From: Ferribacterium limneticum
GTDB lineage: Bacteria > Pseudomonadota > Gammaproteobacteria > Burkholderiales > Rhodocyclaceae
Direction: 5' to 3'
DNA length: 64,000 bases
Assembly (NCBI RefSeq): GCF_020510565.1
Contig: NZ_CP075189.1
Coordinates: 248,001-312,000 of the forward strand
Below, in pieces: positions 1-64,000 of the stretch; the stretch's first letter is position 1, and each line of letters begins with the position of its first letter. A program made the position numbers and the translations under genes. The notes below the pieces were generated by a model, which was not told the origin of the DNA, searched no databases, and saw only the letters and a list, made by a program, of their open reading frames with translations.

Positions 1-138
1 GCCGACCTTGGCGTCGACGTCACCCCGCGCCTGACCACCCTCAAGGTCGCCGAACCGGCCAAGCGCAGCGCCGGCATCCGCGTCGCCGACGTCGCCGAAC
101 TCGTCAACAAACTCAAGAACGAAGCCAAGGTGATCTGA
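1..138 (+). CDS. etfB: Electron transfer flavoprotein beta subunit, C-terminal fragment
   Basis: Only the last 45 codons are in the window; the reading frame is open from base 1 to a TGA at 136-138. The tail ([18 protein letters not shown], then [15 protein letters not shown]) is typical of EtfB, whose C-terminal arm holds the alpha subunit. The alpha subunit gene starts two bases after the stop, the usual etfBA order. EtfAB accepts electrons from acyl-CoA dehydrogenases and passes them to ETF:quinone oxidoreductase, both of which follow here. The start and the AMP-binding part lie outside the window. Confidence 0.9.
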
Positions 139-140
139 TC

Positions 141-1070
141 ATGACCATTCTCGTTATCGCCGAACACGACCACCAACAGCTCAAAGCCGCCACCCTCAAC
201 ACCGTTGCCGCCGCAGCCAAGATCGGTGGCGACATCCATGTTCTCGTCGCCGGATCAGGCTGCCAAGCCGCCGCCCAGGAAGCCGCCACGCTGCAAGGCA
301 TCAGCCTCGTCAAAGTCGCCGACGCTGCCCACTACCAGAGCCAGACCGCCGAAAACCTCACCGCCCTGGTCATCGCCAATGCATCCGGCTACAGCCACAT
401 CCTCGCCCCGGCCACCACCTTCGGCAAGAACCTCGCTCCCCGAATCGCCGCGCTCCTCGACGTCGCCCAGATCTCCGAAATCACCGGCGTTGAAAGCCCG
501 GACACCTTCGTGCGTCCGATCTACGCCGGCAATGCCCTGGCCACCGTCAAGAGCGCTGACGCCGTCAAAGTCATCACCGTCCGGACCACCGCCTTTGACA
601 CGGTCAACCGGGAAAATGCCGCGAAAATCGAAAACATCGCCGCTGCAGCCGACACCGCCCAAAGCACCCTCACGAACCGCGAACTGACCAAGTCCGAGCG
701 TCCCGAACTCGGTGCGGCCAAGATCATCGTCTCCGGTGGTCGTGGCCTGGGCAGTGGCGAGAACTACCACAAGCTCCTCGAGCCGTTGGCCGACAAGCTC
801 GGTGCGGCACTCGGTGCCTCCCGCGCCGCCGTCGATGCCGGCTTCGTGCCGAACGACTATCAGGTTGGCCAGACCGGCAAGATCGTTGCCCCGCAGCTCT
901 ACATCGCCGTCGGCATCTCGGGTGCCATCCAGCATCTGGCCGGCATGAAGGAGTCGAAAGTCATCGTCGCCATCAACAAGGATCCGGATGCACCGATCTT
1001 TCAGGTGGCGGATTACGGGCTCGTGGCTGACCTGTTCGAAACCATTCCGGCCCTCGTCGCCGCGGTCTAA
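141..1070 (+). CDS. etfA: Electron transfer flavoprotein alpha subunit
   Basis: The protein has 309 residues, the normal length for EtfA. An N-terminal Rossmann-like half precedes a C-terminal FAD domain, seen as [13 protein letters not shown] and later [19 protein letters not shown], then [11 protein letters not shown]. These are the classic FAD-binding motifs of the alpha subunit. With EtfB it forms the soluble heterodimer that takes electrons from acyl-CoA dehydrogenases. It starts two bases after etfB and is followed after 23 bases by an acyl-CoA dehydrogenase gene, so the four genes to 4518 look like one operon. Confidence 0.96.
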
Positions 1071-1093
1071 TCAAGAAATACGGAGAGAAACCC

Positions 1094-2872
1094 ATGAGCA
1101 CCTATATCGCCCCGATTCGCGACATGCAGTTCGTCCTCAACGAAGTGGCCGGCCTCGAAGAAATCTGTGCCCTGCCCGGTAACGAGGAATGTTCGGTCGA
1201 TCTCGTCGAGTCCATTCTCGACGAAGCCTCCAAGTTCGCCACCGGCGTCCTCGACCCGATCAACAGCGTCGGCGATCGTGTCGGCCACGTCTGCAAGGAC
1301 GGCGTCGTCACCACGGCGCCCGGCTTCAAGGAAGCCTACAAGCTGTTCGCCGAAACCGGCTGGAATTCCATGCCTTTCGACCCGGAATATGGCGGTCAGG
1401 GGCTACCGGCTGTCGTTTCGATGGCCGTCAATGAAATGTGGAAGGGCGCCAACATGGCCTTCGGCTTGTGCCCGATGCTGACCGGCGGGGCTATCGAAGC
1501 CATCGCCCACCACGCTTCCGACGAACTCAAGCAGAAATACCTGCCGAAGATGATCGAAGGTACGTGGACCGGCACCATGAACCTGACCGAGCCGAACGCC
1601 GGTTCCGATCTGGCCGCCATTTCCTCCAAGGCCAAGGCCGTCGGCGACGGCACCTTCCTGGTCAGCGGCACCAAGATCTTCATCACCTGGGGCGAGCATG
1701 ACGTCGCCGAAAACATCATTCACCTCGTGCTGGCCCGCCTGCCGGACGCGCCGCCGGGACTGAAGGGCATTTCGCTCTTCCTCGTGCCGAAATTCCTGGT
1801 CAATGACGACGGTTCGCTCGGCAAGCGCAATGACCTGATCTGCGCCTCGATCGAACACAAGCTCGGTATCCACGGCAGCCCGACTGCCGTCATGTCCTAC
1901 GGCGAGAACGAAGGGGCCGTCGGCTACCTGATCGGCGACGAGAACAAGGGCATCGGCTACATGTTCACGATGATGAACCACGCCCGCGTCAATGTCGGCC
2001 TCGAAGGCGTCGGCATCGCCGAGCGCGCTTACCAGCACGCCTTGTGGTACGCCCGCGAACGCGTGCAGGGCAAGATCATCGGCGATACCTCGGGCGAGAA
2101 GAAGACCATCCTGCATCACCCGGATGTCCGCCGCATGCTCATGGACATCAAATCGCGCACCGAAGCCATGCGCACGCTGGCCTACTACACGGCTGCCAAC
2201 ATCGACCGTGCCCATGCCGGCAATGCCGCTGCCCAATCCCGTGTCGACCTGCTGACCCCGGTCGTCAAGGGCTGGAGCACGGAGCAGGGCGTCGAGCTGT
2301 CGTCGACCGCGCTGCAGGTCTTCGGTGGTGTCGGCTTTGTCGAAGAAACCGGCGCGGCGCAGTACTACCGCGATTCGCGCATCACGACCATCTATGAAGG
2401 CACGACGGCGATTCAGGCCAACGACCTGGTCGGTCGCAAGCTGGCCCGCGAAAAGGTGCCGGGCGCTGCCATGAAGGCGCTCATCGCCGAAATGTCGGCC
2501 GATGCTGAAGTCTTCGCAGCCAACGCGCAACTGGCCGGCATCGCCGCCAACCTGAAAAACGGCATCGCCGCCCTGACGACCGCATCCGACTGGATCATCG
2601 CCAACTACGAGAGCGCCCCGGCCGCTGTGCATGCCGGTTCCGTGCCCTTCCTCAAGCTGACCGGCATCGTCGTCGGCGGCTGGCTCATGGCCAAGTCGGC
2701 GGCCATCGCCGTCCGCCACATCGCCGCCGGCACGAGCGACGATTTCTACAAGTCCAAGCTGGCCACCGCGAACTACTTCGCCGCCCACCAGCTGCCGTTC
2801 GCCGCTGCCTACTCTGCCGAAATGACCGGCGGTGCTGACTCGGTCTTCGCCCTGCCGGAAAGCCTGTTCTGA
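1094..2872 (+). CDS. Acyl-CoA dehydrogenase, long form with C-terminal extension
   Basis: The protein has 592 residues, longer than the usual 380 and matching the subfamily that includes DmdC-type and FadE-like enzymes with an extra C-terminal domain. The middle shows the acyl-CoA dehydrogenase signatures [15 protein letters not shown] and [18 protein letters not shown]. The segment [17 protein letters not shown] near residue 435 holds the expected catalytic glutamate (E of YEG). A good ribosome site (GGAGAG) precedes the ATG. The flavoenzyme oxidises an acyl-CoA to the enoyl-CoA and reduces ETF, which is encoded just upstream. The chain length or substrate cannot be told from sequence alone. 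Confidence 0.93.
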
Positions 2873-2874
2873 TC

Positions 2875-4518
2875 ATGAGCACGCGCACCGATCGTGATGC
2901 AATGGAATACGATGTCGTGATCATCGGCGGCGGCCCTTCGGGGCTGTCGTCGGCGATTCGCATCAAACAACTGGCCGAGCAGAGCGGCAAGGACGTCTCG
3001 GTTTGCCTGCTCGAAAAGGGCTCGGAAATCGGCGCCCACATCCTGTCCGGCGCCGTGCTCGAACCGCACGCCCTGGCCGAACTTTTCCCCGACTGGCAGG
3101 AGCGCGGCGCGCCGCTTAATACGCCGGCCGGTGAAGACAGGCTCTTGTATTTGACGGAAGCAGGCGCTTACAAACTGCCAACGCCGCCGCAGATGGGCAA
3201 CCACGGCAACTACATCATCAGCCTGGGCAATCTGGCCCGCTGGCTCGGTGAGCAGGCCGAAGCGATGGGCGTTGAAATCTACCCGGGTTTCGCTGCGGCC
3301 GAAGTGCTTTACCACGAGGATGGTTCCGTCAAGGGCGTCGCCACCGGCGACCTCGGCATCGGCAAGGATGGCCAGCCCGGCCATAACTTCCAGCCGGGCA
3401 TGGAACTCCATGCCAAGCAGACCATCTTCGCCGAAGGCTGCCGCGGTTCGCTGACCAAGGAATTGTTCGGCAAATTCAATCTGCGCGATGGCGTCGATCC
3501 GCAAACCTACGGCATCGGCATCAAGGAACTGTGGGAAATCGATCCGGCCAAACACCAGCCGGGGCTGATCGTGCACTCGGTGGGCTGGCCGCTGAGCTCG
3601 GACACTTACGGCGGCTCCTTCCTCTATCACCTGGAAAACAACCTTGTCGCCATCGGCATGGTCGTCGGTCTCGATTACCAGAATCCCTGGCTGTCGCCCT
3701 ACGAGGAATTCCAGCGTTACAAGACGCACCCGACCATCCGTGGTTTCTTCGAGGGCGGTCGGCGCATTTCCTACGGCGCCCGCGCGCTGTCGGAAGGCGG
3801 CTACCAGTCAGTGCCCAAGCTGACCTTCCCGGGCGGTTTGCTCATCGGTGACACGGCCGGCTTCCTCAATGTGCCGAAGATCAAGGGCACGCACATGGCG
3901 ATGAAGTCGGGCATGGTTGCGGCCGAAGCCGTCTTCGAGCATCTCGCCAAAGAAGACGCCGGGGCGGAAGCCACCGAGTACGCCGAGCAGATCAAGAAAT
4001 CGTGGCTGTGGGACGAGCTTTACACCGTGCGCAACATCCGCCCGGCTTTCAAGTGGGGCCTGTGGGGCGCGCTGGCTTACGGCGCCATCGACACCTACGT
4101 CTTCAAGGGCAAGGCGCCGTGGACGCTGCATCACCACGACGACCACACGCAACTCGGCGACAAGAACAGCCATCCGAAGATTGCCTACCCGAAACCGGAT
4201 GGCACGCTGACTTTCGACCGCCTGTCATCGGTCTTCCTCTCTGCCACCAACCACGAGGAAAACCAGCAGACGCATCTGCGCCTCAAGGATGAAAGCATCG
4301 CCATCAGCGTCAATTACGCCAAGTACGGTTCGCCCGAAACGCGTTATTGCCCGGCCGGCGTGTACGAAATCCTCGGCGAGGAGGAAGGCAAACCCCGCCT
4401 CCAGATCAACGGGCAGAACTGCCTGCATTGCAAAACCTGCGACATCAAGGACCCGACCCAGAACATCAACTGGACGGTGCCGGAAGGTGGCGGTGGGCCG
4501 AACTATCCAAACATGTAG
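2875..4518 (+). CDS. Electron transfer flavoprotein:ubiquinone oxidoreductase
   Basis: The protein has 547 residues, the family length. The N-terminus carries the FAD dinucleotide fold ([15 protein letters not shown], about residues 14-28). The C-terminal ferredoxin-like part has the four cysteines of a 4Fe-4S cluster (RYCPAGVYE, then [13 protein letters not shown]), and the chain ends in the family tail [17 protein letters not shown]. It is a monotopic inner-membrane enzyme that moves electrons from reduced ETF to the quinone pool. The ATG comes two bases after the acyl-CoA dehydrogenase stop, so translation is probably coupled. It completes the acyl-CoA to quinone path of this operon. Confidence 0.96.
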
Positions 4519-4544
4519 TTCAAATTGAGCCGACCGGGAAAATT

Positions 4545-4573
4545 CCACGGTCGACCGGAAAAAAACATGAAAA
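4545..4573 (+). repeat. Dispersed CGGTCAACCG/A-tract repeat, copy 1
   Basis: Reads CCACGGTCGACCGGAAAAAA then ACATGAAAAC; the core here is a perfect palindrome (CGGTCGACCG). It lies between the ETF-QO stop and yjcH. An upstream CGACCG pairs with CGGTCG around GGAAAATTCC, so this spot could also fold as a hairpin after the ETF-QO gene. Slightly shorter than the other copies. Confidence 0.7.
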
Positions 4574-4623
4574 CCCGAGAACAGCGCAGCAACACAAATT
4601 TATCGGAGTTTCCAGGAGGTCTT

Positions 4624-4938
4624 ATGTCACAACCTAATATCCAGGCGAAGATTCGGAGCAATCCGCGATTCGCCGAACTGGTCGGCAAGCGCACCCGCTT
4701 TGCCATCATTCTTTCTCTCGTCGTGTTGGTGCCTTACTACACCTTCATGTTCCTCGTCTCCACCCAGCCGCAATTGTTTGCGAGCAAGGTGGCAGAAGGC
4801 GGCGTCGTGACCATTGGTTGGCCGATTGCTGCGCTGATCATCGTTGGCGGCTGGCTGCTGACCGGTGTTTACGTCAACCGCGCCAACAGCGAGTTCGACG
4901 AGATCACCGCTGAAGTCCTCAAGGAGGCCCGCAAATGA
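4624..4938 (+). CDS. yjcH: DUF485 inner-membrane protein next to acetate permease
   Basis: The protein has 104 residues with two hydrophobic segments ([20 protein letters not shown] and [20 protein letters not shown]), as in DUF485/YjcH. The ATG at 4624 was chosen because AGGAGG sits seven bases upstream; the frame stays open further upstream to 4525 but through the dispersed repeat. The stop overlaps the actP start by four bases (ATGA), the standard yjcH-actP arrangement. YjcH is a small membrane partner of the acetate symporter; its exact role is not established. Confidence 0.93.
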
Positions 4939-6608
4939 AGCGCTCCCTCTCTGCATTGCTCGCCGGCAGCCTGCTCGCTGTTTCCTTCGCCGTCTTTGCC
5001 GGTCCCGGCGCCATCGAAGGCGTCGAGAAGCAGCCGATCAACGTCAGCGCCATCGCCATGTTCATGATCTTCGTGCTGGCCACGCTCGGCATCACCAAGT
5101 GGGCGGCCGGCAAGACCAAGACGACGGCTGACTTCTACACGGCTGGCGGCGGCATCACCGGTTTCCAGAATGGCCTGGCCATTGCCGGTGACTACATGTC
5201 GGCAGCGACCCTGCTCGGTATTACCTCGATGGTCTACTTCAAGGGCTACGATGGTTTTGTTTATGCCGTCTGCTTCTTCGTTGGCTGGCCGATCATCCTG
5301 TTCATGATGGCGGAACGTCTGCGCAATCTTGGCAAGTTCACCTTTGCCGATATCGCCTCCTACCGCCTCGACCAGAACCGCATCCGCACCTTCGCGGCCA
5401 TCGGTTCGCTGACTGTCGTCTGCTTCTACCTCATCGTCCAGATGGTCGGTGCCGGCCAGTTGATCCAGCTGCTCTTCGGTCTGGAATACAACTATGCCGT
5501 GGTGGTGGTTGGCCTGCTCATGATGGTGTACGTCACCTTCGGCGGCATGACGGCAACGACCTGGGTGCAGATCATCAAGGCCTGCCTGCTGCTCGGCGGC
5601 GGTATCACGCTGATGCTGCTGACCTTGTCGCAATTCGGCTGGTCGCTCGACAACCTGTTCTCGAAGGCCATCGAGTCGCACAAGCTGGGCGAAAAGATGA
5701 TGGCGCCGGGTTCGCTCATGGCCGATCCGGTCTCTGCCTTCTCGCTGTCGCTTGGCCTGCTCTTCGGTACCGCCGGCCTGCCGCACATCATGATGCGCTT
5801 CTTCACCGTGCCGAACGCCAAGGAAGCCCGCAAGTCGGTGTTCTACGCGACCGGCTTCATCGGCCTGTTCTTCCTCGTCACCATCATTCTCGGTGCTGGT
5901 GCTATCACCATTGTCGGTACCAACGGGGCCTTCTTCGAAGGCGGCCAGGTCGGTGGCAAGCTGATCGGCGGCAACAACATGCCGGTCATGCACCTGGCCA
6001 AGGCCGTCGGCGGTGACATCTTCCTCGGCTTCCTGTCGGCCGTCGCCTTCGCCACCATCCTGGCCGTTGTTTCCGGTCTGGCCCTGGCTGGCGCCTCGGC
6101 GATCTCGCATGACTTGTATGCCCGCGTGATAAAGAAGGGTACGGCCAGCAGCGCCCAGGAAATGAAGGTCACCCGCTTTGCTTCCGTTGGTCTGGGTCTC
6201 ACCGCCATCCTGCTCGGCATCGCCTTCAAGGACCAGAACGTGCTGTTCCTCGTCGCGCTCGCTTTCGGCGTCGCCTCGTCGGTCAACTTCCCGGTCCTCA
6301 TCCTGTCCATGTACTGGAAGGGCCTGACCACCCGCGGCGCACTCTGGGGCGGCATTGCCGGCCTGGTTTCGTCGGTTGGCTTGGTTGTCCTGTCCCCGAC
6401 CGTGTGGGTCAAGATTCTCGGCAACAAGGTCGCCATCTTCCCGTACGACCACCCGGCCATCGTTTCGATGACGCTCGCCTTCTTCGTCACCTGGCTGCTT
6501 TCGGTCACCGACAAGAGCGCCCGCGCCGCCCAGGAGAAGGAAGCCTACGAAGAGCAGTACATCCGTGCCCAGACCGGGCTCGGCGCTTCGGGTGCGCACG
6601 CGCACTAA
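4935..6608 (+). CDS. actP: Cation/acetate symporter
   Basis: The protein has 557 residues and about 13-14 hydrophobic segments, matching the sodium:solute symporter family. It begins with a cleavable leader (ending [11 protein letters not shown]) as in E. coli Act[28 protein letters not shown] includes the family signature for the first half of the transporter. It takes up acetate and related small monocarboxylates at the inner membrane. The gene overlaps yjcH by four bases and ends before a strong intrinsic terminator at 6662-6685. Acetate uptake fits the acyl-CoA and PHA genes around it. Confidence 0.94.
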
Positions 6609-6661
6609 GTCACTCTGCGGGTGAGATACGGGAGAACAGTGCCCGCCGTCTCATTCCTTTC

Positions 6662-6685
6662 GGGGCCTTCGGGCCCCTTTTTTTA
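6662..6685 (+). terminator. Intrinsic terminator of yjcH-actP
   Basis: A stem GGGGCC-TTCG-GGCCCC is followed by seven T residues. It lies 54 bases after the actP stop and directly abuts copy 2 of the dispersed repeat. Confidence 0.9.
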
Positions 6686-6720
6686 TTTCAAAATCGGGCA
6701 TTTTTTCCGGTTGACCGTGG
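6685..6720 (-). repeat. Dispersed repeat, copy 2
   Basis: On the minus strand it reads CCACGGTCAACCGGAAAAA, then a variable stretch and GATTTTGAAAT. It sits between the actP terminator and the next kinase gene. Confidence 0.85.
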
Positions 6721-6805
6721 GGTTTTTATCTTTTTGTGAGGTCTAGTACTTTTGGCAGAGTTACAATAGAAAAAGAGCCTCCGTTTTGAGGGGCGAAAGG
6801 AGAGC

Positions 6806-9598
6806 ATGCGGTTTGTAGCCAACGAAAAGTCCGTGCCGAGGATTCACCTGATCGGCAGTATCGCCATGGTCCTGTTCTTGACCGTGGCCTTGGCGGCTTT
6901 CTTTACCTGGCAAAACCTCTCCGAACGCCGTGATTCGTTCGCCCGCATCGAGCAGGACGTCACCGCCCAACTGAAGGGCCGGGTCACGGCGGAAATGGAC
7001 CGCTCGCTCGAATACATCGAGTTCGCCCGCTCGCGCAGCGAAACGGCTCTGCGCCAGAGCCTCATCCAGCAAGTCGATACCGCCTTCCAGATCGCCCAGG
7101 CCATATACGACCGTGAATCGCCGCGCCGTCCGGCCGCGGAAGTGAAGCGCCTGATCATCGAAGCCCTGCGCCCCGTGCGCTTTTACGAAGGGCGTGGCTA
7201 CTACTTCATCGACGACATGAACGGCCAGTTCATCCTGCTCCCCACCGCGCCGCAGCTGGAAGGCAAGACCGTCCTCGACAACAAGGACGACACTGGCCAC
7301 TTCATCATGCGCGGCCTGATCGAGGCGGCCGGCAAGCCTGATGGCCAGGGATTCTCGCGCTACCGCTGGTACTCGCCGGACGACCCGAAAAAGATGTCGG
7401 ACAAGCTCGCCTATGTCCGTCGCTTTGCACCCTACGACTGGCTGATCGGTACCGGCGACTACACCTACAAATGGGACCAGTTGCAGCAACAGGAGGCGTT
7501 GGAACGCTTGCGCTCGGTGCGTTTCGGGGCGACCGGCTACATCGCCGTCATCGGTCGCGACGGCCGTCCGCTCATCTCGCCGTCGAACAAGGCGCAGGAA
7601 GGCCTGCCGACCGAATCCCTGCCAGCGATGGAGCGCGCAGCGCGCGACCTCATGATCGACAAGGCGATGACCGGTGGCGGCTTCGTCAATTACGAATGGC
7701 CGCACCCGCAAACCGGCAAAGCGGCGACCAAAACGGCGCTCGTGCACCGTGTCGAACCTTGGGGCTGGGTGGTCGTTGCCACGGTTTTCAACGACGAATT
7801 CCAGAGTGCGCTCGATGCCGAAAGGGAGGTTTACGAAGCCGGCTCCGACCAGCGTTCACTGCAGTTTCTGCTTGCCGTACTTGGCGCGCTGGGCATAGCG
7901 CTGGCTGGTTCGCTGCTTTTCTCCCGCTGGTCGAAGCGTCTGTTTGCCAACTACCACGAGCAGAACCTCGCCCAGCAGTCTGCCCTGCAGGCCAGCGAGC
8001 AGAAGCTGGCGACCATTCTCGACAGCGTCGAGGCCTACATCTACATCAAGGATCCCGACTACCGTTATCTCTACGCCAACCGCCCGGTGCGGGATTTGTT
8101 CGGCAAGCCGATGGCGGAGATCGTCGGGCATGAAGATGCCGCGTTCTTCGATCAAAAGACCGCCGACAACATTCGCGCCAATGATCGGCGCGTGCTCGAG
8201 CACGGCGAGCGGGTGGCCGAGGAAGAGGTCAATACCAGCCGCGACGGCACGGTGACCAACGCTTACGCCACGGTCAAGCTGCCGCTGCGCGACGCCGACG
8301 GAAAAATCTACGCGCTGTGCGGCATTTCGACGGACGTGACCGCCCGCAAACAGAACGAGATGGAGCTCGAACAGTATCGCCATCACCTCGAAGCGCTGGT
8401 CAGTTCTCGCACCGAGGAACTGGCCGAGGCCAAGGATGCAGCCGAGGCGGCGAGCCGGGCGAAGAGTACTTTCCTGGCCAATATGAGCCACGAGATCCGG
8501 ACCCCGATGAATGCCATCCTCGGTCTGGCCCATCTGCTGCGCAAGGGGGCCAGCGAGCCGAAGGCGATCGATCAGCTCGGCAAGCTGACCGATTCGGCTC
8601 GCCACCTTCTCGGTATCATCAACAACATTCTCGATTTCTCGAAAATAGAGGCTGGCAAGTTCGCGCTCAATGTCGCCGATTTTTCACCGGCCAAGGTCGT
8701 TGAACAAAGTCTCGGCATGCTGGCCGAACGGGCTGCCGCCAAGGGTTTGCAGCTGGTCGGCGAGATTGATCCGGCGGTGCCAGCCATGGTCTCCGGCGAC
8801 CCGATGCGGCTCCAGCAATGCCTGCTCAACTACCTGGGCAACGCCATCAAGTTTTCCGCATCGGGAACGATCAGCGTCCGTGCCTCGCTCAGTGAAGACA
8901 CCGGCGACGCGGTGCTGCTGCGCCTGGCGGTCACGGATCAGGGCGTCGGCATTTCCGCCGAGCAATGCGCCACCCTGTTCAGCCCCTTCACCCAGGCCGA
9001 CGACACGACGACGCGCCGCTTTGGCGGCACCGGTCTGGGCCTCGCCATCAGCCGCCAACTGGCGCACATGATGGACGGCGAGGTTGGCGTCGACAGCCAA
9101 CTGGGCGTCGGCAGCACCTTCTGGATGACGGCGCGCCTGCCCCGGGCGACCAGCCAGCCGGCCCGGCCGGCGCCGGCCGATGCGACGCCGGTCATGCCCG
9201 AGGCGCTCATCGCCCAGCGCTTTGCCGGCGCCCGGGTGTTGCTGGTCGAAGATGACCTGATCTGTCGCGAAGTGGCGCTCGAATTGTTGTCGATCGCCGG
9301 CCTGACGGTCGATGTCGCCGAGAATGGCGAGCAGGCGGTGGCCAGCGTCAAGGTCAACGATTACGCCGTGGTCCTGATGGACATGCAGATGCCGGTGATG
9401 GGCGGCCTCGAGGCGACACGGGCGATTCGCGCCCTGCCTGGCAAGGCGACGCTGCCGGTCCTGGCGATGACGGCCAATGCCTTCGAGGAGGATCGCCACG
9501 CGTGCCTGCTTGCCGGCATGAACGACCATGTCGGCAAGCCGGTCGATCCCGATGTGCTGTTCGTGACCCTGCTCAAGTGGTTGGAAAAACCCGGCTGA
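6806..9598 (+). CDS. Hybrid histidine kinase: cache, PAS, HisKA, HATPase, receiver
   Basis: A 930-residue membrane kinase. A transmembrane segment at about residues 12-35 is followed by a periplasmic region with two single-cache-like modules (FYEGRGYYFIDDMNGQFILL and later GATGYIAVIGRDGRPLIS) and a second membrane segment near residue 355. A PAS domain (about 400-510), a coiled coil, and HisKA follow, with the phospho-accepting His at about 562 in [11 protein letters not shown]. The HATPase domain ends with [10 protein letters not shown], and a C-terminal receiver has its Asp at about 859 (VVLMDMQMP). AAGGAG precedes the ATG. No output regulator adjoins it, so the partner is probably encoded elsewhere. 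Small organic acids are common cache ligands; the actP neighbour makes that plausible but unproven. Confidence 0.93.
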   Translation: MRFVANEKSVPRIHLIGSIAMVLFLTVALAAFFTWQNLSERRDSFARIEQDVTAQLKGRVTAEMDRSLEYIEFARSRSETALRQSLIQQVDTAFQIAQAIYDRESPRRPAAEVKRLIIEALRPVRFYEGRGYYFIDDMNGQFILLPTAPQLEGKTVLDNKDDTGHFIMRGLIEAAGKPDGQGFSRYRWYSPDDPKKMSDKLAYVRRFAPYDWLIGTGDYTYKWDQLQQQEALERLRSVRFGATGYIAVIGRDGRPLISPSNKAQEGLPTESLPAMERAARDLMIDKAMTGGGFVNYEWPHPQTGKAATKTALVHRVEPWGWVVVATVFNDEFQSALDAEREVYEAGSDQRSLQFLLAVLGALGIALAGSLLFSRWSKRLFANYHEQNLAQQSALQASEQKLATILDSVEAYIYIKDPDYRYLYANRPVRDLFGKPMAEIVGHEDAAFFDQKTADNIRANDRRVLEHGERVAEEEVNTSRDGTVTNAYATVKLPLRDADGKIYALCGISTDVTARKQNEMELEQYRHHLEALVSSRTEELAEAKDAAEAASRAKSTFLANMSHEIRTPMNAILGLAHLLRKGASEPKAIDQLGKLTDSARHLLGIINNILDFSKIEAGKFALNVADFSPAKVVEQSLGMLAERAAAKGLQLVGEIDPAVPAMVSGDPMRLQQCLLNYLGNAIKFSASGTISVRASLSEDTGDAVLLRLAVTDQGVGISAEQCATLFSPFTQADDTTTRRFGGTGLGLAISRQLAHMMDGEVGVDSQLGVGSTFWMTARLPRATSQPARPAPADATPVMPEALIAQRFAGARVLLVEDDLICREVALELLSIAGLTVDVAENGEQAVASVKVNDYAVVLMDMQMPVMGGLEATRAIRALPGKATLPVLAMTANAFEEDRHACLLAGMNDHVGKPVDPDVLFVTLLKWLEKPG

Positions 9599-9610
9599 TG
9601 GGTCAGGAAA

Positions 9611-9645
9611 TTTCATTTTTGCGCCTTTTTTCGGGTTGACCGTGG
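9611..9645 (-). repeat. Dispersed repeat, copy 3
   Basis: Minus-strand reading CCACGGTCAACCCGAAAAAA then GGCGCAAAAATGAAAT. It lies between the two hybrid kinase genes, in the orientation opposite to their transcription. Confidence 0.85.
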
Positions 9646-9734
9646 AAGGAGCGATGTGCCGGAAGAATCACCAGCAAGGCGGAGCGAAGCATTAGAATCG
9701 TCTTCCCGCCTTCCCGTAATTCAGTGACTGCCTC

Positions 9735-12700
9735 GTGGTGTCATCACAGATGAATTCAATCGATATTTTCCCTTGGGACGACAACTTCAATACGGGGCTG
9801 TCCACGGTCGATGAGCAGCATCACCAGTTGGTCCGCCTGCTCAATGAGCTGGCCGGCCATGTCGCATTCAAGACCGATGAACTGGTGCTCGATCGCCTGT
9901 TCGACGAGCTGGCGGAGTACGCGGTCTACCATTTCGACTCGGAAGAGGCGATCTGGCGCACGTATCTGGTCAATGACCCCGGCGAGATAGCGCACCGCAG
10001 GACGCATGCTTCCTTTGTCGACGAAGTCGTGCGCATGCGCCAGGGATTGGCTTCGCGGCCCTTGATGGAAGTAGCCGAAGAGACGCTCGGCTTTCTCGCA
10101 CGCTGGCTCGCCTCGCACATTCTCGAGACCGACCGCTACATGGCCTATACCGTTCTGGCCATCAAGGATGGATTGCCGGTCGACGCCGCCAAGGTTCGGG
10201 CCAAGGAACAGATGGGCGGAACGACGCGGACGCTCATCGACATCATCCTGTCCATCTACGGCACCTTGTCCAACAATACCTTGCGACTGATGCGCGAACT
10301 GGCCGAACACCGCCAGGCCCAGACCTCGCTCAACGAGGCCAAGGCGGCGCTGGAGGCGTCGAACAGCCTGCTCCAGACGGTCGTCGGCAACGTGCCGGTG
10401 CGCATTTTCTGGAAAAGTCGTGAGCTCGACTACCTGGGCTGCAACCCGGCCTTTGCCCGGGATGCCGGCAAGCAGTCGCCGCAGGAACTGATTGGCCGGA
10501 GCGACTACGAGATGGGCTGGGCGCCGGAAGCCGATCTGTATCGCGCCGATGATCGCAAGGTCATCGAATCCGGTATTCCCAAGCTCAACTACGAGGAGCC
10601 GCAGACGACGCCGGACGGCAAAACCATCTGGCTGCGCTCATCCAAGGTTCCCCTCAAGGACGGCAACAACGAGATCATCGGCGTCCTCGGCATCTACGAC
10701 GACATCACGGCGCGCAAGGTCGGCGTCGAAGCGCTCAGGGAGAGCGAGGAGCGACTCCGGCTGGCCTTGCTGGCGGCAAATCAGGCCTGGTTCGACCTCG
10801 ACCTGGGCACCGGGGCGGTCGTCGTCAGCCCGAACTACGCACGGATGCTCGGCGAGGAGGCGGCTGAGTTCAAATCCAGCCTGGCCAACTGGCTCGACCA
10901 CATCCATCCTGACGACATCGTGGCGCTCAAGCAGCAATTCGATCGCTGCCTCAAGCTCCCGGGGGCACAGACCATGGAGTACCGGCGGCGGACCTCATCG
11001 GGCGACTGGATCTGGATGCAGTCGGTCGGCGAGGTTGTCGAGCGCGATGGCGATAATCGCCCGCTGCGCATGATCGGCATTCATACCGATATTTCCGAGC
11101 GCAAGAAATCGCTGAACGAACAAAACCGGCTCAATCGGGCCTTGCGCCTGCTCAGCGAGTGCAATCTGGCGCTGGTCAGAAACGACAGCGAAGTCGAGCT
11201 CTTGAAAGACGTCTGTCGTTTGATCGTCAAGACTGGCGGCTACATGAGCGCCTGGGTTGGCTATGGCGAACACGATGCGGGAAAAACCGTTCGTCCGGTC
11301 GCGCAGTCAGGCTGCGAGGCCGCTTATCTCGACAAGGCGAGAATTTCCTGGGATGGCGTCAGCCCCTATTCCGAAGGGCCGACGGCCCGGGCGATTCGTT
11401 CCGGCCAGACGCAAATCAACCAGGAGCTGCCGGCCAATAACGGCCAGGAGCCCTGGCGCCTCGCCGCCATCCGGCAAGGCTACCAGGCCGCCATCGCCCT
11501 GCCGCTCAAGCAGGGTGACAGCGTTCTCGGGGGGCTCTGCGTCTATGCCGCCGAATCCCATGCCTTCGGCCCGGAAGAGGTCAGCTTGCTCGAGGAGCTG
11601 GCGTCCAACCTGAGCTTTGGCATCATCGGCCTGCGCGCCCGGGTCCAGCGAGAAAAGGCCGAGGCGGCCAATAAAGCCAAAAGCTCCTTCATCGCCAACA
11701 TGTCGCACGAGATCCGCACGCCGCTCAATGCCATCAGCGGCATGGTGCATCTGCTGCGTCGTTCGGGCGTCACAGCGGAACAGGATGGGCGCCTCGAAAA
11801 AATCGATACGGCCGGCCAGCATCTGCTGGAAATCGTCAATGCCGTGCTCGATCTGTCGAAAATTGACGCTGACAAGCTGGAACTGGAAGACAGCGCCATC
11901 GACATCAATGCCATTCTCGACAACGCCGCGGCCATGGTGCACGACAAGGCCCGGGCCAAGAATGTCGCCTTGCTGGTCACGCATGCCCCGAATCTGCGGC
12001 TGCGGGGCGACCGGACCCGGCTGCAACAGGCTGTCCTGAACTACCTGTCCAATGCCGTGAAATTTACTGATGCCGGCCAGATCGAGCTCGGCTGCCGGGT
12101 CGTCGAATCGACGCCGGACGAGGTGCTGATCCGTCTCGAAGTCAGGGACAGCGGGATCGGAATTCCGGCCGACGCCTTGCCCAGGCTCTTCTCTGCTTTT
12201 GAGCAGGCGGACAATTCGACGACGCGCAAGTACGGTGGCACCGGCCTCGGCCTGGCCATCACCAAGAAATTCGCCCAGTTGATGCAGGGTGATGCCGGGG
12301 CCGAGAGCGTTCCCGGGCAGGGCAGCACCTTCTGGTTCACGGCCCGGCTCAAAGTTGTCGGGCCGGCCGCGACGGGCTCGGGCGATGCGTCGCCGGCGAA
12401 TACCGAGGCAACGCTGCGCGGCCATTTCGCCGGCCGCCGCGTTCTGCTCGTTGAAGACGAACCGATCAATCAGGAAATTGCCCGCATGTTGCTGGAAGAC
12501 GTCGGCCTCGTCGTCGATGTCGCCAATGACGGCGTCGAAGCCGTTGCCGCCGCTGCCGACCAGTCCTACGATCTGCTGCTGATGGACATGCAGATGCCGC
12601 AGATGGACGGCCTCGAGGCGACGCAGCGGATCCGCCGGCTGGCGGGATACAGCGCGACGCCGATCATCGCCATGACCGCCAACGCCTTCGTTGATGACCG

Positions 12701-12809
12701 GCAGCGCTGCATGGTCGCCGGCATGAGCGACTTCATCGCCAAGCCGGTCAATCCGGATGTGCTGTTCGCGACCTTGCTCAGGAACTTCGAGGCCTTGCCG
12801 GAGAGCTGA
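9735..12809 (+). CDS. Hybrid histidine kinase with N-terminal hemerythrin domain
   Basis: About 1020 residues with no membrane segment, so probably cytoplasmic. The N-terminal 130 residues are a bacteriohemerythrin with all expected diiron ligands: [27 protein letters not shown] and [10 protein letters not shown]. Two PAS domains (about 210-340 and 345-460), a GAF domain (about 475-635), HisKA (His near 658, [11 protein letters not shown]), HATPase ([10 protein letters not shown]) and a receiver (Asp near 951, LLMDMQMPQ) follow. Hemerythrins bind O2 reversibly, so an oxygen- or redox-sensing kinase is likely. The start is uncertain: GTG at 9735 or 9738, or ATG at 9750, with no clear ribosome site for any of them. 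Confidence 0.92.
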
Positions 12810-12858
12810 ATCAGGCCGGATGTGCCGGGCGGAGCGAGGTGCTTGGCGTCGCCCGGGA

Positions 12859-12893
12859 TTTCATTTTTGCGCTGTTTTTCCGGTTGACCGTGG
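12859..12893 (-). repeat. Dispersed repeat, copy 4
   Basis: Minus-strand reading CCACGGTCAACCGGAAAAA then CAGCGCAAAAATGAAAT. It lies between the convergent kinase and ClpX-like genes. Confidence 0.87.
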
Positions 12894-12909
12894 GAACACG
12901 GCCGGCTTC

Positions 12910-13908
12910 TCAGCCCGTGGCAATCTCGGCGCGCTCGAACAGCGAGCGGATGACGACCCGGCGGATGCCCGGATTGTCCGGCACGGCGTACATCACGTCG
13001 GTCATCATTTCCTCAAAAATGCCGCGCAGGCTGCGCGCCCCGGCCTTGTACTCGATGGCCAGCTCGGCCATCTGGCGGAAGACGTCGGGGGCGATCTGGA
13101 GGTCGACGCCGTCGGCCGCCAGCATGGCCCGGAACTGGCGGTAGATGGCGTTCTTCGGCTCGGTCAGGATGCGCACCAGCATGTCCTGGGAAAGATCATG
13201 CAGGCGGGTGACGATGGGCAGGCGACCGGCGAATTCGGGGATCAGGCCGAATTCGAGCAGGTCGGTCGGTTTGACGCGGGCGTTCAGGCGTTCGAGGATT
13301 TTCTGGTCTTCGCCCTCGGTCGTCGAAATGAAGCCGAAGGTGTGCGTCTTGGTCAGGATGTGGTCGAGCCCGACGAAGGCGCCGCCGCAAATGAACAGCA
13401 CGTTCGTCGTGTCGATATGCCGCCCGTCCTTGAGCCGCACCGGCGCGCCTTCCATGATCTTGAGCAGGGCGTGCTGGACGCTTTCGCCCGAGGTGGCGCG
13501 GGCCTGGCCGCCGACGGCCTTGAGCTTGTCGACCTCATCGACGAAGACGATGCCGCGCTGGGCAAGCTCGATGTCGTCGTTGGCGCGGTCAATCAGGCGA
13601 TGCAGGATAGCCTCGATCTCGTCGCCGACGAATTGCGTCTGGGCCAGCGAGGTGGCGTCGGCGGTGACGAAAGGCACGTCGAGAATGCGCGCCAGCGTTT
13701 CGCAGAGCAGGGTCTTGCCGGTGCCGGTCGGGCCGATGAGCAGGATGTTGCTTTTGGTCAGTTCGACGCTGTCCACCGCAGCATTCGCCGCCATGCGCCG
13801 GAAGTGGGCGTAAATGGCGACGGCCAGCGTGCGCTTGGCTTCTTCCTGCCCGATGACGTGTTCGGAAAGCTGGCGGACGATTTCGCTGGGTTTGAGCTGG
13901 GTGGACAT
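12910..13908 (-). CDS. ClpX-like AAA+ ATPase lacking the zinc-binding domain
   Basis: The protein has 332 residues, against about 420 for ClpX, and starts directly with the AAA+ part (MSTQLKPSEIVRQLSEHVIGQ). It has Walker A GPTGTGKT, Walker B IVFVDEVDKL, and the ClpX sensor segment LIPEFAGRLPIVTRL. The N-terminal C4 zinc domain that recruits adaptors is absent. The pore loop is QFVG where ClpX has GYVG, and the ClpP-docking IGF loop appears as FGF. It is probably a ClpX paralogue unfolding a special substrate, with or without ClpP. It is encoded on the same strand as minCDE, starting 40 bases beyond the minE stop, so it could be transcribed with them. Confidence 0.85.
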   Translation of the reverse strand: MSTQLKPSEIVRQLSEHVIGQEEAKRTLAVAIYAHFRRMAANAAVDSVELTKSNILLIGPTGTGKTLLCETLARILDVPFVTADATSLAQTQFVGDEIEAILHRLIDRANDDIELAQRGIVFVDEVDKLKAVGGQARATSGESVQHALLKIMEGAPVRLKDGRHIDTTNVLFICGGAFVGLDHILTKTHTFGFISTTEGEDQKILERLNARVKPTDLLEFGLIPEFAGRLPIVTRLHDLSQDMLVRILTEPKNAIYRQFRAMLAADGVDLQIAPDVFRQMAELAIEYKAGARSLRGIFEEMMTDVMYAVPDNPGIRRVVIRSLFERAEIATG

Positions 13909-13948
13909 CGGGGCGCTCCTCGGACGGAATGCCCCGATGCTAGTCTTC

Positions 13949-14206
13949 TCAGCCCTTTTCGGGAAGGACGATATTGACTTCGAGGACTTCGTAATTGCCC
14001 TGTTTCTCGAGCGAAACGCGAATGTCCTCGGTGTTCACCTTGACGTACTTGGAGATCACGGCGATCAGCTCGCGTTGCAGGTCGGGCAGGAAATTGGCGC
14101 TGCTGCCGCCACCATCGCGTTCGTGGGCGATGATCAGTTGCAGGCGTTCCTTGGCCAGGTGAGCGGTTTTCGGCTGGTTGCCAAACAGTTTCTGGAGCCA
14201 GGACAT
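13949..14206 (-). CDS. minE: Cell division topological specificity factor MinE
   Basis: The protein has 85 residues, the normal size. The N-terminal membrane/MinD-binding part (MSWLQKLFG, then [17 protein letters not shown]) precedes the beta domain ([29 protein letters not shown]). MinE stimulates MinD ATPase and drives pole-to-pole oscillation of MinCD so that division occurs at mid-cell. The start codon follows the minD stop with one base between them, and the order is minC-minD-minE. Confidence 0.97.
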
Positions 14207-14207
14207 C

Positions 14208-15023
14208 TCACTTGCCTCCGAACAGGCGCTTCAGGAGGCCCGGCTTGACGTAATCGACGAAACGCAGCGGCTTGTCCTCGCCGAGGAAGCGGCTGATCAC
14301 GTCGTTGTAGGCCTCGGCCGCATCGGTATCCTTCTGGTGGATGACCGGCGAGCCCTGGTTGGAGGCTTGCAGGACTTCTTCCGATTCCGGAATGACGCCG
14401 ATGATGGGCACCCGGAGGATTTCCTGGATGTCCTTGTACGACAGCATTTCGCCGGCCTCGACGCGGGTCGGGTTGTAGCGCGTGATGAGCAGGTGTTCCT
14501 TGATCGGGTCGCGGCCTTCGATGGCACGCCGCGACTTGGCCTGCAGGATGCCGAGGATGCGGTCGGAGTCGCGCACGGACGAGACTTCCGGGTTGGTCAC
14601 GACGAGTGCTTCGTCGGCGAAGGTCAGGGCCATGATGGCGCCCGATTCGATACCGGCCGGCGAGTCGCAGACGATGTAGTCGAAGCCCTGGTGTTCGAGT
14701 TCCTTGATGACTTTCTCGACGCCTTCCTCGGTCAGCGCATCCTTGTCGCGCGTTTGCGAGGCGGGCAGCACGTAGAGATTGTCGGCGTGCTTGTCCTTGA
14801 TCAGCGCCTGGGTCAGCGTCGCCTCGCCGTTGATGACGTTGATCAGGTCATAAACGACGCGGCGTTCGCAGCCCATGATCAGGTCGAGATTGCGCAGGCC
14901 GACGTCGAAGTCGATGACGGCCGTCTTGAAGCCGCGCTGGGCGAGGCCGGTGGAAAAGCTGGCGCTGGTGGTGGTCTTGCCGACCCCGCCTTTGCCGGAA
15001 GTTACGACGACGATTCTGGTCAC
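14208..15023 (-). CDS. minD: Septum site-determining ATPase MinD
   Basis: The protein has 271 residues. It carries the deviant Walker A motif [12 protein letters not shown] near residues 10-20, the [16 protein letters not shown] segment, and the C-terminal amphipathic membrane helix ([12 protein letters not shown]). It dimerises with ATP on the membrane, carries MinC, and is released by MinE. It sits between minC and minE on the minus strand. Confidence 0.98.
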
Positions 15024-15074
15024 GTGAGTTCTCGCTGGGTAGGTTATGAAAAGGAGTCGCGTCGAAACGCGCGA

Positions 15075-15845
15075 TTAACGGAGGGCCAGGGCCGCGACGG
15101 TCAGGCGGCTTTCGCCACCGTCCTCGATCAGGCAGACGGTCGCCGGCTGGCGGGCGAGTTCGGCGGGAACGCCGGCCTCGAAAGTGCGGTAGATGCCGGC
15201 CACGGAAACCAGTTCCGCTTCCAGGCAGGTGGTGAAGATGCGGGCTGTCTTGTCGCCGCTGGCGCCTGCCAGGGCGCGGCCGCGCAGCGGGGCGTAGACG
15301 TGGATGTTGCCGTCGGCGATGACCTCGGCGCCGGCGCTGATCATGGCCGTGACGATCAGGTCGCTGCCCTTGGCGTAGAAACGCTGGCCGGAGCGCAGCG
15401 GTTTGTCGAGCGTGACGGTGCGCGGGGCGGGTTCGGGAGCGGGCGGCGGGGCGACGATCGGTGCCGGTTCTGGCGCGGTGGCGGGCGGCGGCGCTTCGGC
15501 TGCTTTCGGACGGGCCGTGCTGCGGCCCAGAGCATCGGCGCCAACTGCCGGCAGACCGGCGGCAAGCGCCGTGCTGGCCAACTCCTCCGGTAGGCCGCGT
15601 GTGGCGATGGCGTGTAGGCCGGAACCGCGCAGCAAATCGCAAATCCCGGCCAAATCGGGGCTATCCGGTAGATTTTCGGCGGGGCTGAAATCAAGGACCG
15701 CTAGCTCGTTCTCGAAAAAGTCCGGGCTATTGCCGGTCAGTTCGCCCAGTGCGGCGTGCAGCGTGGCGAGGTCGGTGGTACGGAGCTGTGTCTGGATGAT
15801 CTTGAGCGAAGTGCCCTTGAACTGAATCGGTGCGTCTTTGGCCAT
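15075..15845 (-). CDS. minC: Septum site-determining protein MinC
   Basis: The protein has 256 residues from the ATG at 15845 ([18 protein letters not shown]). An N-terminal FtsZ-inhibiting domain (to about 105) is joined by an Ala/Pro-rich linker (about 110-145) to the C-terminal beta-helix domain ([34 protein letters not shown]). The frame is open further upstream, but that part overlaps the divergent gpmI region and has no family match. MinC blocks FtsZ ring assembly near the poles when recruited by MinD. Confidence 0.96.
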
Positions 15846-16017
15846 GCCTGCTGCGGTGTTGCGGAAAGGGGCGCGATTATCCCATAGGCGACCAGTGTAA
15901 AAAATGAAACTTGTGTAACGGTGCGTTCCGGTGCAGGCCAATGCAGAATGGATAGAGATGGGCTGGGGCGAGTCGCAGCAAGCGGGTAAAATGACGGTTT
16001 TTGCCGAAAGCCAGCCC

Positions 16018-17658
16018 ATGCTGAACAAGCTCTCCGCCTTCCCCGGTGTTCACGGCCCGGTCGTCATCATCGTCATGGACGGCTACGGCCTGCCCAAGAC
16101 CGATGTCGGCAGCGCCATCGCCGCCGCCCGCAAGCCGACACTCGACCGCCTTTTCGCCAACTACCCGAATATCCGCCTGCGCGCCCACGGTACGGCCGTC
16201 GGCATGCCGTCCGACGACGACATGGGCAATTCCGAAGTTGGCCACAACGCCATCGGCGCCGGTCAGGTTTACAGCCAGGGCGCCTCGCTGGTCTCGAACG
16301 CCATTGCTTCCGGCGCCATCTGGCAGGGCGAGGCGTGGCAGCAGATCATTGCCGGCGCAAAGGCCGGTCGCGGCGTGTTGCATTTGCTGGGGCTGTTCTC
16401 CGACGGCAACGTGCACAGCCATATCGACCATCTCAAAGCCATGGTCGTCCAGGCCAAGGCTGAAGGAATCAAGACCGTGCGCGTGCACGCCCTGCTTGAT
16501 GGCCGCGATGTGCCGGAAACCAGTGCGCTCGATTACGTCGTGCCGTTTGAAGCCTTTCTCGCCGAGATCAGCGCCGACGGCTTCGATGCCCGCATCGCCT
16601 CGGGCGGTGGCCGCCAGTACATCACCATGGATCGCTACGACGCCAACTGGGCGATGGTCGAAAAGGGCTGGAAGACGCACGTGCTCGGCCTGGGCACGCA
16701 GTTCCCGAACGCGACTGCTGCGGTCAACGGCCTGCGCGAGCAAAATCCGGGCACCATCGACCAGGATCTGCCGGAATTCGTCATCGCCGACGGTGGCAAG
16801 GCCATCGGTACCATCGAGGACGGCGATTCGGTCGTCTTCTTCAACTTCCGTGGCGACCGCGCCATCGAAATCACGCGGGCCTTCGAGGAAGCGGCTTTCG
16901 ACAAGTTCGACCGCATCCGCGCCCCGCAGGTGACCTACGCCGGCATGCTGCAATACGACGGCGACCTCAAGCTGCCGGCCCGTTTCCTGGTCGCCCCGCC
17001 GGCGATCAAAGACACGACGGGCGAATGGTTCGCCAAGTCGGGCATCGCGCAGTTTGCCTGCTCGGAAACGCAGAAATTCGGTCACGTCACCTATTTCTGG
17101 AACGGCAACCGCTCCGGCAAGTTCGACGGCGAAACCTGGCAGGAAGTGCCGAGCGACGTCGTGCCTTTCGAGCAGCGCCCGTGGATGAAGGCGGCCGAAA
17201 TCGCCGATGCCATGATCGCCGCCATCCAGTCCGGCCAGTACCAGACCCTGCGCTGCAATTTCGCCAACGGCGACATGGTCGGCCACACCGGCAACTTCTA
17301 CGCCGCGACGCTCGCCGTCGAAGCCGTCGACCTGTCGCTGGCCCGCGTGCTCCAGGCCGTCGATGCGGCCGGCGGTGTGGCGCTGATCACGGCCGACCAC
17401 GGCAATGCCGACGAAATGTTCGAACTGGACAAGAAGACCAAGCTGCCGGCCATGAACAAGGACGGCTCGTTCAAGGCCAAGACCGCGCACACGCTGAACC
17501 CCGTGCCGCTAATCCTCTACGACAACGTGAGTGGCGGCAAACTGGGTCTCAAGCAGACGGAAACGGCCGGCCTGTCGAACATCGCCGCCACCGTTGCCAA
17601 CCTGCTCGGGCTGGAGAAGCATGCAGCCTGGGACGACAGCGTGCTCGATATCAAATAA
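16018..17658 (+). CDS. gpmI: 2,3-Bisphosphoglycerate-independent phosphoglycerate mutase
   Basis: About 546 residues from the ATG at 16018 ([22 protein letters not shown]), a rather long iPGM of the type with extra insertions. The metal/phosphate site is visible: VMDGYG, the catalytic serine near residue 72 in [13 protein letters not shown], and [10 protein letters not shown] near the C-terminus. It interconverts 3- and 2-phosphoglycerate in glycolysis and gluconeogenesis. ATG 15991 is an alternative start; the frame is open to 15931. The gene is divergent from minC and ends at a strong terminator. Confidence 0.95.
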
Positions 17659-17675
17659 GGAATTCCGGCACAAGA

Positions 17676-17716
17676 AAATGGGCGTCTTGCCGTGTGGCAG
17701 ACGCCCATTTCATTTT
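17676..17716 (+). terminator. Intrinsic terminator of gpmI
   Basis: A perfect 12-bp stem (AAATGGGCGTCT / AGACGCCCATTT) with an 11-base loop is followed by CATTTTTT. The last arm runs into copy 5 of the dispersed repeat. Confidence 0.9.
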
Positions 17717-17742
17717 TTGCGATTTTTTCCGGTTGACCGTGG
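17708..17742 (-). repeat. Dispersed repeat, copy 5
   Basis: Minus-strand reading CCACGGTCAACCGGAAAAA, then ATCGCAAAAAATGAAAT. It overlaps the end of the gpmI terminator between two convergent genes. Confidence 0.87.
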
Positions 17743-17766
17743 CAACCGGTCGGCAGCCAGAAAAAA

Positions 17767-17973
17767 CTAGCTTTTCGACTTGCCTTGCGCCTTGTCGAGT
17801 TCCGCCAGCAGTCGCAAGGCGCGTTCCCGGTTTTTTTCCTTGGCGGCGGCGCGTTCGGCCACCTTGGCGGCTTCGTCCAGCGACGCCTTGAGCAGCGCTT
17901 CGTGCGGTGTCAGGCCGCCCATGGCAGCGCTGAGCATACGCTCGACTTTTTCGTCGAGATCTTTGTCCGGCAT
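17767..17973 (-). CDS. Small charged hypothetical protein
   Basis: A 68-residue protein from ATG 17973 (MPDKDLDEKVERMLSAAMGG), chosen because GGAG lies six bases upstream; ATG 17985 would add four residues. It is rich in Ala, Lys, Glu and Arg and probably all helical or coiled coil (AAKVAERAAAKEKNRERALRL is the central part). No membrane segment or known motif was recognised. Function unknown. Confidence 0.65.
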   Translation of the reverse strand: MPDKDLDEKVERMLSAAMGGLTPHEALLKASLDEAAKVAERAAAKEKNRERALRLLAELDKAQGKSKS

Positions 17974-18043
17974 CGGAATCTCCATCAGGATCGGCTACAG
18001 ACTTGGCGCTTCACTCAGGGTGGGCAGCGCCAAGTCGCTATCG

Positions 18044-18292
18044 TTATTTGACGCCCGGTTTTCGGCCCGGCGCCGGGCGTGGAATATACCCCGAAATCCG
18101 GCATTGAAAGCCTTCAATTGCCTTGCCTTTGACGTAGCTGGTCACGCTGCAGCGCGAAATGTCGCCGCGGGCGGATAGCTCGGTCAGCGAGGCGCGGACA
18201 TCGGCCAGGGGCATATTGATCGCTGCGGCGATATCGAAATCGAGCAACTGGCCATGTTTCTTGAGGTGTTCGAGAACTTTTGTGGCGTGCAT
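18044..18292 (-). CDS. Small winged-helix-like DNA-binding protein, hypothetical
   Basis: An 82-residue protein from ATG 18292 (MHATKVLEHLKKHGQLLDFD), preceded by AAGGAA. The pattern of short helices followed by a turn (AAAINMPLADVRASLTELSARGDISRCSVTSY) resembles a winged helix-turn-helix that reads DNA. The tail is basic and Pro-rich (YIPRPAPGRKPGVK). The frame continues upstream to 18484 only through the small-RNA region. Function unknown; a small regulator is the best guess. Confidence 0.65.
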   Translation of the reverse strand: MHATKVLEHLKKHGQLLDFDIAAAINMPLADVRASLTELSARGDISRCSVTSYVKGKAIEGFQCRISGYIPRPAPGRKPGVK

Positions 18293-18420
18293 CAGGATTC
18301 CTTTCGATGGCTTGAACGGGTTTCGCTTCCGCGTTACGACGCGGAATGGATGGCCGCTTTCGGCAATAAAACAAACTCCGCATTTTGTTGCGCCTGCACA
18401 CGGCGGCCGGGGCAAGGCAA

Positions 18421-18484
18421 ACAAAAAAAGAAGCCCGCACGGGGCGGGCTTAAATCCATTTCTTGGAGGAGATGGAGGAGACAA
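18421..18484 (-). ncRNA. Candidate anti-Shine-Dalgarno small RNA downstream of the phasin gene
   Basis: The minus strand shows a sigma-70-like promoter (18490-18518), then about 30 bases of C/U-rich sequence starting TTGTCTCCTCC and containing a second CTCCTCC. It ends in a stem AAGCCCGC / GCGGGCTT followed by a run of seven T. The phasin terminator at 18616-18647 separates it from the phasin transcript. The 5' part is complementary to ribosome sites: GGAGACAA of the phasin gene, GGAGGAGACA of the HAAT binding protein at 40041. No protein-coding frame fits the transcript. The call rests on promoter plus terminator plus motif; expression is untested. Confidence 0.5.
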
Positions 18485-18489
18485 GGTTC

Positions 18490-18518
18490 ATTATGCCCCC
18501 AAGTATTGTGCACCGCAA
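18490..18518 (-). promoter_or_regulatory. Predicted sigma-70 promoter of the candidate small RNA
   Basis: Minus-strand -35 TTGCGG (18518-18513), 17-base spacer, -10 CATAAT (18495-18490). The -35 lies inside TGTTGCGGTGCACAAT (18520-18505), which differs by one base from a sequence upstream of the phasin gene. Confidence 0.6.
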
Positions 18519-18615
18519 CATGTTTTATGTATCAAATTGTGTCGACGGGTTTTTCGCGACTGGCTAATCGTCGCTTTGGCTCTCTGTGTCGATGTTCCAG
18601 CGATTAAACGCAGGC

Positions 18616-18647
18616 CAAAAAAAGCCCCGCGGCAGGCGCGGGGCTTT
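18616..18647 (-). terminator. Intrinsic terminator of the phasin gene
   Basis: An 11-bp stem (AAAGCCCCGCG / CGCGGGGCTTT) with a five-base loop is followed on the minus strand by a run of seven T. It begins 24 bases after the phasin stop. Confidence 0.9.
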
Positions 18648-18670
18648 CGATTTCGGGAGGCCCGAAAGAA

Positions 18671-19186
18671 TTACTTGGACTTCTTGGTGACGGCAGCGAT
18701 GTTGGCCTGGGCTGCATCAGCAAATTGCTTGGCCATGGTGTTCATGTTGCCGAAAGCCGAGTTGGCGGCAGCGATGGCGCTCTGGATCGCGGCAACAGCA
18801 CCTTCGGAACCAGCCGGAGCCGACTTGGTGGCCTTTTCGACCATGCCGGCGATGGACTTCTGGAAGTCACCGAACTGGGCTTCGACCATCTTGGCCAGAT
18901 CCTGTTGGGTCTGGGCAGTGATTTCATAGACGGAACGCGAGTAGGCAACAGCCTTCTCGACAGCCGGCTGGGCCAGGGCGGTTTGAGCGGCGAGGGCTTC
19001 CTTCGGATCCTTGGCACCCATGACCGACTTGACGCCGGAAACGGTATCTTCCAGAGCAGCGCGGGCGGTGTTCAGGTTGAGGGCAGCGATGCGCTCGGCG
19101 GATGCCAGGGCGGTGTTGGCGACGGACAACAGGGAGTCAACGGTTGCTTTGTTGGCGGCGGCGAATTGCTCAGGATTGATAGACAT
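18671..19186 (-). CDS. Phasin family protein (PHA granule-associated)
   Basis: A 171-residue protein from ATG 19186 (MSINPEQFAAANKATVDSLL), preceded by GGAGACAAC. It is almost entirely amphipathic helix, Ala-rich, with the phasin pattern (LNLNTARAALEDTVSGVKSV, AQTQQDLAKMVEAQFGDFQK). Phasins coat polyhydroxyalkanoate granules, control their size, and are usually highly expressed when PHA accumulates. PhaM, another granule protein, is encoded at 47794. The gene has its own terminator and a -10 box at 19232-19227, so it is probably monocistronic. The copy number of phasin genes in this genome cannot be seen here. Confidence 0.93.
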   Translation of the reverse strand: MSINPEQFAAANKATVDSLLSVANTALASAERIAALNLNTARAALEDTVSGVKSVMGAKDPKEALAAQTALAQPAVEKAVAYSRSVYEITAQTQQDLAKMVEAQFGDFQKSIAGMVEKATKSAPAGSEGAVAAIQSAIAAANSAFGNMNTMAKQFADAAQANIAAVTKKSK

Positions 19187-19226
19187 GTGTTGTCTCCAGA
19201 AAGGGTTATCGGTGTGTTCGGCAACG

Positions 19227-19265
19227 AGTATAGCGCACAATCTGTGAAAATTGTGCACTGCAACA
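19227..19265 (-). promoter_or_regulatory. Phasin promoter with candidate operator
   Basis: Minus-strand TATACT (19232-19227) is a good -10 box; no strong -35 is seen. Upstream, TGTTGCAGTGCACAAT (19265-19250) matches the small-RNA promoter motif with one difference. GCACAAT and ATTGTGC also form an inverted repeat (19235-19256). A PhaR-type repressor is the obvious candidate ligand, but this is inference. Confidence 0.5.
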
Positions 19266-19315
19266 ATTTTGTTGTCGTGGGTGATGCAGGCGTTATTGAA
19301 CGTGGCCAGCCGACT

Positions 19316-19879
19316 TCATTTTCGTTTCTGTGAAGAGTCTTGCCAATGCAGGACTTTCGGCTCGGGAGCTTGAAATTCAAGGCGACTATTCTCGGCCGGC
19401 TCGAATTGTCGTCCGAGTTCATCTACCAAGCCGGCGACGGCATCCTCAATCATGTCGAGAACCAGCTCGAAGCGTCCGCCGAGGGTGAGGTAGGGATCGG
19501 GAACCTCGTCTTCGGTGAAGCGTCTGGCGTAGTCCATGACCAACCTGATTCGCATCAATTGCTCTTCGGTCGCCATGCGCCGCAGGTTGTACAGATTGGT
19601 CCGGTCCATGGCCAGGATGAGGTCAAAATAGTCCAGGTCCTGCCAGCCGATACGCCGGGCGCGGATTTGTGACAGGTCATAGCCCTTCGCCCGCGCCACC
19701 CGCTGGCTGTTGCCGTCGCAAGCCTCGCCGACGCGATAGCCGTGGGTCCCGGCAGAACAGACCTCGATCCGGTCGGCCAGTCCGTTTTGCTCGATTAACT
19801 GGCGCAGTATCGCCTCGGCTGTCGGCGAGCGACAGACGTTGCTCATGCAGACACAGAGGATGCGGAAGGGGGTTTTCAT
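19316..19879 (-). CDS. Low molecular weight protein-tyrosine phosphatase
   Basis: A 187-residue protein with the family P-loop near the N-terminus, CMSNVCRSP: nucleophile Cys11 and Arg17 in the C-x5-R pattern, with Ser in place of the more usual Gly. The acid loop DPYL appears later (EVPDPYLTLGG), as does the MDRTNLYNL segment. The C-terminus is about 20-30 residues longer than the usual 150-160. The enzyme removes phosphate from tyrosines or small phosphorylated compounds. It is not beside a tyrosine kinase or capsule cluster, so the substrate is unknown. Confidence 0.92.
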   Translation of the reverse strand: MKTPFRILCVCMSNVCRSPTAEAILRQLIEQNGLADRIEVCSAGTHGYRVGEACDGNSQRVARAKGYDLSQIRARRIGWQDLDYFDLILAMDRTNLYNLRRMATEEQLMRIRLVMDYARRFTEDEVPDPYLTLGGRFELVLDMIEDAVAGLVDELGRQFEPAENSRLEFQAPEPKVLHWQDSSQKRK

Positions 19880-19894
19880 TCGGCCACGGTGGCG

Positions 19895-20254
19895 CTACTT
19901 CAGGTTTCTTTCGCGCACGATGGGGGGCACGAATTTCACTGAAAACCGCCAGCCTTCCGGGGTGGCTTTGAGGAGCAGGGATTTCGACTTGGCCCCGGCG
20001 TCGAAGGCGGGTTCATCGCCGAGCAGTTCGATGGCACCAATGCCCTTGATGACGCAGGCGCCGGGAAGGGTGACGAAAGCCGATTCGGCGGCGACCAGAA
20101 CGAATTGCCCCTCGCGCGATTCCGAACACGACAGCCCTTTTGGCACGGTGGACGGATTCTCTTTCCAGGCCAGGCGAAGCGTTTCCAGGGCGGCGCCGAG
20201 TTCGTCGGTGATTTTTGCGGCGAGGGTGACTTCGCGTGACTTGGCGTGGTTCAT
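19895..20254 (-). CDS. Conserved hypothetical protein, about 119 residues
   Basis: From ATG 20254 (MNHAKSREVTLAAKITDELG) the protein has 119 residues, no signal peptide and no membrane segment. The sequence looks like a small alpha/beta cytoplasmic protein (ESREGQFVLVAAESAFVTLP, GWRFSVKFVPPIVRERNLK). No family was recognised. It ends 15 bases before the phosphatase start and could be co-transcribed with it. The frame extends upstream to 20311 without a better start. Confidence 0.7.
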   Translation of the reverse strand: MNHAKSREVTLAAKITDELGAALETLRLAWKENPSTVPKGLSCSESREGQFVLVAAESAFVTLPGACVIKGIGAIELLGDEPAFDAGAKSKSLLLKATPEGWRFSVKFVPPIVRERNLK

Positions 20255-20285
20255 TTGATTCTCCGGGGGTTCTGGGCGGGGCCGA

Positions 20286-20708
20286 TCAAAGCCACGACAA
20301 CCAGCGGCCAAGTCCCAGCATCAGGAGTATCGGCAGGTAGGGAAAGGCGACGGTCGGGCGCAAGGCGCTGACCAGGTAACTGCCGAGCAGGGCGCCGCCA
20401 GTTGGGCGGCTGGCCAGCCAGTCGGTATGAAGTTGCATGGCGGACGGCGTCGGGTTCGGTTGAGCGAGGCGTGCCTCGACACTGAGCAGGCGATCGGCCA
20501 GGCGCGACTGGTAAGTCTTGAAAATGCCTTCCTGTATCCAGCAGATCAGGACCGTGAAGGCGATCCAGGTCAGCGGCAAACCGGTGGCCAGTCCGGCTAT
20601 GGACAAGGCCAGGCAGGCCAGTTTGATGAACAGGGCGTTTTGTTCGTGCTGCTCGTGATTGTCCTGCAGGGTTTGCCATTCCTTACCCAGTAAGGTGGAA
20701 CTTTCCAT
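20286..20708 (-). CDS. Hypothetical membrane protein
   Basis: A 140-residue protein from ATG 20708, preceded by AGGAG. It has a hydrophilic N-terminus (about 25 residues), two closely spaced membrane segments (FIKLACLALSIAGLATGLPL, TWIAFTVLICWIQ), a soluble stretch and a third hydrophobic segment at the C-terminus (YLPILLMLGLGRWLSWL). No family was recognised. It is divergent from the TerC-family gene and upstream of the 119-residue protein on the same strand. Confidence 0.72.
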   Translation of the reverse strand: MESSTLLGKEWQTLQDNHEQHEQNALFIKLACLALSIAGLATGLPLTWIAFTVLICWIQEGIFKTYQSRLADRLLSVEARLAQPNPTPSAMQLHTDWLASRPTGGALLGSYLVSALRPTVAFPYLPILLMLGLGRWLSWL

Positions 20709-20942
20709 CGGTGTTCTCCTGTGTCGCTGGCTGCACTGAGTCTACAAGAATAGCCGCTGCCGTAGAGAATGGACAAAAAATGCAAAAGGAATATTTTTTG
20801 TCGGTGGATGTGAGCGGTATTCTTTGATTAAGTGGGTTGCATGCTTCGGTTTTTTCGAAGCATTGATGATGATGTGTGGGGTGGTTTCAATGTGCCGGGC
20901 TCCTTACAATGGTCGCCTGATCTTTCGCCTGGCTATTTCCCC

Positions 20943-21701
20943 ATGCTCGAATTCCTGCTCTCCCCCGAAATCTGGATTGCCTTCTTCACGCTGACCGCGC
21001 TGGAGTTGGTACTTGGCATCGACAACATCATTTTCATTTCGATTCTGGTCGACAAGCTGCCCAAGGAAAAACAGGAGGTGGCACGTCGCATCGGCCTGTT
21101 TCTCGCCATGTTCATGCGCATCGGGTTGTTGCTGCTGTTGTCGTGGATCGTCGGCCTGACCGAGCCGGTGCTGACGCTGTTCGACTTTGCTATTTCCGGG
21201 CGCGACATGATCCTGATCGCCGGCGGCCTGTTCCTGATCTGGAAGAGTACTGGCGAGGTGCACCAGTTGCTCGAAGGCGAGGAGGGCGAGGCCTCGAGCA
21301 AGGTGGCGTCGAGCTTTGCTGGCGTCATCGCCCAGATCATCGTCATCGACCTGGTGTTTTCGCTCGACTCGATCATCACGGCGGTCGGCATGGTCAGCGA
21401 AGTTGGCGTGATGATCGCCGCCGTCGTCGCCTCGGTCGGCCTGATGATGTTGTTCGCCCGCTCGATCGGCGAATTCGTCTCGAACCACCCGACGATCAAG
21501 ATGCTGGCGCTGTCATTCCTGGTCGTTGTCGGCGTCGTGCTGATCGCCGATGGTTTCGGTCACCATGTGCCGAAGGGTTACATCTACTTCGCCATGGCCT
21601 TCTCGGTCGGTGTCGAAATGCTCAACATCCGCATGCGCAAGAAGACGGTCAAGCCGGTCGATCTGCGTGAACCCTACGTGCGCGAACAGGAAGGAACCTG
21701 A
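20943..21701 (+). CDS. TerC family integral membrane protein
   Basis: About 252 residues from ATG 20943 ([20 protein letters not shown]). Seven to eight hydrophobic segments carry the two family motifs with membrane-embedded Asp: [12 protein letters not shown] and [12 protein letters not shown]. TerC/Alx proteins are linked to metal (Mn) export and tellurite or alkali response; the ion here is inferred. The frame is open to 20832, but the upstream part is not family-like. I looked for a yybP-ykoY Mn riboswitch in 20709-20942 and saw none, only two short hairpins. The 3' end overlaps the convergent kinase gene by 28 bases. Confidence 0.88.
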
Positions 21702-24697
21702 TCCGGCAAGCTCCCCTCGAGGGCCTCGAAAGCGGGTGCAAAGTCAAAAGTCTCAATCAACTGGGCAATTTGCCGGGTTCGCGCGCTGCCCAGTAGCTGC
21801 TCGAATTCCGCACGGTACAACGCGAAATAGACCTGTGAAGCCATGTCGTCAGTCGCCAGCAACTCGCCCAGTTTTCGGATCAGCAGTGTGCTATCGGTCG
21901 CCTCACGGGGAGCGGTCGGTAGCGGGGCGGCGCAAATTTCGTCCGGCAGGCTGTCGAGTTGGGCTATGAATTTGGCAAGTTCCGGCTTTAAATCGAGCAG
22001 GCGCTCACGGGCGAGAGCGGATGCATTGCTCAGCTGCTGCTTGAGTGGTAGTTCGATGCTCTCCGCAATTTCGCGGATTCTTCGAGCGCCAATGCTGGCA
22101 GCGCCACCTTTCAGCGAGTGGGCGAGGCTCCGGGCTTCATCGAGGCGGTTGTCATCGAGCGCGCGAAGCAACTCGTCAGCGTTGTCACGGTGGCTGAGTG
22201 CGAACAGTTTCAGCAGGCGGCAGTAGCGCGGCAGCTTTCCGGCCACCACTTTTAGCCCCTCTTTGACATCCAGATTTGTTATGCCGTGCAGCGTACGCAG
22301 CGTGCCGGCGTCGGGCGCGCTAGGCGCTGCAGGGGCAGACGTATTTGACGGCGGGCGCGTAGACTCGATGCGAATCCAGCGCAGCAGCGTGGCGTACAGC
22401 TTCTCCGGGGTGACCGGTTTGGCAAGGTGGTCGTTCATGCCTGCCCCCAGGCAGATATCCCGATCCTCGTTAAATGCGTTGGCCGTCATGGCAATGATGG
22501 GAACCGACGTGTGCCCGGGCATGCGGCGAATAGCTTGGGTTGCTTCGATGCCATCCACATTGGGCATCTGGATATCCATCAGGATAAGGTCGTAGTCACT
22601 GCTACTGGCCAGGTCGATGGCTTGTTGGCCGTCCGCCGCAACGTCAACGTGCATGCCGATATCCCTGAGAAGTTCGGTGGCAACCTCCTGATTGACTTGG
22701 TTGTCCTCGGCCAGCAGGACGCGGCGACCGTTCAGTGGGGCCAGGTTTAGGCTGTCCTGATGGTGAAGGAGGGGCTCCATGTAGCGGGCGGGGCCGAGCA
22801 GGGCATGGTTCAGCGCCTCATGCAGGTCCGATGGCATAACGGGTTTGTTCAGCTGGTAAACGATGCCGGCTTCATTCAGGCGCGCCTGCGGCCAGTCACG
22901 GCCATAGGCCGTAACCAGTACGATGCGGGGGATTCCCTTGCCGATGCGGAGAATGCGGCGTGCGGTTTCGATGCCGTCCATGCCGGGCATTGCCCAGTCG
23001 GTCAGGATGACATCAAAGGTTTTTCCCTGAGCGAGTGCAGCTTCGACACAACGCAACGCAGCCTCGCCCGACTCGGCAGTGCTGACTTGTGCCCGGTAGC
23101 TTTGTAACATGTGGCTCATCGCGTCGCGGGCGTTGATATCGTCGTCAATGACCAGAACATTGAGTCCTTCGGGCAGGCTTCCCCGGGGCAGCTGGTTTAT
23201 CTGGCTGATGGCATGTTGAAAAGGAATTTCGCACCAGAAAGTGCTGCCTTTCCCCGGGGTGCTGAAGACGCCGATCTCTCCTCCCATGAGCTTGGTCAGT
23301 CGCTTGCAGATGGCCAGACCAAGTCCGGTCCCGCCATATCTGCGCGTGGTCGAAGAATCGGCTTGTTCGAAGGCCTGAAAAATCCGGATCTGTTGATCCG
23401 GCGTCAGCCCGATGCCAGTGTCAGTGACTTCGAAGCGCACATGTAGGCTGGTCGCGTCTTGCGCCATAAGGCGAGCGCTGAGGATGATGCTGCCGTGCTC
23501 GGTGAATTTGATTGAATTGCTGGCGAAATTGGCGAGTATCTGGCTGAGGCGCATGGCGTCGCCATGGACGAACTCGGGAATGTCCGGGTCGATGCGGTCG
23601 ATCAATTCCAGATTCTTGTTTTCCGCCTGGATGCCGATCAGGTTGTTCAACTGGCGAAATATCTGGCTGAATTCAAAGTCGCCGGGGTCGAGCGTCAGCT
23701 TGTCAGCCTCGATTTTCGAGAAGTCGAGGATGTCGTTGAGTATACCGAGCAGGTGTTGTGCAGCCTGGTTGATCTTGTTGAGCTGGCTGTTGGCGTGAGC
23801 GCTCTCGACATCCCGGTGTAGCAGGTGGGTCAGCCCGATGATCGCGTTCATCGGTGTTCGGAGTTCGTGGCTCATGTTGGCCAGGAAGGCGCTTTTGGCG
23901 CGGTTTGCTGACTCGGCAACATCCTTTGCCTGTTCGAGTTCCTGAGTCCTTTGGTAGACGACCTCCTCAAGGTGTTCGCGGTGTTGCTGCAAGGCATGGG
24001 CCGCATTTTTCCGTTTGGCGATTTCTTCGAGCAACTCCGCGTGATTGGTTTGTAATTCACTGCGCATGGTTGCGAAGCTGCTGACCAGCGCACCGATCTC
24101 ATCGTTGCCAACGGATGGGAGCGGGGTGTCATAGCGTCCTCTGGCTAGTGCGCTGGAGGCGGAGACAAGGCGGCTGGCCGGGCGGATCACGGTAAGTTCC
24201 AGAACGACAGCGATGATCACGGTCAGGGCGAGGACGATGGCCAGCAGCAGGTAGAGCAATTCGTGATGATGGGCGAGGTTGTCGGCAATGAAGGGTTGCA
24301 TGTCGACGGTTACCTGCAACTGGCCGAGATCCTTGTCGAGGAAACGAATCGGGCGTTTCAGGGTGTGCGCTATCGCCTGATCTGGCGGCTGCTGGCCCGA
24401 GGGGGCTGGCTGAAGGGGGTAGAGCTGCTGCCCGTCGGCGTTGATCAGCCTAATTTGCTGCCATTCCCCGTTGCGTGTTTTGACGGCGTCGAGATTCTCG
24501 TAAATATTTGCCAACTGGTCACTGAGAAGCAGCGGGACAAGTCCTTCCGCCACGCTATCGATATGCCGTTCAATCAGGCGGAGATTGCTTTCTTCCGCGT
24601 TGCGAATCGAATCCGGTATCCAGGTGAATTGCAGGAGTCCGCCAATCAGCGCGCCGATCAGAATCAATGGCAACAGGAGTTTCTGGCGAAGTTTCAT
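21674..24697 (-). CDS. Hybrid histidine kinase with two receivers and an Hpt domain
   Basis: A 1007-residue membrane kinase. A first membrane segment ([20 protein letters not shown]), a periplasmic domain of about 120 residues, and a second segment ([20 protein letters not shown]) are followed by HAMP. Then come a coiled coil, HisKA ([11 protein letters not shown]), HATPase ([10 protein letters not shown]), a first receiver ([12 protein letters not shown]), a second receiver ([13 protein letters not shown]), and a C-terminal Hpt domain with its His in [13 protein letters not shown]. This is a complete BarA-like phosphorelay in one chain. The PhnD-like binding protein gene ends 11 bases upstream, so the periplasmic protein may present the signal. 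Confidence 0.93.
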
Positions 24698-24708
24698 GGC
24701 CGTATCGG

Positions 24709-25533
24709 CTAGTCACTCAAATAAGCTTCCAAGCCCAGTTTCTTCAAAGGCAAGTAATCCTGCATCGAGGTGGAGACTGGATCTGGCATCGGTATGGTTT
24801 GCAGGAGTCTCTTGCCATCCTGGGTTGTGGCGAGCCCCAGCAGGGATTGCTGTAGCGACTGACGCACCCTGGCCGGCACTTGGGGGTGGGCGACAATCGG
24901 GTGAGACGGCATGTCACGCGTGGTGTGGAGTATGCGCAGCGCGTCCTGTACCGTCTTTTCCTGCACCTGCAGCGTCTTTTCGACGCCGCCACCGGCCGGA
25001 AGCTGGCCGGTCGCAACTTGCAGATAGACGGAACTATGCGACTTGACGTCGACCGGGGTGAGTCTTGTCTTGAATGTCTGTTCCAGTTCGGCGCGCAACA
25101 ACAGGCAGGCGCCCAGCGCATCGAGCGCGGGAACGGCTAGCTTGGCGCCGTTGAGTTCAGCCGGCGTCCTGAGCGGGCTGTCATTGCGAACGACCAGTAT
25201 GCCCCGCAGTGGCTGCTGGTCGCGGACGAGCGGGATATAGCCCTGACGCTGGTCCTTCTTTACTACGAGGTAGGGATTGATGTAGGCGAAATCGAAGCGG
25301 CCCTTGGCAAGTTCGTTCTCGAAGTCGGGTACGGTCAGGGTAGCAACCAGTTTGAGCTTGTAGCCGGTGCGCCGGCTGAGTTCGTCAACGACAGGCTGCC
25401 ATATGGCGAACAGCTTGCGTTGTTCGTATTGGGGAGCGACGGCGAAGGTGTAGCTCTCTTCGGTCTTCGCCGGACCGCTGAGCAGCAGTGCGAAGATGAG
25501 CAGAAGGGAGGTGATGGCGCGCAAGGAATCCAT
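24709..25533 (-). CDS. PhnD-like periplasmic substrate-binding protein
   Basis: A 274-residue protein with a signal peptide ([15 protein letters not shown]) followed by the phosphate/phosphite/phosphonate-binding fold: [20 protein letters not shown], then [10 protein letters not shown] and [20 protein letters not shown]. No permease or ATPase genes adjoin it. Instead it sits 11 bases upstream of a hybrid kinase on the same strand. Such orphan PhnD-type proteins are known to pair with sensor kinases as signal receptors. The ligand is not determined by the sequence. Confidence 0.87.
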
Positions 25534-25693
25534 GTGAGGCTCCGGATTTTTTGTATTTGTTATTTATAGATTATCTGCCTCATTTGTCTCCAGGTAAAAG
25601 CATTTTCATGGCTTGGCGCCGCCTATTTTTTGGACGATCATGGGCCCCGATGATCGGCATGAAGTGCAGATCTTTTTGCGCTTCGCCTCTTGA

Positions 25694-26257
25694 TCAGACC
25701 GGCGAGAGGATGGCGACGACGCGGCCCGGTTCGATGCGGATCGAACGAAGCAGCCAGCGGGCGGCCTTCTCCTGGGCGGTGCCGTCTTCGCGCAGGATGT
25801 AAACTGGCTTCGCGCGGAAATAATTGCTCATCAACTGGGTCACAGCCTGGCGGGCCATTGGTTCCGACTCGCGGCCGATGGCTTGCGATTGGACCGAGTG
25901 GGCAACCGGGTTTTCGAGGAAAAAAGCCTTGGCGTTGTCGTCGTAGCGGATGCCGGAGGTGCCTTCGAAGGCGACCGGAACGGGTGGGCTGCCGAGCAGC
26001 GAGACATTGATGCGGGCTGACAGCGTGGCTCTGCCTTCCGGGGTGCCGAGGAAAATCCGGGGTGGCTCGATGAGCGACACGACAACGAGGCCGTTGCCGT
26101 AGCTTTTCTGCATCGTGCCGCTCTTTTCCACCTGAGTCTGGATATCGGCCTCGGAAAAGTAGATTTCGCGTTCGAGAAAGCCGGCGCCCCACAAGGTGCC
26201 GCTGGCGAACAGGGCCAGCGCGGTTAGCGCCGCTCTCAGTCTGATGCTTGTATTCAT
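25694..26257 (-). CDS. DUF1439 family secreted protein (YceB-like)
   Basis: A 187-residue protein from ATG 26257 (MNTSIRLRAALTALALFASG) with a signal peptide. The rest fits the DUF1439/YceB pattern: FLEREIYFSEADIQTQVEKS, RIFLGTPEGRATLSARINV, GIRYDDNAKAFFLENP and a C-terminal VYILREDG strand. There is no lipobox cysteine, so it is probably free in the periplasm. Function unknown; related proteins bind lipids in the periplasm. The upstream AraC gene ends eight bases before its start, so they may be co-transcribed. Confidence 0.8.
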   Translation of the reverse strand: MNTSIRLRAALTALALFASGTLWGAGFLEREIYFSEADIQTQVEKSGTMQKSYGNGLVVVSLIEPPRIFLGTPEGRATLSARINVSLLGSPPVPVAFEGTSGIRYDDNAKAFFLENPVAHSVQSQAIGRESEPMARQAVTQLMSNYFRAKPVYILREDGTAQEKAARWLLRSIRIEPGRVVAILSPV

Positions 26258-26265
26258 GCGTGTCC

Positions 26266-27354
26266 TCAATTCGTCCCGGCGGTCTTGCCCGCCCATTTGC
26301 GTCGGTAGTGTACCGGTGCCATGCCGGTCCATTCGACAAAGGCACGATAAAAGGCCGATGTGTCGGCGTAGCCCAGATCGGCGGCAACCTGGGCAATCGA
26401 ATCCTTGCTCTTGGTCAGGCGGGCCAGCGCCATGTCGCGGCGCAGGGCGTCCTTGATGCCGCGAAAGCTCGAACCTTCTTCTTCGAGCCGGCGGTGGATG
26501 GTGCGCGGCGAGAGGTAGAGACGGTCGGCGATGTCGTCGAGGCTCAGCGTGGCGGGCAGGGCGGCGCGCAGCAGGTCGCGGACGCGGATCACCATTTCGC
26601 GGTCGCGCCGATAGAGCATCGTGATCTTGCCCGGGGCGCCCTCGAGGAAGGTGGTTAGCGCCGCGTCATCGCGGCGGATGGGCAGGTCGAGCAGGTTGGC
26701 GTTGAAGCTGGCGACCAGCGTGCCGACGCCGCCGGGAACGGTCGGGGCGAAGCGCGAATCCTCGGTGAAGATCAGCGGGTAGTCGGCCGAGTGGGCCGGT
26801 CGGCGGTAGGGGAAAATGACGCTGTCGAGCCCGATGCCGCGCCCGGCCAGCCAGCAGGCCAGGCCGTGCAGCAGGCGAAGCAGCCATTCGAAGGCGAAGA
26901 TGCGGCCGGGGTCGTCGGAGCTGTCGGCGAGCTTGCGTGTTTCGGCGATGACCAGCTCGGCATGGCCGTGCGAGCGCCGCACGCTGACCGCCAGATCGGG
27001 CAAGACGACATGCAGGAAACGGCTGGCCCGGTTGAGCGCGTCGGCAAGGGTCGGTGCGCTGAGGCAGCCGCGGCACAGGAACTCGAAGCTGCCGATGCGC
27101 ATGGGCTGGGCGAACAGGCCGAAACCCTCGTCGTCGAGCTCACGGTTCAGTCGGTTGTAGAGGGCGGCGTAGCGGTCGATGGGAATCCGGCTGGCGGTGT
27201 CTGCAATATTGATCCCGGTGGCGGCGAGCAGGGGGGCTGGGTTGATCTGGCGGCGAGTCAGGCCGGCCAGCATTCCGGTAACAAAACCCATTGCAACAGT
27301 GGCTTGCGTTCGGGCTGGGGATTCCTGGTTGGTGCTATGCAGCATTTTGGCCAT
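26266..27354 (-). CDS. AraC family transcriptional regulator
   Basis: About 362 residues. The N-terminal two thirds match the Arabinose_bd/OruR-like sensor domain ([35 protein letters not shown]). The C-terminal 100 residues hold two helix-turn-helix motifs ([20 protein letters not shown] and [20 protein letters not shown]). Start candidates are ATG 27354 and ATG 27345, both inside a dispersed repeat copy that supplies the start codon. The gene is divergent from icmF, so it may regulate it. Confidence 0.9.
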
Positions 27355-27373
27355 TTTTTCCGGTTCACCGTCG
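27343..27373 (-). repeat. Dispersed repeat, copy 6, covering the AraC start codon
   Basis: Minus-strand reading CGACGGTGAACCGGAAAAAA then TGGCCAAAATG; both possible ATG codons of the AraC gene lie inside it. The core has one change (CGGTGAACCG) but keeps the CGGT/ACCG half-sites. Confidence 0.75.
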
Positions 27374-27485
27374 CACTGTATCACCTTGGCGGAATTTGCA
27401 CGATTGTCGTCATTCGCAACAATGGCGCCGTGCCAAAAGCGGCCTACCATGGGCGCCTTTCCCCCTTATCGTTGAGGCAGGCGTC

Positions 27486-30400
27486 ATGACCGATCTTTCC
27501 GTTGCCAAGAAGCTTTCCCCGTACAAGCCGAAGAACAAGGTGCGTTTCGTCACTGCCGCCTCGCTGTTTGACGGGCACGACGCCTCGATCAACATCATGC
27601 GCCGCATTCTGCAATCGACCGGGTCCGAAGTTATCCACCTCGGCCACAACCGCTCGGTGCAGGAAATCGTCAATGCCGCGCTGCAGGAAGACGTGCAGGG
27701 TATCTGCATCACCTCGTATCAGGGCGGCCACGTCGAATTTTTCAAGTACATGATCGACCTGTTGAAAGCCAACGGCGGGGCCAACATCAAGGTTTTCGGC
27801 GGCGGCGGCGGGGTAATCGTCCCGTCTGAAATCAAGGAGCTCCACGCTTACGGCGTGACCCGTATCTACGCGCCGGAAGATGGTGTGCACATGGGCCTGC
27901 AGGGCATGATCAACGAGGTCGTGCAGAACGCTGACTTCGACGTCGCTGATGAAGGCGTGCCGGGTGTCGAGCAGGCGCTGGCCGGTTTGCAGGCGGGCGA
28001 CAAGCGCCTGCTGGCACGCCTCATCACGCTGCTCGAAAACGGCGAAGTGCCGGCCCTCAAAGAGCCGCTGCTCAAGGCGGCAGCTGCGCTGGAAACGCCG
28101 GTTCTCGGCATCACCGGCACGGGCGGTGCCGGCAAGTCCTCGCTGACCGATGAAATCGTCCGTCGTTTCCGCCTCGATCAGGGCGATACCGTCAAGATCG
28201 GCATGATCTCGATCGACCCGTCGCGCAAGCGGACCGGCGGTGCGCTACTCGGCGACCGCATCCGCATGAACGCCATCGAACACCCGAACATCTTCATGCG
28301 CTCGCTGGCCACCCGCGATACCGGCTCCGAAATTTCCGTCGCGCTGCCCGAGGTCATCGCTGCCTGCAAGCTGGCCGGCTTCGATCTGGTCATTGTCGAA
28401 ACCTCCGGCATCGGCCAGGGCAATGCGGCCATCGTGCCCTTCGTCGATCTGTCCCTGTACGTCATGACCCCCGAGTTCGGCGCCGCTTCGCAGCTCGAGA
28501 AGATCGACATGCTCGATTTCGCCGATTTCGTGGCGATCAACAAGTTCGACCGCAAGGGCGCCGAGGATGCGCTGCGCGATGTCCGCAAGCAATACCAGCG
28601 CAATCGCGAGGCCTTCTCCACGCCGACCGACGACATGCCGGTGTTCGGCACGCAGGCCGCCCGCTTCAACGATGACGGCGTGACAGCTCTGTATCAGGCC
28701 CTCGTTCCGGCGCTGACCGAGAAGGGTCTCAAGCTCAAGCCTGGCCAGTTGCCCATCGTGACCGTCAAGCAGTCGTCGACCCAGCGCGCCATCGTCCCGG
28801 CCCAGCGCGTCCGCTACCTGGCCGAAATCGCCGACACCGTGCGCGGCTATCACGCGCACACCGAGTCGCAGGTGACGATTGCCCGCGAGCGTCAGGCGCT
28901 GCGAATTTCCAAGCAGATTTTCACCGGTTGCGAGAAAAACACGGGCGATTTCGACGAAATGCTCGCCTTCAAGGATGCCCAGCAGGATCCGAAGGCGAAG
29001 AAACTGCTCGACATGTGGCCGGCCACCGTCGAGGCTTATTCCGGCGACGAATACGTCGTGAAGATTCGCGACAAGGAAATCCGTACCAAGCTGGTGTCGG
29101 AATCGCTGTCCGGTACCAAGATCAAGAAGGTCATCCTGCCCAAGTTCGGCGATGACGGCGAAACCCTGCGTTTCCTGATGCGCGAGAACGTCCCCGGCTC
29201 CTTCCCGTACACCGCCGGCGTCTTCGCCTTCAAGCGCGAAGGCGAAGATCCGACCCGCATGTTCGCCGGCGAAGGCGATGCTTTCCGCACCAACCGCCGC
29301 TTCAAGCGCGTGTCCGAAGGCATGCCGGCGCATCGCCTCTCAACGGCGTTCGACTCAGTGACGCTGTACGGCTGCGATCCCGACGAGCGTCCGGACATCT
29401 ACGGCAAGATCGGCAATTCAGGCGTCTCGATCGCCACGCTCGACGACCTCAAGGTGCTCTACGACGGTTTCGATCTGCTCGCCCCGAGCACTTCGGTGTC
29501 GATGACCATCAACGGCCCGGCGCCGATCATTCTGGCCTGCTTCTTCAACACCGCCATCGACCAGCAGATGGCCAAGTTCGAAAAGGACAACGGCCGCCAG
29601 CCGACCGAAGACGAAGCCGAGAAAATCCGCGAATGGACGCTGTCCACCGTGCGCGGCACGGTGCAGGCCGACATCCTCAAGGAAGATCAGGGCCAGAACA
29701 CCTGCATCTTCAGCACCGAATTCGCCCTCAAGATGATGGGCGACATCCAGGAGTTTTTCGTCCATCACCAAGTGCAGAACTTCTACTCGGTGTCGATTTC
29801 TGGCTATCACATCGCTGAAGCCGGTGCCAACCCGATCAGCCAACTGGCCTTCACGCTATCCAACGGCTTCACCTACGTTGAAAGCTATCTGGCACGCGGC
29901 ATGAAGATCGATGACTTCGCGCCCAACCTGTCCTTCTTCTTCAGCAACGGCATGGATCCGGAATACTCGGTGATCGGCCGCGTCGCCCGCCGCATCTGGG
30001 CCGTGGCGATGAAGAACAAGTACGGTGCCAACGAGCGCAGCCAGAAGCTGAAGTACCACATTCAGACTTCCGGCCGCTCGCTGCACGCGCAGGAGATGGA
30101 CTTCAACGACATCCGCACGACGCTGCAGGCGCTGATCGCCATCTACGACAACTGCAACTCGCTGCACACCAACGCCTATGACGAAGCGATCACCACGCCG
30201 ACCGAGGAAAGCGTGCGCCGCGCCATGGCCATCCAGCTCATCATCAACCGCGAGTGGGGCGTCGCCAAGAACGAGAACCCGAATCAGGGCGCCTTCGTCA
30301 TCGACGAACTGACTGACCTCGTCGAAGAAGCCGTGCTCAAGGAATTCGAAGCCATCGCCTCGCGAGGCGGCGTGCTCGGTGCCATGGAAACCGGCTACCA

Positions 30401-30749
30401 GCGCGGCAAGATCCAGGAAGAGTCGATGTATTACGAGCACAAGAAGCACGATGGCTCCTACCCGATCATCGGCGTGAACACCTTCCTCAACCCGAAGGGC
30501 ATGGCCCAGCAGGAAATCGAGCTGGCCCGTTCGAGTGACGAAGAAAAGCAGTCGCAGATCAAGCGCCTGCGCGACTTCCAGACCCGCCATGCAGCAACGG
30601 CGCCGGTCATGCTGGCCAAGCTCAAGCAGACCGTGATCGAGGACGGCAATGTTTTCGCCGTGCTCGTCGATGCTGTCAAGTGCTGCTCGCTCGGCCAGAT
30701 CAGCAGCGCGCTCTATGAAGTCGGCGGCCAGTATCGGCGCAGCATGTAA
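27486..30749 (+). CDS. icmF: Fused isobutyryl-CoA mutase with MeaB-like GTPase (IcmF)
   Basis: A 1087-residue protein from ATG 27486 ([20 protein letters not shown]). Domain order is that of IcmF: an N-terminal B12-binding domain ([16 protein letters not shown]), a G-protein chaperone domain with P-loop GTGGAGKSS near residue 212 and a NKFD motif, then the mutase barrel at the C-terminus ([20 protein letters not shown]). It interconverts isobutyryl-CoA and n-butyryl-CoA with adenosylcobalamin, while the GTPase part protects and loads the cofactor. This links branched-chain degradation to butyryl-CoA. A terminator follows at 30806. Confidence 0.93.
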
Positions 30750-30805
30750 GGCCGCCGTAAAAGGCGAACAGCAAACCCTACCCGAAAGGGCGGAGGAGAA
30801 AAAAG

Positions 30806-30834
30806 ACGGCGAGGCTAAGTACCTCGCCGTTTTC
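30806..30834 (+). terminator. Intrinsic terminator of icmF
   Basis: A nine-base stem (ACGGCGAGG / CCTCGCCGT) with a seven-base loop is followed by TTT. It begins 57 bases after the icmF stop. Confidence 0.75.
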
Positions 30835-30939
30835 ATTGGCGCGTCGGGCGCCAGCGGAGGCCTGTGCTGCAAGTTGCCAGATCGATGGCGGATGCCGGAG
30901 AATCGCGCTGTCCTCTCTTCCGCCTATTCGGAGTGCATC

Positions 30940-32265
30940 ATGAACCATGCGGATCTCGCTTCCTGCCTACAGTCCAACCGCATTACCCGTCGCCAGGTGC
31001 TCTGGATGCTCGGCGCCAGCGCCCTGTCGGGCTGTGCCACCTCGCCGGTCGGGGGCGGTTCCATCCTGGTCGGGATGAGCGAAGACGAGGAAAAGGCCGT
31101 AGATCAGAAGGTGGCGCCGCAACAGTTCTCGCAGGATCTGGGGGCGGTGCAGGATGAGGCCATCAACCAGTACCTGAGCGATGTTGGCCGGCGTCTGGAT
31201 GCCAAGGTGCATCGGCCGCAGATGCCGTATTCCTACCGCGTACTCAATGCCAACTACGTCAATGCCTACACCTTCCCCGGCGGGGCGATGGGCGTGACGC
31301 GCGGCATCCTGGTCGATCTCGACGACGAAGCCGAACTGGCGGCGCTGCTCGGCCATGAGCTCGGTCACGTCAATGCCCGTCACGCCGCGCAGCGGCAGGG
31401 CCAGGCGATGGTGACGCAGGCGGCGATGACTGGCGTGAACATCATCGGTACCGCTGCCGGGTTCGGCGGCCTGACCGACCTGGGCACCCAGCTCGGGGCC
31501 AGCGTGCTGCTCTCCAGCTATTCACGCGACAACGAGCGCGAGGCCGACGCGCTGGGGCAGGAATACATGGTCCGGGCCGGCTATCCGGCCAGCGGCATGG
31601 TCGGCCTGCAGCAATTGCTGGTCGAACAGCAGAAGGAATCGCCGGGGATGTTGCAGACGATGTTCTCAACCCACCCGATGAGCAGTGAACGGCGTGACTC
31701 GGCGAAGCAGCTGGCTGAGAGCAAGTACGCGACGAGCAACAAGCGCGACGCCGGGCGTGAGCGTTTCATGGACAACACGGCCTCACTGCGCCGTATCAAG
31801 CCGACCATCGACGCCTGCCAGAAAGGCGAAGTGGCGATGGCGGCCAAGGAGTACGGCAAGGCCGAGGAGCGTTTCCGCACGGCCTTGAAGGCCACGCCAC
31901 ACGATTACGCAGCCAATGTGCTGATGGCGAAATGCCTGTCGGAACAGGACAAGGATGCCCAGGCCCTGGAATACGCCCAGACGGCGACCCGGGTTTATCC
32001 GCAGGAAGCCCAGGCCCACAAGCTGGTCGGTGTGCTGGCGCTCGGTCAGAAGGATCCTGGCATGGCTTTCGAGCATCTCGATCGCTATGACCGGCAGTTG
32101 CCCGGCGATGCCGGCGTGACCTTCCTGAAAGGGATTTCGCTGGAAGGCATGGGCAAGCGGCCGGAAGCTGCCAAACAGTATGCCGCCTATCTGCAACGCA
32201 CGCAGCAGGGCAAGGCCGCGGAGTATTCGATTAGCCGCTTGAAGAGCTGGGGCTATCTGAAATGA
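30940..32265 (+). CDS. M48 family metalloprotease lipoprotein with TPR repeats
   Basis: A 441-residue protein from ATG 30940. The N-terminus has twin arginines and a lipobox (ITRRQVLWMLGASALSGC), pointing to a lipoprotein possibly exported by Tat. The zinc protease motif HELGH is at about residue 138 (ALLGHELGHVNARH), with the third ligand in the NEREADALGQEY segment. The C-terminal 150 residues look like TPR repeats. It matches BepA/LoiP-type periplasmic proteases that maintain outer-membrane assembly. The frame is open upstream to 30649, across the icmF end, without family match. Confidence 0.9.
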   Translation: MNHADLASCLQSNRITRRQVLWMLGASALSGCATSPVGGGSILVGMSEDEEKAVDQKVAPQQFSQDLGAVQDEAINQYLSDVGRRLDAKVHRPQMPYSYRVLNANYVNAYTFPGGAMGVTRGILVDLDDEAELAALLGHELGHVNARHAAQRQGQAMVTQAAMTGVNIIGTAAGFGGLTDLGTQLGASVLLSSYSRDNEREADALGQEYMVRAGYPASGMVGLQQLLVEQQKESPGMLQTMFSTHPMSSERRDSAKQLAESKYATSNKRDAGRERFMDNTASLRRIKPTIDACQKGEVAMAAKEYGKAEERFRTALKATPHDYAANVLMAKCLSEQDKDAQALEYAQTATRVYPQEAQAHKLVGVLALGQKDPGMAFEHLDRYDRQLPGDAGVTFLKGISLEGMGKRPEAAKQYAAYLQRTQQGKAAEYSISRLKSWGYLK

Positions 32266-32289
32266 TTCTGGCCCTTTATCCCGGCTGAC

Positions 32290-34203
32290 TTAGCGGCTTG
32301 AGCCGCCATGCCAGCGGAGGACCAGAATGGTCAGGTCGTCGACCGGCAACTGCGTCGCTTCGAAGCTGCGCACACTGATGCGCAGGGCTTCGGCACAGGT
32401 CGCCACCGGTGTTTGTGCCGACTGGGCGGCGAGTGACTGGAGCAGGCGCTCGGTGCCGAAAAAGCTCTGGCCGTCGGTTGCCTCGGTGACGCCGTCGGTG
32501 AACAGGCAAAGGGTGTCGCCGGGCTCGAGCTGGCGGGTGACAGCCCGGAACGGATAATCCGGGACACCACACATCGGTGGCCCAAGCGCCTCGCCCAGGT
32601 CGATCCGTGATAGTGCCCCGTGGCGAAGCAGCACCGGCGCGTCGTGCCCGGCCGAGACGAAACACAGCTCGCCGCTGACGATGTCGAGAACGGCGATGAA
32701 GGCAGTAACGAACAGCATTTCCGGGTTGTTTCGATCCAGCTCGTTGGCGACTTCCCGCACCGCGGCGCCGAGATCTTTGCTCAGTCTCGCCATGCTCGCA
32801 GCCAATGCCTTGGTCATGGCCATGAAGAGACTGGCGGGGACGCCCTTGCCCGAGACATCGGCCACCGCAAAGCAGATCCGGCGTTCGTCGAGCCGGAAGC
32901 ATTCGTAATAATCACCGCCGACTTCGCGGGCCGGTTCGAGGATGGCCGCTATCGAAAAGCGGGTTTCGCCGGCAAAGCTGGTTGCCAGGTCGGGGAGCAG
33001 GCCCATCTGGATACGGCGCGCCGTATCGAGTTCGCCGGCCAGGCGTGCTGCTGCTTCGCGGGTTGCCAGCAAATCGCGTTCCGCTTTCTGGCGCCGGCGT
33101 TCGGCGGTAATGTCCGAGCCCACTCCGCGCCAGCCGGTAATCGTGCCCGCCGCGTCGGTCAGCGGCTTGCCGCTCAGCGACCACCAGCCGATTTCTCCGG
33201 CCAGCTCGATGGGCACGACAATGTCACGAAACGGCGTGGCTGAACCAAGGGCGTCCTCAAGTTGCGTAAAGGCTTGCCGCCCCTCGGCGTCCGCCGACCC
33301 TTTCCGGCCGAGCAGGGCGATCGACAGCGGCTGGGTGTGCAGGGCGGCAACTGGCATGCCCAGGGTGTCGGCCAGTCGCGTCGAAATGTGGCGCAAACGG
33401 CCCTGTTCGTCGGTTTCCCACAACCAGTCGCTGGCATCGTCCTCGAAGTCGTTGAGGAGCAGACCGATGACCTGCTTTTGCCGCTCCACTTCGCTTTCTG
33501 CGATCAGGCTCTTGACGAACAGGCGGGAGGTGATGAGCACCGAGGCAACGACCGAAATGCCGTAGAGCGAGAGGAGGATGGCGAGATAGACATAGGTCAT
33601 GCCATAGAGGAGGAGCATGGTGACCGTCCCGCCGACACACATGGCAGCGCCCCACAAAGCGCCAGCCCATGGCCAGCGGGCGGTGTGGAAAGCGCCGTGG
33701 GGAATGGCCGTGGCAAAAAAGGCGGTGACCAATATCTGGCCGGTGATGTTGGTGCGGCCGAACAGATAGGCCAGCATGACCGCGAAGAGGAGGCCGGAGA
33801 TGGCGACCGAGGCAGTCAGCAGGCGAACGGCACGGGCACAGGCTTGATGGTTGGTTTCGGCCTTGTTGCGTTGCCAGATGATCAGGCCGGCGCCGGAGCT
33901 GGCCCAGACCGCGGCGCACCAGCCGATAAGCAGGCCGGGCGTGGCGTCCGCCCAGAAAATCCAGGCGTAGATGAGCGAGCAGACCATGCAGTCGAAGGCG
34001 CTGACCGGCATTTGCTGGAGCAAGGCGCGGAACTGCCGGAAACGATGGACGGCGGCGACATCGGCCGGTGCATCGGGGTCTCGCCAGCAGTAGGACAGTT
34101 TGCGCCAGCTCGACATCAGGCCGCTGGCGTTGAGCAGGGTAGTTAGGCGTCCCGAGTCGTCGGGCAGGTTTTCCGTTGACGGCGTGGCGTTTGAGTGGGG
34201 CAC
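32290..34203 (-). CDS. Membrane PAS-SpoIIE (PP2C) serine phosphatase
   Basis: A 637-residue protein. The N-terminal third has about six hydrophobic segments (GLLIGWCAAVWASSGAGLII, YLAILLSLYGISVVASVLI). A PAS domain follows (about 250-370, DWLWETDEQGRLRHISTRLA), then a coiled linker and the RsbU/SpoIIE phosphatase domain with VGGDYYECFRLDERR, ADVSGKGVPASLFMA and SAGHDAPVLL. Such enzymes dephosphorylate anti-sigma-factor antagonists in partner-switching pathways. No partner gene is adjacent. The stop lies 24 bases from the convergent M48 gene. Confidence 0.9.
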   Translation of the reverse strand: MPHSNATPSTENLPDDSGRLTTLLNASGLMSSWRKLSYCWRDPDAPADVAAVHRFRQFRALLQQMPVSAFDCMVCSLIYAWIFWADATPGLLIGWCAAVWASSGAGLIIWQRNKAETNHQACARAVRLLTASVAISGLLFAVMLAYLFGRTNITGQILVTAFFATAIPHGAFHTARWPWAGALWGAAMCVGGTVTMLLLYGMTYVYLAILLSLYGISVVASVLITSRLFVKSLIAESEVERQKQVIGLLLNDFEDDASDWLWETDEQGRLRHISTRLADTLGMPVAALHTQPLSIALLGRKGSADAEGRQAFTQLEDALGSATPFRDIVVPIELAGEIGWWSLSGKPLTDAAGTITGWRGVGSDITAERRRQKAERDLLATREAAARLAGELDTARRIQMGLLPDLATSFAGETRFSIAAILEPAREVGGDYYECFRLDERRICFAVADVSGKGVPASLFMAMTKALAASMARLSKDLGAAVREVANELDRNNPEMLFVTAFIAVLDIVSGELCFVSAGHDAPVLLRHGALSRIDLGEALGPPMCGVPDYPFRAVTRQLEPGDTLCLFTDGVTEATDGQSFFGTERLLQSLAAQSAQTPVATCAEALRISVRSFEATQLPVDDLTILVLRWHGGSSR

Positions 34204-34324
34204 TGGCGTTCGGGCCTGGAGTCTGGCGCTGGTTAAGCAAAGGTCATCAGGGTATCTGAATCGGGAAGCGAAATACCGTCGACCATTTCACGCCTTGTGC
34301 CATGTCGCGTCGGCTCGGGCCATT

Positions 34325-34357
34325 TTGATTTTGGCCGCTTTTTCCGGTTGACCGTGG
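34325..34357 (-). repeat. Dispersed repeat, copy 7
   Basis: Minus-strand reading CCACGGTCAACCGGAAAAA, then GCGGCCAAAATC. It begins three bases after the stop codon of the Crp/Fnr gene. Confidence 0.88.
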
Positions 34358-34360
34358 GAA

Positions 34361-35035
34361 TCAGTCGCCGAAGCTGCGCAGCCCGTCGAGGTCGAGAATG
34401 TTGATGCCGCCGTACTCGCTGCGCACCAGCCCGGCGTCTTCGAGCACCTTGAGCGCCTGATTGGCCCGTTGTCTTGAAACACCGGCCAGATAGCCGAGTT
34501 CTTCCTGCGAAATCTGCAGCAGGCGGTTGGTACCGGGGTAGAGCACGGGGTTGAACAGGGCGGCCAGGCCGCGCGCGATGCGGGCATCGGTGTCGAGCAT
34601 GCGCTCGTTTTCGATCATGCCGATGAACTGGCCGAGGCGCTCGTTGAGCTGGGCGATCATGTAGCGGTTGAACGGGATGCTGTGGTCGAGCAGCCACAGG
34701 AAGGTGGCGCGGCTCATGAAGGCGACGCGCGTTTCGCGGATGGCCATGACGTCGTAGCGGCGCGCTTCGCTCTTGAGCAGTGAGCCTTCGCCGAACCAGC
34801 CGCCAGTGCTGATGCCGGTCAGCGAAGTGGTCTTGCCGGTCGTCCAGTGGCTGGCCATCTTGCCCAGGCCGTCGATGATGCCCATCCAGTAATCGACTGG
34901 CTCGCCCTTCATGCAGATGAAGGCGCCCGGCGCGAAGCTGCGTTCGAAGGTGCCGGCCAGCGCCCTGGCCATTTCCTCGGCGCTCAGTGCCGGGCCCCAG
35001 ACGGAGGTGCGAAGGAGTTCTTCGGCGTTTTTCAA
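34361..35035 (-). CDS. Crp/Fnr family transcriptional regulator with TTG start
   Basis: About 224 residues. The cyclic-nucleotide-binding-like domain (FAPGAFICMKGEPVDYWMGI, GGWFGEGSLLKSEARRYDV) is followed by a C-terminal winged helix with the recognition segment ISQEELGYLAGVSRQRANQA. No ATG gives a full domain. TTG 35035 (LKNAEELLRTSVWG) was chosen because homologues begin near this point, AGGAAA lies upstream, and a TATAAT box sits 31 bases further. The N-terminal cysteines of Fnr are absent. It is divergent from the ligase/ABC transporter operon and may control it. Confidence 0.88.
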   Translation of the reverse strand: MKNAEELLRTSVWGPALSAEEMARALAGTFERSFAPGAFICMKGEPVDYWMGIIDGLGKMASHWTTGKTTSLTGISTGGWFGEGSLLKSEARRYDVMAIRETRVAFMSRATFLWLLDHSIPFNRYMIAQLNERLGQFIGMIENERMLDTDARIARGLAALFNPVLYPGTNRLLQISQEELGYLAGVSRQRANQALKVLEDAGLVRSEYGGINILDLDGLRSFGD

Positions 35036-35065
35036 TTTATTTCCTGGATTGTCTGCCGGATGACA

Positions 35066-35071
35066 ATTATA
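35066..35071 (-). promoter_or_regulatory. Predicted -10 box of the Crp/Fnr gene
   Basis: A perfect TATAAT on the minus strand 31 bases upstream of the TTG start; the -35 region is weak. It supports the non-ATG start and would leave a short leader. Confidence 0.5.
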
Positions 35072-35209
35072 CGGCGGGCAGATGCATACACTGAGCCGCA
35101 AAGTGAGAGACTGTCCGGGGCTGCAAGGTCTGTGTAAGCCAGCCGTCCCCACAATGATTCAAACGAACGTTAGACCGCGAACAATGAGTCGCGGCGGAGG
35201 AGACTAAGA

Positions 35210-37177
35210 ATGCCCACGCAGGCGAATTTCGCCGCGCTGGATGGTTTGCATACCTTCCCGCGGCTACTGTTTCATCACGCGAGCATCCGGCCGAATGCGC
35301 CGGCCATGCGCGAAAAATATCTCGGTATCTGGCAGACCTGGACCTGGTCCGATGTCGGCGAACGCGTCCGTGCTCTGGCCTGTGGTCTGGCCTCGCTCGG
35401 TTTCAAGCGTGGCGATAACCTGGCCATCATCGGCGACAACCGTCCGCATCTCTACATGATGATGACCGCCGCCCAGTGCCTCGGCGGCGTGCCGGTGCCG
35501 CTCTACCAGGACGCCGTGGCCAGCGAAATGCTCTTCGTGCTGCAGGATGCCGGCATTCGTTTTGTCGTTGTCGAGGATCAGGAGCAGGTCGACAAGATGC
35601 TGGAAGTCAGCGATCAGGTCGGCACGCTCGAACACATCATCTACGACGATCCGCGCGGCATGCGGCACTACAACCAGCCCTTCCTGCACGACATCCATGA
35701 ATTGATGGAGATGGGGCGGATTCATGACCGCAACCATCCGGACTTCCTCAATGCCGAGATTGAACAAGGGCATTTTGACGATGTGTCGGTCATGCTCTAC
35801 ACCTCGGGCACCACCGGCAAGCCGAAAGGCGTCTGCCAGACGCACGCGGCCTTCATCGCCGCGGCGCAGGGCGGGGTGCAGGTCGACAAGCTGGGCGCCG
35901 ATGGCGACATCCTGTCCTACCTGCCCATGGCCTGGGTTGGTGATCACCTCTTTTCCTACGCCCAGGCGTTGGTCGCTGGTTTCACCATCAATTGCCCGGA
36001 ATCGGGCGAAACCGTCATGTCGGACCTGCGCGAAATTGGCCCGACTTGCTATTTCGCGCCGCCGCGCGTTTTCGAGAGTCTGCTGACGTCGGTCATGATC
36101 CGCATGGAAGACGCCGGCAAGATCAAACAGAAAATGTTCCACCACTTCATGGCCGTCGCCAAGCGCTGCGGTGCCGACATCCTCGACGGCAAGTCGGTCG
36201 GTTTCGGCGACCGCTTCCAATACTGGCTGGGCAACCTGTTGATCTACGGTCCGCTGCGCAATGTGCTCGGCATGAGCCGGATCAAGGTTGCGTATACGGC
36301 CGGTGCCGCGATCGGGCCGGAGCTGTTCCGCTTCTACCGTTCGATGGGCATCAACCTCAAGCAGTTCTACGGCCAGACCGAAACCTGCGCCTACGTTTGC
36401 CTGCAGCCGGACGGCCAGATCAAGTTCGATTCCGTCGGTCAACCGGCCCCGGGCGTCGAAATTAGGATTGCTGATAACGGCGAAGTGCTGGTCAAGGGTC
36501 CGATGCTGCTCAAGGAGTATTACAAGCGCCCGGACGCCACGGCCGAGTCGATCAATGCCGACGGCTACTTCATGACCGGCGACGCCGGTTTCCTTGACGA
36601 AGATGGCCACCTCAAGATCATCGACCGTGCCAAGGACGTCGGCAAGCTGTCGAACGGCGCGATGTTCGCCCCGAACTACATCGAGAACAAGCTCAAGTTC
36701 TTCCAGCACATCAAGGAAGTGGTGTGCTTTGGTCACGACCGCGACATGGTCACCGCCTTCGTCAATATTGATGTCGGCGCGGTGGGCAACTGGGCCGAAC
36801 GGCGCGGAATTTCCTATGCCGGCTATACCGATCTGGCCAGCAAGTCGCAGGTGCTGGAACTGATCCGCGAGTGCGTCGAGCAGATCAATGCCGACCTCGT
36901 GCACGACAGTATGGTCGCCGACTCGCAGATTCATCGCTTCCTTGTCCTGCACAAGGAGCTCGATCCGGACGACGACGAGCTGACACGCACGCGCAAGGTG
37001 CGCCGCAACTTCGTTGCCGAAAAATACAAGGTGCTGATCGACGCGCTCTATGAGGGCAAGGCCAATCAGTTCATCGAAACCGAGGTCAAGTTCGAAGATG
37101 GCCGGCGCGGCAAGGTGTCAGCCGATCTCAAGATCATCGATGCCAAGACCTTCCCGATCGTGAAAAAGGCAGCCTGA
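35210..37177 (+). CDS. AMP-forming acyl/aryl-CoA ligase, long-chain type
   Basis: A 655-residue adenylate-forming enzyme of the FadD15/FAA1-like long class. The P-loop is intact (LYTSGTTGKPKGVCQTHAAF, about residues 196-215). Later motifs include the QFYGQTETCAYV segment, YFMTGDAGFLDEDGHLKIID and the hinge DRAKDV. GGAGGAGAC precedes the ATG. It activates a carboxylic acid with ATP and CoA. It is the first gene of a cluster with a complete branched-chain-type ABC transporter (three bases to the ATPase gene), so its substrate is probably the imported compound; aromatic or fatty acid cannot be decided here. Confidence 0.92.
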   Translation: MPTQANFAALDGLHTFPRLLFHHASIRPNAPAMREKYLGIWQTWTWSDVGERVRALACGLASLGFKRGDNLAIIGDNRPHLYMMMTAAQCLGGVPVPLYQDAVASEMLFVLQDAGIRFVVVEDQEQVDKMLEVSDQVGTLEHIIYDDPRGMRHYNQPFLHDIHELMEMGRIHDRNHPDFLNAEIEQGHFDDVSVMLYTSGTTGKPKGVCQTHAAFIAAAQGGVQVDKLGADGDILSYLPMAWVGDHLFSYAQALVAGFTINCPESGETVMSDLREIGPTCYFAPPRVFESLLTSVMIRMEDAGKIKQKMFHHFMAVAKRCGADILDGKSVGFGDRFQYWLGNLLIYGPLRNVLGMSRIKVAYTAGAAIGPELFRFYRSMGINLKQFYGQTETCAYVCLQPDGQIKFDSVGQPAPGVEIRIADNGEVLVKGPMLLKEYYKRPDATAESINADGYFMTGDAGFLDEDGHLKIIDRAKDVGKLSNGAMFAPNYIENKLKFFQHIKEVVCFGHDRDMVTAFVNIDVGAVGNWAERRGISYAGYTDLASKSQVLELIRECVEQINADLVHDSMVADSQIHRFLVLHKELDPDDDELTRTRKVRRNFVAEKYKVLIDALYEGKANQFIETEVKFEDGRRGKVSADLKIIDAKTFPIVKKAA

Positions 37178-37179
37178 AC

Positions 37180-37962
37180 ATGAGCAAGAAAATAGGCGAC
37201 GTCATTCTCGACCTGCAGAACATTTCCCTGCGCTTCGGTGGCGTCAAGGCGCTGACCGACATTTCCTTCGATGTCCGTCAGCACGAAATCCGCGCCATCA
37301 TCGGCCCGAACGGTGCTGGCAAGAGCTCGATGCTCAACGTCATCAACGGCGTTTACCACCCGCAGGAAGGCAAGATTTTCTGGCACGGCAACGAGCGCAA
37401 GCGCATGGAGCCGCACATGGCGGCCCAGCAGAATATTGCCCGGACCTTCCAGAACATCGCTTTGTTCAAGGGCATGAGCGTGCTCGACAACATCATGACC
37501 GGGCGCATTACCAAGATGAAGGCCAACTTCATCGAGCATGCGCTTTGGTTTGGCCGGGCTCGGAAGGAAGAGCTGGAGCATCGCAAGAAGGTCGAGGAGG
37601 TGATCGACTTCCTCGAAATCCAGCACATCCGCAAGACGCCGGTCGGCCGCTTGCCCTACGGCTTGCAAAAGCGCGTTGAACTTGGCAGGGCGCTGGCCGC
37701 CGAGCCGTCGATGCTGCTCCTCGACGAGCCGATGGCGGGCATGAACGTCGAGGAAAAACAGGACATGTGCCGCTTCATCCTCGACGTCAATGACCAGTTC
37801 GGTACCACCATCGTGCTCATCGAACACGACATGGGCGTCGTCATGGACATTTCCGATCGCGTCGTCGTGCTCGATTACGGCAAGAAGATCGGCGATGGCG
37901 TGCCCGATGAAGTCAAAAATAATGAGGATGTGATCAAAGCCTATCTGGGCGCTGGTCACTAA
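37180..37962 (+). CDS. Branched-chain-type ABC transporter ATPase (LivG-like)
   Basis: A 260-residue ATPase with Walker A GPNGAGKSS, a signature region modified to RLPYGLQKRVELGRAL, Walker B LLLDEPMAGMN, and the switch His in LIEHDMGVVMD. The C-terminus has the LivG tail (VKNNEDVIKAYLGAGH). It powers one half of the HAAT importer together with the ATPase at 41434. It starts three bases after the ligase stop, so the genes are translationally close. Confidence 0.94.
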   Translation: MSKKIGDVILDLQNISLRFGGVKALTDISFDVRQHEIRAIIGPNGAGKSSMLNVINGVYHPQEGKIFWHGNERKRMEPHMAAQQNIARTFQNIALFKGMSVLDNIMTGRITKMKANFIEHALWFGRARKEELEHRKKVEEVIDFLEIQHIRKTPVGRLPYGLQKRVELGRALAAEPSMLLLDEPMAGMNVEEKQDMCRFILDVNDQFGTTIVLIEHDMGVVMDISDRVVVLDYGKKIGDGVPDEVKNNEDVIKAYLGAGH

Positions 37963-37973
37963 GGAGTCGGGAC

Positions 37974-38888
37974 ATGAATTTTTTCTTTGAAGTCCTCATC
38001 GGCGGCCTGCTTTCCGGCGTCATGTACGCGCTGGTGGCCCTCGGTTTTGTGATGATCTACAAGGCCTCGGGCGTCTTCAACTTTGCCCAGGGCGCCATGG
38101 TTTACCTGGCCGCACTGTCGGTTGTCGGTTGCATGGAAAAGGGTGCGCCGCTGTGGTTGGCGATCATTCTGGCTTTTGTCATCATGACCCTGTTCGGCAT
38201 CGCCACCGAGAAGTTCGTGCTGCGCAAGCTGGTCAATCAGCCGCCGATTGCCCTGTTCATGGCGACGATCGGCCTAGCCTTCTTCATCGAAGGGCTGGCC
38301 CCGATGATTTTCGGCAGCGAGCCGCGGGCGCTCGAGCTAGGCATCGTCGATGAGCCGATTCCTTGGGTGCTCGATAACTGGAACATGGTCATTTCGAAGT
38401 TCGACCTCGTCGCTGCCGGTGTTGCCGCGGTGCTCGTTGCTACGCTCGCCCTGTTCTTCCAATACACCCGCATCGGCCGGGCGCTGCGCGCCGTGGCGGA
38501 TGACCATCAGGCGGCATTGTCGATTGGCATCCCGCTGCAGAACATCTGGGCCATCGTCTGGGGGGTGGCCGGTTTCGTCGCGCTGGTGGCCGGCATGATG
38601 TGGGGCGCCCGCAACGGTGTGCAGTTTGCGCTCACTTTCACCGCACTCAAGGCGCTGCCGGTGTTGATCCTTGGCGGCTTCACCTCGGTACCGGGGGCGA
38701 TTGTTGGTGGCCTGATCATCGGCGCTTCGGAAAAGCTGGCTGAAATCTACATTCCGCCCGTCATGCAGGATCTGTTTGGCGGCAATTTTGGTGGCATCGA
38801 GGGCTGGTTCCCTTATGTGCTGGCTTTGCTCTTTTTGCTGGTGCGGCCCGAGGGGCTGTTCGGCGAAAAACACATCGACCGGGTTTAA
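37974..38888 (+). CDS. Branched-chain-type ABC transporter permease (LivH-like)
   Basis: A 304-residue inner-membrane permease with about eight hydrophobic segments. Typical LivH features are the N-terminal GGLLSGVMYALVALGFVMIY and FNFAQGAMVYLAAL, and the coupling region AVADDHQAALSIGIPLQNI. It forms the channel with the LivM-like permease encoded 12 bases downstream. Part of the 35210-43674 cluster. Confidence 0.94.
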   Translation: MNFFFEVLIGGLLSGVMYALVALGFVMIYKASGVFNFAQGAMVYLAALSVVGCMEKGAPLWLAIILAFVIMTLFGIATEKFVLRKLVNQPPIALFMATIGLAFFIEGLAPMIFGSEPRALELGIVDEPIPWVLDNWNMVISKFDLVAAGVAAVLVATLALFFQYTRIGRALRAVADDHQAALSIGIPLQNIWAIVWGVAGFVALVAGMMWGARNGVQFALTFTALKALPVLILGGFTSVPGAIVGGLIIGASEKLAEIYIPPVMQDLFGGNFGGIEGWFPYVLALLFLLVRPEGLFGEKHIDRV

Positions 38889-38900
38889 GGGAGAAAACAC

Positions 38901-39977
38901 ATGCTTTACCGTGAAGCCGGTCAATTCAAGACGACCTACGCCGCCGACCAACAGATCTTCCCGATTCGTCAGGACCGGATCGGGGTCATCGCGCTACTTG
39001 TCGTCGCTTTCATCGGGGTGCCGCTTTTTGCCAGCGAATACTGGTTCTCGGCCATCCTGATTCCTTTCCTGATTTTTGCCCTGGCAGCGCTCGGGCTCAA
39101 TGTCCTGACCGGTTATGCCGGCCAACTCTCGCTCGGCTCGGCCGCTTTCATGGCGGTCGGTGCCTATGCCGCTTACAACTTCCAGCTGCGCGTCGAGGGC
39201 ATTCCGATTCTGGTTTCCTTCATCTGCGCCGGGTTGACCGCAGCCGGGGTGGGCATCCTGTTCGGTCTGCCATCGTTGCGCATCAAGGGGTTTTACCTGG
39301 CCGTGGCGACACTGGCGGCGCAGTTTTTCATCGTCTGGTGCCTGACCAAGTTCCCGTGGCTGTCGAACAACTCGTCGTCCGGCGTGATTTCGACGCAACG
39401 TCTGATCATCTTCGGCCATGAACTGACAACGCCGGTCGAAAAGTATCTGTTGGTCCTCTCCATCGTCGTCGTCATGGCGCTGGCTGCCAAGAACATGGTC
39501 CGTTCGGCCACGGGCCGGGCCTGGATGGCGGTGCGCGACATGGACGTGGCGGCGTCGGTTATCGGCATCAAGCTCATGCAGACCAAGCTGCTCGCCTTTG
39601 CCGTGAGTTCTTTCTACTGCGGTGTGGCCGGCGCGCTGTACGCCTTCTGCTACCTCGGCTCGGTCGAGCCGGATGGCTTCTCGCTCGAAATGTCGTTCAA
39701 GATTTTGTTCATGATCATCATCGGCGGCGTCGGTTCGATCATGGGCAGTTTCCTCGGCGCCGCCTTCATCCTGCTCCTGCCGATCTTTCTCGATATCGCC
39801 CTGCCGTTCTTTGCCGAACTGTTCGGGCTGCCGTTTTCCAGCGCTACCGTTTCGCACATCCAGATCACGGTGTTCGGGGCGCTGATCATGTTCTTCCTGA
39901 TCGTCGAGCCGCACGGGCTGGCCCGTTTGTGGCAGATCGCCAAGGAGAAGCTGCGCTTGTGGCCGTTCCCGCATTAG
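38901..39977 (+). CDS. Branched-chain-type ABC transporter permease (LivM-like)
   Basis: A 358-residue permease with a longer hydrophilic N-terminus (about 30 residues) and nine or ten hydrophobic segments. LivM motifs: GLNVLTGYAGQLSLGSAAFM and the coupling loop RAWMAVRDMDVAASVIGI. The ATG follows a GGGAGAAAA ribosome site. It pairs with the LivH-like permease. A terminator-like hairpin follows the stop before the binding protein gene. Confidence 0.94.
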   Translation: MLYREAGQFKTTYAADQQIFPIRQDRIGVIALLVVAFIGVPLFASEYWFSAILIPFLIFALAALGLNVLTGYAGQLSLGSAAFMAVGAYAAYNFQLRVEGIPILVSFICAGLTAAGVGILFGLPSLRIKGFYLAVATLAAQFFIVWCLTKFPWLSNNSSSGVISTQRLIIFGHELTTPVEKYLLVLSIVVVMALAAKNMVRSATGRAWMAVRDMDVAASVIGIKLMQTKLLAFAVSSFYCGVAGALYAFCYLGSVEPDGFSLEMSFKILFMIIIGGVGSIMGSFLGAAFILLLPIFLDIALPFFAELFGLPFSSATVSHIQITVFGALIMFFLIVEPHGLARLWQIAKEKLRLWPFPH

Positions 39978-39993
39978 TGCTGACTGTAGTGAG

Positions 39994-40018
39994 AGCGGTG
40001 GGGCCCCGCCGCTTTTTG
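39994..40018 (+). terminator. Internal hairpin/attenuator before the binding protein gene
   Basis: A near-perfect inverted repeat (AGCGGTGGGG / CCCCGCCGCT) followed by TTTTTG lies between the LivM-like permease and the binding protein. It could terminate part of the transcripts or protect the upstream 3' end, letting the binding protein be made in excess. Confidence 0.65.
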
Positions 40019-40040
40019 TAATAACTGGAGGAGACATTCA

Positions 40041-41363
40041 ATGATCAAAAATTTCAAACCCGCTATTGCCGCCGCTGCGGTGTCCCTGGCCATGCTGTCG
40101 CAGATGGCCGTGGCTGCCGAGGAGCAGTTCTTTCCGCTGATCGACTACCGCGTCGGGCCCTATGGCTCGAACGGCCAGGCTTTCTACGGTGGTTTCATCG
40201 ATTACCTCAACTACGTCAATCTCAAGGAAAAGGGCGTCAATGGCGTCCAGATGACCTACGAAGAGTGCGAAACGGAATACAACAACGCCAAGGGCGTCGA
40301 GTGCTACGAGCGCCTGAAGAGCAAGGCCGCCAAGTCGGCAGGCCCGCTGCACACGATGTCGACCGGCATTTCGTACGCCCTGATCGACAAGTCAGCCCAG
40401 GACAAGCTGCCGCTGGCCATGATGGGCTACGGCCGTACCGATGCGGTGGACGGCTCGGTCTTCCCGTACGCCTTCCCGCTGGTCACCACCTACCAGATGC
40501 AGGCCTCGGCCATCGTCAAGTTCCTCAAGGACAAGAACGGCGGCAGCCTGGCCGGCAAGAAGATTGTTTATCTCTACCACGACTCGGCCTACGGCAAGGA
40601 AGCCATCGTCGCGCTGAACGCCGAAGCAGGCTTGAATAAGTTTGAACTGGTGCAGATTCCGGTCGCGCATCCGGGCAACGAGCAGGGCGCGCAGTGGCTC
40701 AAGATTCGCCAGGAAAAGCCTGATTTCGTCATTTTCTGGGGCTGGGGCGTCATGAACCAGACGGCTTTGAAGGCCGCCCAGAAGGTTGCTTTCCCGCGTG
40801 ACAAGATGATCGGCTCGTGGTGGACGGGGTCGGAAGAAGACGTGATTCCGGCCGGTGAAGCCGCCAAGGGCTACATGGCCGCGACGTGGAACGTCGCTGG
40901 CAAGCAGGTGCCGGTGATCGCCGACATCGAGAAGGTGGTCTACGGCGCCGGCAAGGGCAACCTGCAGGACACCGCGAAGATCGGCACCATCCTCTATAAC
41001 CGCGGCGTTTCTGCCGCCGTGCTGTCGGTCGAAGCGATCCGCAAGGGCCAGGAAAAGTACGGCAAGGGCAAGGCGCTGACCGGTGAACAGACCCGTTGGG
41101 CGCTGGAAAACCTGAACATCAACGACGCCCGCCTGAAGGCTCTCGGCGCCACCGACCTGCTGCCGGAAATCAAGACCTCCTGCGACAACCACGAAGGTTC
41201 GGGCAAGGTGAAGATCCAGCAGTGGGACGGCGCTAAGTGGGTGCCGGTGTCGGGCTGGATCGAGGGTAACAAGGGATTGATCCACCCGCTGTTCCAGGCT
41301 TCTGCCAAGCAGTACGCCAAGGAAAAGGGCATCACGCCGCGCGATTGTTCCAAGGAAAAATGA
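40041..41363 (+). CDS. HAAT-type ABC transporter substrate-binding protein
   Basis: A 440-residue periplasmic protein with a signal peptide (AAAAVSLAMLSQMAVAAEEQ). The type-1 binding fold is seen in GSNGQAFYGGFIDYLNYVNL, VYLYHDSAYGKEAIVALN and FVIFWGWGVMNQTALKAA. It is longer than LivK (about 370) and resembles the binding proteins found beside acyl-CoA ligases and PaaK-like genes, so the ligand may be an aromatic or short acid and not an amino acid. GGAGGAGAC precedes the ATG, a perfect complement to the candidate small RNA at 18421. Confidence 0.92.
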   Translation: MIKNFKPAIAAAAVSLAMLSQMAVAAEEQFFPLIDYRVGPYGSNGQAFYGGFIDYLNYVNLKEKGVNGVQMTYEECETEYNNAKGVECYERLKSKAAKSAGPLHTMSTGISYALIDKSAQDKLPLAMMGYGRTDAVDGSVFPYAFPLVTTYQMQASAIVKFLKDKNGGSLAGKKIVYLYHDSAYGKEAIVALNAEAGLNKFELVQIPVAHPGNEQGAQWLKIRQEKPDFVIFWGWGVMNQTALKAAQKVAFPRDKMIGSWWTGSEEDVIPAGEAAKGYMAATWNVAGKQVPVIADIEKVVYGAGKGNLQDTAKIGTILYNRGVSAAVLSVEAIRKGQEKYGKGKALTGEQTRWALENLNINDARLKALGATDLLPEIKTSCDNHEGSGKVKIQQWDGAKWVPVSGWIEGNKGLIHPLFQASAKQYAKEKGITPRDCSKEK

Positions 41364-41414
41364 GACGGCAGGAGAAAGGAGTGGGGGCGCGAGCCCTCGC
41401 TCTTTCTCTCCGTC
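41364..41414 (+). promoter_or_regulatory. Long imperfect hairpin between binding protein and LivF-like genes
   Basis: Starting right after the stop codon, GACGGCAGGAGAAAGGAG pairs imperfectly with CTCGCTCTTTCTCTCCGTC about 30 bases later. There is no T-run, so this is more likely an mRNA-stability or processing element than a terminator. Confidence 0.45.
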
Positions 41415-41433
41415 CCATGAATCGGAAACGCAT

Positions 41434-42264
41434 ATGACTACACACACAGCCGCTGCGGCGGGCGAAAACTACCTGAGCATCAACAACATCGAGGTCATCT
41501 ACGACCACGTGATTCTGGTGCTCAAGGGCGTGTCGCTGAATGTGCCGAAAGGCAAGATCGTCGCCTTGCTCGGGGCCAACGGTGCCGGGAAATCGACGAC
41601 GCTGAAGGCGATTTCCAACCTGCTGCACGCCGAACGCGGCGATGTGACCAAGGGCTCGGTCGAATACAAGGGTGATCGCATCGATCAGCTGACGCCGAAC
41701 GAGCTGGTCAAGCGCGGCGTTATCCAGGTCATGGAGGGGCGGCATTGCTTTGGCCACCTTACGATTGAGGAGAATCTGCTGACCGGAGCCTATACGCGCT
41801 CGATTTCGCGTGGGGAGTTGAAGGACAGCCTGGAGAAGGTTTACCACTATTTCCCGCGCCTCAAAACGCGGCGCACCTCGCAGGCTGGCTATACCTCGGG
41901 TGGCGAGCAGCAGATGTGCGCAATTGGCCGGGCGCTGATGGCCAAGCCGGAAATGATCCTGCTCGACGAGCCATCGATGGGGCTAGCGCCACAGATTGTT
42001 GAAGAGATTTTCGAGATTGTTAAGGATCTGAACTCGCGGGAAAACGTGAGTTTTCTGCTGGCCGAGCAGAACACCATGGTCGCGCTGAGGTATGCGGACT
42101 TCGGGTACATCCTGGAGAACGGGCGGGTGGTCATGGAGGGGGATGCGGAGGATCTGAGGACCAATGAGGACGTTAAGGAGTTCTACCTTGGTCTCTCCTC
42201 GGCCGGCCGAAAGTCCTTCAAAGACGTAAAGCACTATCGTCGCCGCAAACGCTGGCTCTCTTAG
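41434..42264 (+). CDS. Branched-chain-type ABC transporter ATPase (LivF-like)
   Basis: A 276-residue ATPase, slightly longer than LivF (about 235-240) because of a C-terminal basic tail (KSFKDVKHYRRRKRWLS). Walker A GANGAGKST, a modified signature YTSGGEQQMCAIGRAL, Walker B ILLDEPSMGLAP, and the switch region LAEQNTMVALRYAD are present. It is the second ATPase of the importer encoded from 37180. The basic tail is typical of the versions found with acyl-CoA ligases. Confidence 0.93.
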   Translation: MTTHTAAAAGENYLSINNIEVIYDHVILVLKGVSLNVPKGKIVALLGANGAGKSTTLKAISNLLHAERGDVTKGSVEYKGDRIDQLTPNELVKRGVIQVMEGRHCFGHLTIEENLLTGAYTRSISRGELKDSLEKVYHYFPRLKTRRTSQAGYTSGGEQQMCAIGRALMAKPEMILLDEPSMGLAPQIVEEIFEIVKDLNSRENVSFLLAEQNTMVALRYADFGYILENGRVVMEGDAEDLRTNEDVKEFYLGLSSAGRKSFKDVKHYRRRKRWLS

Positions 42265-42410
42265 TCGGTTGCAGTGCGCGTTCCATGGCGGCGTTGTCGG
42301 CCGGCTTGTTGGCAGGAGCCAACGGCGCCGGCCTCCGCCTTGCCCTGAAACGCTACTTTGCAACCGTCGTGCTGTGTTCCTCATGGCTGAGAGGGCATCA
42401 AACCCAAATG

Positions 42411-42445
42411 CCACGGTCAACCGGAAAAAACGGAGAAAAATGAAA
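42411..42445 (+). repeat. Dispersed repeat, copy 8, ending on a start codon
   Basis: Reads CCACGGTCAACCGGAAAAAA then CGGAGAAAAATGAAATG; the final ATG is the start of the PaaK-like gene, and CGGAG inside the repeat is its only visible ribosome site. Confidence 0.87.
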
Positions 42446-43674
42446 TGAGCTATTACGACCCGCTCGAGACCCGCGATCCGGATGAGCGCGAGGCGGATTT
42501 GATGGACAAGCTGGCGCGTCAGGTGGCGCATGCCAAGGAAACGACGCATTACTATTTTCAGTCGTTGGCCGGGGTCAACCCGTTTGAATGTGCGACGCGC
42601 GAGGCGCTGGCCAAACTGCCGCTGACCCGCAAGCGTGACCTGATCGAGTTGCAGAAAAAGACGCCGCCATTTGGCGGCTTGAATGCCTTGCCGCGACACA
42701 AAGCCAAGCGGGTGTTCGCGTCGCCCGGGCCGATCTACGAAATGCAGGGCAAGGACATTGATTCGTGGCGCATGGCGCGCGTGCTGTACGCCGCCGGTTT
42801 TCGCGACGGCGACCTCGTGCACAACTGTTTTTCCTACCATTTCACGCCGGGCGCTTTCCTCATGGAAGGCGGCGCCCGCAAGCTCGGCTGCGCGGTCTTT
42901 CCCGGCGGCACCGGGCAGACCGAGCAGCAGGTGCAGGCGATGGTCGATCTCAAGCCGGAAGGCTATGTCGGCACGCCGTCCTTCCTGCGCATCATTGTCG
43001 AGAAGGCCGAGGAAATGGGCGCCGACATCAGTTCCTTGCGCAAGGCCTGCGTTTCCGGTGAAGCCTTGCCCGGCGTTACTCGCCAGTGGCTCAACGAGCG
43101 TGGTATTTCGGTGCGCCAGTGTTACGCGACGGCGGACATCGGCGCCATCGCCTACGAAACCGAGGCTCAGGAAGGTATGGTCGTCGAGGAGGAAATCCTC
43201 GTCGAAATCGTTCGTCCGGGCACCGGTGATCCGGTCGAGCCGGGCGAGGTCGGCGAAGTTGTCGTCACCACCTTCAATCCGGATTACCCGTTGATCCGCT
43301 TCGCCACCGGCGACCTGTCGGCCATCCTGCCCGGCCGTTCGCCCTGTGGCCGCAGCAATATCCGCCTCAAGGGCTGGATGGGCCGCGCCGATCAGACGAC
43401 CAAGATCAAGGGCATGTTTGTCCACCCCGAGCAGGTCGCCCAGATCGCTGCCCGCCATCCGGAAATCCACCGCATGCGGCTGGTCGTCGACAACCCGGGC
43501 GGTCAGGACCGCATGGTGCTGCATTGCGAAATCGAAGCCGGCCACGAGGCGCTCGACAAGGCCTTGGTCAACAGCCTGCGCGAAGTGACCAAATTGCGCG
43601 GCGATGTGGCATTTGTCACACCGGGGGGCTTGCCCAATGACGGGAAGGTGATCGAAGATAGCCGGATCTATTGA
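42445..43674 (+). CDS. PaaK-like (phenylacetate-CoA ligase family) protein with altered P-loop
   Basis: A 409-residue protein of the phenylacetate-CoA ligase family. It has YPLIRFATGDLSAIL and the C-terminal motif GRADQTTKIKGMFVHPEQV, which includes the usual catalytic lysine region. The ATP-binding P-loop SSGTTGKP is replaced by FASPGPIYEMQG, as in a known subgroup of PaaK homologues. It follows the HAAT transporter genes on the same strand, so an activated-acid function linked to the imported compound is likely, with the substrate unknown. The start codon is supplied by a dispersed repeat copy. Confidence 0.88.
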   Translation: MSYYDPLETRDPDEREADLMDKLARQVAHAKETTHYYFQSLAGVNPFECATREALAKLPLTRKRDLIELQKKTPPFGGLNALPRHKAKRVFASPGPIYEMQGKDIDSWRMARVLYAAGFRDGDLVHNCFSYHFTPGAFLMEGGARKLGCAVFPGGTGQTEQQVQAMVDLKPEGYVGTPSFLRIIVEKAEEMGADISSLRKACVSGEALPGVTRQWLNERGISVRQCYATADIGAIAYETEAQEGMVVEEEILVEIVRPGTGDPVEPGEVGEVVVTTFNPDYPLIRFATGDLSAILPGRSPCGRSNIRLKGWMGRADQTTKIKGMFVHPEQVAQIAARHPEIHRMRLVVDNPGGQDRMVLHCEIEAGHEALDKALVNSLREVTKLRGDVAFVTPGGLPNDGKVIEDSRIY

Positions 43675-43688
43675 TCCGGGAAATTGCC

Positions 43689-44192
43689 ATGCGAATTCTC
43701 CTCGTTGCGCTGGCTTGCCTGACGCTATCAGCCCAGGCCGCCGAGCCAGTGGTTTTGCGGCCATCGGCCAAGCTGCTCTTCAAGCAGCCGGAGCTGCTGC
43801 AGGCCGGCCAGTGCGTGCGCTACGAGGAGGGCGGCAACGGCTGGGTGGCGACCGATCCGGTCTTTTTCCTCAAGGGTGAGGTGCTGGCCGCCGAGGTGCG
43901 CACCCGCCATCTCGGCAAATGCCCGGTGGTGCCCGGCAAGACGCTCGAGCGCTACAGCCGCGACGAATTCAATCGCCACGTTCAGGCCTTCCCGTGTGTC
44001 GCCGAGGGTGTTCCGGAGCGCGACGAACAGAGCGGGGTTGTCCGCATTCGCGTCGCCGACTGGGAAACGCCGCATGCCAAAAAAGCCGAGAACGCCGGTC
44101 GTTTGTATCGCGGCATGTTCGTCGAGAAGAAGCTCGAAAAAGGCATGGAAATCGAGCTCGAAGCTGACCTGCTGACCGTCTGCGAGCTCTAG
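43689..44192 (+). CDS. Secreted hypothetical protein
   Basis: A 167-residue protein from ATG 43689 (MRILLVALACLTLSAQAAEP) with a clear signal peptide cut after AQA. The mature part has three cysteines (QCVRYEE, KCPVVPGK, FPCVAEG) and a fourth near the end (LTVCEL), which could form two disulfides in the periplasm. A TTG at 43671 gives a longer frame but would spoil the signal peptide. It starts 14 bases after the PaaK-like stop, so it may be in that operon. No family recognised. Confidence 0.8.
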   Translation: MRILLVALACLTLSAQAAEPVVLRPSAKLLFKQPELLQAGQCVRYEEGGNGWVATDPVFFLKGEVLAAEVRTRHLGKCPVVPGKTLERYSRDEFNRHVQAFPCVAEGVPERDEQSGVVRIRVADWETPHAKKAENAGRLYRGMFVEKKLEKGMEIELEADLLTVCEL

Positions 44193-44220
44193 CCGCCGGC
44201 GTTTGGCTTCCGGGCTGTTC

Positions 44221-44256
44221 CTACGGTCAACCGGAAAAAAGCGGCAATTTTGAAAT
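44221..44256 (+). repeat. Dispersed repeat, copy 9
   Basis: Reads CTACGGTCAACCGGAAAAAA then GCGGCAATTTTGAAAT. It lies between the secreted protein and the convergent sugar dehydrogenase gene. Confidence 0.87.
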
Positions 44257-44287
44257 CCTGCCGCGCCGTGGCGGGAACAGCCAGCGG

Positions 44288-45400
44288 CTAATCCGCGACC
44301 AGCTTGAGCAGTTGTCCCTTGCCTTCGTCGGTCAGCAGGTAGATCGTCCCATCCGGCCCCTCGCGGACATCGCGCACGCGCTGGCGCAGGCCGGTGAGCA
44401 GCTTCTCTTCGCGGACGACCCGGCTGCCATCCATCTCCAGTCGGGCCAGATAGTCGAATTTGAGCGAGCCGACGAGCAGGCTGCCGCGCCAGGCCTTGCC
44501 GTAGCGCTCGCTGCGCACGAAGGTCATGCCGGATGGCGCAATCGACGGCACCCAGTAATGCAGCGGCTGCTCCATACCGGCCTTGCCGGTCAGGCCATCG
44601 CCAATCGCGCCGCCGCCGTAATTTTCACCGTAGGTAATGACCGGCCAGCCGTAATTCTTGCCCGGCTCGGGGCGATTGATCTCGTCGCCGCCCTGCGGGC
44701 CGTGCTCGTGCATCCACAGGCGGCCGTCCGGACCGAGCGTCGCGCCCTGGCTGTTGCGGTGGCCGTAGCTCCAGATTTCGGGCAGTGCGCCGGGCCGATT
44801 GACGAAAGGATTGTCGGCCGGAACGCTGCCATCCTTGCCGATGCGGACGATCTTGCCGTGATGGTTATCGAGTTTCTGGGCGTCGGCCATGCGCGAACCG
44901 CGTTCGCCGAGGGTCAGGAAAAGCTTGCCATCGTCTGCCTCGACGATGCGGCAGCCAAAATGCAGGCGGCTGCTGATCTTGGGTGTTTGCCGGAAGATCG
45001 TCGTCACTTTTTCCAGCCGTCGGGCATCGGCGGAAAGGCGGGCCGAGGCGAGCGCCGTCGAATTGCCCCTGCCCAGCGCCGCTGGCTCGGCGTAGCAGAA
45101 ATAAATCATCCGGTTGCGGGCAAAATCGCGGTCGGCCACGACGTCGAGCAAGCCGCCCTGACCGGTGACCTCGACCGCCGGCAGTCCGTCCACCGGGGTG
45201 CCGACCTTGCCGTCGGCGGTAATCACGCGCAGGCGGCCCGGGCGTTCGCTGACCAGCATCCGGCCGTCGCCGATGAAGGCCAAACCCCACGGGTGGTCGA
45301 GTCCGCTGGCGACGACTTCGACGCGAAGTTCACCACTTTCCGCCGCCAGCGGCAGTGCCGTCAGGGCCGCGAGCAAGATGGCGAGCAGGGGCTTCGGCAT
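44288..45400 (-). CDS. PQQ-dependent sugar dehydrogenase-like protein (YliI/Asd family)
   Basis: A 370-residue protein from ATG 45400 (MPKPLLAILLAALTALPLAA) with a signal peptide. It is a six-bladed propeller of the glucose/sorbosone dehydrogenase family: GLDHPWGLAFIGDGRMLVSE, GQGGLLDVVADRDF, IWSYGHRNSQGATLGPDGRL, WMHEHGPQGGDEIN and NYGWPVITYG. These enzymes oxidise aldose sugars in the periplasm using PQQ. The ATG was chosen over the longer frame because the upstream part is the dispersed repeat and the end of the SPFH gene. Confidence 0.9.
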   Translation of the reverse strand: MPKPLLAILLAALTALPLAAESGELRVEVVASGLDHPWGLAFIGDGRMLVSERPGRLRVITADGKVGTPVDGLPAVEVTGQGGLLDVVADRDFARNRMIYFCYAEPAALGRGNSTALASARLSADARRLEKVTTIFRQTPKISSRLHFGCRIVEADDGKLFLTLGERGSRMADAQKLDNHHGKIVRIGKDGSVPADNPFVNRPGALPEIWSYGHRNSQGATLGPDGRLWMHEHGPQGGDEINRPEPGKNYGWPVITYGENYGGGAIGDGLTGKAGMEQPLHYWVPSIAPSGMTFVRSERYGKAWRGSLLVGSLKFDYLARLEMDGSRVVREEKLLTGLRQRVRDVREGPDGTIYLLTDEGKGQLLKLVAD

Positions 45401-45434
45401 TTCGATTTTGGCGATTATTTCCGGTTGACCGTGG
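45398..45434 (-). repeat. Dispersed repeat, copy 10, the entire stop-to-start gap
   Basis: Minus-strand reading CCACGGTCAACCGGAAATAA then TCGCCAAAATCGAAATG. The SPFH gene stop is three bases upstream and the final ATG is the sugar dehydrogenase start, so the repeat is essentially the whole intergenic gap. Confidence 0.9.
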
Positions 45435-45437
45435 GAA

Positions 45438-46307
45438 TCAGCCGGCGATCTTGCCGCGTCCAAACAAGCCCTTGACGGCTTCCTGCAGGTCGGCCGGGAG
45501 CACGATGACTTTGGCGTTGTCCTTCTCGCCCATGCGCTCCAGCGCGGCGATGTATTTTTCGCCGAGCATGTAGGACATCGGCCCGGTCTTGTCACCGATC
45601 GCGGCAGTGATACGGCGGATCGCTTCGGCCGAGGCTTCGGCCAGCATGACTTGGGCGTTGGCGTCGCGCTTGGCCGATTCCAGCCGCGCCTCGGCTTCGA
45701 GAATGGCCGATTGCTTTGCCCCTTCCGAACGGGTGACGACGGCCTTGCGTTCCCGCTCGGCGGCGGCCTGCATTTCCATAGCCTTCTGCATCGACTGGGA
45801 GGGCTTGATGTCCTGGATTTCGACCGACTTCACGGTCAGACCCCAGTCCACCGCCTCGTCGGCAATGCTTTCGCGCAGCCGGGCCTTGATCTTGTCGCGC
45901 GACGACAGCGCCTCGTCAAGCTCCATTTCGCCGACGATGGAGCGCAGCGTCGTCATGATCAGGTTGCGGATCGCTTCGGAAAAATCGGTCACGCCATAGA
46001 CCGCCTTGACCGGATCGGTGACCTTGATGAAAGCGATGGCGTTGGTCAGGATCACCGCGTTGTCGCGGGTGATGACCTCCTGCTCCTGGACATCGAGGAT
46101 GATGTCCTTGGTCACCAGCTGGTAGGCCACCTTGTCGAGGTAGGGGATGACGATGTTGAGGCCGGGCTTGAGCGTGCCGTGGTACTTGCCGAGCCGCTCG
46201 ACGATCCATTCCTCGCCCTGCGGCACGATGCGCACGCCTTTGGCGATGGTGACGACGACAAAGACCAGAATGGCCAGCGTGACGATAAAACCTGCGTTCA
46301 AGTCCAT
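45438..46307 (-). CDS. SPFH/band 7 membrane protein (paraslipin/QmcA-like)
   Basis: A 289-residue protein with one N-terminal membrane segment (FIVTLAILVFVVVTIAKGVR) and the SPFH domain (GEEWIVERLGKYHGTLKPGL, DIILDVQEQEVITRDNAVIL). A coiled-coil region follows (AMEMQAAAERERKAVVTRSE). It forms membrane microdomain scaffolds with NfeD partners; the NfeD gene ends 12 bases upstream on the same strand. The typical pair acts in membrane quality control. Confidence 0.94.
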   Translation of the reverse strand: MDLNAGFIVTLAILVFVVVTIAKGVRIVPQGEEWIVERLGKYHGTLKPGLNIVIPYLDKVAYQLVTKDIILDVQEQEVITRDNAVILTNAIAFIKVTDPVKAVYGVTDFSEAIRNLIMTTLRSIVGEMELDEALSSRDKIKARLRESIADEAVDWGLTVKSVEIQDIKPSQSMQKAMEMQAAAERERKAVVTRSEGAKQSAILEAEARLESAKRDANAQVMLAEASAEAIRRITAAIGDKTGPMSYMLGEKYIAALERMGEKDNAKVIVLPADLQEAVKGLFGRGKIAG

Positions 46308-46319
46308 TTTTCGACCTTT

Positions 46320-46760
46320 CTAAGCCTTGTCTACCTTGAGAAAACTGCCTTCCACCGAGACGACCCTGACCCGTTCGCCGGCCGCGATGGCGGTGTCGGC
46401 GACGCAAGCCCATTCTTCCGAGCCGAGCAGCGGCCCCTGAAAACGTACCTTGCCGCGCGCGAAGGGGGCGACGGCGCTGACCAGCAGGCCGATTTCACCG
46501 ACCGCCTCGCCATCGGCCGTGCCCGAGCGGGTCTTGACGAAGCTCTGCTTGAAAACGCGGAACCAGAGGAAAACCATGGCCAGCGAGGCCAGCGTCCACG
46601 TCGCCAGCTGGGCCGTCAGTGACAGATCGAAAGCCAGCGCGAGCAGTCCGACGAGCAGCGCGCCGAGGCCGAACCAGACAATGAAAAACGAGGGGACGGC
46701 CAGTTCGGCGAGAATCAGCGCAATGCCGCCGACGACCCAGTGCCACCATTCGAGATGCAT
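46320..46760 (-). CDS. NfeD family membrane protein
   Basis: A 146-residue protein from ATG 46760 (MHLEWWHWVVGGIALILAEL), preceded by AAAGGAG. Three hydrophobic segments lead to the C-terminal OB-fold domain (GEIGLLVSAVAPFARGKVRF, ACVADTAIAAGERVRVVSVE). This is the short NfeD1b type that pairs with SPFH proteins. It lies directly upstream of the SPFH gene in the same operon. Confidence 0.92.
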   Translation of the reverse strand: MHLEWWHWVVGGIALILAELAVPSFFIVWFGLGALLVGLLALAFDLSLTAQLATWTLASLAMVFLWFRVFKQSFVKTRSGTADGEAVGEIGLLVSAVAPFARGKVRFQGPLLGSEEWACVADTAIAAGERVRVVSVEGSFLKVDKA

Positions 46761-46817
46761 GTTTTTCTCCTTTGCCCGGCGAGTATTTCGGGTTTGCCGG
46801 GCAGGGTCAAGGCGGAT

Positions 46818-46851
46818 TTCAGTTTTGGCCAATTTTTCCGGTTGACCGTGG
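46818..46851 (-). repeat. Dispersed repeat, copy 11
   Basis: Minus-strand reading CCACGGTCAACCGGAAAAAT then TGGCCAAAACTGAAAT. It lies between divergent NfeD and AEC transporter genes, so it could touch either promoter. Confidence 0.88.
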
Positions 46852-46893
46852 AAGTCGCCAATTGCTCCCCGGCACAGCGATTAAAATGCGCCG

Positions 46894-47793
46894 ATGAACA
46901 CCGCGCTGCTGCTCCTCCCCGATTTCGCCCTGATCCTGCTCGGCACCGCCATCCGGCGCTGGATGCACCTCGGCGACCATTTCTGGAGCGGCGTCGAGAA
47001 GCTGGTTTATTTCATCCTGTTTCCGGCGCTTCTCATCAACGCCATCATCAAGACCAAGCTCGACATCGGTTCGGCGCTGCCTCTCCTCGCCACCGCCCTC
47101 GCCGCGATGGCCGCCGGCATGGTGCTCGGACTGATTCCCAAACTGTTCAGCCGCCTGCCGGCGCTGACTTACGCTTCGATGTTCCAGTGCGCCTACCGCT
47201 TCAATTCCTACATCGCGCTGGCCGTCGCCGGCATGCTCTTCGGCGCGCCGGGCATCGCAACGATGGGCCTGATCGTCGGTGCCGCCGTGCCCTTCGCCAA
47301 TCTGGTCTCGGTCTGGATGCTGGCCCGCCACGGCGATTCCGGCCTGTGGCGCGAAATCGCGCGCAATCCGCTGATCTGGGGCACCGCCGCCGGTTTCCTG
47401 CTCAATCTCGCCGGCTTCGTGCCGCCGGCACCGCTGCAGGCTTTTCTCGGGCGACTGGCCGATGCCTCCATCGCGCTCGGCTTGATTACCGTCGGCGCCG
47501 CCTTGCGTCTGGACAGCACGCCGGGCGTACGCGGTTTGTCGCTGTGGCTGGTTGCGGTGAAACTGCTCGCCCTGCCGCTCGTCGCCATCGGAGTCGGTTC
47601 GCTGCTCGGCCTGTCCGGCCTCAACTATCAGGTGGCGGTGCTGTTTGCCGCGCTGCCCACGGCTTCTTCGGCCTACATCCTGGCCATGCGCATGGGCGGT
47701 GACGGCAGGAGCGTCGCCTGGCTCATTTCGGCGACGACGCTCGGTTCCATGCTCACGCTGCCGCTCTGGGCAGCGTGGCTGGCCGGACGCTGA
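46894..47793 (+). CDS. Auxin efflux carrier (AEC) family transporter
   Basis: A 299-residue protein with about ten hydrophobic segments in two halves. Family hallmarks are FWSGVEKLVYFILFPALLIN near the N-terminus, FQCAYRFNSYIALAVAGMLF, and LPTASSAYILAMRMGGD in the last third. AEC carriers export or exchange organic acids (for example malonate or malate); the substrate here is unknown. Its TGA abuts the last codon of the convergent phaM with no base between. Confidence 0.9.
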   Translation: MNTALLLLPDFALILLGTAIRRWMHLGDHFWSGVEKLVYFILFPALLINAIIKTKLDIGSALPLLATALAAMAAGMVLGLIPKLFSRLPALTYASMFQCAYRFNSYIALAVAGMLFGAPGIATMGLIVGAAVPFANLVSVWMLARHGDSGLWREIARNPLIWGTAAGFLLNLAGFVPPAPLQAFLGRLADASIALGLITVGAALRLDSTPGVRGLSLWLVAVKLLALPLVAIGVGSLLGLSGLNYQVAVLFAALPTASSAYILAMRMGGDGRSVAWLISATTLGSMLTLPLWAAWLAGR

Positions 47794-48294
47794 CTATCTT
47801 TTGACGGCCGGCTTTCGGGCCTTGGGCTTGGCGGCCTCCTCGGCGGCGGCGCTGGCGGCGGCCTGAGCAGCAGCTTCGGCGCTCTGCTGCATCTGCTCGC
47901 GCATCTGCTGCATCATCTGCCACGGCCACATGGCGGCGTCGGAAATGGGGCTGTTTTCCGGGTGGATCGCGCCCTGGAAGAAGTTGGGCGGCGGGGCCAC
48001 CGGGGCTTCCGGGGCGGCTTCCGGCGTCATCGACTTGGCCGCGTCCTTGGCCATCTTGCCCATGGCCTCAACCGCGCCGACCGTCGTGCGCTGCATTTCG
48101 AGGCCCTGAATGGTCATCTGCAGCATCGACAGGTTCATGCGCAGCCAGCCTTCGACGGCCTTCATGTCCTTGATGCGCTTGTCGAGTTCTTCAACGTCGA
48201 AAGTCGGGGCGACCATGCCGGGCAGCGAGAAGCCCATGTTGCCCCACATACTGCGCATGAAATTGAGGGGGTCGTGTACCTGATTGTCGGACAT
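47794..48294 (-). CDS. phaM: PHA granule-associated protein PhaM
   Basis: A 166-residue protein from ATG 48294 (MSDNQVHDPLNFMRSMWGNM), preceded by AAGGAGACC. The conserved N-terminal part (FSLPGMVAPTFDVEELDKRI, EGWLRMNLSMLQMTIQGLEM) matches PhaM. The C-terminal tail is Ala-rich and ends with a basic PAKK-like segment (KPKARKPAVKR) that in PhaM binds DNA. PhaM activates PHA synthase and tethers granules to the nucleoid so that they are divided between daughter cells. It joins the phasin at 18671 as evidence for PHA storage. Confidence 0.92.
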   Translation of the reverse strand: MSDNQVHDPLNFMRSMWGNMGFSLPGMVAPTFDVEELDKRIKDMKAVEGWLRMNLSMLQMTIQGLEMQRTTVGAVEAMGKMAKDAAKSMTPEAAPEAPVAPPPNFFQGAIHPENSPISDAAMWPWQMMQQMREQMQQSAEAAAQAAASAAAEEAAKPKARKPAVKR

Positions 48295-48451
48295 CTTGGT
48301 CTCCTTCTCGTTGTGTTTGGCCATCTTAAACCACTTGGCGCATGTTGACCTTAAGCAATGAGCGTTCATTTGGTGGGCCTATCTCGCACGCCAGGCATCC
48401 TTTGAGCTATGCAAAATGATAAATTAGCGCCCTGTTGAATAAGGGGGGCCT

Positions 48452-49114
48452 ATGTTGAAACTGTTGGTGGTGGAAGATCACGCGCTCGTTCGCGAAGGCT
48501 TGGTCCGACTGCTTGGTCAGGTCGAGCCGGGCGCACAGGTGCAGGAGAGCGCGGATTTCGAAGCGGCGCTCAATGTCCTCGATAGCGAAGGCGAATTCGA
48601 TCTGGTCCTGCTCGATCTGGCCTTGCCCGGGATCGACGGCTTTGCCGGCCTCGACATCCTGCGTAGACGTTACCCGGCGATGCCGGTCGCCGTCGTCTCG
48701 GCCTTCGACGATTTGCCGACCATCACCCGCGTGCTCAATCTTGGCGCTTCCGGTTTCATCCCCAAGGCCTTTTCCGGCGAGGCGCTGCTCTCGGCGGTGC
48801 GCGAAGTGCTGGCCGGCAACATCTTCCGACCGACCGGCCAGTCCTCGTCGCAGCTCGACGACATGACGCCGGTGCCGCCGTCAAAATCGGGCGTGCGTCC
48901 CGACGAAATCGGCCTGACCGATCGCCAGGGCCAGGTGCTGGCGCTCATGGTGCGCGGAATGTCGAATCGTGACATCGCCGACCAGCTCGGCCTCTCCGAA
49001 GGCACCGTCAAGATCCACGCGACGGCGGTGTTCAAGGCGCTCGGCGTCAATAGCCGGACCCAGGCGCTGGTCGCCGTGGCCCGTTACGGCATCGACTTCG
49101 AAAGCGTCTTCTGA
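48452..49114 (+). CDS. LuxR-type response regulator
   Basis: A 220-residue regulator. The receiver domain has the acidic pocket (VVEDHALVREGLVRLL), phospho-Asp in LVLLDLALPGIDG near residue 55, and FIPKAFSGEALLSA. The C-terminal helix-turn-helix is LTDRQGQVLALMVRGMSNRD with LGLSEGTVKIHATAVFKALG. Its 3' end overlaps the convergent hybrid kinase gene by 31 bases, a strong hint that they work together. Confidence 0.95.
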   Translation: MLKLLVVEDHALVREGLVRLLGQVEPGAQVQESADFEAALNVLDSEGEFDLVLLDLALPGIDGFAGLDILRRRYPAMPVAVVSAFDDLPTITRVLNLGASGFIPKAFSGEALLSAVREVLAGNIFRPTGQSSSQLDDMTPVPPSKSGVRPDEIGLTDRQGQVLALMVRGMSNRDIADQLGLSEGTVKIHATAVFKALGVNSRTQALVAVARYGIDFESVF

Positions 49115-51177
49115 AGCTGGTTGAGTAGCGCCCGCAGCTTGGCCGGGCGCACCGGCGCGGGCAGGGCGTGGGCACCGGCCGGCAAAGCCTGTCCGGCCGA
49201 GCCGACCAGCACGATGAGCGGTGTGCCGGGCGCCAGCTCGGCGCTGACGGCGGCAGCCGGCTCGACATCACTGATCAGCACGACATTTTCCGGTGGCCGT
49301 TCGCCGCCACTGCGCTCGGCGACGCTGACGGCATAGCCCCAGCCCTTGAGCAGGCCGACGCAGGCCACCATTTCATCCGAGTTGCCGATGCAATGGACTT
49401 TGCCGGCAGTTGGCGAGGTGCTTTCCTGCGGCTGGGCCACAATCCCCGGTGGGCTGCCGGGCACGCGCAGCGAAAAGGTAGTGCCTTCGCCGAGCCGCGA
49501 GCGTAGCGCGACCTGGATGTCGAGGGCGCGCGCCAGCCGGTCGACGATGGACAGGCCGAGGCCCAAGCCCTTGTTGTGTTCGCGGGCCGTGTTGCCGACC
49601 TGGTAGAACTCGGCAAAGATCGCTGCCTGATGTTCCCTCGCAATACCGATGCCGCTGTCGCGCACTTCAATCAGCAGTTGCTCGCCACGCCGCCGGGCGA
49701 CGACCAGCACCCGGCCACCGGCCGGCGTGTAGCGCAGGGCGTTGGAGACGAGATTGGCGATCATACGGTCGAGCAGCAACGGATCGCTGTCCGCCCACAA
49801 AGGCGTGGGCCGGAAACGCAGCGTGATGTTGCGGTCGGCCGCGGCGCGCCGGAAGGAATTGGCCACCCGCTCGAAAACCGGTTGCAGCGGGAAAGGGCGG
49901 CGGTCCGGCTTGATCCCGGCGACATCGAGGCGGGAAATGTCGAGCAGCGAATCGAGCAGGTCACCGAGCATGGCGGTGGACGCAGAAATCTGCTCGGCCA
50001 GGCGCGGCAACTCGCTTGGCGTGCCGCTGCGTACCTGGCGCTGGAGGTCGGCGGAGAACAGCGAAAGGGCGTGCAGCGGCTGTCGCAAGTCGTGGCTGGC
50101 GGCAGCGAGAAAGCGGCTCTTGGCCGCGTTGGCGCGTTCGGCCGCATCCTTTCGGCCGGCCAGTTCGACCGTGGCGGCCTGGATGCGCTCTTCAAGATGA
50201 TCATGGCTGGCCGCCAGTTCGCTCGTCATGATCGACATTTCGCGCACCTGACGGCGGACGAGCAGGGCGCCGACGAAGAGCACGATGGTGACCAGCAAGC
50301 CGAGCGAGGCAAGCTCGAAAAGCCGGGTTTTCCAGGCGGCCAGCAGTGTTTTTTCGGGAATGGCGGTCAGGATGCGCAGGTCGGAAAAACCCGGCACGTC
50401 GGCGATCGAGACGAGCAGGCCATTGAACTTGGTCAAACCGCTGGCTGGCACCATGTCCCGCAGCTTGCCATTGAACAGCGCGGTGCTGGCCTTGGCGCCG
50501 AGGACGGCTGATTGTCGGCTGATATCGCTGGGCCGGCAGGAGGCAATGATTTCGCCGCGGGCGTTGGTCAGCACCGCTTCGAAATCGTCGGACAACCGGT
50601 TCGACCAGCAAAAATCCTGCAGGTAAGCCGGTTCGACGGCAGCGAAGACGGCGCCCGAGAAGACCCCGTTGTCAGCGTTCAGGCGCCGGCTGATGGCATA
50701 GGTGTAGCGCCCGGAATTGCGGCCGACGTAGGGGCCGAAAGTCGACACGTCGGCGCCATCTTCCAGCGCAGCGAAATACGGGCGGTCCCTGACGTTGACT
50801 TGCGGCGCGGGGAAATGCGTCGAGATGAAACGCTGGTTGCCGTAGCGATCGAAAACGATGAGGTCGCGCAACTGCGGCATCGAGCGCGAGTGGCGTTGGG
50901 CGATGTATTCCCAGCCCCGCGACGACTCCCACTTTTCCCAGTCGCGACGCGGGCCGGAAAGATCGCTGGCGGTATCGCGCAGCAGCACGTCGATGGCTTC
51001 GAAGGTGCGCGCCGTGTGTTCGGCCATCATGATGCCGAAGTGCTGCAGGCGGCGCTCGCCGACCTGAAGATCGTTGTGGCGCACCAGCGTCAGGTCGACG
51101 ACAAAGACAAAGAGAATGATCAGCGTGCCGGCCATGGCGGCCGTCAGGGCAAGGGTCTCGGGCTTTTGGGTGCGCAT
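49084..51177 (-). CDS. Membrane hybrid histidine kinase with degenerate receiver
   Basis: A 697-residue kinase. Membrane segments at about 12-32 and 285-310 bound a double-cache-like periplasmic domain (NVRDRPYFAALEDGADVSTF). HisKA has its His in AASHDLRQPLHALSLF, and HATPase carries the G boxes (GLGLGLSIVDRLA). The C-terminal region resembles a receiver (VHCIGNSDEMVACVGLLKGW) but lacks the acidic pair, having only one candidate Asp in VVLISDVEPA, so it is probably not phosphorylated. The convergent LuxR regulator is the likely partner. Confidence 0.9.
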   Translation of the reverse strand: MRTQKPETLALTAAMAGTLIILFVFVVDLTLVRHNDLQVGERRLQHFGIMMAEHTARTFEAIDVLLRDTASDLSGPRRDWEKWESSRGWEYIAQRHSRSMPQLRDLIVFDRYGNQRFISTHFPAPQVNVRDRPYFAALEDGADVSTFGPYVGRNSGRYTYAISRRLNADNGVFSGAVFAAVEPAYLQDFCWSNRLSDDFEAVLTNARGEIIASCRPSDISRQSAVLGAKASTALFNGKLRDMVPASGLTKFNGLLVSIADVPGFSDLRILTAIPEKTLLAAWKTRLFELASLGLLVTIVLFVGALLVRRQVREMSIMTSELAASHDHLEERIQAATVELAGRKDAAERANAAKSRFLAAASHDLRQPLHALSLFSADLQRQVRSGTPSELPRLAEQISASTAMLGDLLDSLLDISRLDVAGIKPDRRPFPLQPVFERVANSFRRAAADRNITLRFRPTPLWADSDPLLLDRMIANLVSNALRYTPAGGRVLVVARRRGEQLLIEVRDSGIGIAREHQAAIFAEFYQVGNTAREHNKGLGLGLSIVDRLARALDIQVALRSRLGEGTTFSLRVPGSPPGIVAQPQESTSPTAGKVHCIGNSDEMVACVGLLKGWGYAVSVAERSGGERPPENVVLISDVEPAAAVSAELAPGTPLIVLVGSAGQALPAGAHALPAPVRPAKLRALLNQLQKTLSKSMP

Positions 51178-51196
51178 TGCCGGGTTGGCGTAGTGA

Positions 51197-51946
51197 CTAG
51201 AGTTGGTAGCAGTAGAGCGGACGGGACGGGATGCAATCGACGTCGATGATGCGATCCGGTGTCTCGCCAGGGACGGGGAAACTGTTGCTGATGAAGAGAC
51301 TGCCCGGCTGCATTTCAGACTTCACCTTGGCCCAGAGTTCGGGCATTGGCGCCGGCGAGAGAAAGGCGTAAACCACGTCGTAATCGCCCAGCTTCGCCTG
51401 CCAGAGGTCATCCCAGCGCCAGCGGATATTGGGCCGGCCGAGGCTGAAAAAGCGGCCGACCAGCCAGGTCAGCGGCGCGTTCTCATAGCCGGTGAAATGG
51501 CTGTCCGGCAGCGCGTCGGCCAACGGTACGGTGGTGCTGCCGAGCCCGGCGCCGAGGTCGAGAAAACGGCTAGGGCCACGTTCGGCCAACAGATCGGCCA
51601 GGGTGGCGACCGTTTGCTTGTTGGACAGGTAAAGCGGCACTTGTCCGGACAGCGCACCACGAAAGACGAGCAGCAGAGAGATGGCAGCGAGCAGGAACCA
51701 CAGCGGATCGATGGCCAACCCGTAGGTGTACCAGACCAGCGGCATGAAGCCGCCATGAATGACGCGCCACCACCAGGGCTGGCGCGAAACCGTGGCAAAA
51801 AACAGGGCGACGCCACCGATGGCCAGACTGGTTTCCAGCCACGGCATGGCTTCGGCCTGAAAGCCGTAATAAGGCCAGGCGATGGAGAGAACAAGGATGA
51901 CAGCCGCCGCTTGCAGGGCGAATTGTCGTTTCGGCGTTGAATTCAT
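51197..51946 (-). CDS. Membrane-anchored class I SAM-dependent methyltransferase
   Basis: A 249-residue protein. The first 95 residues have three hydrophobic segments (ALQAAAVILVLSIAWPYYGF, LETSLAIGGVALFFATVS, PLWFLLAAISLLLVFRGAL). The rest is a methyltransferase core with the SAM loop FLDLGAGLGSTTVPLADALP near residue 125, then FTGYENAPLTWLV and YDVVYAFLSPAPMPELW. The substrate is unknown; similar proteins occur as conserved hypotheticals in related betaproteobacteria. It is encoded 19 bases upstream of the kinase gene on the same strand. Confidence 0.86.
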   Translation of the reverse strand: MNSTPKRQFALQAAAVILVLSIAWPYYGFQAEAMPWLETSLAIGGVALFFATVSRQPWWWRVIHGGFMPLVWYTYGLAIDPLWFLLAAISLLLVFRGALSGQVPLYLSNKQTVATLADLLAERGPSRFLDLGAGLGSTTVPLADALPDSHFTGYENAPLTWLVGRFFSLGRPNIRWRWDDLWQAKLGDYDVVYAFLSPAPMPELWAKVKSEMQPGSLFISNSFPVPGETPDRIIDVDCIPSRPLYCYQL

Positions 51947-52055
51947 CCGCCGATTTTATGCGATCAGCGCCGAACTCGCCTTTTCTCTTGCTTGAGTGGC
52001 GTGTTTGGCCGGTGCGATTAGCGAGCGGGGGGAACGGAATGCGTTGGGTTGGGAT

Positions 52056-52070
52056 GGTTTGCCGGGAAAG
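52056..52070 (+). repeat. 15-bp array-edge duplication, lower-coordinate copy
   Basis: GGTTTGCCGGGAAAG, identical at 55580-55594. Both copies are followed on the same strand by a dispersed repeat copy. The two bound the cassette array. Confidence 0.8.
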
Positions 52071-52086
52071 CCATCAACCGAGACGA

Positions 52087-52121
52087 TTTCAATTTTGGCC
52101 GAAATTTCCAGTTGACCGTGG
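52087..52121 (-). repeat. Dispersed repeat, copy 12
   Basis: Minus-strand reading CCACGGTCAACTGGAAATTT then CGGCCAAAATTGAAAT. It lies at the lower-coordinate edge of the cassette array. Confidence 0.85.
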
Positions 52122-52155
52122 AAACGCCAAGCCTACTGGTTTTGGGGGAGATATT

Positions 52156-52192
52156 ACGGTTTCGCCCGCCGAAACCGTGGTCTGTCCCCTAT
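52156..52192. repeat. REP-like hairpin with GGTCTGTCCCC tail
   Basis: A perfect 9-bp stem (ACGGTTTCG / CGAAACCGT) with a five-base loop is followed by GGTCTGTCCCCTA. This hairpin-plus-tail resembles short palindromes mobilised by Y1 REP-associated transposases. It follows the last cassette, whose attC is cut off about a dozen bases in. Confidence 0.6.
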
Positions 52193-52205
52193 TATTGGTG
52201 CAATG

Positions 52206-52610
52206 TTAGATGTTTTTGACACGATATTTTGACCAACCCCAAGATGCAAAAAAATAGACCATATAGCTAATGGCTGTATATAAAACCGAGAAAATCGCCC
52301 CAGTAATTGGAGCCATAGCTAGTCCCGTGTCGTTAACTAAATTTGCCATCGCTTTTTCCTGGGCTGGATTTATTTCAAGCCCTGAAAATACGCCATCTCC
52401 ATTTAGGTCGAAGGTGTACAACTCTTTTTCCAGCCGGGCATCGATGAGATGCACTTGAAGCATCAGCGAGGCATAAACGAATGCGATGCTTGCGATGGCG
52501 AAAATGACCTTGTGTTTCCCTAGAAAGAGCTTGGCGTTTGCGACAAGAATTACCCAAGGCACAAGAAGGGTAATAAAAAACAATGCTTGCTCGAGAATCA
52601 TGCTTCGCAT
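52206..52610 (-). CDS. Cassette protein: membrane protein with an EF-hand loop
   Basis: A 134-residue protein in the distal cassette of the array. Membrane segments are seen near the N-terminus (ALFFITLLVPWVILVANAKL, VIFAIASIAFVYASLMLQV) and near the C-terminus (SVLYTAISYMVYFFASW). Between them lies a textbook EF-hand loop, DLNGDGVFSGLE, which should bind Ca2+. The start ATG overlaps the preceding attC core (GTTAGATG); MILEQ three codons on is an alternative. The stop lies in the next core site. No family recognised; base composition is visibly more AT-rich than the chromosome around it. Confidence 0.78.
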   Translation of the reverse strand: MRSMILEQALFFITLLVPWVILVANAKLFLGKHKVIFAIASIAFVYASLMLQVHLIDARLEKELYTFDLNGDGVFSGLEINPAQEKAMANLVNDTGLAMAPITGAIFSVLYTAISYMVYFFASWGWSKYRVKNI

Positions 52611-52698
52611 CTAACGTTGTAGGTAAGGGGCGCTGCGCGGCGCTTTATCGCGCAGCGTCCAACGACCGGAGGGAGCGGCCTTGACCGGGATGTTAGAC
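52609..52698 (-). other. Integron attC site 1
   Basis: Minus-strand core GTCTAAC, about 76 bases, then core GTTAGAT, matching RYYYAAC and GTTRRRY. The centre is a perfect stem CGCTGCGCG / CGCGCAGCG. It separates the EF-hand cassette from the zinc-finger-like cassette. Confidence 0.93.
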
Positions 52699-52701
52699 CT
52701 G

Positions 52702-52998
52702 CTATTCATCTTCATCTTCGTCTTCGTCATACTCGCAATCGCAGCAAAATGCCTGACCTCCACAAGTTGGGCACCTTTCAACATCACACCCTACTACGTG
52801 GTACTGGCCTTTTATGACTGCGCAATCATGGCATGGGCGTTCATTTGCACCCCAATCTTCTTCCTCATCGCCATAGCGGATGCGTTGGTGCTCAGAACCA
52901 CCGATTGAATAGGTGTGCTGCAACTGGGCCTCTTCGATTCGTTCCGGCCAGCCCTCGATTACCTGGGTGCCGTTGTATTCGACAAATTTCTTTTCCAT
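52702..52998 (-). CDS. Cassette protein with Cys-rich zinc-finger-like motif
   Basis: A 98-residue protein from ATG 52998 ([20 protein letters not shown]). It has Cys pairs in [17 protein letters not shown] and [19 protein letters not shown], likely a zinc ribbon, and an acidic tail (DEDEDEDE). The same CHDC...CPTCGGQ pattern is found in small conserved proteins of unknown function. It is the only gene of its cassette. Confidence 0.8.
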
Positions 52999-53021
52999 TG
53001 TGTTGGCTCGTAAATGTAAAG

Positions 53022-53111
53022 GTCTAACGTTTTAGGTAAGGGGCGCTGCGCGGCGCTTTATCGCGCAGCGTCCAGTGACCGGAGGGAGCGGCCTTGACCG
53101 TGATGTTAGAG
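53022..53111 (-). other. Integron attC site 2
   Basis: Minus-strand core CTCTAAC (complement of 53105-53111) and terminal core GTTAGAC (53028-53022). About 90 bases, nearly identical to site 1, with the same CGCTGCGCG stem. Confidence 0.93.
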
Positions 53112-53501
53112 GGCATATGCCTTTGCTACCCAATTGATAAGCAATGGTAAAAAGATGGCGACAACTGAAAACTGCCAAGCAGCACGGTAGATTTGCATAG
53201 CACAGTAGTGGGGAGCACTAGTCTCTGGGGTGCGCAGCAGTCTCGGGTTGAAAAATGCGCTGACCTCGAACCATCGCGTATTCGGTAATTGCGAATAGAA
53301 AGATGGAGCATGTAATTTGAGAAAACCCATCAGGCGGCCGAATTCAAAATTGAATGCGAAGCCACCCAGCACGAAGCTAAACAAGGCAAACGAACCCAAG
53401 GTGTTCTCAATGCCGAAATACATCAGTGCTGTGGCAAAACAGCAAAAAGCTGCTAGCCACGCGAGCCAGTAAATTCTTGTGAATGACTTGGGCGTCTGCA
53501 A
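53106..53501 (-). CDS. Cassette protein: small membrane protein with TTG start
   Basis: About 131 residues from TTG 53501. Hydrophobic segments include LAWLAAFCCFATALMYFGI, TLGSFALFSFVLGGFAFNF and, at the C-terminus, QFSVVAIFLPLLINWVA. There is no in-frame ATG near the 5' end, so TTG is the best start; a later ATG (MYFGIENTLG) would remove a membrane segment. Its stop codon overlaps the attC 2 core. Function unknown. Confidence 0.65.
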   Translation of the reverse strand: MQTPKSFTRIYWLAWLAAFCCFATALMYFGIENTLGSFALFSFVLGGFAFNFEFGRLMGFLKLHAPSFYSQLPNTRWFEVSAFFNPRLLRTPETSAPHYCAMQIYRAAWQFSVVAIFLPLLINWVAKAYAL

Positions 53502-53510
53502 AGATTTGCC

Positions 53511-53597
53511 CTCTAACGTAGAGGTGACCGGCGCTGCGCGGCTTTATCGCGCAGCGTCCAGCGACCGAAGGGAGCGAGGTTGAGCGCCATGTTAGGG
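53511..53597 (-). other. Integron attC site 3
   Basis: Minus-strand first core CCCTAAC (complement of 53591-53597) and last core GTTAGAG. The central stem GCTGCGCG / CGCGCAGC is kept while the flanks differ a little from the other sites. Confidence 0.9.
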
Positions 53598-53984
53598 CTC
53601 TTGGTTCTGAAACAGCTCGTTGAACCCCACGCAATCTGTTGAGGAGCAGCCATAGAGGTTGGTTTCGGAAGCTCTGCATAAGCCACCAAGATTGTCTGGC
53701 AGGAAATGACACTCAGTGAATGAGCACTCGACAAAACGGCAACCAGAAAACGCAGTGCTGCGAAACGTACAGCGTTCGAATTTGCAGCCGACAAACAATG
53801 CCAAATTGAAGATGCCCCAATACCACTCGAAACCTTTGAAAGTACAGGAAAGAAAGACTCCATCTGAGTCTCCGCCCTCCAGTTTAGCTGTCTCGAAATG
53901 ACAGTACCGAAAGATCTCCTCGTTCTCGGCAAGAGCCTTCTTGACTTCCTTTGAGGTAGCGAACGTTACGCTTTCCTGCGGCAT
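53592..53984 (-). CDS. Cassette protein with pentapeptide-like repeats
   Basis: A 130-residue protein from ATG 53984 (MPQESVTFATSKEVKKALAE). The middle shows five-residue periodicity with alternating Phe/Cys positions: CHFETAKLEGG, VFLSCTFKGFE, VGCKFERCTFRSTAFSGCRF, ECSFTECHF. This is the right-handed beta-helix pattern of pentapeptide repeat proteins. Some of these mimic DNA and protect gyrase, others are of unknown role; here there is no further clue. Confidence 0.78.
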   Translation of the reverse strand: MPQESVTFATSKEVKKALAENEEIFRYCHFETAKLEGGDSDGVFLSCTFKGFEWYWGIFNLALFVGCKFERCTFRSTAFSGCRFVECSFTECHFLPDNLGGLCRASETNLYGCSSTDCVGFNELFQNQEP

Positions 53985-53989
53985 GTGAG

Positions 53990-54079
53990 CCCTAACGTTG
54001 TAGGTAAGGGGCGCTGCGCAGCGCATTATCGCGCAGCGTCCAGCGACCGGAGGGAGCGGCTTTGACCGCAGTGTTAGGA
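53990..54079 (-). other. Integron attC site 4
   Basis: Minus-strand first core TCCTAAC (complement of 54073-54079), last core GTTAGGG. About 90 bases, close to sites 1 and 2; the central stem keeps CGCTGCGC with a paired change (GCAGCGC). Confidence 0.93.
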
Positions 54080-54817
54080 GACAACAATCGATTCCCAACC
54101 ATCGTATTCACCCCCGTTTTTGGCAGCCAAGTTAAACAATGGCAGCGTGACATCGTCTATGGAGTTGAGAGCGGGAATGTCTGATCGCCAAAGTTGTGCG
54201 CTGTGATTGTCGCGGGTGTCGTCTGGCGCCGAGATTGCTCGAACCTTGAAGCCAAGTTGAAGCGCCTCTTCCACATACGCAGTCAACGATTTTGCATCTG
54301 CGAAATAAGCCCAATGGTCGATCTCCCGGGGTTCGGAGAGTTTGTCCCCATTTCGTTTTAATGCCTCACAGACACGTCGATTTTCGATGGTTTGACGATC
54401 TGCATCCGAGGGGTACAAGTAGGAGAAGTAACTCGACCAGTCGGGTTCTTCCCGTGTGTCAGCTTCGTACTTGTAGCAATCGAAGGAAAGCATGCAAGCC
54501 GCGACACGAGATGACCAAGCTTGAGGGTGCGAGACATAGAAGAAAAAATCTCGGCAGGAATCCGTTGTGCAGCGCCCGACGTACTGGGTCTCGACGTTGA
54601 CCAGAGACGCAGTTAACGCATCTTCCACCGAAACGAGCGCATCGAACTCCGCCCGGCTGGACAAACCGTCGTCGCGAGGTTCTCTCATGTGCAATCGCAC
54701 ATATGCCATATGTGGCAGTTTCGGATTTGGTGCAAAGTCATGTGCCCCGAGGTCGACGTAGATTGAAGCGGGCTTGTCATCGACTTGCAGGAAATAGAAA
54801 TCCCAGTCGTCAGTCAT
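54074..54817 (-). CDS. Cassette protein: DUF695 plus RraB-like domain
   Basis: A 247-residue protein from ATG 54817 (MTDDWDFYFLQVDDKPASIY). The N-terminal half fits DUF695 (IYVDLGAHDFAPNPKLPHMA, FYVSHPQAWSSRVAACML). The C-terminal half fits the ribonuclease E inhibitor RraB fold (RRVCEALKRNGDKLSEPREI, DHWAYFADAKSLTAYVEEAL). This combination is a known layout for orphan RraB-like proteins. It is the largest protein in the array; a role in RNA turnover or host stress is only inference. Confidence 0.82.
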   Translation of the reverse strand: MTDDWDFYFLQVDDKPASIYVDLGAHDFAPNPKLPHMAYVRLHMREPRDDGLSSRAEFDALVSVEDALTASLVNVETQYVGRCTTDSCRDFFFYVSHPQAWSSRVAACMLSFDCYKYEADTREEPDWSSYFSYLYPSDADRQTIENRRVCEALKRNGDKLSEPREIDHWAYFADAKSLTAYVEEALQLGFKVRAISAPDDTRDNHSAQLWRSDIPALNSIDDVTLPLFNLAAKNGGEYDGWESIVVS

Positions 54818-54825
54818 CTTTTGTT

Positions 54826-54906
54826 TCCTAACGTTGTAGGTAAGGGGCACGCGGCTTGCCGCGTGTCCCAGCGACCGAAGGGAGCGCCTTGACCGCAATG
54901 TTAGGT
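54826..54906 (-). other. Integron attC site 5, divergent centre
   Basis: Minus-strand first core ACCTAAC, last core GTTAGGA. The centre is changed to CACGCGGC / GCCGCGTG but still pairs, so structure is kept while sequence varies. About 81 bases. Confidence 0.92.
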
Positions 54907-54925
54907 GTGATGGTGGGAGCCGGCG

Positions 54926-55192
54926 TCATGAAACTGCTTTTAGATCAGACTCAAGGATGTAGAGACTGTTGGGAACTGGGTTGTGACAATGCAGCCCTTT
55001 TCCGGAAACCGACTCATCAAATAGAACTAGGACACGACCATTTTTATTTTTTGCTTCGGCAATATGCCCAGTGCTACCAATAAGTAACCAATAGTTTTCG
55101 CCACGCGGACACTCTTCTGGCGAAGCAGCGGTGCCATTGAATGTTGTCAGGATGACTTTTGCGTTGAGGGTGAGCGCAGGGTTAGGTTGCAT
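54926..55192 (-). CDS. Cassette protein, hypothetical, second frame of a two-gene cassette
   Basis: About 88 residues from ATG 55192 (MQPNPALTLNAKVILTTFNG); ATG 55222 would add ten. The sequence looks like a small beta-rich domain (ENYWLLIGSTGHIAEAKNKN, GRVLVLFDESVSGKGLHCHN). It overlaps the end of the next frame upstream by 11 bases. Its first codons coincide with CCTAACCCTGCGCTC, which resembles the start of an attC site. Function unknown. Confidence 0.65.
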   Translation of the reverse strand: MQPNPALTLNAKVILTTFNGTAASPEECPRGENYWLLIGSTGHIAEAKNKNGRVLVLFDESVSGKGLHCHNPVPNSLYILESDLKAVS

Positions 55193-55484
55193 CGACCTCT
55201 TCCTCTGGGGGAATACGTTCAATTACCCATTCGGAATTGATATCAGCGCGCGTTGCTTGCCACCCTGGTTCAAGAATTGCAAGGCCGGCCATAGAAGGAT
55301 CAACCTCGAGAATGTGCCCTAAGCCGACAATGCACAAATCATCGAGTTCTTCGCTCTCATTGTCCAAAAATTGCCATCCATGATCATCTTCGTCGTGGGA
55401 GACGTTAAGTATTGGCTTCCGTTTCTCAATAATACTGTTCGAGACAACGGTCGCGCAGTTCGGAGGTTGGTCAAACGGCCACAT
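55182..55484 (-). CDS. Cassette protein, hypothetical (MWPFDQPPNCA family)
   Basis: A 100-residue acidic protein (MWPFDQPPNCATVVSNSIIE). The opening MWPFDQPPNCA and the VSHDEDDHGWQFLDNES segment are, from memory, shared by a family of small proteins of unknown function found near mobile elements. Its stop codon overlaps GTTAGGT (55181-55187), an attC-core-like sequence. No function can be assigned. Confidence 0.75.
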   Translation of the reverse strand: MWPFDQPPNCATVVSNSIIEKRKPILNVSHDEDDHGWQFLDNESEELDDLCIVGLGHILEVDPSMAGLAILEPGWQATRADINSEWVIERIPPEEEVDAT

Positions 55485-55488
55485 ATGA

Positions 55489-55578
55489 ACCTAACGTTGA
55501 AGGTAAGGGGCGCTGCGCGACGGTTTATCGCGCAGCGTCCAGCGACCGAAGGGAGCGGCCTTGACCGCAGTGTTAGAA
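55489..55578 (-). other. Integron attC site 6
   Basis: Minus-strand first core TTCTAAC (complement of 55572-55578), last core GTTAGGT. About 90 bases with the CGCTGCGCG / CGCGCAGCG stem. It is the attC site nearest the upstream end of the array. Confidence 0.92.
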
Positions 55579-55579
55579 A

Positions 55580-55594
55580 GGTTTGCCGGGAAAG
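55580..55594 (+). repeat. 15-bp array-edge duplication, higher-coordinate copy
   Basis: GGTTTGCCGGGAAAG, identical to 52056-52070, starting two bases after the attC 6 core. Confidence 0.8.
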
Positions 55595-55682
55595 CGGCGC
55601 TGCAAGCGAACGGCACGCAGCCGCGACCGGCGCTGACAACCGGAAACCGCCAAGCAGCCGGGAAGCAGCCCAGCCTCGAAGG

Positions 55683-55717
55683 TTTCGTTTTTGGCTGAAA
55701 TTTCCGGTTGACCGTAG
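55683..55717 (-). repeat. Dispersed repeat, copy 13, inside the array
   Basis: Minus-strand reading CTACGGTCAACCGGAAATTT then CAGCCAAAAACGAAA. It shares the A/T variant GAAATTTC with copy 12 at the other array edge. Confidence 0.83.
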
Positions 55718-55857
55718 CAAACGAGACAGCGGCTGAGCCGGGCCCGTAAAACCCGGAAGCAGCCTGCCGGAGGCACCCCACGCCGAGCCGGACTGGTGAA
55801 ACCAGCACACTGCGGAGAGAAGGCGAGAGAAGCTTGAACACCATAATGGACAGAACC

Positions 55858-55864
55858 TTCTAAC
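55858..55864 (-). other. Solitary integron core site
   Basis: GTTAGAA on the minus strand with no second core or stem upstream. It marks the upstream limit of the array and could be a remnant of attI or of a cut attC. Confidence 0.45.
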
Positions 55865-56118
55865 TAGTAGTAGACGACAAAACTGTCGCCTAATCCGGAA
55901 ATCTGTCCAATAAGCTGGCGGACAGGACGGCAGGTTTCGCTTGCACGGTGGCTGATTTCGACATTTAGCTGGATATCCATGCAGTATTTTGTCGCCATGA
56001 AACCGGACGCTTCCATTTCTCCTCCCGAAATGCCCATGGGGACAATTTGCAGATCGTCCGGTCGGGGTGTTGCTTTGCCGAAACGATCATTTACAGGGCG
56101 ACAGCATACGGAGCGCAT
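55864..56118 (-). CDS. Possible small protein at the array edge
   Basis: An 84-codon frame (later part MEASGFMATKYCMDIQLNVE, ends GLGDSFVVYY). It has several internal Met codons and no clear ribosome site, and no family was recognised. Its TAG overlaps the solitary core site. It may be a genuine small cassette-type gene or a chance frame. Confidence 0.35.
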   Translation of the reverse strand: MRSVCCRPVNDRFGKATPRPDDLQIVPMGISGGEMEASGFMATKYCMDIQLNVEISHRASETCRPVRQLIGQISGLGDSFVVYY

Positions 56119-56180
56119 GAATTAATGTCGAGTGGGTATGGCGTATTTCCGGGGAACCAGAAGGCAAGCGGAGGCGTGTT

Positions 56181-59100
56181 TCACGCGATCTGCCGCGACG
56201 CCTCCCGTCGGTCAGCTACCTTCGCCGCCGCCTCGCTGCGCACCGGCCCAAATCCGCGCACCTCGGCCGGCCAGTTGGCGAGTGCGATGAGTTCCGGGCT
56301 TGGGCTGTGCCCGGCGATGAAATCAAGGTCGCTTTCGTAGTCGGCGAGTAGCTGGCGGTCGAGCCTGTTTTCTTCGCTGTTTTTCCACGGATCGAGCCAA
56401 CTGCCGCGCCAGCGGCGGGCCTTAGCCATTGCCTTGAATACCGGCAGCACCCAGGCGCCGAAGCGGATTTTCTTCGGGCGGCCGTCCGGGCCGGGGCGGG
56501 TGAGTCCGGGCGGAGCGAGGTGGAAGCTCAGGCGCAGGTCGCCGTCGAAGCGCTCGTTCATGCTCTTCAGGAAATCGGTCTGGGCGTACAGGCGGGCGAC
56601 TTCCCAGGCGTCTTTGGGGGCGAGCAGGCGGGCGTATTGGGTGGCGACGGCGCGGGTCAGGTCGTCGTTGCCGAGGCGGCGGATGGCTTCGACGCGGTCG
56701 GTGTAGCGGGCGGCGAGGGTGGCGTCTTGGTAGGCGGTGAGGTGGTCGACGCGGCTGGCGATGAGTTCGTCCAGCGTTTGTTCCGGCAAGGGCTGGCCGG
56801 TGAGCGGGCCGGCGATTTTGGCGACTTTTTCCGGGTCGACCGCAGCACGCCGGCCCCATTCGAAAGCCTGGCGGTTGGCGTCGACGGCGGCGCCGTTGAG
56901 TTCGATGGCGCGGTCGAGGGCGGCGGCGGAAACGGGGACGAGACCGAGTTGCCAGGCGTAGCCGAGGAGCAGCATGTTGCCGTAGAGGGCGTCGCCCATC
57001 AGGCGGTTGGCAAGATGCTGGGCGTCGATGAACTGGACGTGATCGGTGCCGAGGGTGTCGGCCAGTTGCGTCTTGAGCCCGGCCAGCGGGAAGTGCCAGT
57101 CGCGGTTGCGCGTGAAGTCGGCGGTTGGCGTGTCGGTGCAGCTGACGACGGCGCGCGTGCGGCCTTCGAGCATTTTCGACAGGGCTTCGGTGCTGGCGCT
57201 GACGACGAGGTCACCGCCGAGTACGGCGTGCGCTTCGCCGGTGGCAATGCGGGCGGCGTGGATGTCTTCCGGTCGGTCGGCGATGCGCAGGTGGGAGAAG
57301 ACGGCGCCGTACTTTTGCGCCAGGCCGGTCATGTCGAGGGTCGAAATGCCCTTGCCGTCGAGGTGGGCAGCCATGCCGATGAGGGCGCCGAGGGTGATGA
57401 CGCCCATGCCGCCGACGCCGGTGATGAGGAGGTTGTAGGGCTGGGCTGTGGACGGCAGTTTGGGCGATTTCAAAATTGGCCAATTTTCCGGGTTGACCGT
57501 AGGACTCGCTCCTTTTTTCGGTTTGCCGCCTTCGATGGTGACGAAGCTCGGGCAGAAGCCTTTGACGCAGGAGAAATCCTGGTTGCACGACGACTGGTCG
57601 ATCTGGCGCTTGGTGCCGAAGGTCGTTTCGACCGGCACGATGGACAGGCAGTTCGATTGCACGGAGCAGTCGCCGCAACCTTCGCAGACGGCTTCGTTGA
57701 TGACGACGCGCTGGGCGATGGCCGGCAGCTTGCCGCGTTTGCGCCGGCGGCGGGCTTCGGTGGCGCAGACCTGGTCGTAAATCAGCACGGTGACGCCGGG
57801 TTCTTCGCGCAGTTCGCGCTGGACGGCGTCGAGTTCGTCGCGGTGGCGGATCGGGACGTTGGGGGCGAGGTCGGTGATTTCGGCGTACTTGGCCGGATCG
57901 TTGGTGACGATGACCATCTTGCCGACGCCCTCGGCTTCGAGTTGGCGCGTGATGCGGGCGACGCTCAGGATGCCGTCGACGGGCTGGCCGCCGGTCATCG
58001 CCACGGCGTCGTTGTAGAGAATCTTGTAGGTGATCGGCACCTTGGCGGCGATGGATTGCCGGATGGCCAGGATGCCGGAGTGGAAATAGGTGCCGTCGCC
58101 GAGGTTGGCGAAGATGTGCTTTTCGGTCGTGAAGGGCGCCTGGCCGACCCAGGGCACGCCTTCGCCGCCCATGTGGGTGAAGGTTGACGTGCTGCGGTCC
58201 ATCCACGTCACCATGTAGTGGCAACCGATGCCGGCGACGGCGCGCGAGCCTTCCGGGACGCGGGTCGAGCTGTTGTGCGGGCAGCCCGAGCAGAAATGCG
58301 GCTTGCGCTCGGCGAGCACGATGGGCGTCAGCGCCGCCTTTTGTTTGCTTTCAATCAGCGCGAGGCGGGCGGCGATGGTCGGCGAGGTGAAGAAACGGCC
58401 GATGCGTTCGGCGATGACGCGGGCGATGGTGGCGACCGGCAGTTCGCCGGTGGCCGGCAGCAGCCAGTGGCCTTCGGACTGCATTGGCGTCCATTCGCCG
58501 ATCTCGTCGAACTTGCCGATAACGCGCGGGCGGACATCGTCCTTCCAGTTGTACAGCTCTTCCTTGAGCTGGTATTCGAGCAGTTGGCGTTTTTCCTCGA
58601 CGACCAGGATTTCCTCCAGCCCTTCGGCAAAATGGCGGACGCCTTCCGGTTCGAGCGGCCAGACCATGCCGACCTTGAACAGGCGGATGCCGATTTCGCC
58701 GGCCAGAGCGTCGTCGATGCCGAGTTCGTCGAGGGCCTGGCGGACGTCGAGGTAGCTCTTGCCGGCAGTCAGAATGCCGAGGCGCGGGGCGGGCGAGTCG
58801 ATGATCAGCTTGTTCAGCCCGTTGGCCCGGCAGTAGGCCAGCGCGGCGTAGAGCTTGTGGTTGAGCAGGCGGGCTTCCTGGACCAGCGGCGGGTCGGGCC
58901 AGCGGATGTTGAGACCGTCCGGCGGCAATTTGAAATTGGGCGGAAAAATCGGGTTGACCGTAGCAGGGTCGATGCTGACTGAAGCCGAGGTCTCGACCGT
59001 GTCGGCCAGCGCCTTGAAGGCTACCCAGCAGCCCGAATAGCGGCTCATCGCCCAGCCGTGCAGGCCGAAATCGAGGTATTCCTGGACATTGGCCGGGTAG

Positions 59101-59639
59101 AGCACCGGCATCATGACTGCCTTGAAAAAGTGCTCGGTCTGGTGCGGCAGGGTCGATGACTTGGCGGCGTGGTCGTCGCCGGCAATGACCAGCACGCCGC
59201 CGAATTTCGAACTGCCGGCGGCGTTGGCGTGGCGGAAGACGTCGCCGCAGCGATCAACGCCCGGCCCCTTGCCGTACCACAGGCCGAACACGCCGTCGTA
59301 GAGCGCGCCGGGAAAGAGATTGACCTGCTGGCTGCCCCACACGGCGGTCGCCGCCATGTCTTCGTTGAGGCCCGGCTGGAAGGTGATGTGGTGCTCGGCG
59401 AGGTGTTCCTTGGCCTTCCACAGGCCGAGATCGAGGTTGCCGAGCGGGCTGCCGCGGTAGCCGGAAATGAAGCCGGCGGTATTGAGCCCGGCGGCCAGAT
59501 CACGCTCGCGTTGCAGCATGGGCAGGCGAATCAACGCCTGGGTGCCGGTCAGGAAGACGCGGCCGGTGTGGCGGGTGTATTTGTCGTCAATCGACGCGGA
59601 CAGGTCGGTCGGCAAGGGTGGTTGAGCCAGGTTGCTCAT
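56181..59639 (-). CDS. Indolepyruvate (arylpyruvate) ferredoxin oxidoreductase, fused
   Basis: An 1152-residue single-chain enzyme; GGAGACAA precedes the ATG. N-terminal thiamine-pyrophosphate/transketolase-type domains (GTQALIRLPMLQRERDLAAG, GCPHNSSTRVPEGSRAVAGI, NLGDGTYFHSG) are followed by Cys-rich iron-sulfur segments (NEAVCEGCGDCSVQSNCLS, NQDFSCVKGFCPSF) and the IorB-like part (LLITGVGGMGVITLGALIGM). It decarboxylates aryl- or indolepyruvates to the aryl-acetyl-CoA. The product would feed phenylacetyl-CoA metabolism, matching the PaaK-like gene. A linker contains an in-frame dispersed repeat copy. Confidence 0.93.
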   Translation of the reverse strand: MSNLAQPPLPTDLSASIDDKYTRHTGRVFLTGTQALIRLPMLQRERDLAAGLNTAGFISGYRGSPLGNLDLGLWKAKEHLAEHHITFQPGLNEDMAATAVWGSQQVNLFPGALYDGVFGLWYGKGPGVDRCGDVFRHANAAGSSKFGGVLVIAGDDHAAKSSTLPHQTEHFFKAVMMPVLYPANVQEYLDFGLHGWAMSRYSGCWVAFKALADTVETSASVSIDPATVNPIFPPNFKLPPDGLNIRWPDPPLVQEARLLNHKLYAALAYCRANGLNKLIIDSPAPRLGILTAGKSYLDVRQALDELGIDDALAGEIGIRLFKVGMVWPLEPEGVRHFAEGLEEILVVEEKRQLLEYQLKEELYNWKDDVRPRVIGKFDEIGEWTPMQSEGHWLLPATGELPVATIARVIAERIGRFFTSPTIAARLALIESKQKAALTPIVLAERKPHFCSGCPHNSSTRVPEGSRAVAGIGCHYMVTWMDRSTSTFTHMGGEGVPWVGQAPFTTEKHIFANLGDGTYFHSGILAIRQSIAAKVPITYKILYNDAVAMTGGQPVDGILSVARITRQLEAEGVGKMVIVTNDPAKYAEITDLAPNVPIRHRDELDAVQRELREEPGVTVLIYDQVCATEARRRRKRGKLPAIAQRVVINEAVCEGCGDCSVQSNCLSIVPVETTFGTKRQIDQSSCNQDFSCVKGFCPSFVTIEGGKPKKGASPTVNPENWPILKSPKLPSTAQPYNLLITGVGGMGVITLGALIGMAAHLDGKGISTLDMTGLAQKYGAVFSHLRIADRPEDIHAARIATGEAHAVLGGDLVVSASTEALSKMLEGRTRAVVSCTDTPTADFTRNRDWHFPLAGLKTQLADTLGTDHVQFIDAQHLANRLMGDALYGNMLLLGYAWQLGLVPVSAAALDRAIELNGAAVDANRQAFEWGRRAAVDPEKVAKIAGPLTGQPLPEQTLDELIASRVDHLTAYQDATLAARYTDRVEAIRRLGNDDLTRAVATQYARLLAPKDAWEVARLYAQTDFLKSMNERFDGDLRLSFHLAPPGLTRPGPDGRPKKIRFGAWVLPVFKAMAKARRWRGSWLDPWKNSEENRLDRQLLADYESDLDFIAGHSPSPELIALANWPAEVRGFGPVRSEAAAKVADRREASRQIA
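57467..57502 (-). repeat. Dispersed repeat, copy 14, in frame inside the oxidoreductase
   Basis: Minus-strand reading CTACGGTCAACCCGGAAAAT then TGGCCAATTTTGAAAT. It encodes PTVNPENWPILKS in the linker between the iron-sulfur and IorB-like parts. Weaker look-alikes occur in the same gene at 58929-58962 and 56813-56845. Confidence 0.8.
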
Positions 59640-59759
59640 CTTTGTCTCCGGTTATGACGCCTTGTGGGCGCTGTTGAGCATCGCCCGGCCGGGGGTGGTG
59701 GCAAGGCATGCTTTGGAGATTGGATTGTCATCGCCGGTCAATGTTCCGGCTATGCGGGA

Positions 59760-61625
59760 TTACCCGGGCAAACCGAGGCGTAGCGTGAAGCTGAAAGTGC
59801 TGCCGACGCCTTGCTGGCTCTGCACGGTCAGGTGGCCGCCCATCAGGTCGACGAGCTGGCTCGAGATGGTCAGACCGAGGCCGGTGCCGCCGAAATTGCG
59901 GGTGGTCGAACTGTCGGCCTGGGCGAAGGCATGGAAAATCGCGTCAAGACGGTCGGCCGGGATGCCGATGCCGGTGTCGGCTATGTCGACGGCCAGCAGC
60001 ATGTTGTTCGTGCCGGTTTCGACGACCCGCGCGGAGACCGCAATGCTGCCGGCGAGCGTGAATTTGACGGCATTGCCGATCAGGTTGAGCAAGACCTGGC
60101 GGATGCGCAGCGGATCGCCGATCAGGGTTTCCGGCAACTCCGCCGGCAGGCTGCATTCGCTGCTCAGTCCCTTGTCCTTGATCTGAGGCGCCATGAGGCG
60201 GAGGACATCGTTGACTAGGGGCGCGAATTCAAACGGCGTATGTTCGATATGCAGCTTGCCTGCCTCGATCTTCGAGACATCGAGAATATCGTTGAGGATG
60301 GCCAGCAGGCTGTTGGCCGACGCCTGGGCAATCGTCAGGTATTCCCGGGTCTCGTCGTCGAGCGTGTTCATCCGGGCCAGTTCGATCATGCCGATGACGC
60401 CGTTCATCGGCGTCCGCAGTTCGTGGCTCATGTTGGCGAGAAATTCGCTCTTTGCCTGGTTCGCCGCTTCCGCCGACTCCTTCGCCGCCGCCAGGTTTTC
60501 GATCATTTTCGAACGCTGCTCCTCGCTCGCCGCCAGGGCCAGTTCAGCCTTGTTGCGGGCGCCAAGAAACTCGTTGAAGGCGGCGGCGACGGTACTGATT
60601 TCACTGCTGCCGATTTCGGCCACCGGTTCGGCGGCCTGTCCTGGCCGCATGGTGCTGGCCCGTTGGCGCATGGCAGCAGCCAGCTGGCCCAAGGGCCTCG
60701 AGATGCGCGCTGAAAAGAGCCAGAGCAGCGGGGTGGCGAGCAACATGAGCAGGATGGTAATCGTCGCCATGCGTCGTTCGATGTTGCTGATGGGCAGGAA
60801 AGCCTCGCTGCTCGGAATGACCGAGGCGATGATCCAGTCTGTCGTGGCCAGTCGCTTGAAGGTGAACAGGCCTTCCAGCCCGAGGCTGTTGGTGCCTTCG
60901 AGGGTTCCCTCAAAGCCGGCGAGGGCGCGGTCAAGGGAAGGGTTGGAGCCGGGTGGCGCGACTTTCTGCATGATGCGCTCTTTGTCCGGATGGGCAATGA
61001 CCAGCCGGTCCCTGCTGACCAGATACAAATAGCCGCTCTCGCCTATCTTGCGCGAGCCCAGCGTGCCGATCAGATTGGGTTTGTAGAGGTTGAGCACGCC
61101 ACCGAAGATGGCGACAAGCTCACCCCGGGCATTGAGAACCGGGGCGGCCATGACGACGATGGGCTGCTGCGTGGCCTTGCCGAGGATGGGCTGGGAAATG
61201 GTCGGCTTGAGCGTTTTCCGGACGTTCTGGATGTAGTCCCGGCTGCTCATGTCAAGATCGCGTCGCCCCGGCTTGATCGGCCAGTCGACGAGGAGCAGGC
61301 CCTTGGCATCGAAAATGTAGAGGTCGTCGAACAGCGTCAACAGCGTGGGGCGCTCGCGCAGATGGCGCTCGAGGGCGGCGAGGTCGGTCAGGCTGTCCTG
61401 CGGCACGGTGCTGGATACCGTGGCCAGGGCGCGCAGGCGCTCCTGCAGCTTGTCGTCGATATTGCCGGCCAGTTCGCCGAGGAAGGCAAACTGCTCGGCT
61501 TCGATGCGTTTGCCGAGATCTTCGCGCAGAACCGAGTATTGCCCGAAAAACTGGACGACGAGGAGGAGCAGCGCCGTGCCGATGGCGCCAACAGTGAGCT
61601 TGAGTTTGAGACTGTAGGGCGACAT
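59760..61625 (-). CDS. Membrane histidine kinase with double cache sensor
   Basis: About 621 residues from ATG 61625 ([20 protein letters not shown]); the frame also opens at TTG 61631. Membrane segments lie near 10-30 and 280-300, enclosing a double-cache periplasmic domain ([40 protein letters not shown]). HAMP, HisKA ([16 protein letters not shown]) and HATPase ([10 protein letters not shown]) follow. There is no receiver. No regulator is adjacent. It may be an orphan kinase feeding a separate response regulator. Confidence 0.92.
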
Positions 61626-61817
61626 GGTCAAAGTGCCGGTGGCAGAGTTTTTCCGCGATTCAGCATATTAAACGGATCAGACGACTGCCGGATCGCATCC
61701 GCGACAGCAAAAGGGGTATCGCGGCCATGTTTTTGCGCGTCGAGTGCCGCGGGACCAATTTTGCTGGAAGTTTTGCCCAAGCGCAGACCCGGAGTGTTGC
61801 CGGTATCGATGGAGCGC

Positions 61818-63119
61818 TCACGGAAGAAAGCGGGTGGCCTGATCGAGATCCGTGTGAGTATGGCCTTCGTAAAGCGCCGTGACGAACTTGCGCCAGACCA
61901 GATCGGGCTCGCCGATACGGAAGCCGCAGTAATGCTGGTCATCGACATCGGTTTCCTGAACGACCTGGACGGTTAGTCGGGAGATTTCATTGAGACCAAG
62001 CTGGACGGTGGCGTTGAGCCATATGTCGGCCGGAATCTGCTCGATGATGCGGGCCCGGAAACCGTAGCGCGACACTTCATTGACTTCGATGTTGATCGGT
62101 TTCTCGAAAAGTGGCGTCGCGTTGTTGAGGCGGGCCGGGCACTTGACGGAAAAGCGGCGGTGCTGGCGAATCTGCTGGGCGGCGCCTTTTTCCGGGAGTC
62201 CCGGCAGGACGCTGCGATATTCCGGCAGGTCGTAGATGAGGTGGAGCAGGGCTTTCTTGCGGTCGCTCAGCTCGGCGAAGACATTGGTTTTCTTGTTGAA
62301 GAAGTAGTCGATCAGTTCAGGTGTCAGTACCGGGTCGTTGGTCGTGAAGAAGCGCCGGTGCGGGATCTGGATGTTGGCCAGCTTGGTTTCGCAGAAGTAG
62401 TGATACAGGTTTCGGTTGTTGGCCTTGCCGGCGTAGGCCTTGCGCATCGTTTCCGGCGCGTGCTTGAGGTCGAGCGAGGCGCCGACAGCCGGTGCGCCAT
62501 TGACGAAGTCGTAGTTCTCGACCACGTTGGCGGTCAGCCGCTTGAAGAAAAGCAGCGACTCGTACATTTCGATATGGCGCGGATTGACCGCGATGACGAG
62601 GTGCCGGGTGTCGAAGAAGGTCGTGCAGTATTCGTACATGAACTTCATGAGCGGGAAGAGGATGGTTCCTCCCGTCCGCCGGAAGCGCGGATGCACGGCA
62701 AGGGCCGACACCTCGGCGATATTGCCTTCCTTTTCGCGGACGCCGGTCAGGTCGAAAATCCGCTGCAGCGGGAAGCCGATGGCGCTTTCGCGGATCAGCG
62801 ACAGGGTGCCGACGACCTGATCGTCGAATTTGGCACACAGCGTCGTCGTCGTCGGCAAGGCGTGATAGACCGTGACGCGCATGCCGGAGGGGTCCGGGGT
62901 CATGAAGCCGCTGCTGACATAGGCGTCGTGCAGCAATTTGAAACAGGCTTCGAGCTCTTCCTTGGTCTCGGCGATTTTCAGGACCAGGCGCTTGTTCGGC
63001 TCGGGATCGCAATCCACGAAGGAGCGATAGACGTTATGGCGGCTCTTCTGCGGCAGCATCGCAAAAAGCTTGCGTGCAGTCTGGCTGAAGTAAAACCGCA
63101 AACGGGCTAAGGCCGGCAT
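61818..63119 (-). CDS. FeeM-like N-acyltransferase fused to a PilZ domain
   Basis: About 433 residues from ATG 63119 (MPALARLRFYFSQTARKLFA); a GTG at 63128 is possible. The first 220 residues match FeeM-type N-acyl amino acid synthases, relatives of autoinducer synthases (VLKIAETKEELEACFKLLHD, GFMTPDPSGMRVTVYHALPT, EVSALAVHPRFRRTGGTIL). The last 110 residues are a PilZ domain with the c-di-GMP motif RRFSV and, in place of DxSxxG, EVSRYG. An extended -10 box (TGCTATGAT) lies upstream near 63152-63160. It may make a lipid-like signal or lipid under c-di-GMP control; both steps are inferred. Confidence 0.85.
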   Translation of the reverse strand: MPALARLRFYFSQTARKLFAMLPQKSRHNVYRSFVDCDPEPNKRLVLKIAETKEELEACFKLLHDAYVSSGFMTPDPSGMRVTVYHALPTTTTLCAKFDDQVVGTLSLIRESAIGFPLQRIFDLTGVREKEGNIAEVSALAVHPRFRRTGGTILFPLMKFMYEYCTTFFDTRHLVIAVNPRHIEMYESLLFFKRLTANVVENYDFVNGAPAVGASLDLKHAPETMRKAYAGKANNRNLYHYFCETKLANIQIPHRRFFTTNDPVLTPELIDYFFNKKTNVFAELSDRKKALLHLIYDLPEYRSVLPGLPEKGAAQQIRQHRRFSVKCPARLNNATPLFEKPINIEVNEVSRYGFRARIIEQIPADIWLNATVQLGLNEISRLTVQVVQETDVDDQHYCGFRIGEPDLVWRKFVTALYEGHTHTDLDQATRFLP

Positions 63120-63167
63120 CAAGCACACTCAAAGGAAAAACTACGTTTTTATCATAGCACCTTATGA

Positions 63168-63196
63168 TTGACATGAATCAGGTGCCTCCGGACAAT
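63168..63196 (+). promoter_or_regulatory. Predicted promoter of the HAAT binding lipoprotein
   Basis: TTGACA, a 17-base spacer, and GACAAT, 45 bases upstream of the ATG at 63242. The ribosome site is AGGAGAAA. Confidence 0.6.
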
Positions 63197-63241
63197 CGGA
63201 GGATACCGTTTTATCCCCCCCAGAGATCAGGAGAAACACCG

Positions 63242-64000
63242 ATGCAAGCCAAGCTTTCCGTAGTTGCCCTCTCCGTTGCTGCTGCTTTTGCCCTGTCCGC
63301 CTGCGGCCAGAAGGAAGAACCCAAAATGGTTGCTCCCGCCGCGCCGGCCGCGAAGCCGGAAGTGGTCGTCAAGCTCGGCCATGTCGCACCGATGACCGGC
63401 CCGCAGGCTCACCTCGGCAAGGACAACGAAAATGGCGCCGTGCTGGCCATCGAAGAGCTGAACGCCAAAGGTATGGAAATCGGTGGTGCCAAGGTCAAGT
63501 TCGAGCTGATCAACGAAGATGACGCAGCCGACCCGAAACAGGGCGCCATCGTTGCCCAGAAGCTGGTCGATGCCAAGGTCAATGGCGTCATCGGTCACCT
63601 CAATTCGGGCACGACCATCCCGGCCTCCAAGCTTTACGCCGATGCTGGCATCCCGCAGATCTCCGGTTCGGCGACCAATCCGAAATACACGCAGCAGGGC
63701 TTTGCCACGGCTTTCCGCGTCATGGCCAACGACGTCCAGCAGGGCAAGAGCCTTGGTGAGTTCGCCGTCAAGCAGGGCGTCAAGACCGTGGCCATCGTCG
63801 ATGACCGCACCGCCTACGGCCAGGGCCTGGCCGACGAGTTCAAGAAGGCGGCCGAAGCTTCCGGCATCAAGGTGGTGGCCAACGAATACACGACCGACAA
63901 GGCGACCGATTTCAAGGCCATCCTGACCAAGATCAAGTCGACCAAGGCCGAACTGGTCTTCTTCGGCGGCATGGATGCGCAGGGCGGCCCGATGGCCAAA
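63242..64000 (+). CDS. HAAT-type ABC transporter binding lipoprotein, N-terminal part
   Basis: The first 253 residues are present; the gene runs off the window. A signal peptide with lipobox (AVSLSVAAAFALSAC is the approximate form; the last four residues LSAC are clear) makes it a lipoprotein anchored after Cys. The LivK-like fold is seen in VKLGHVAPMTGPQAHLGKDN, GVIGHLNSGTTIPASKLYAD and VAIVDDRTAYGQGLADEFKK. It belongs to the branched-chain amino acid type and differs from the binding protein at 40041, so a second HAAT system probably continues beyond the window. Confidence 0.9.
   Translation, partial: MQAKLSVVALSVAAAFALSACGQKEEPKMVAPAAPAAKPEVVVKLGHVAPMTGPQAHLGKDNENGAVLAIEELNAKGMEIGGAKVKFELINEDDAADPKQGAIVAQKLVDAKVNGVIGHLNSGTTIPASKLYADAGIPQISGSATNPKYTQQGFATAFRVMANDVQQGKSLGEFAVKQGVKTVAIVDDRTAYGQGLADEFKKAAEASGIKVVANEYTTDKATDFKAILTKIKSTKAELVFFGGMDAQGGPMAK

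Follow-up and report, generated by a model that had tools for sequence, protein, structure and literature searches.

A dispersed 40-bp motif with the plan of a DNA uptake sequence in the Azonexus/Dechloromonas group

Results

The repeat and its copies in the window

The window, by which we mean the whole 64-kb stretch of DNA analyzed, contains a repeat that recurs within and between genes for, among others, an electron-transfer flavoprotein, a Crp-like regulator and an AMP-binding enzyme (Table 1). The original prediction listed 14 dispersed copies of a unit of about 36 bp. All 14 were recovered, each no more than a few bases from its stated position, and the repeat is real but slightly longer, at about 40 bp. 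Three additional copies, beginning at 594, 56810 (weak) and 58928, reach at least 16 bits. A degenerate copy suspected at 32262–32292 was not recovered, the best score there being −19 bits.

Table 1. Copies of the repeat, and a copy-free AT-rich segment, in the 64-kb window
Feature	Position	Strand	Score (bits)	Context
Copy	594..633	+	40.7	Inside electron-transfer flavoprotein alpha-subunit gene (141-1070), in frame
Copy	4541..4580	+	32.9	Intergenic
Copy	6685..6724	-	53.1	Intergenic
Copy	9610..9649	-	55.3	Intergenic
Copy	12858..12897	-	57.1	Convergent intergenic gap
Copy	17707..17746	-	59.6	Convergent intergenic gap
Copy, weaker	27338..27377	-	31.7	Divergent gap
Copy	34322..34361	-	55.4	3' end of Crp-like regulator gene (34361-35035)
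Copy	42407..42446	+	56.9	Overlaps ribosome-binding region of AMP-binding-enzyme gene at 42445
Copy	44217..44256	+	55.5	Convergent gap
Copy	45399..45438	-	60.4	Between sorbosone-dehydrogenase-like gene and Band 7 gene
Copy	46816..46855	-	60.3	Divergent gap
Copy	52086..52125	-	57.6	One border of AT-rich segment
AT-rich segment, 0 copies	52126..55681	.		51.5% G+C vs 61.2% for the window
Copy	55682..55721	-	52.2	Opposite border of AT-rich segment 52126..55681
Copy, weak	56810..56849	-	20.6	In pyruvate-ferredoxin-oxidoreductase-like/DUF6537 gene; TGCGGTCGAC dialect core
Copy	57467..57506	-	54.3	In pyruvate-ferredoxin-oxidoreductase-like/DUF6537 gene (56181-59639), length-variable linker
Copy	58928..58967	-	42.0	Inside pyruvate-ferredoxin-oxidoreductase-like/DUF6537 gene (56181-59639)

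Alignment of 107 copies defines a unit of ~40 bp with sharp ends, where conservation falls to background. The core TNCYACGGTCAACCGG is followed by three A/T-rich tracts, at +12..+17, at +23..+28 and, in a short form (GAAAT), at +30..+33; the one or two A-tracts predicted after the core are present, and the third comes in addition. A and T interchange at the tract positions, and the first two tracts are centered 11 bp apart. The 18-bp core part and the 22-bp tail hold ~24 bits each, and the total of ~48 bits, inflated because the matches were selected at ≥18 bits, compares with 13.3 bits needed for locating the sites.

The repeat is genome-wide, not limited to the few copies in the window. The core 15-mer occurs exactly 272 times in the 4.15-Mb genome, in both orientations as predicted (136 forward and 136 reverse), and the reversed pattern not once. 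A sample of 864 kb, consisting of the window and 40 further stretches, yields 175 matches of at least 16 bits, or ~1 per 4.9 kb; neither the reversed sequence nor any of five column-permuted matrices gave a match at that threshold in the same sample. In the window itself, a 27-base pattern allowing up to 3 mismatches matches 10 times, versus 0 in 100 dinucleotide shuffles. A chance origin of the repeat is excluded. Among 12-mer cores in the 864 kb, perfect ones (90) outnumber those with one mismatch (63), and matches per 20-kb stretch (mean 3.95, variance 5.54) are slightly more variable than Poisson. The 175 matches show a weak strand preference (74 versus 101, p = 0.05).

Placement relative to genes and base composition

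Nearly all copies had been predicted to be intergenic. This holds for the 14 first listed, of which 13 lie in gaps or overlap a gene by 1–2 bp and one lies in a gene, but not for the larger sample, in which 91 of the 175 matches fall within called genes, 73 are intergenic and 11 are partial. The preference for gaps is nevertheless real, as random 40-mers fall 76% in genes, 20% between them and 4% partially. The gene caller, trained on long GC-rich open reading frames, under-calls AT-rich ones and so overstates the intergenic share of AT-rich DNA; the enrichment is conservative despite this because the AT-richest tiles hold no copies. The copies in genes are codon-compatible variants. Among gaps of 45–600 bp, a copy is present in 15 of 31 between convergent genes, in 29 of 177 between tandem genes and in 8 of 69 between divergent genes. 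Convergent gaps differ from either other class (p about 0.0002, unique-gap test), and the tandem and divergent classes do not differ significantly (p = 0.43).

Copy density rises with G+C content (Spearman 0.77 over the 40 stretches), and the 18 five-kb tiles below 54% G+C contain no copy. The correlation may be compositional rather than a sign that foreign DNA is avoided, G+C being only a proxy for foreign origin. One copy-free stretch (L044, 54.8% G+C) contains the housekeeping genes lon, clpX and tig, and Pfam detected no mobile genes among ten of the genes called in the copy-free stretches L043, L044, L061 and L064. Because copy-free stretches hold such core genes, our statement concerns low G+C and not proven foreign origin.

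Dialects among congeners

Related genomes carry the motif in several dialects, many of them with hundreds of copies. Among 76 congeners, the core ACGGTCAACC reaches at least 200 copies in 11, TGCGGTCGAC at least 300 copies in 18, and ATGCTACGGTC 328–468 copies in 3; a fourth core, CACGGTCRAC, was found in samples of congener G061. The named carriers belong to the Azonexaceae/Rhodocyclaceae. Dialect labels cluster on a tree of 30 genomes, in which the A dialect forms one supported clade of 8. A CGGT..ACCG inverted repeat, originally taken as a feature of the core, is present in the A dialect but not kept in the ATGCTACGGTCGGC dialect, and for that reason is unlikely to be the functional principle. 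Perfect palindromic copies occur in G061 (12 ACGGTCGACCGT in 200 kb). Two other candidates from G061 were set aside as tandem repeats, the seed GACGGTCAC, within one stretch, and the 42-copy AAGCCTGAGACGAC.

When 200-kb samples of G069 and G060 were subjected to motif discovery, no motif emerged, the iteration drifting to codon patterns; motif-poor G069 still has 56 matches to the model. G005, with 87 model matches and low counts of the three core patterns counted across the congeners, is possibly a further dialect. A search of 200 order-level genomes (E 0.001) with the A-dialect model, which scored 33 candidates per genome and would miss remote dialects, gave matches only in the window's genome, in congener G065 and in G118 (one, of 21.8 bits); none was seen in four genomes from other genera within the family. 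A phage or plasmid origin was set aside as improbable on a search of IMG/VR, where the exact 15-mer turned up in just 27 contigs and only once in 26 of these.

Orthologous sites in relatives

We compared 88 in-gene copies with samples of seven relatives, and 24 sites gave an alignment across the copy. Twenty-three of these are gap-free in at least one relative (24 of 27 alignments); among them are all 11 sites alignable in motif-poor G060 or G069. Within the window, site 56810 is gap-free in 30 of 30 orthologues compared and site 58928 in 26 of 30, with dialect differences visible; at the latter, Thr is found in 8 of 8 A-dialect genomes and Ala in the remaining 18 gap-free rows. The linker that contains site 57467 shows indels in 23 of 30 orthologues. 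At 42407, relatives align across with no empty site, and G069 has a full copy there. At 46816, G066 and G005 align only in several pieces with 23–25 gapped columns, and at 44217 most relatives fail to align across. No clean 40-bp gap appeared in relatives at the genic sites or at 42407, 57467 or 46816. The in-gene copies arose in place by point mutation, not by insertion; the intergenic sites are less clear.

Competence genes and pilins

ComEC family proteins are found in 71 and DprA family proteins in 75 of the 76 congeners, and both reading frames are open in the window's genome. They also occur in motif-poor congeners and, among 14 control genomes, in 10 and 11, respectively. The idea that losing comEC led to loss of the motif was discarded, since the match is broken or split not only in motif-poor G018, G035 and G088 but also in motif-rich G002. 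The ComP_DUS family (PF16732) scores above cut-off in 70 of the 76 congeners and in none of the 14 control genomes; scores are high in motif-poor G018 and G069 and lower in motif-rich G002, G084, G085 and G075. The corresponding protein of the window's genome matches pilins in the PDB, PilA and PilE among them, none of the 24 matches being named ComP, and the matched loci hold very different pilins among related A-dialect genomes. We make no claim for a ComP_DUS minor pilin as receptor, since matches to this widespread family do not track motif abundance.

Discussion

The plan of the repeat, its distribution, its in-place origin within genes and its dialects make it highly probable, in our judgment, that the repeat acts in natural transformation as a DNA uptake sequence of Azonexus/Dechloromonas (Azonexaceae) genomes, built on a plan like that of the Pasteurellaceae USS. 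Such a tag would very likely let cells that take up stray DNA recognize that of their own kind. Of the three readings offered in the original prediction, that of an uptake-type binding site agrees with most of what we observed; the small mobile unit is contradicted and the shared regulatory module lacks support, as discussed below.

The analogy to the USS, as described in PMC1626085 and PMC12616744, is close in several respects. The USS cores, of Hin type AAGTGCGGT and Apl type ACAAGCGGT, are likewise strong-consensus cores followed by A/T-rich segments, the second segment being centered 12 positions after the first in the Hin USS and 11 in the Azonexus motif. In both cases, genes and gaps are occupied, copies originate by point mutation and dialects follow clades. 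An excess of perfect cores over those with one mismatch is reported for USS and DUS in PMC1626085, which describes very strong consensus as typical of young copied elements as well. GCGGT is common to the TGCGGTCGAC dialect and the USS, which may reflect chance or convergence. The analogy is not exact. The Azonexus-group core, CGGTC with R-A-C after it in most dialects, is neither AAGTGCGGT nor ACAAGCGGT; the motif has a third short tract and spans 40 bp, versus up to 32 bp for the USS; and its density is lower than the roughly one per kb given for USS and DUS in PMC1626085. The host, moreover, is betaproteobacterial and not a member of the Pasteurellaceae.

The Neisseriaceae DUS also comes in several dialects around a short invariant core, and the palindromic copies of G061 are reminiscent of paired DUS. 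In contrast, the DUS is continuous, up to ~13 nt long and without flanking tracts, and its invariant CTG is absent from the Azonexus-group motif.

Three other explanations deserve consideration. First, a cytoplasmic chromosome-organizing or nucleoid-associated protein could bind the sites, with selection keeping them for chromosome structure. Possible models are matS-, Noc- and SlmA-like systems and architectural proteins of the IHF kind. The occurrence of hundreds of sites, on either strand, is compatible with this possibility, as are the phasing of the A/T tracts, the lack of a promoter excess and the near-Poisson counts per stretch. It seems improbable, however, because some 48 bits are present where 13 would suffice, in-gene copies accompany a residue change (Thr versus Ala at 58928), tiles below 54% G+C hold no copies although the protein would be needed there too, and dialects and motif-poor lineages exist inside one genus.

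Second, the repeat could mark a regulon, either as the target to which a global transcription factor binds or as an alternative kind of promoter module. On the reverse complement, it reads TTGACC, a −35-like hexamer with A/T tracts upstream in the manner of a promoter with an UP element, and the A dialect contains the dyad. But the 107 aligned copies share no second box at fixed distance within the 40 bp that lie beyond the core on its far side, another dialect lacks the dyad, genes contain over half of the matches, and copies, which occur in both orientations, are rarest in divergent gaps and commonest in convergent ones. We therefore consider regulation very improbable.

Third, REP/REPIN and MITE repeats are dispersed, high in copy number and gap-enriched. 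The Azonexus motif shares these properties, as well as sharp ends and a very strong consensus, yet a small non-autonomous element copied around the genome is the least probable explanation of all, for the genic sites tested carry no insertion signature and orthologous sites are gap-free in motif-free relatives, codon-compatible copies stand in frame within conserved genes, tract positions vary between A and T instead of showing uniform decay, the indels around 57467 and 46816 include no clean 40-bp insertion, and the motif has dialects.

Returning to the uptake sequence, we can outline how it might work. The core around CGGTC would be recognized at the cell surface by a receptor, in all probability one of the minor type IV pilins, and the A/T-rich tracts, lying about one and two helical turns downstream, may help the DNA to bend or melt as the retracting pilus draws it across the outer membrane. 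DNA carrying the motif would be taken up preferentially, enter via ComEC, be handled by DprA and recombine with the homologous chromosome. The recombining pool would then contain an excess of alleles in which the motif is present or improved, and through point mutation this drive could raise near-consensus copies into the hundreds at all places that tolerate them, at 3' ends, in gaps and in permissive codons. Receptor and motif would drift together, giving rise to dialects. We infer the uptake bias, the receptor, the bending role and the drive alike. A literature search found no published account of competence, or of a preference for motif DNA, in these bacteria.

According to a 2025 paper, uptake sequences occur in just two families, the Neisseriaceae and the Pasteurellaceae, so that the Azonexaceae would be the third. 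We lean, with some reserve, toward the broader proposal that this family has its own self-DNA uptake language, independent of the other two and converged on the USS plan of a GCGGT/CGGTC core with helically phased A/T tracts, which changes of receptor and tag have split within one genus into at least four dialect groups plus several non-users, so that dialect hinders gene flow from one environmental species to another. If true, this would be a third, independent case in free-living bacteria, one that would separate the general traits of uptake sequences from those peculiar to host-associated bacteria. The presence of several natural dialects and motif-poor lineages in one genus is well suited to mapping the co-evolution of receptor and tag and to asking if gene flow is restricted by the specificity of uptake. 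Finally, if the tag works as proposed, adding it to transforming DNA might render Azonexus/Dechloromonas genetically tractable.

Results

The repeat is genuine: it has biological meaning and occurs widely within its genus. Alignment of its copies gives a 40-bp unit with sharp boundaries, approximately ATTSCYACGGTCAACCGGAAAWWWNGSCCAAAWTTGAAAT, in which a near-invariant core is followed downstream by A/T-rich tracts. A position-specific matrix, seeded with exact cores and then iterated, yields 17 matches scoring 16 bits or more across the window, among them all 14 copies listed in the original prediction. In an 864-kb sample (the window together with 40 stretches of 20 kb, spaced evenly along its genome), 175 matches reach this threshold, versus none with reversed sequence or permuted matrix columns, and only one pair of copies lies less than 300 bp apart. 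Scaling from this sample, we would expect about 840 copies per genome. The whole-genome search that had been proposed as a check on count and orientation bore the prediction out: exact CGGTCAACCGGAAAA occurs 272 times, 136 on each strand, and the reversed pattern 0 times.

It had also been claimed that nearly all copies lie in intergenic gaps. With our own gene calls, the 175 matches divide into 73 intergenic, 11 partial and 91 within genes, versus 20%, 4% and 76% for random 40-mers in the same classes, so that the preference for gaps stands but the near-exclusivity does not. Strong matches are intergenic in 63 of 125 cases, and weak matches are genic in 39 of 50. Gaps of 45–600 bp carry a copy in 15 of 31 cases between convergent genes, 29 of 177 between tandem genes and 8 of 69 between divergent genes. 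The excess in convergent gaps reaches significance; tandem and divergent gaps do not differ significantly (P 0.43). Thus, the copies favor 3' ends, without a promoter excess. Within genes, the copies fall mostly into four of the six reading frames and take codon-compatible forms; ATVNPEK and FRLTV are among the peptides that they encode.

Motif density per 20-kb stretch increases with G+C content (Spearman 0.77, P 9e-9, n = 40 stretches): 5-kb tiles below 54% G+C carry 0 copies in 18 tiles, and those of 60–66% carry 140 in 97. The motif contains much A/T-tract sequence of its own, so it should not be kept out by low G+C alone. A likely reason that AT-rich DNA is bare is recent acquisition, although one bare stretch (L044, 54.8% G+C) contains lon, clpX and tig.

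Features with coordinates (window positions unless stated otherwise)
Feature	Position	Strand	Remarks
A/T-rich tracts of motif	+12..+17, +23..+28, +30..+33		+1 = first C of CGGTC
Betaproteobacteria toxic small RNA, Rfam RF02278	18425-18483	-	score above gathering
Intergenic copy	42407-42446		upstream of AMP-binding-enzyme gene
Bare AT-rich segment	52126-55681		51.5% G+C; no motif, one copy at each edge; small genes (DUF695/RraB-like, pentapeptide-repeat)
Gene compared across genomes	56181-59639		carries motif copies
ComEC match, genome G002	G002:C33:109525-144033		two pieces ~33 kb apart; small piece below cut-off
ComEC match, genome G088	G088:C1:2218607-2251879		two pieces ~33 kb apart
Array of AAGCCTGAGACGAC, stretch L204 of genome G061	~3660-5400 of L204		42 copies, 15-bp spacing at array start; adjoined by GACGGTCAC-containing tandem repeat

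The way in which copies arise was examined at orthologous sites, a kind of test that PMC1626085 applied to the Pasteurellaceae uptake signal sequence (USS). In the gene compared across 30 genomes, the site at 58928 is gap-free in 26. There, all eight genomes of the A dialect (the core variant of the window's genome) have ACGGTCAACCCGATTTTT, encoding Thr-Val-Asn, two others (G021 and G070) have TGCGGTCGACATCGTTTTA, encoding Ala-Val-Asp, and four genomes with few copies (motif-poor G018, G009, G076 and G098) have neither. The first residue is Thr in the eight A-dialect genomes and Ala in the remaining 18 gap-free rows, as if the amino acid had been dragged along by the motif. The site at 56810 is gap-free in 30 of 30 genomes; the one at 57467 falls within a linker that has indels in 23 of 30 genomes, and it is uninformative on origin. 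When 88 genic copies were queried by protein against samples of seven relatives, 24 could be aligned across the site (27 alignments, 24 gapless), with a gap-free alignment available at 23 of these 24, and at 11 of 11 sites alignable in motif-poor G060 or G069.

Intergenic sites are mixed. Among 29 loci compared at 42407, 15 relatives align across, and none of these 15 has a clean empty site. Motif-poor G018 and G099 have homologous sequence of nearly the same length with scattered differences; so does G060, except for an upstream-edge gap, and gaps of 5–15 bp occur there in several other relatives. The site at 45399 is spanned by alignments from A-dialect relatives alone, and most relatives cannot be aligned across 44217; at 46816, two (G066 and G005) align in several pieces with 23–25 gapped columns. 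Origin in place is therefore best shown in genes.

The original prediction had suggested a search of related genomes, and a sequence-only motif model indeed matches 70 of 76 congeners at E ≤0.01, with at least 87 matches in 18 and none in six. In 200 genomes from across the order, matches to the A-dialect model are essentially confined to this genus, and the matches listed for an exact 38-base pattern include MAGs of Azonexus, Dechloromonas, Azonexaceae and Rhodocyclaceae and others more vaguely named. Among the 76 congeners, ACGGTCAACC occurs at least 200 times in 11 (581 in the window's genome), TGCGGTCGAC at least 300 times in 18 (maximum 1256) and ATGCTACGGTC 328–468 times in three (next highest 73). 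Two genomes, G005 and G069, have many matches to the 40-bp model yet low counts of these three cores, and are possibly further dialects or remnants.

Samples of G061 have the core CACGGTCRAC. Re-estimated from core-only seeds, the motifs of G061 and G030 retain A/T tracts at unchanged distances (71 versus 0 and 109 versus 1 matches relative to reversed controls); listed copies in G029 and G082 also have tracts, but were found by the A-dialect matrix, which favors them. Perfect ACGGTCGACCGT palindromes number 12 in 200 kb of G061 (L198–L207), and 800 kb of sequence from the window's genome has none; some of the 12 sit within TTTTCACGGTCGACCGTGAAAA, and they possibly double as terminators. The arrays in L204 are probably repetitive coding DNA.

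On a tree of the gene at 56181-59639 (30 genomes, labeled by our thresholds, without the G061 type and ATGCTACGGTC genomes), which itself carries motif copies, the eight A-dialect genomes form a single supported clade. All labels together require 6 changes, compared with 15.5 for shuffled labels (none of 200 shuffles reached so low a value), with 4 for the seven TGCGGTCGAC genomes and 5 for the 12 motif-poor genomes; motif-poor lineages may have lost the motif or have lacked it from the start.

Discussion

Most likely, the motif works as a DNA uptake sequence, a reading by analogy with the USS and the Neisseriaceae DNA uptake sequence (DUS), whose traits are described in PMC1626085, PMC3630211 and PMC12616744. 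The likeness lies in the copy number, the excess of perfect cores (90 versus 63 with one mismatch), the surplus information (48 bits, a value inflated by the selection of matches, versus 13 needed), the origin by substitution in genes, the genic copies, the bareness of the AT-richest tiles and the clade-specific dialects. The USS shares the plan of a core with A/T tracts, and GCGGT is common to both USS types and the TGCGGTCGAC dialect, which may be chance.

Of the 76 congeners, 71 have a ComEC-family gene and 75 a DprA-family gene, the window's genome being among both, and neither family is specific to motif carriers. In motif-rich G002 and motif-poor G088, the ComEC match is split in a way that would fit insertion of a large element into comEC. 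PF16732, the family of the DUS receptor ComP, is above cut-off in 70 of 76 congeners and 0 of 14 controls, but the proteins matched are variable minor pilins, and the family does not track the motif. The PDB matches of the pilin from the window's genome include geopilin, PilA and PilE alongside further pilins, and no chain named ComP. Our literature search returned no paper on uptake sequences or transformation in Azonexus, Dechloromonas, Rhodocyclaceae, Rhodocyclales or Betaproteobacteria, and no such repeat is mentioned in the accessible text of PMC2907700, which describes the genome of Dechloromonas aromatica.

We do not class the motif as a USS or DUS proper because its core and host differ from theirs and biased uptake, the functional feature that defines them, is in its case a prediction. 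If it is an uptake sequence, it would be the first case beyond the Neisseriaceae and Pasteurellaceae.
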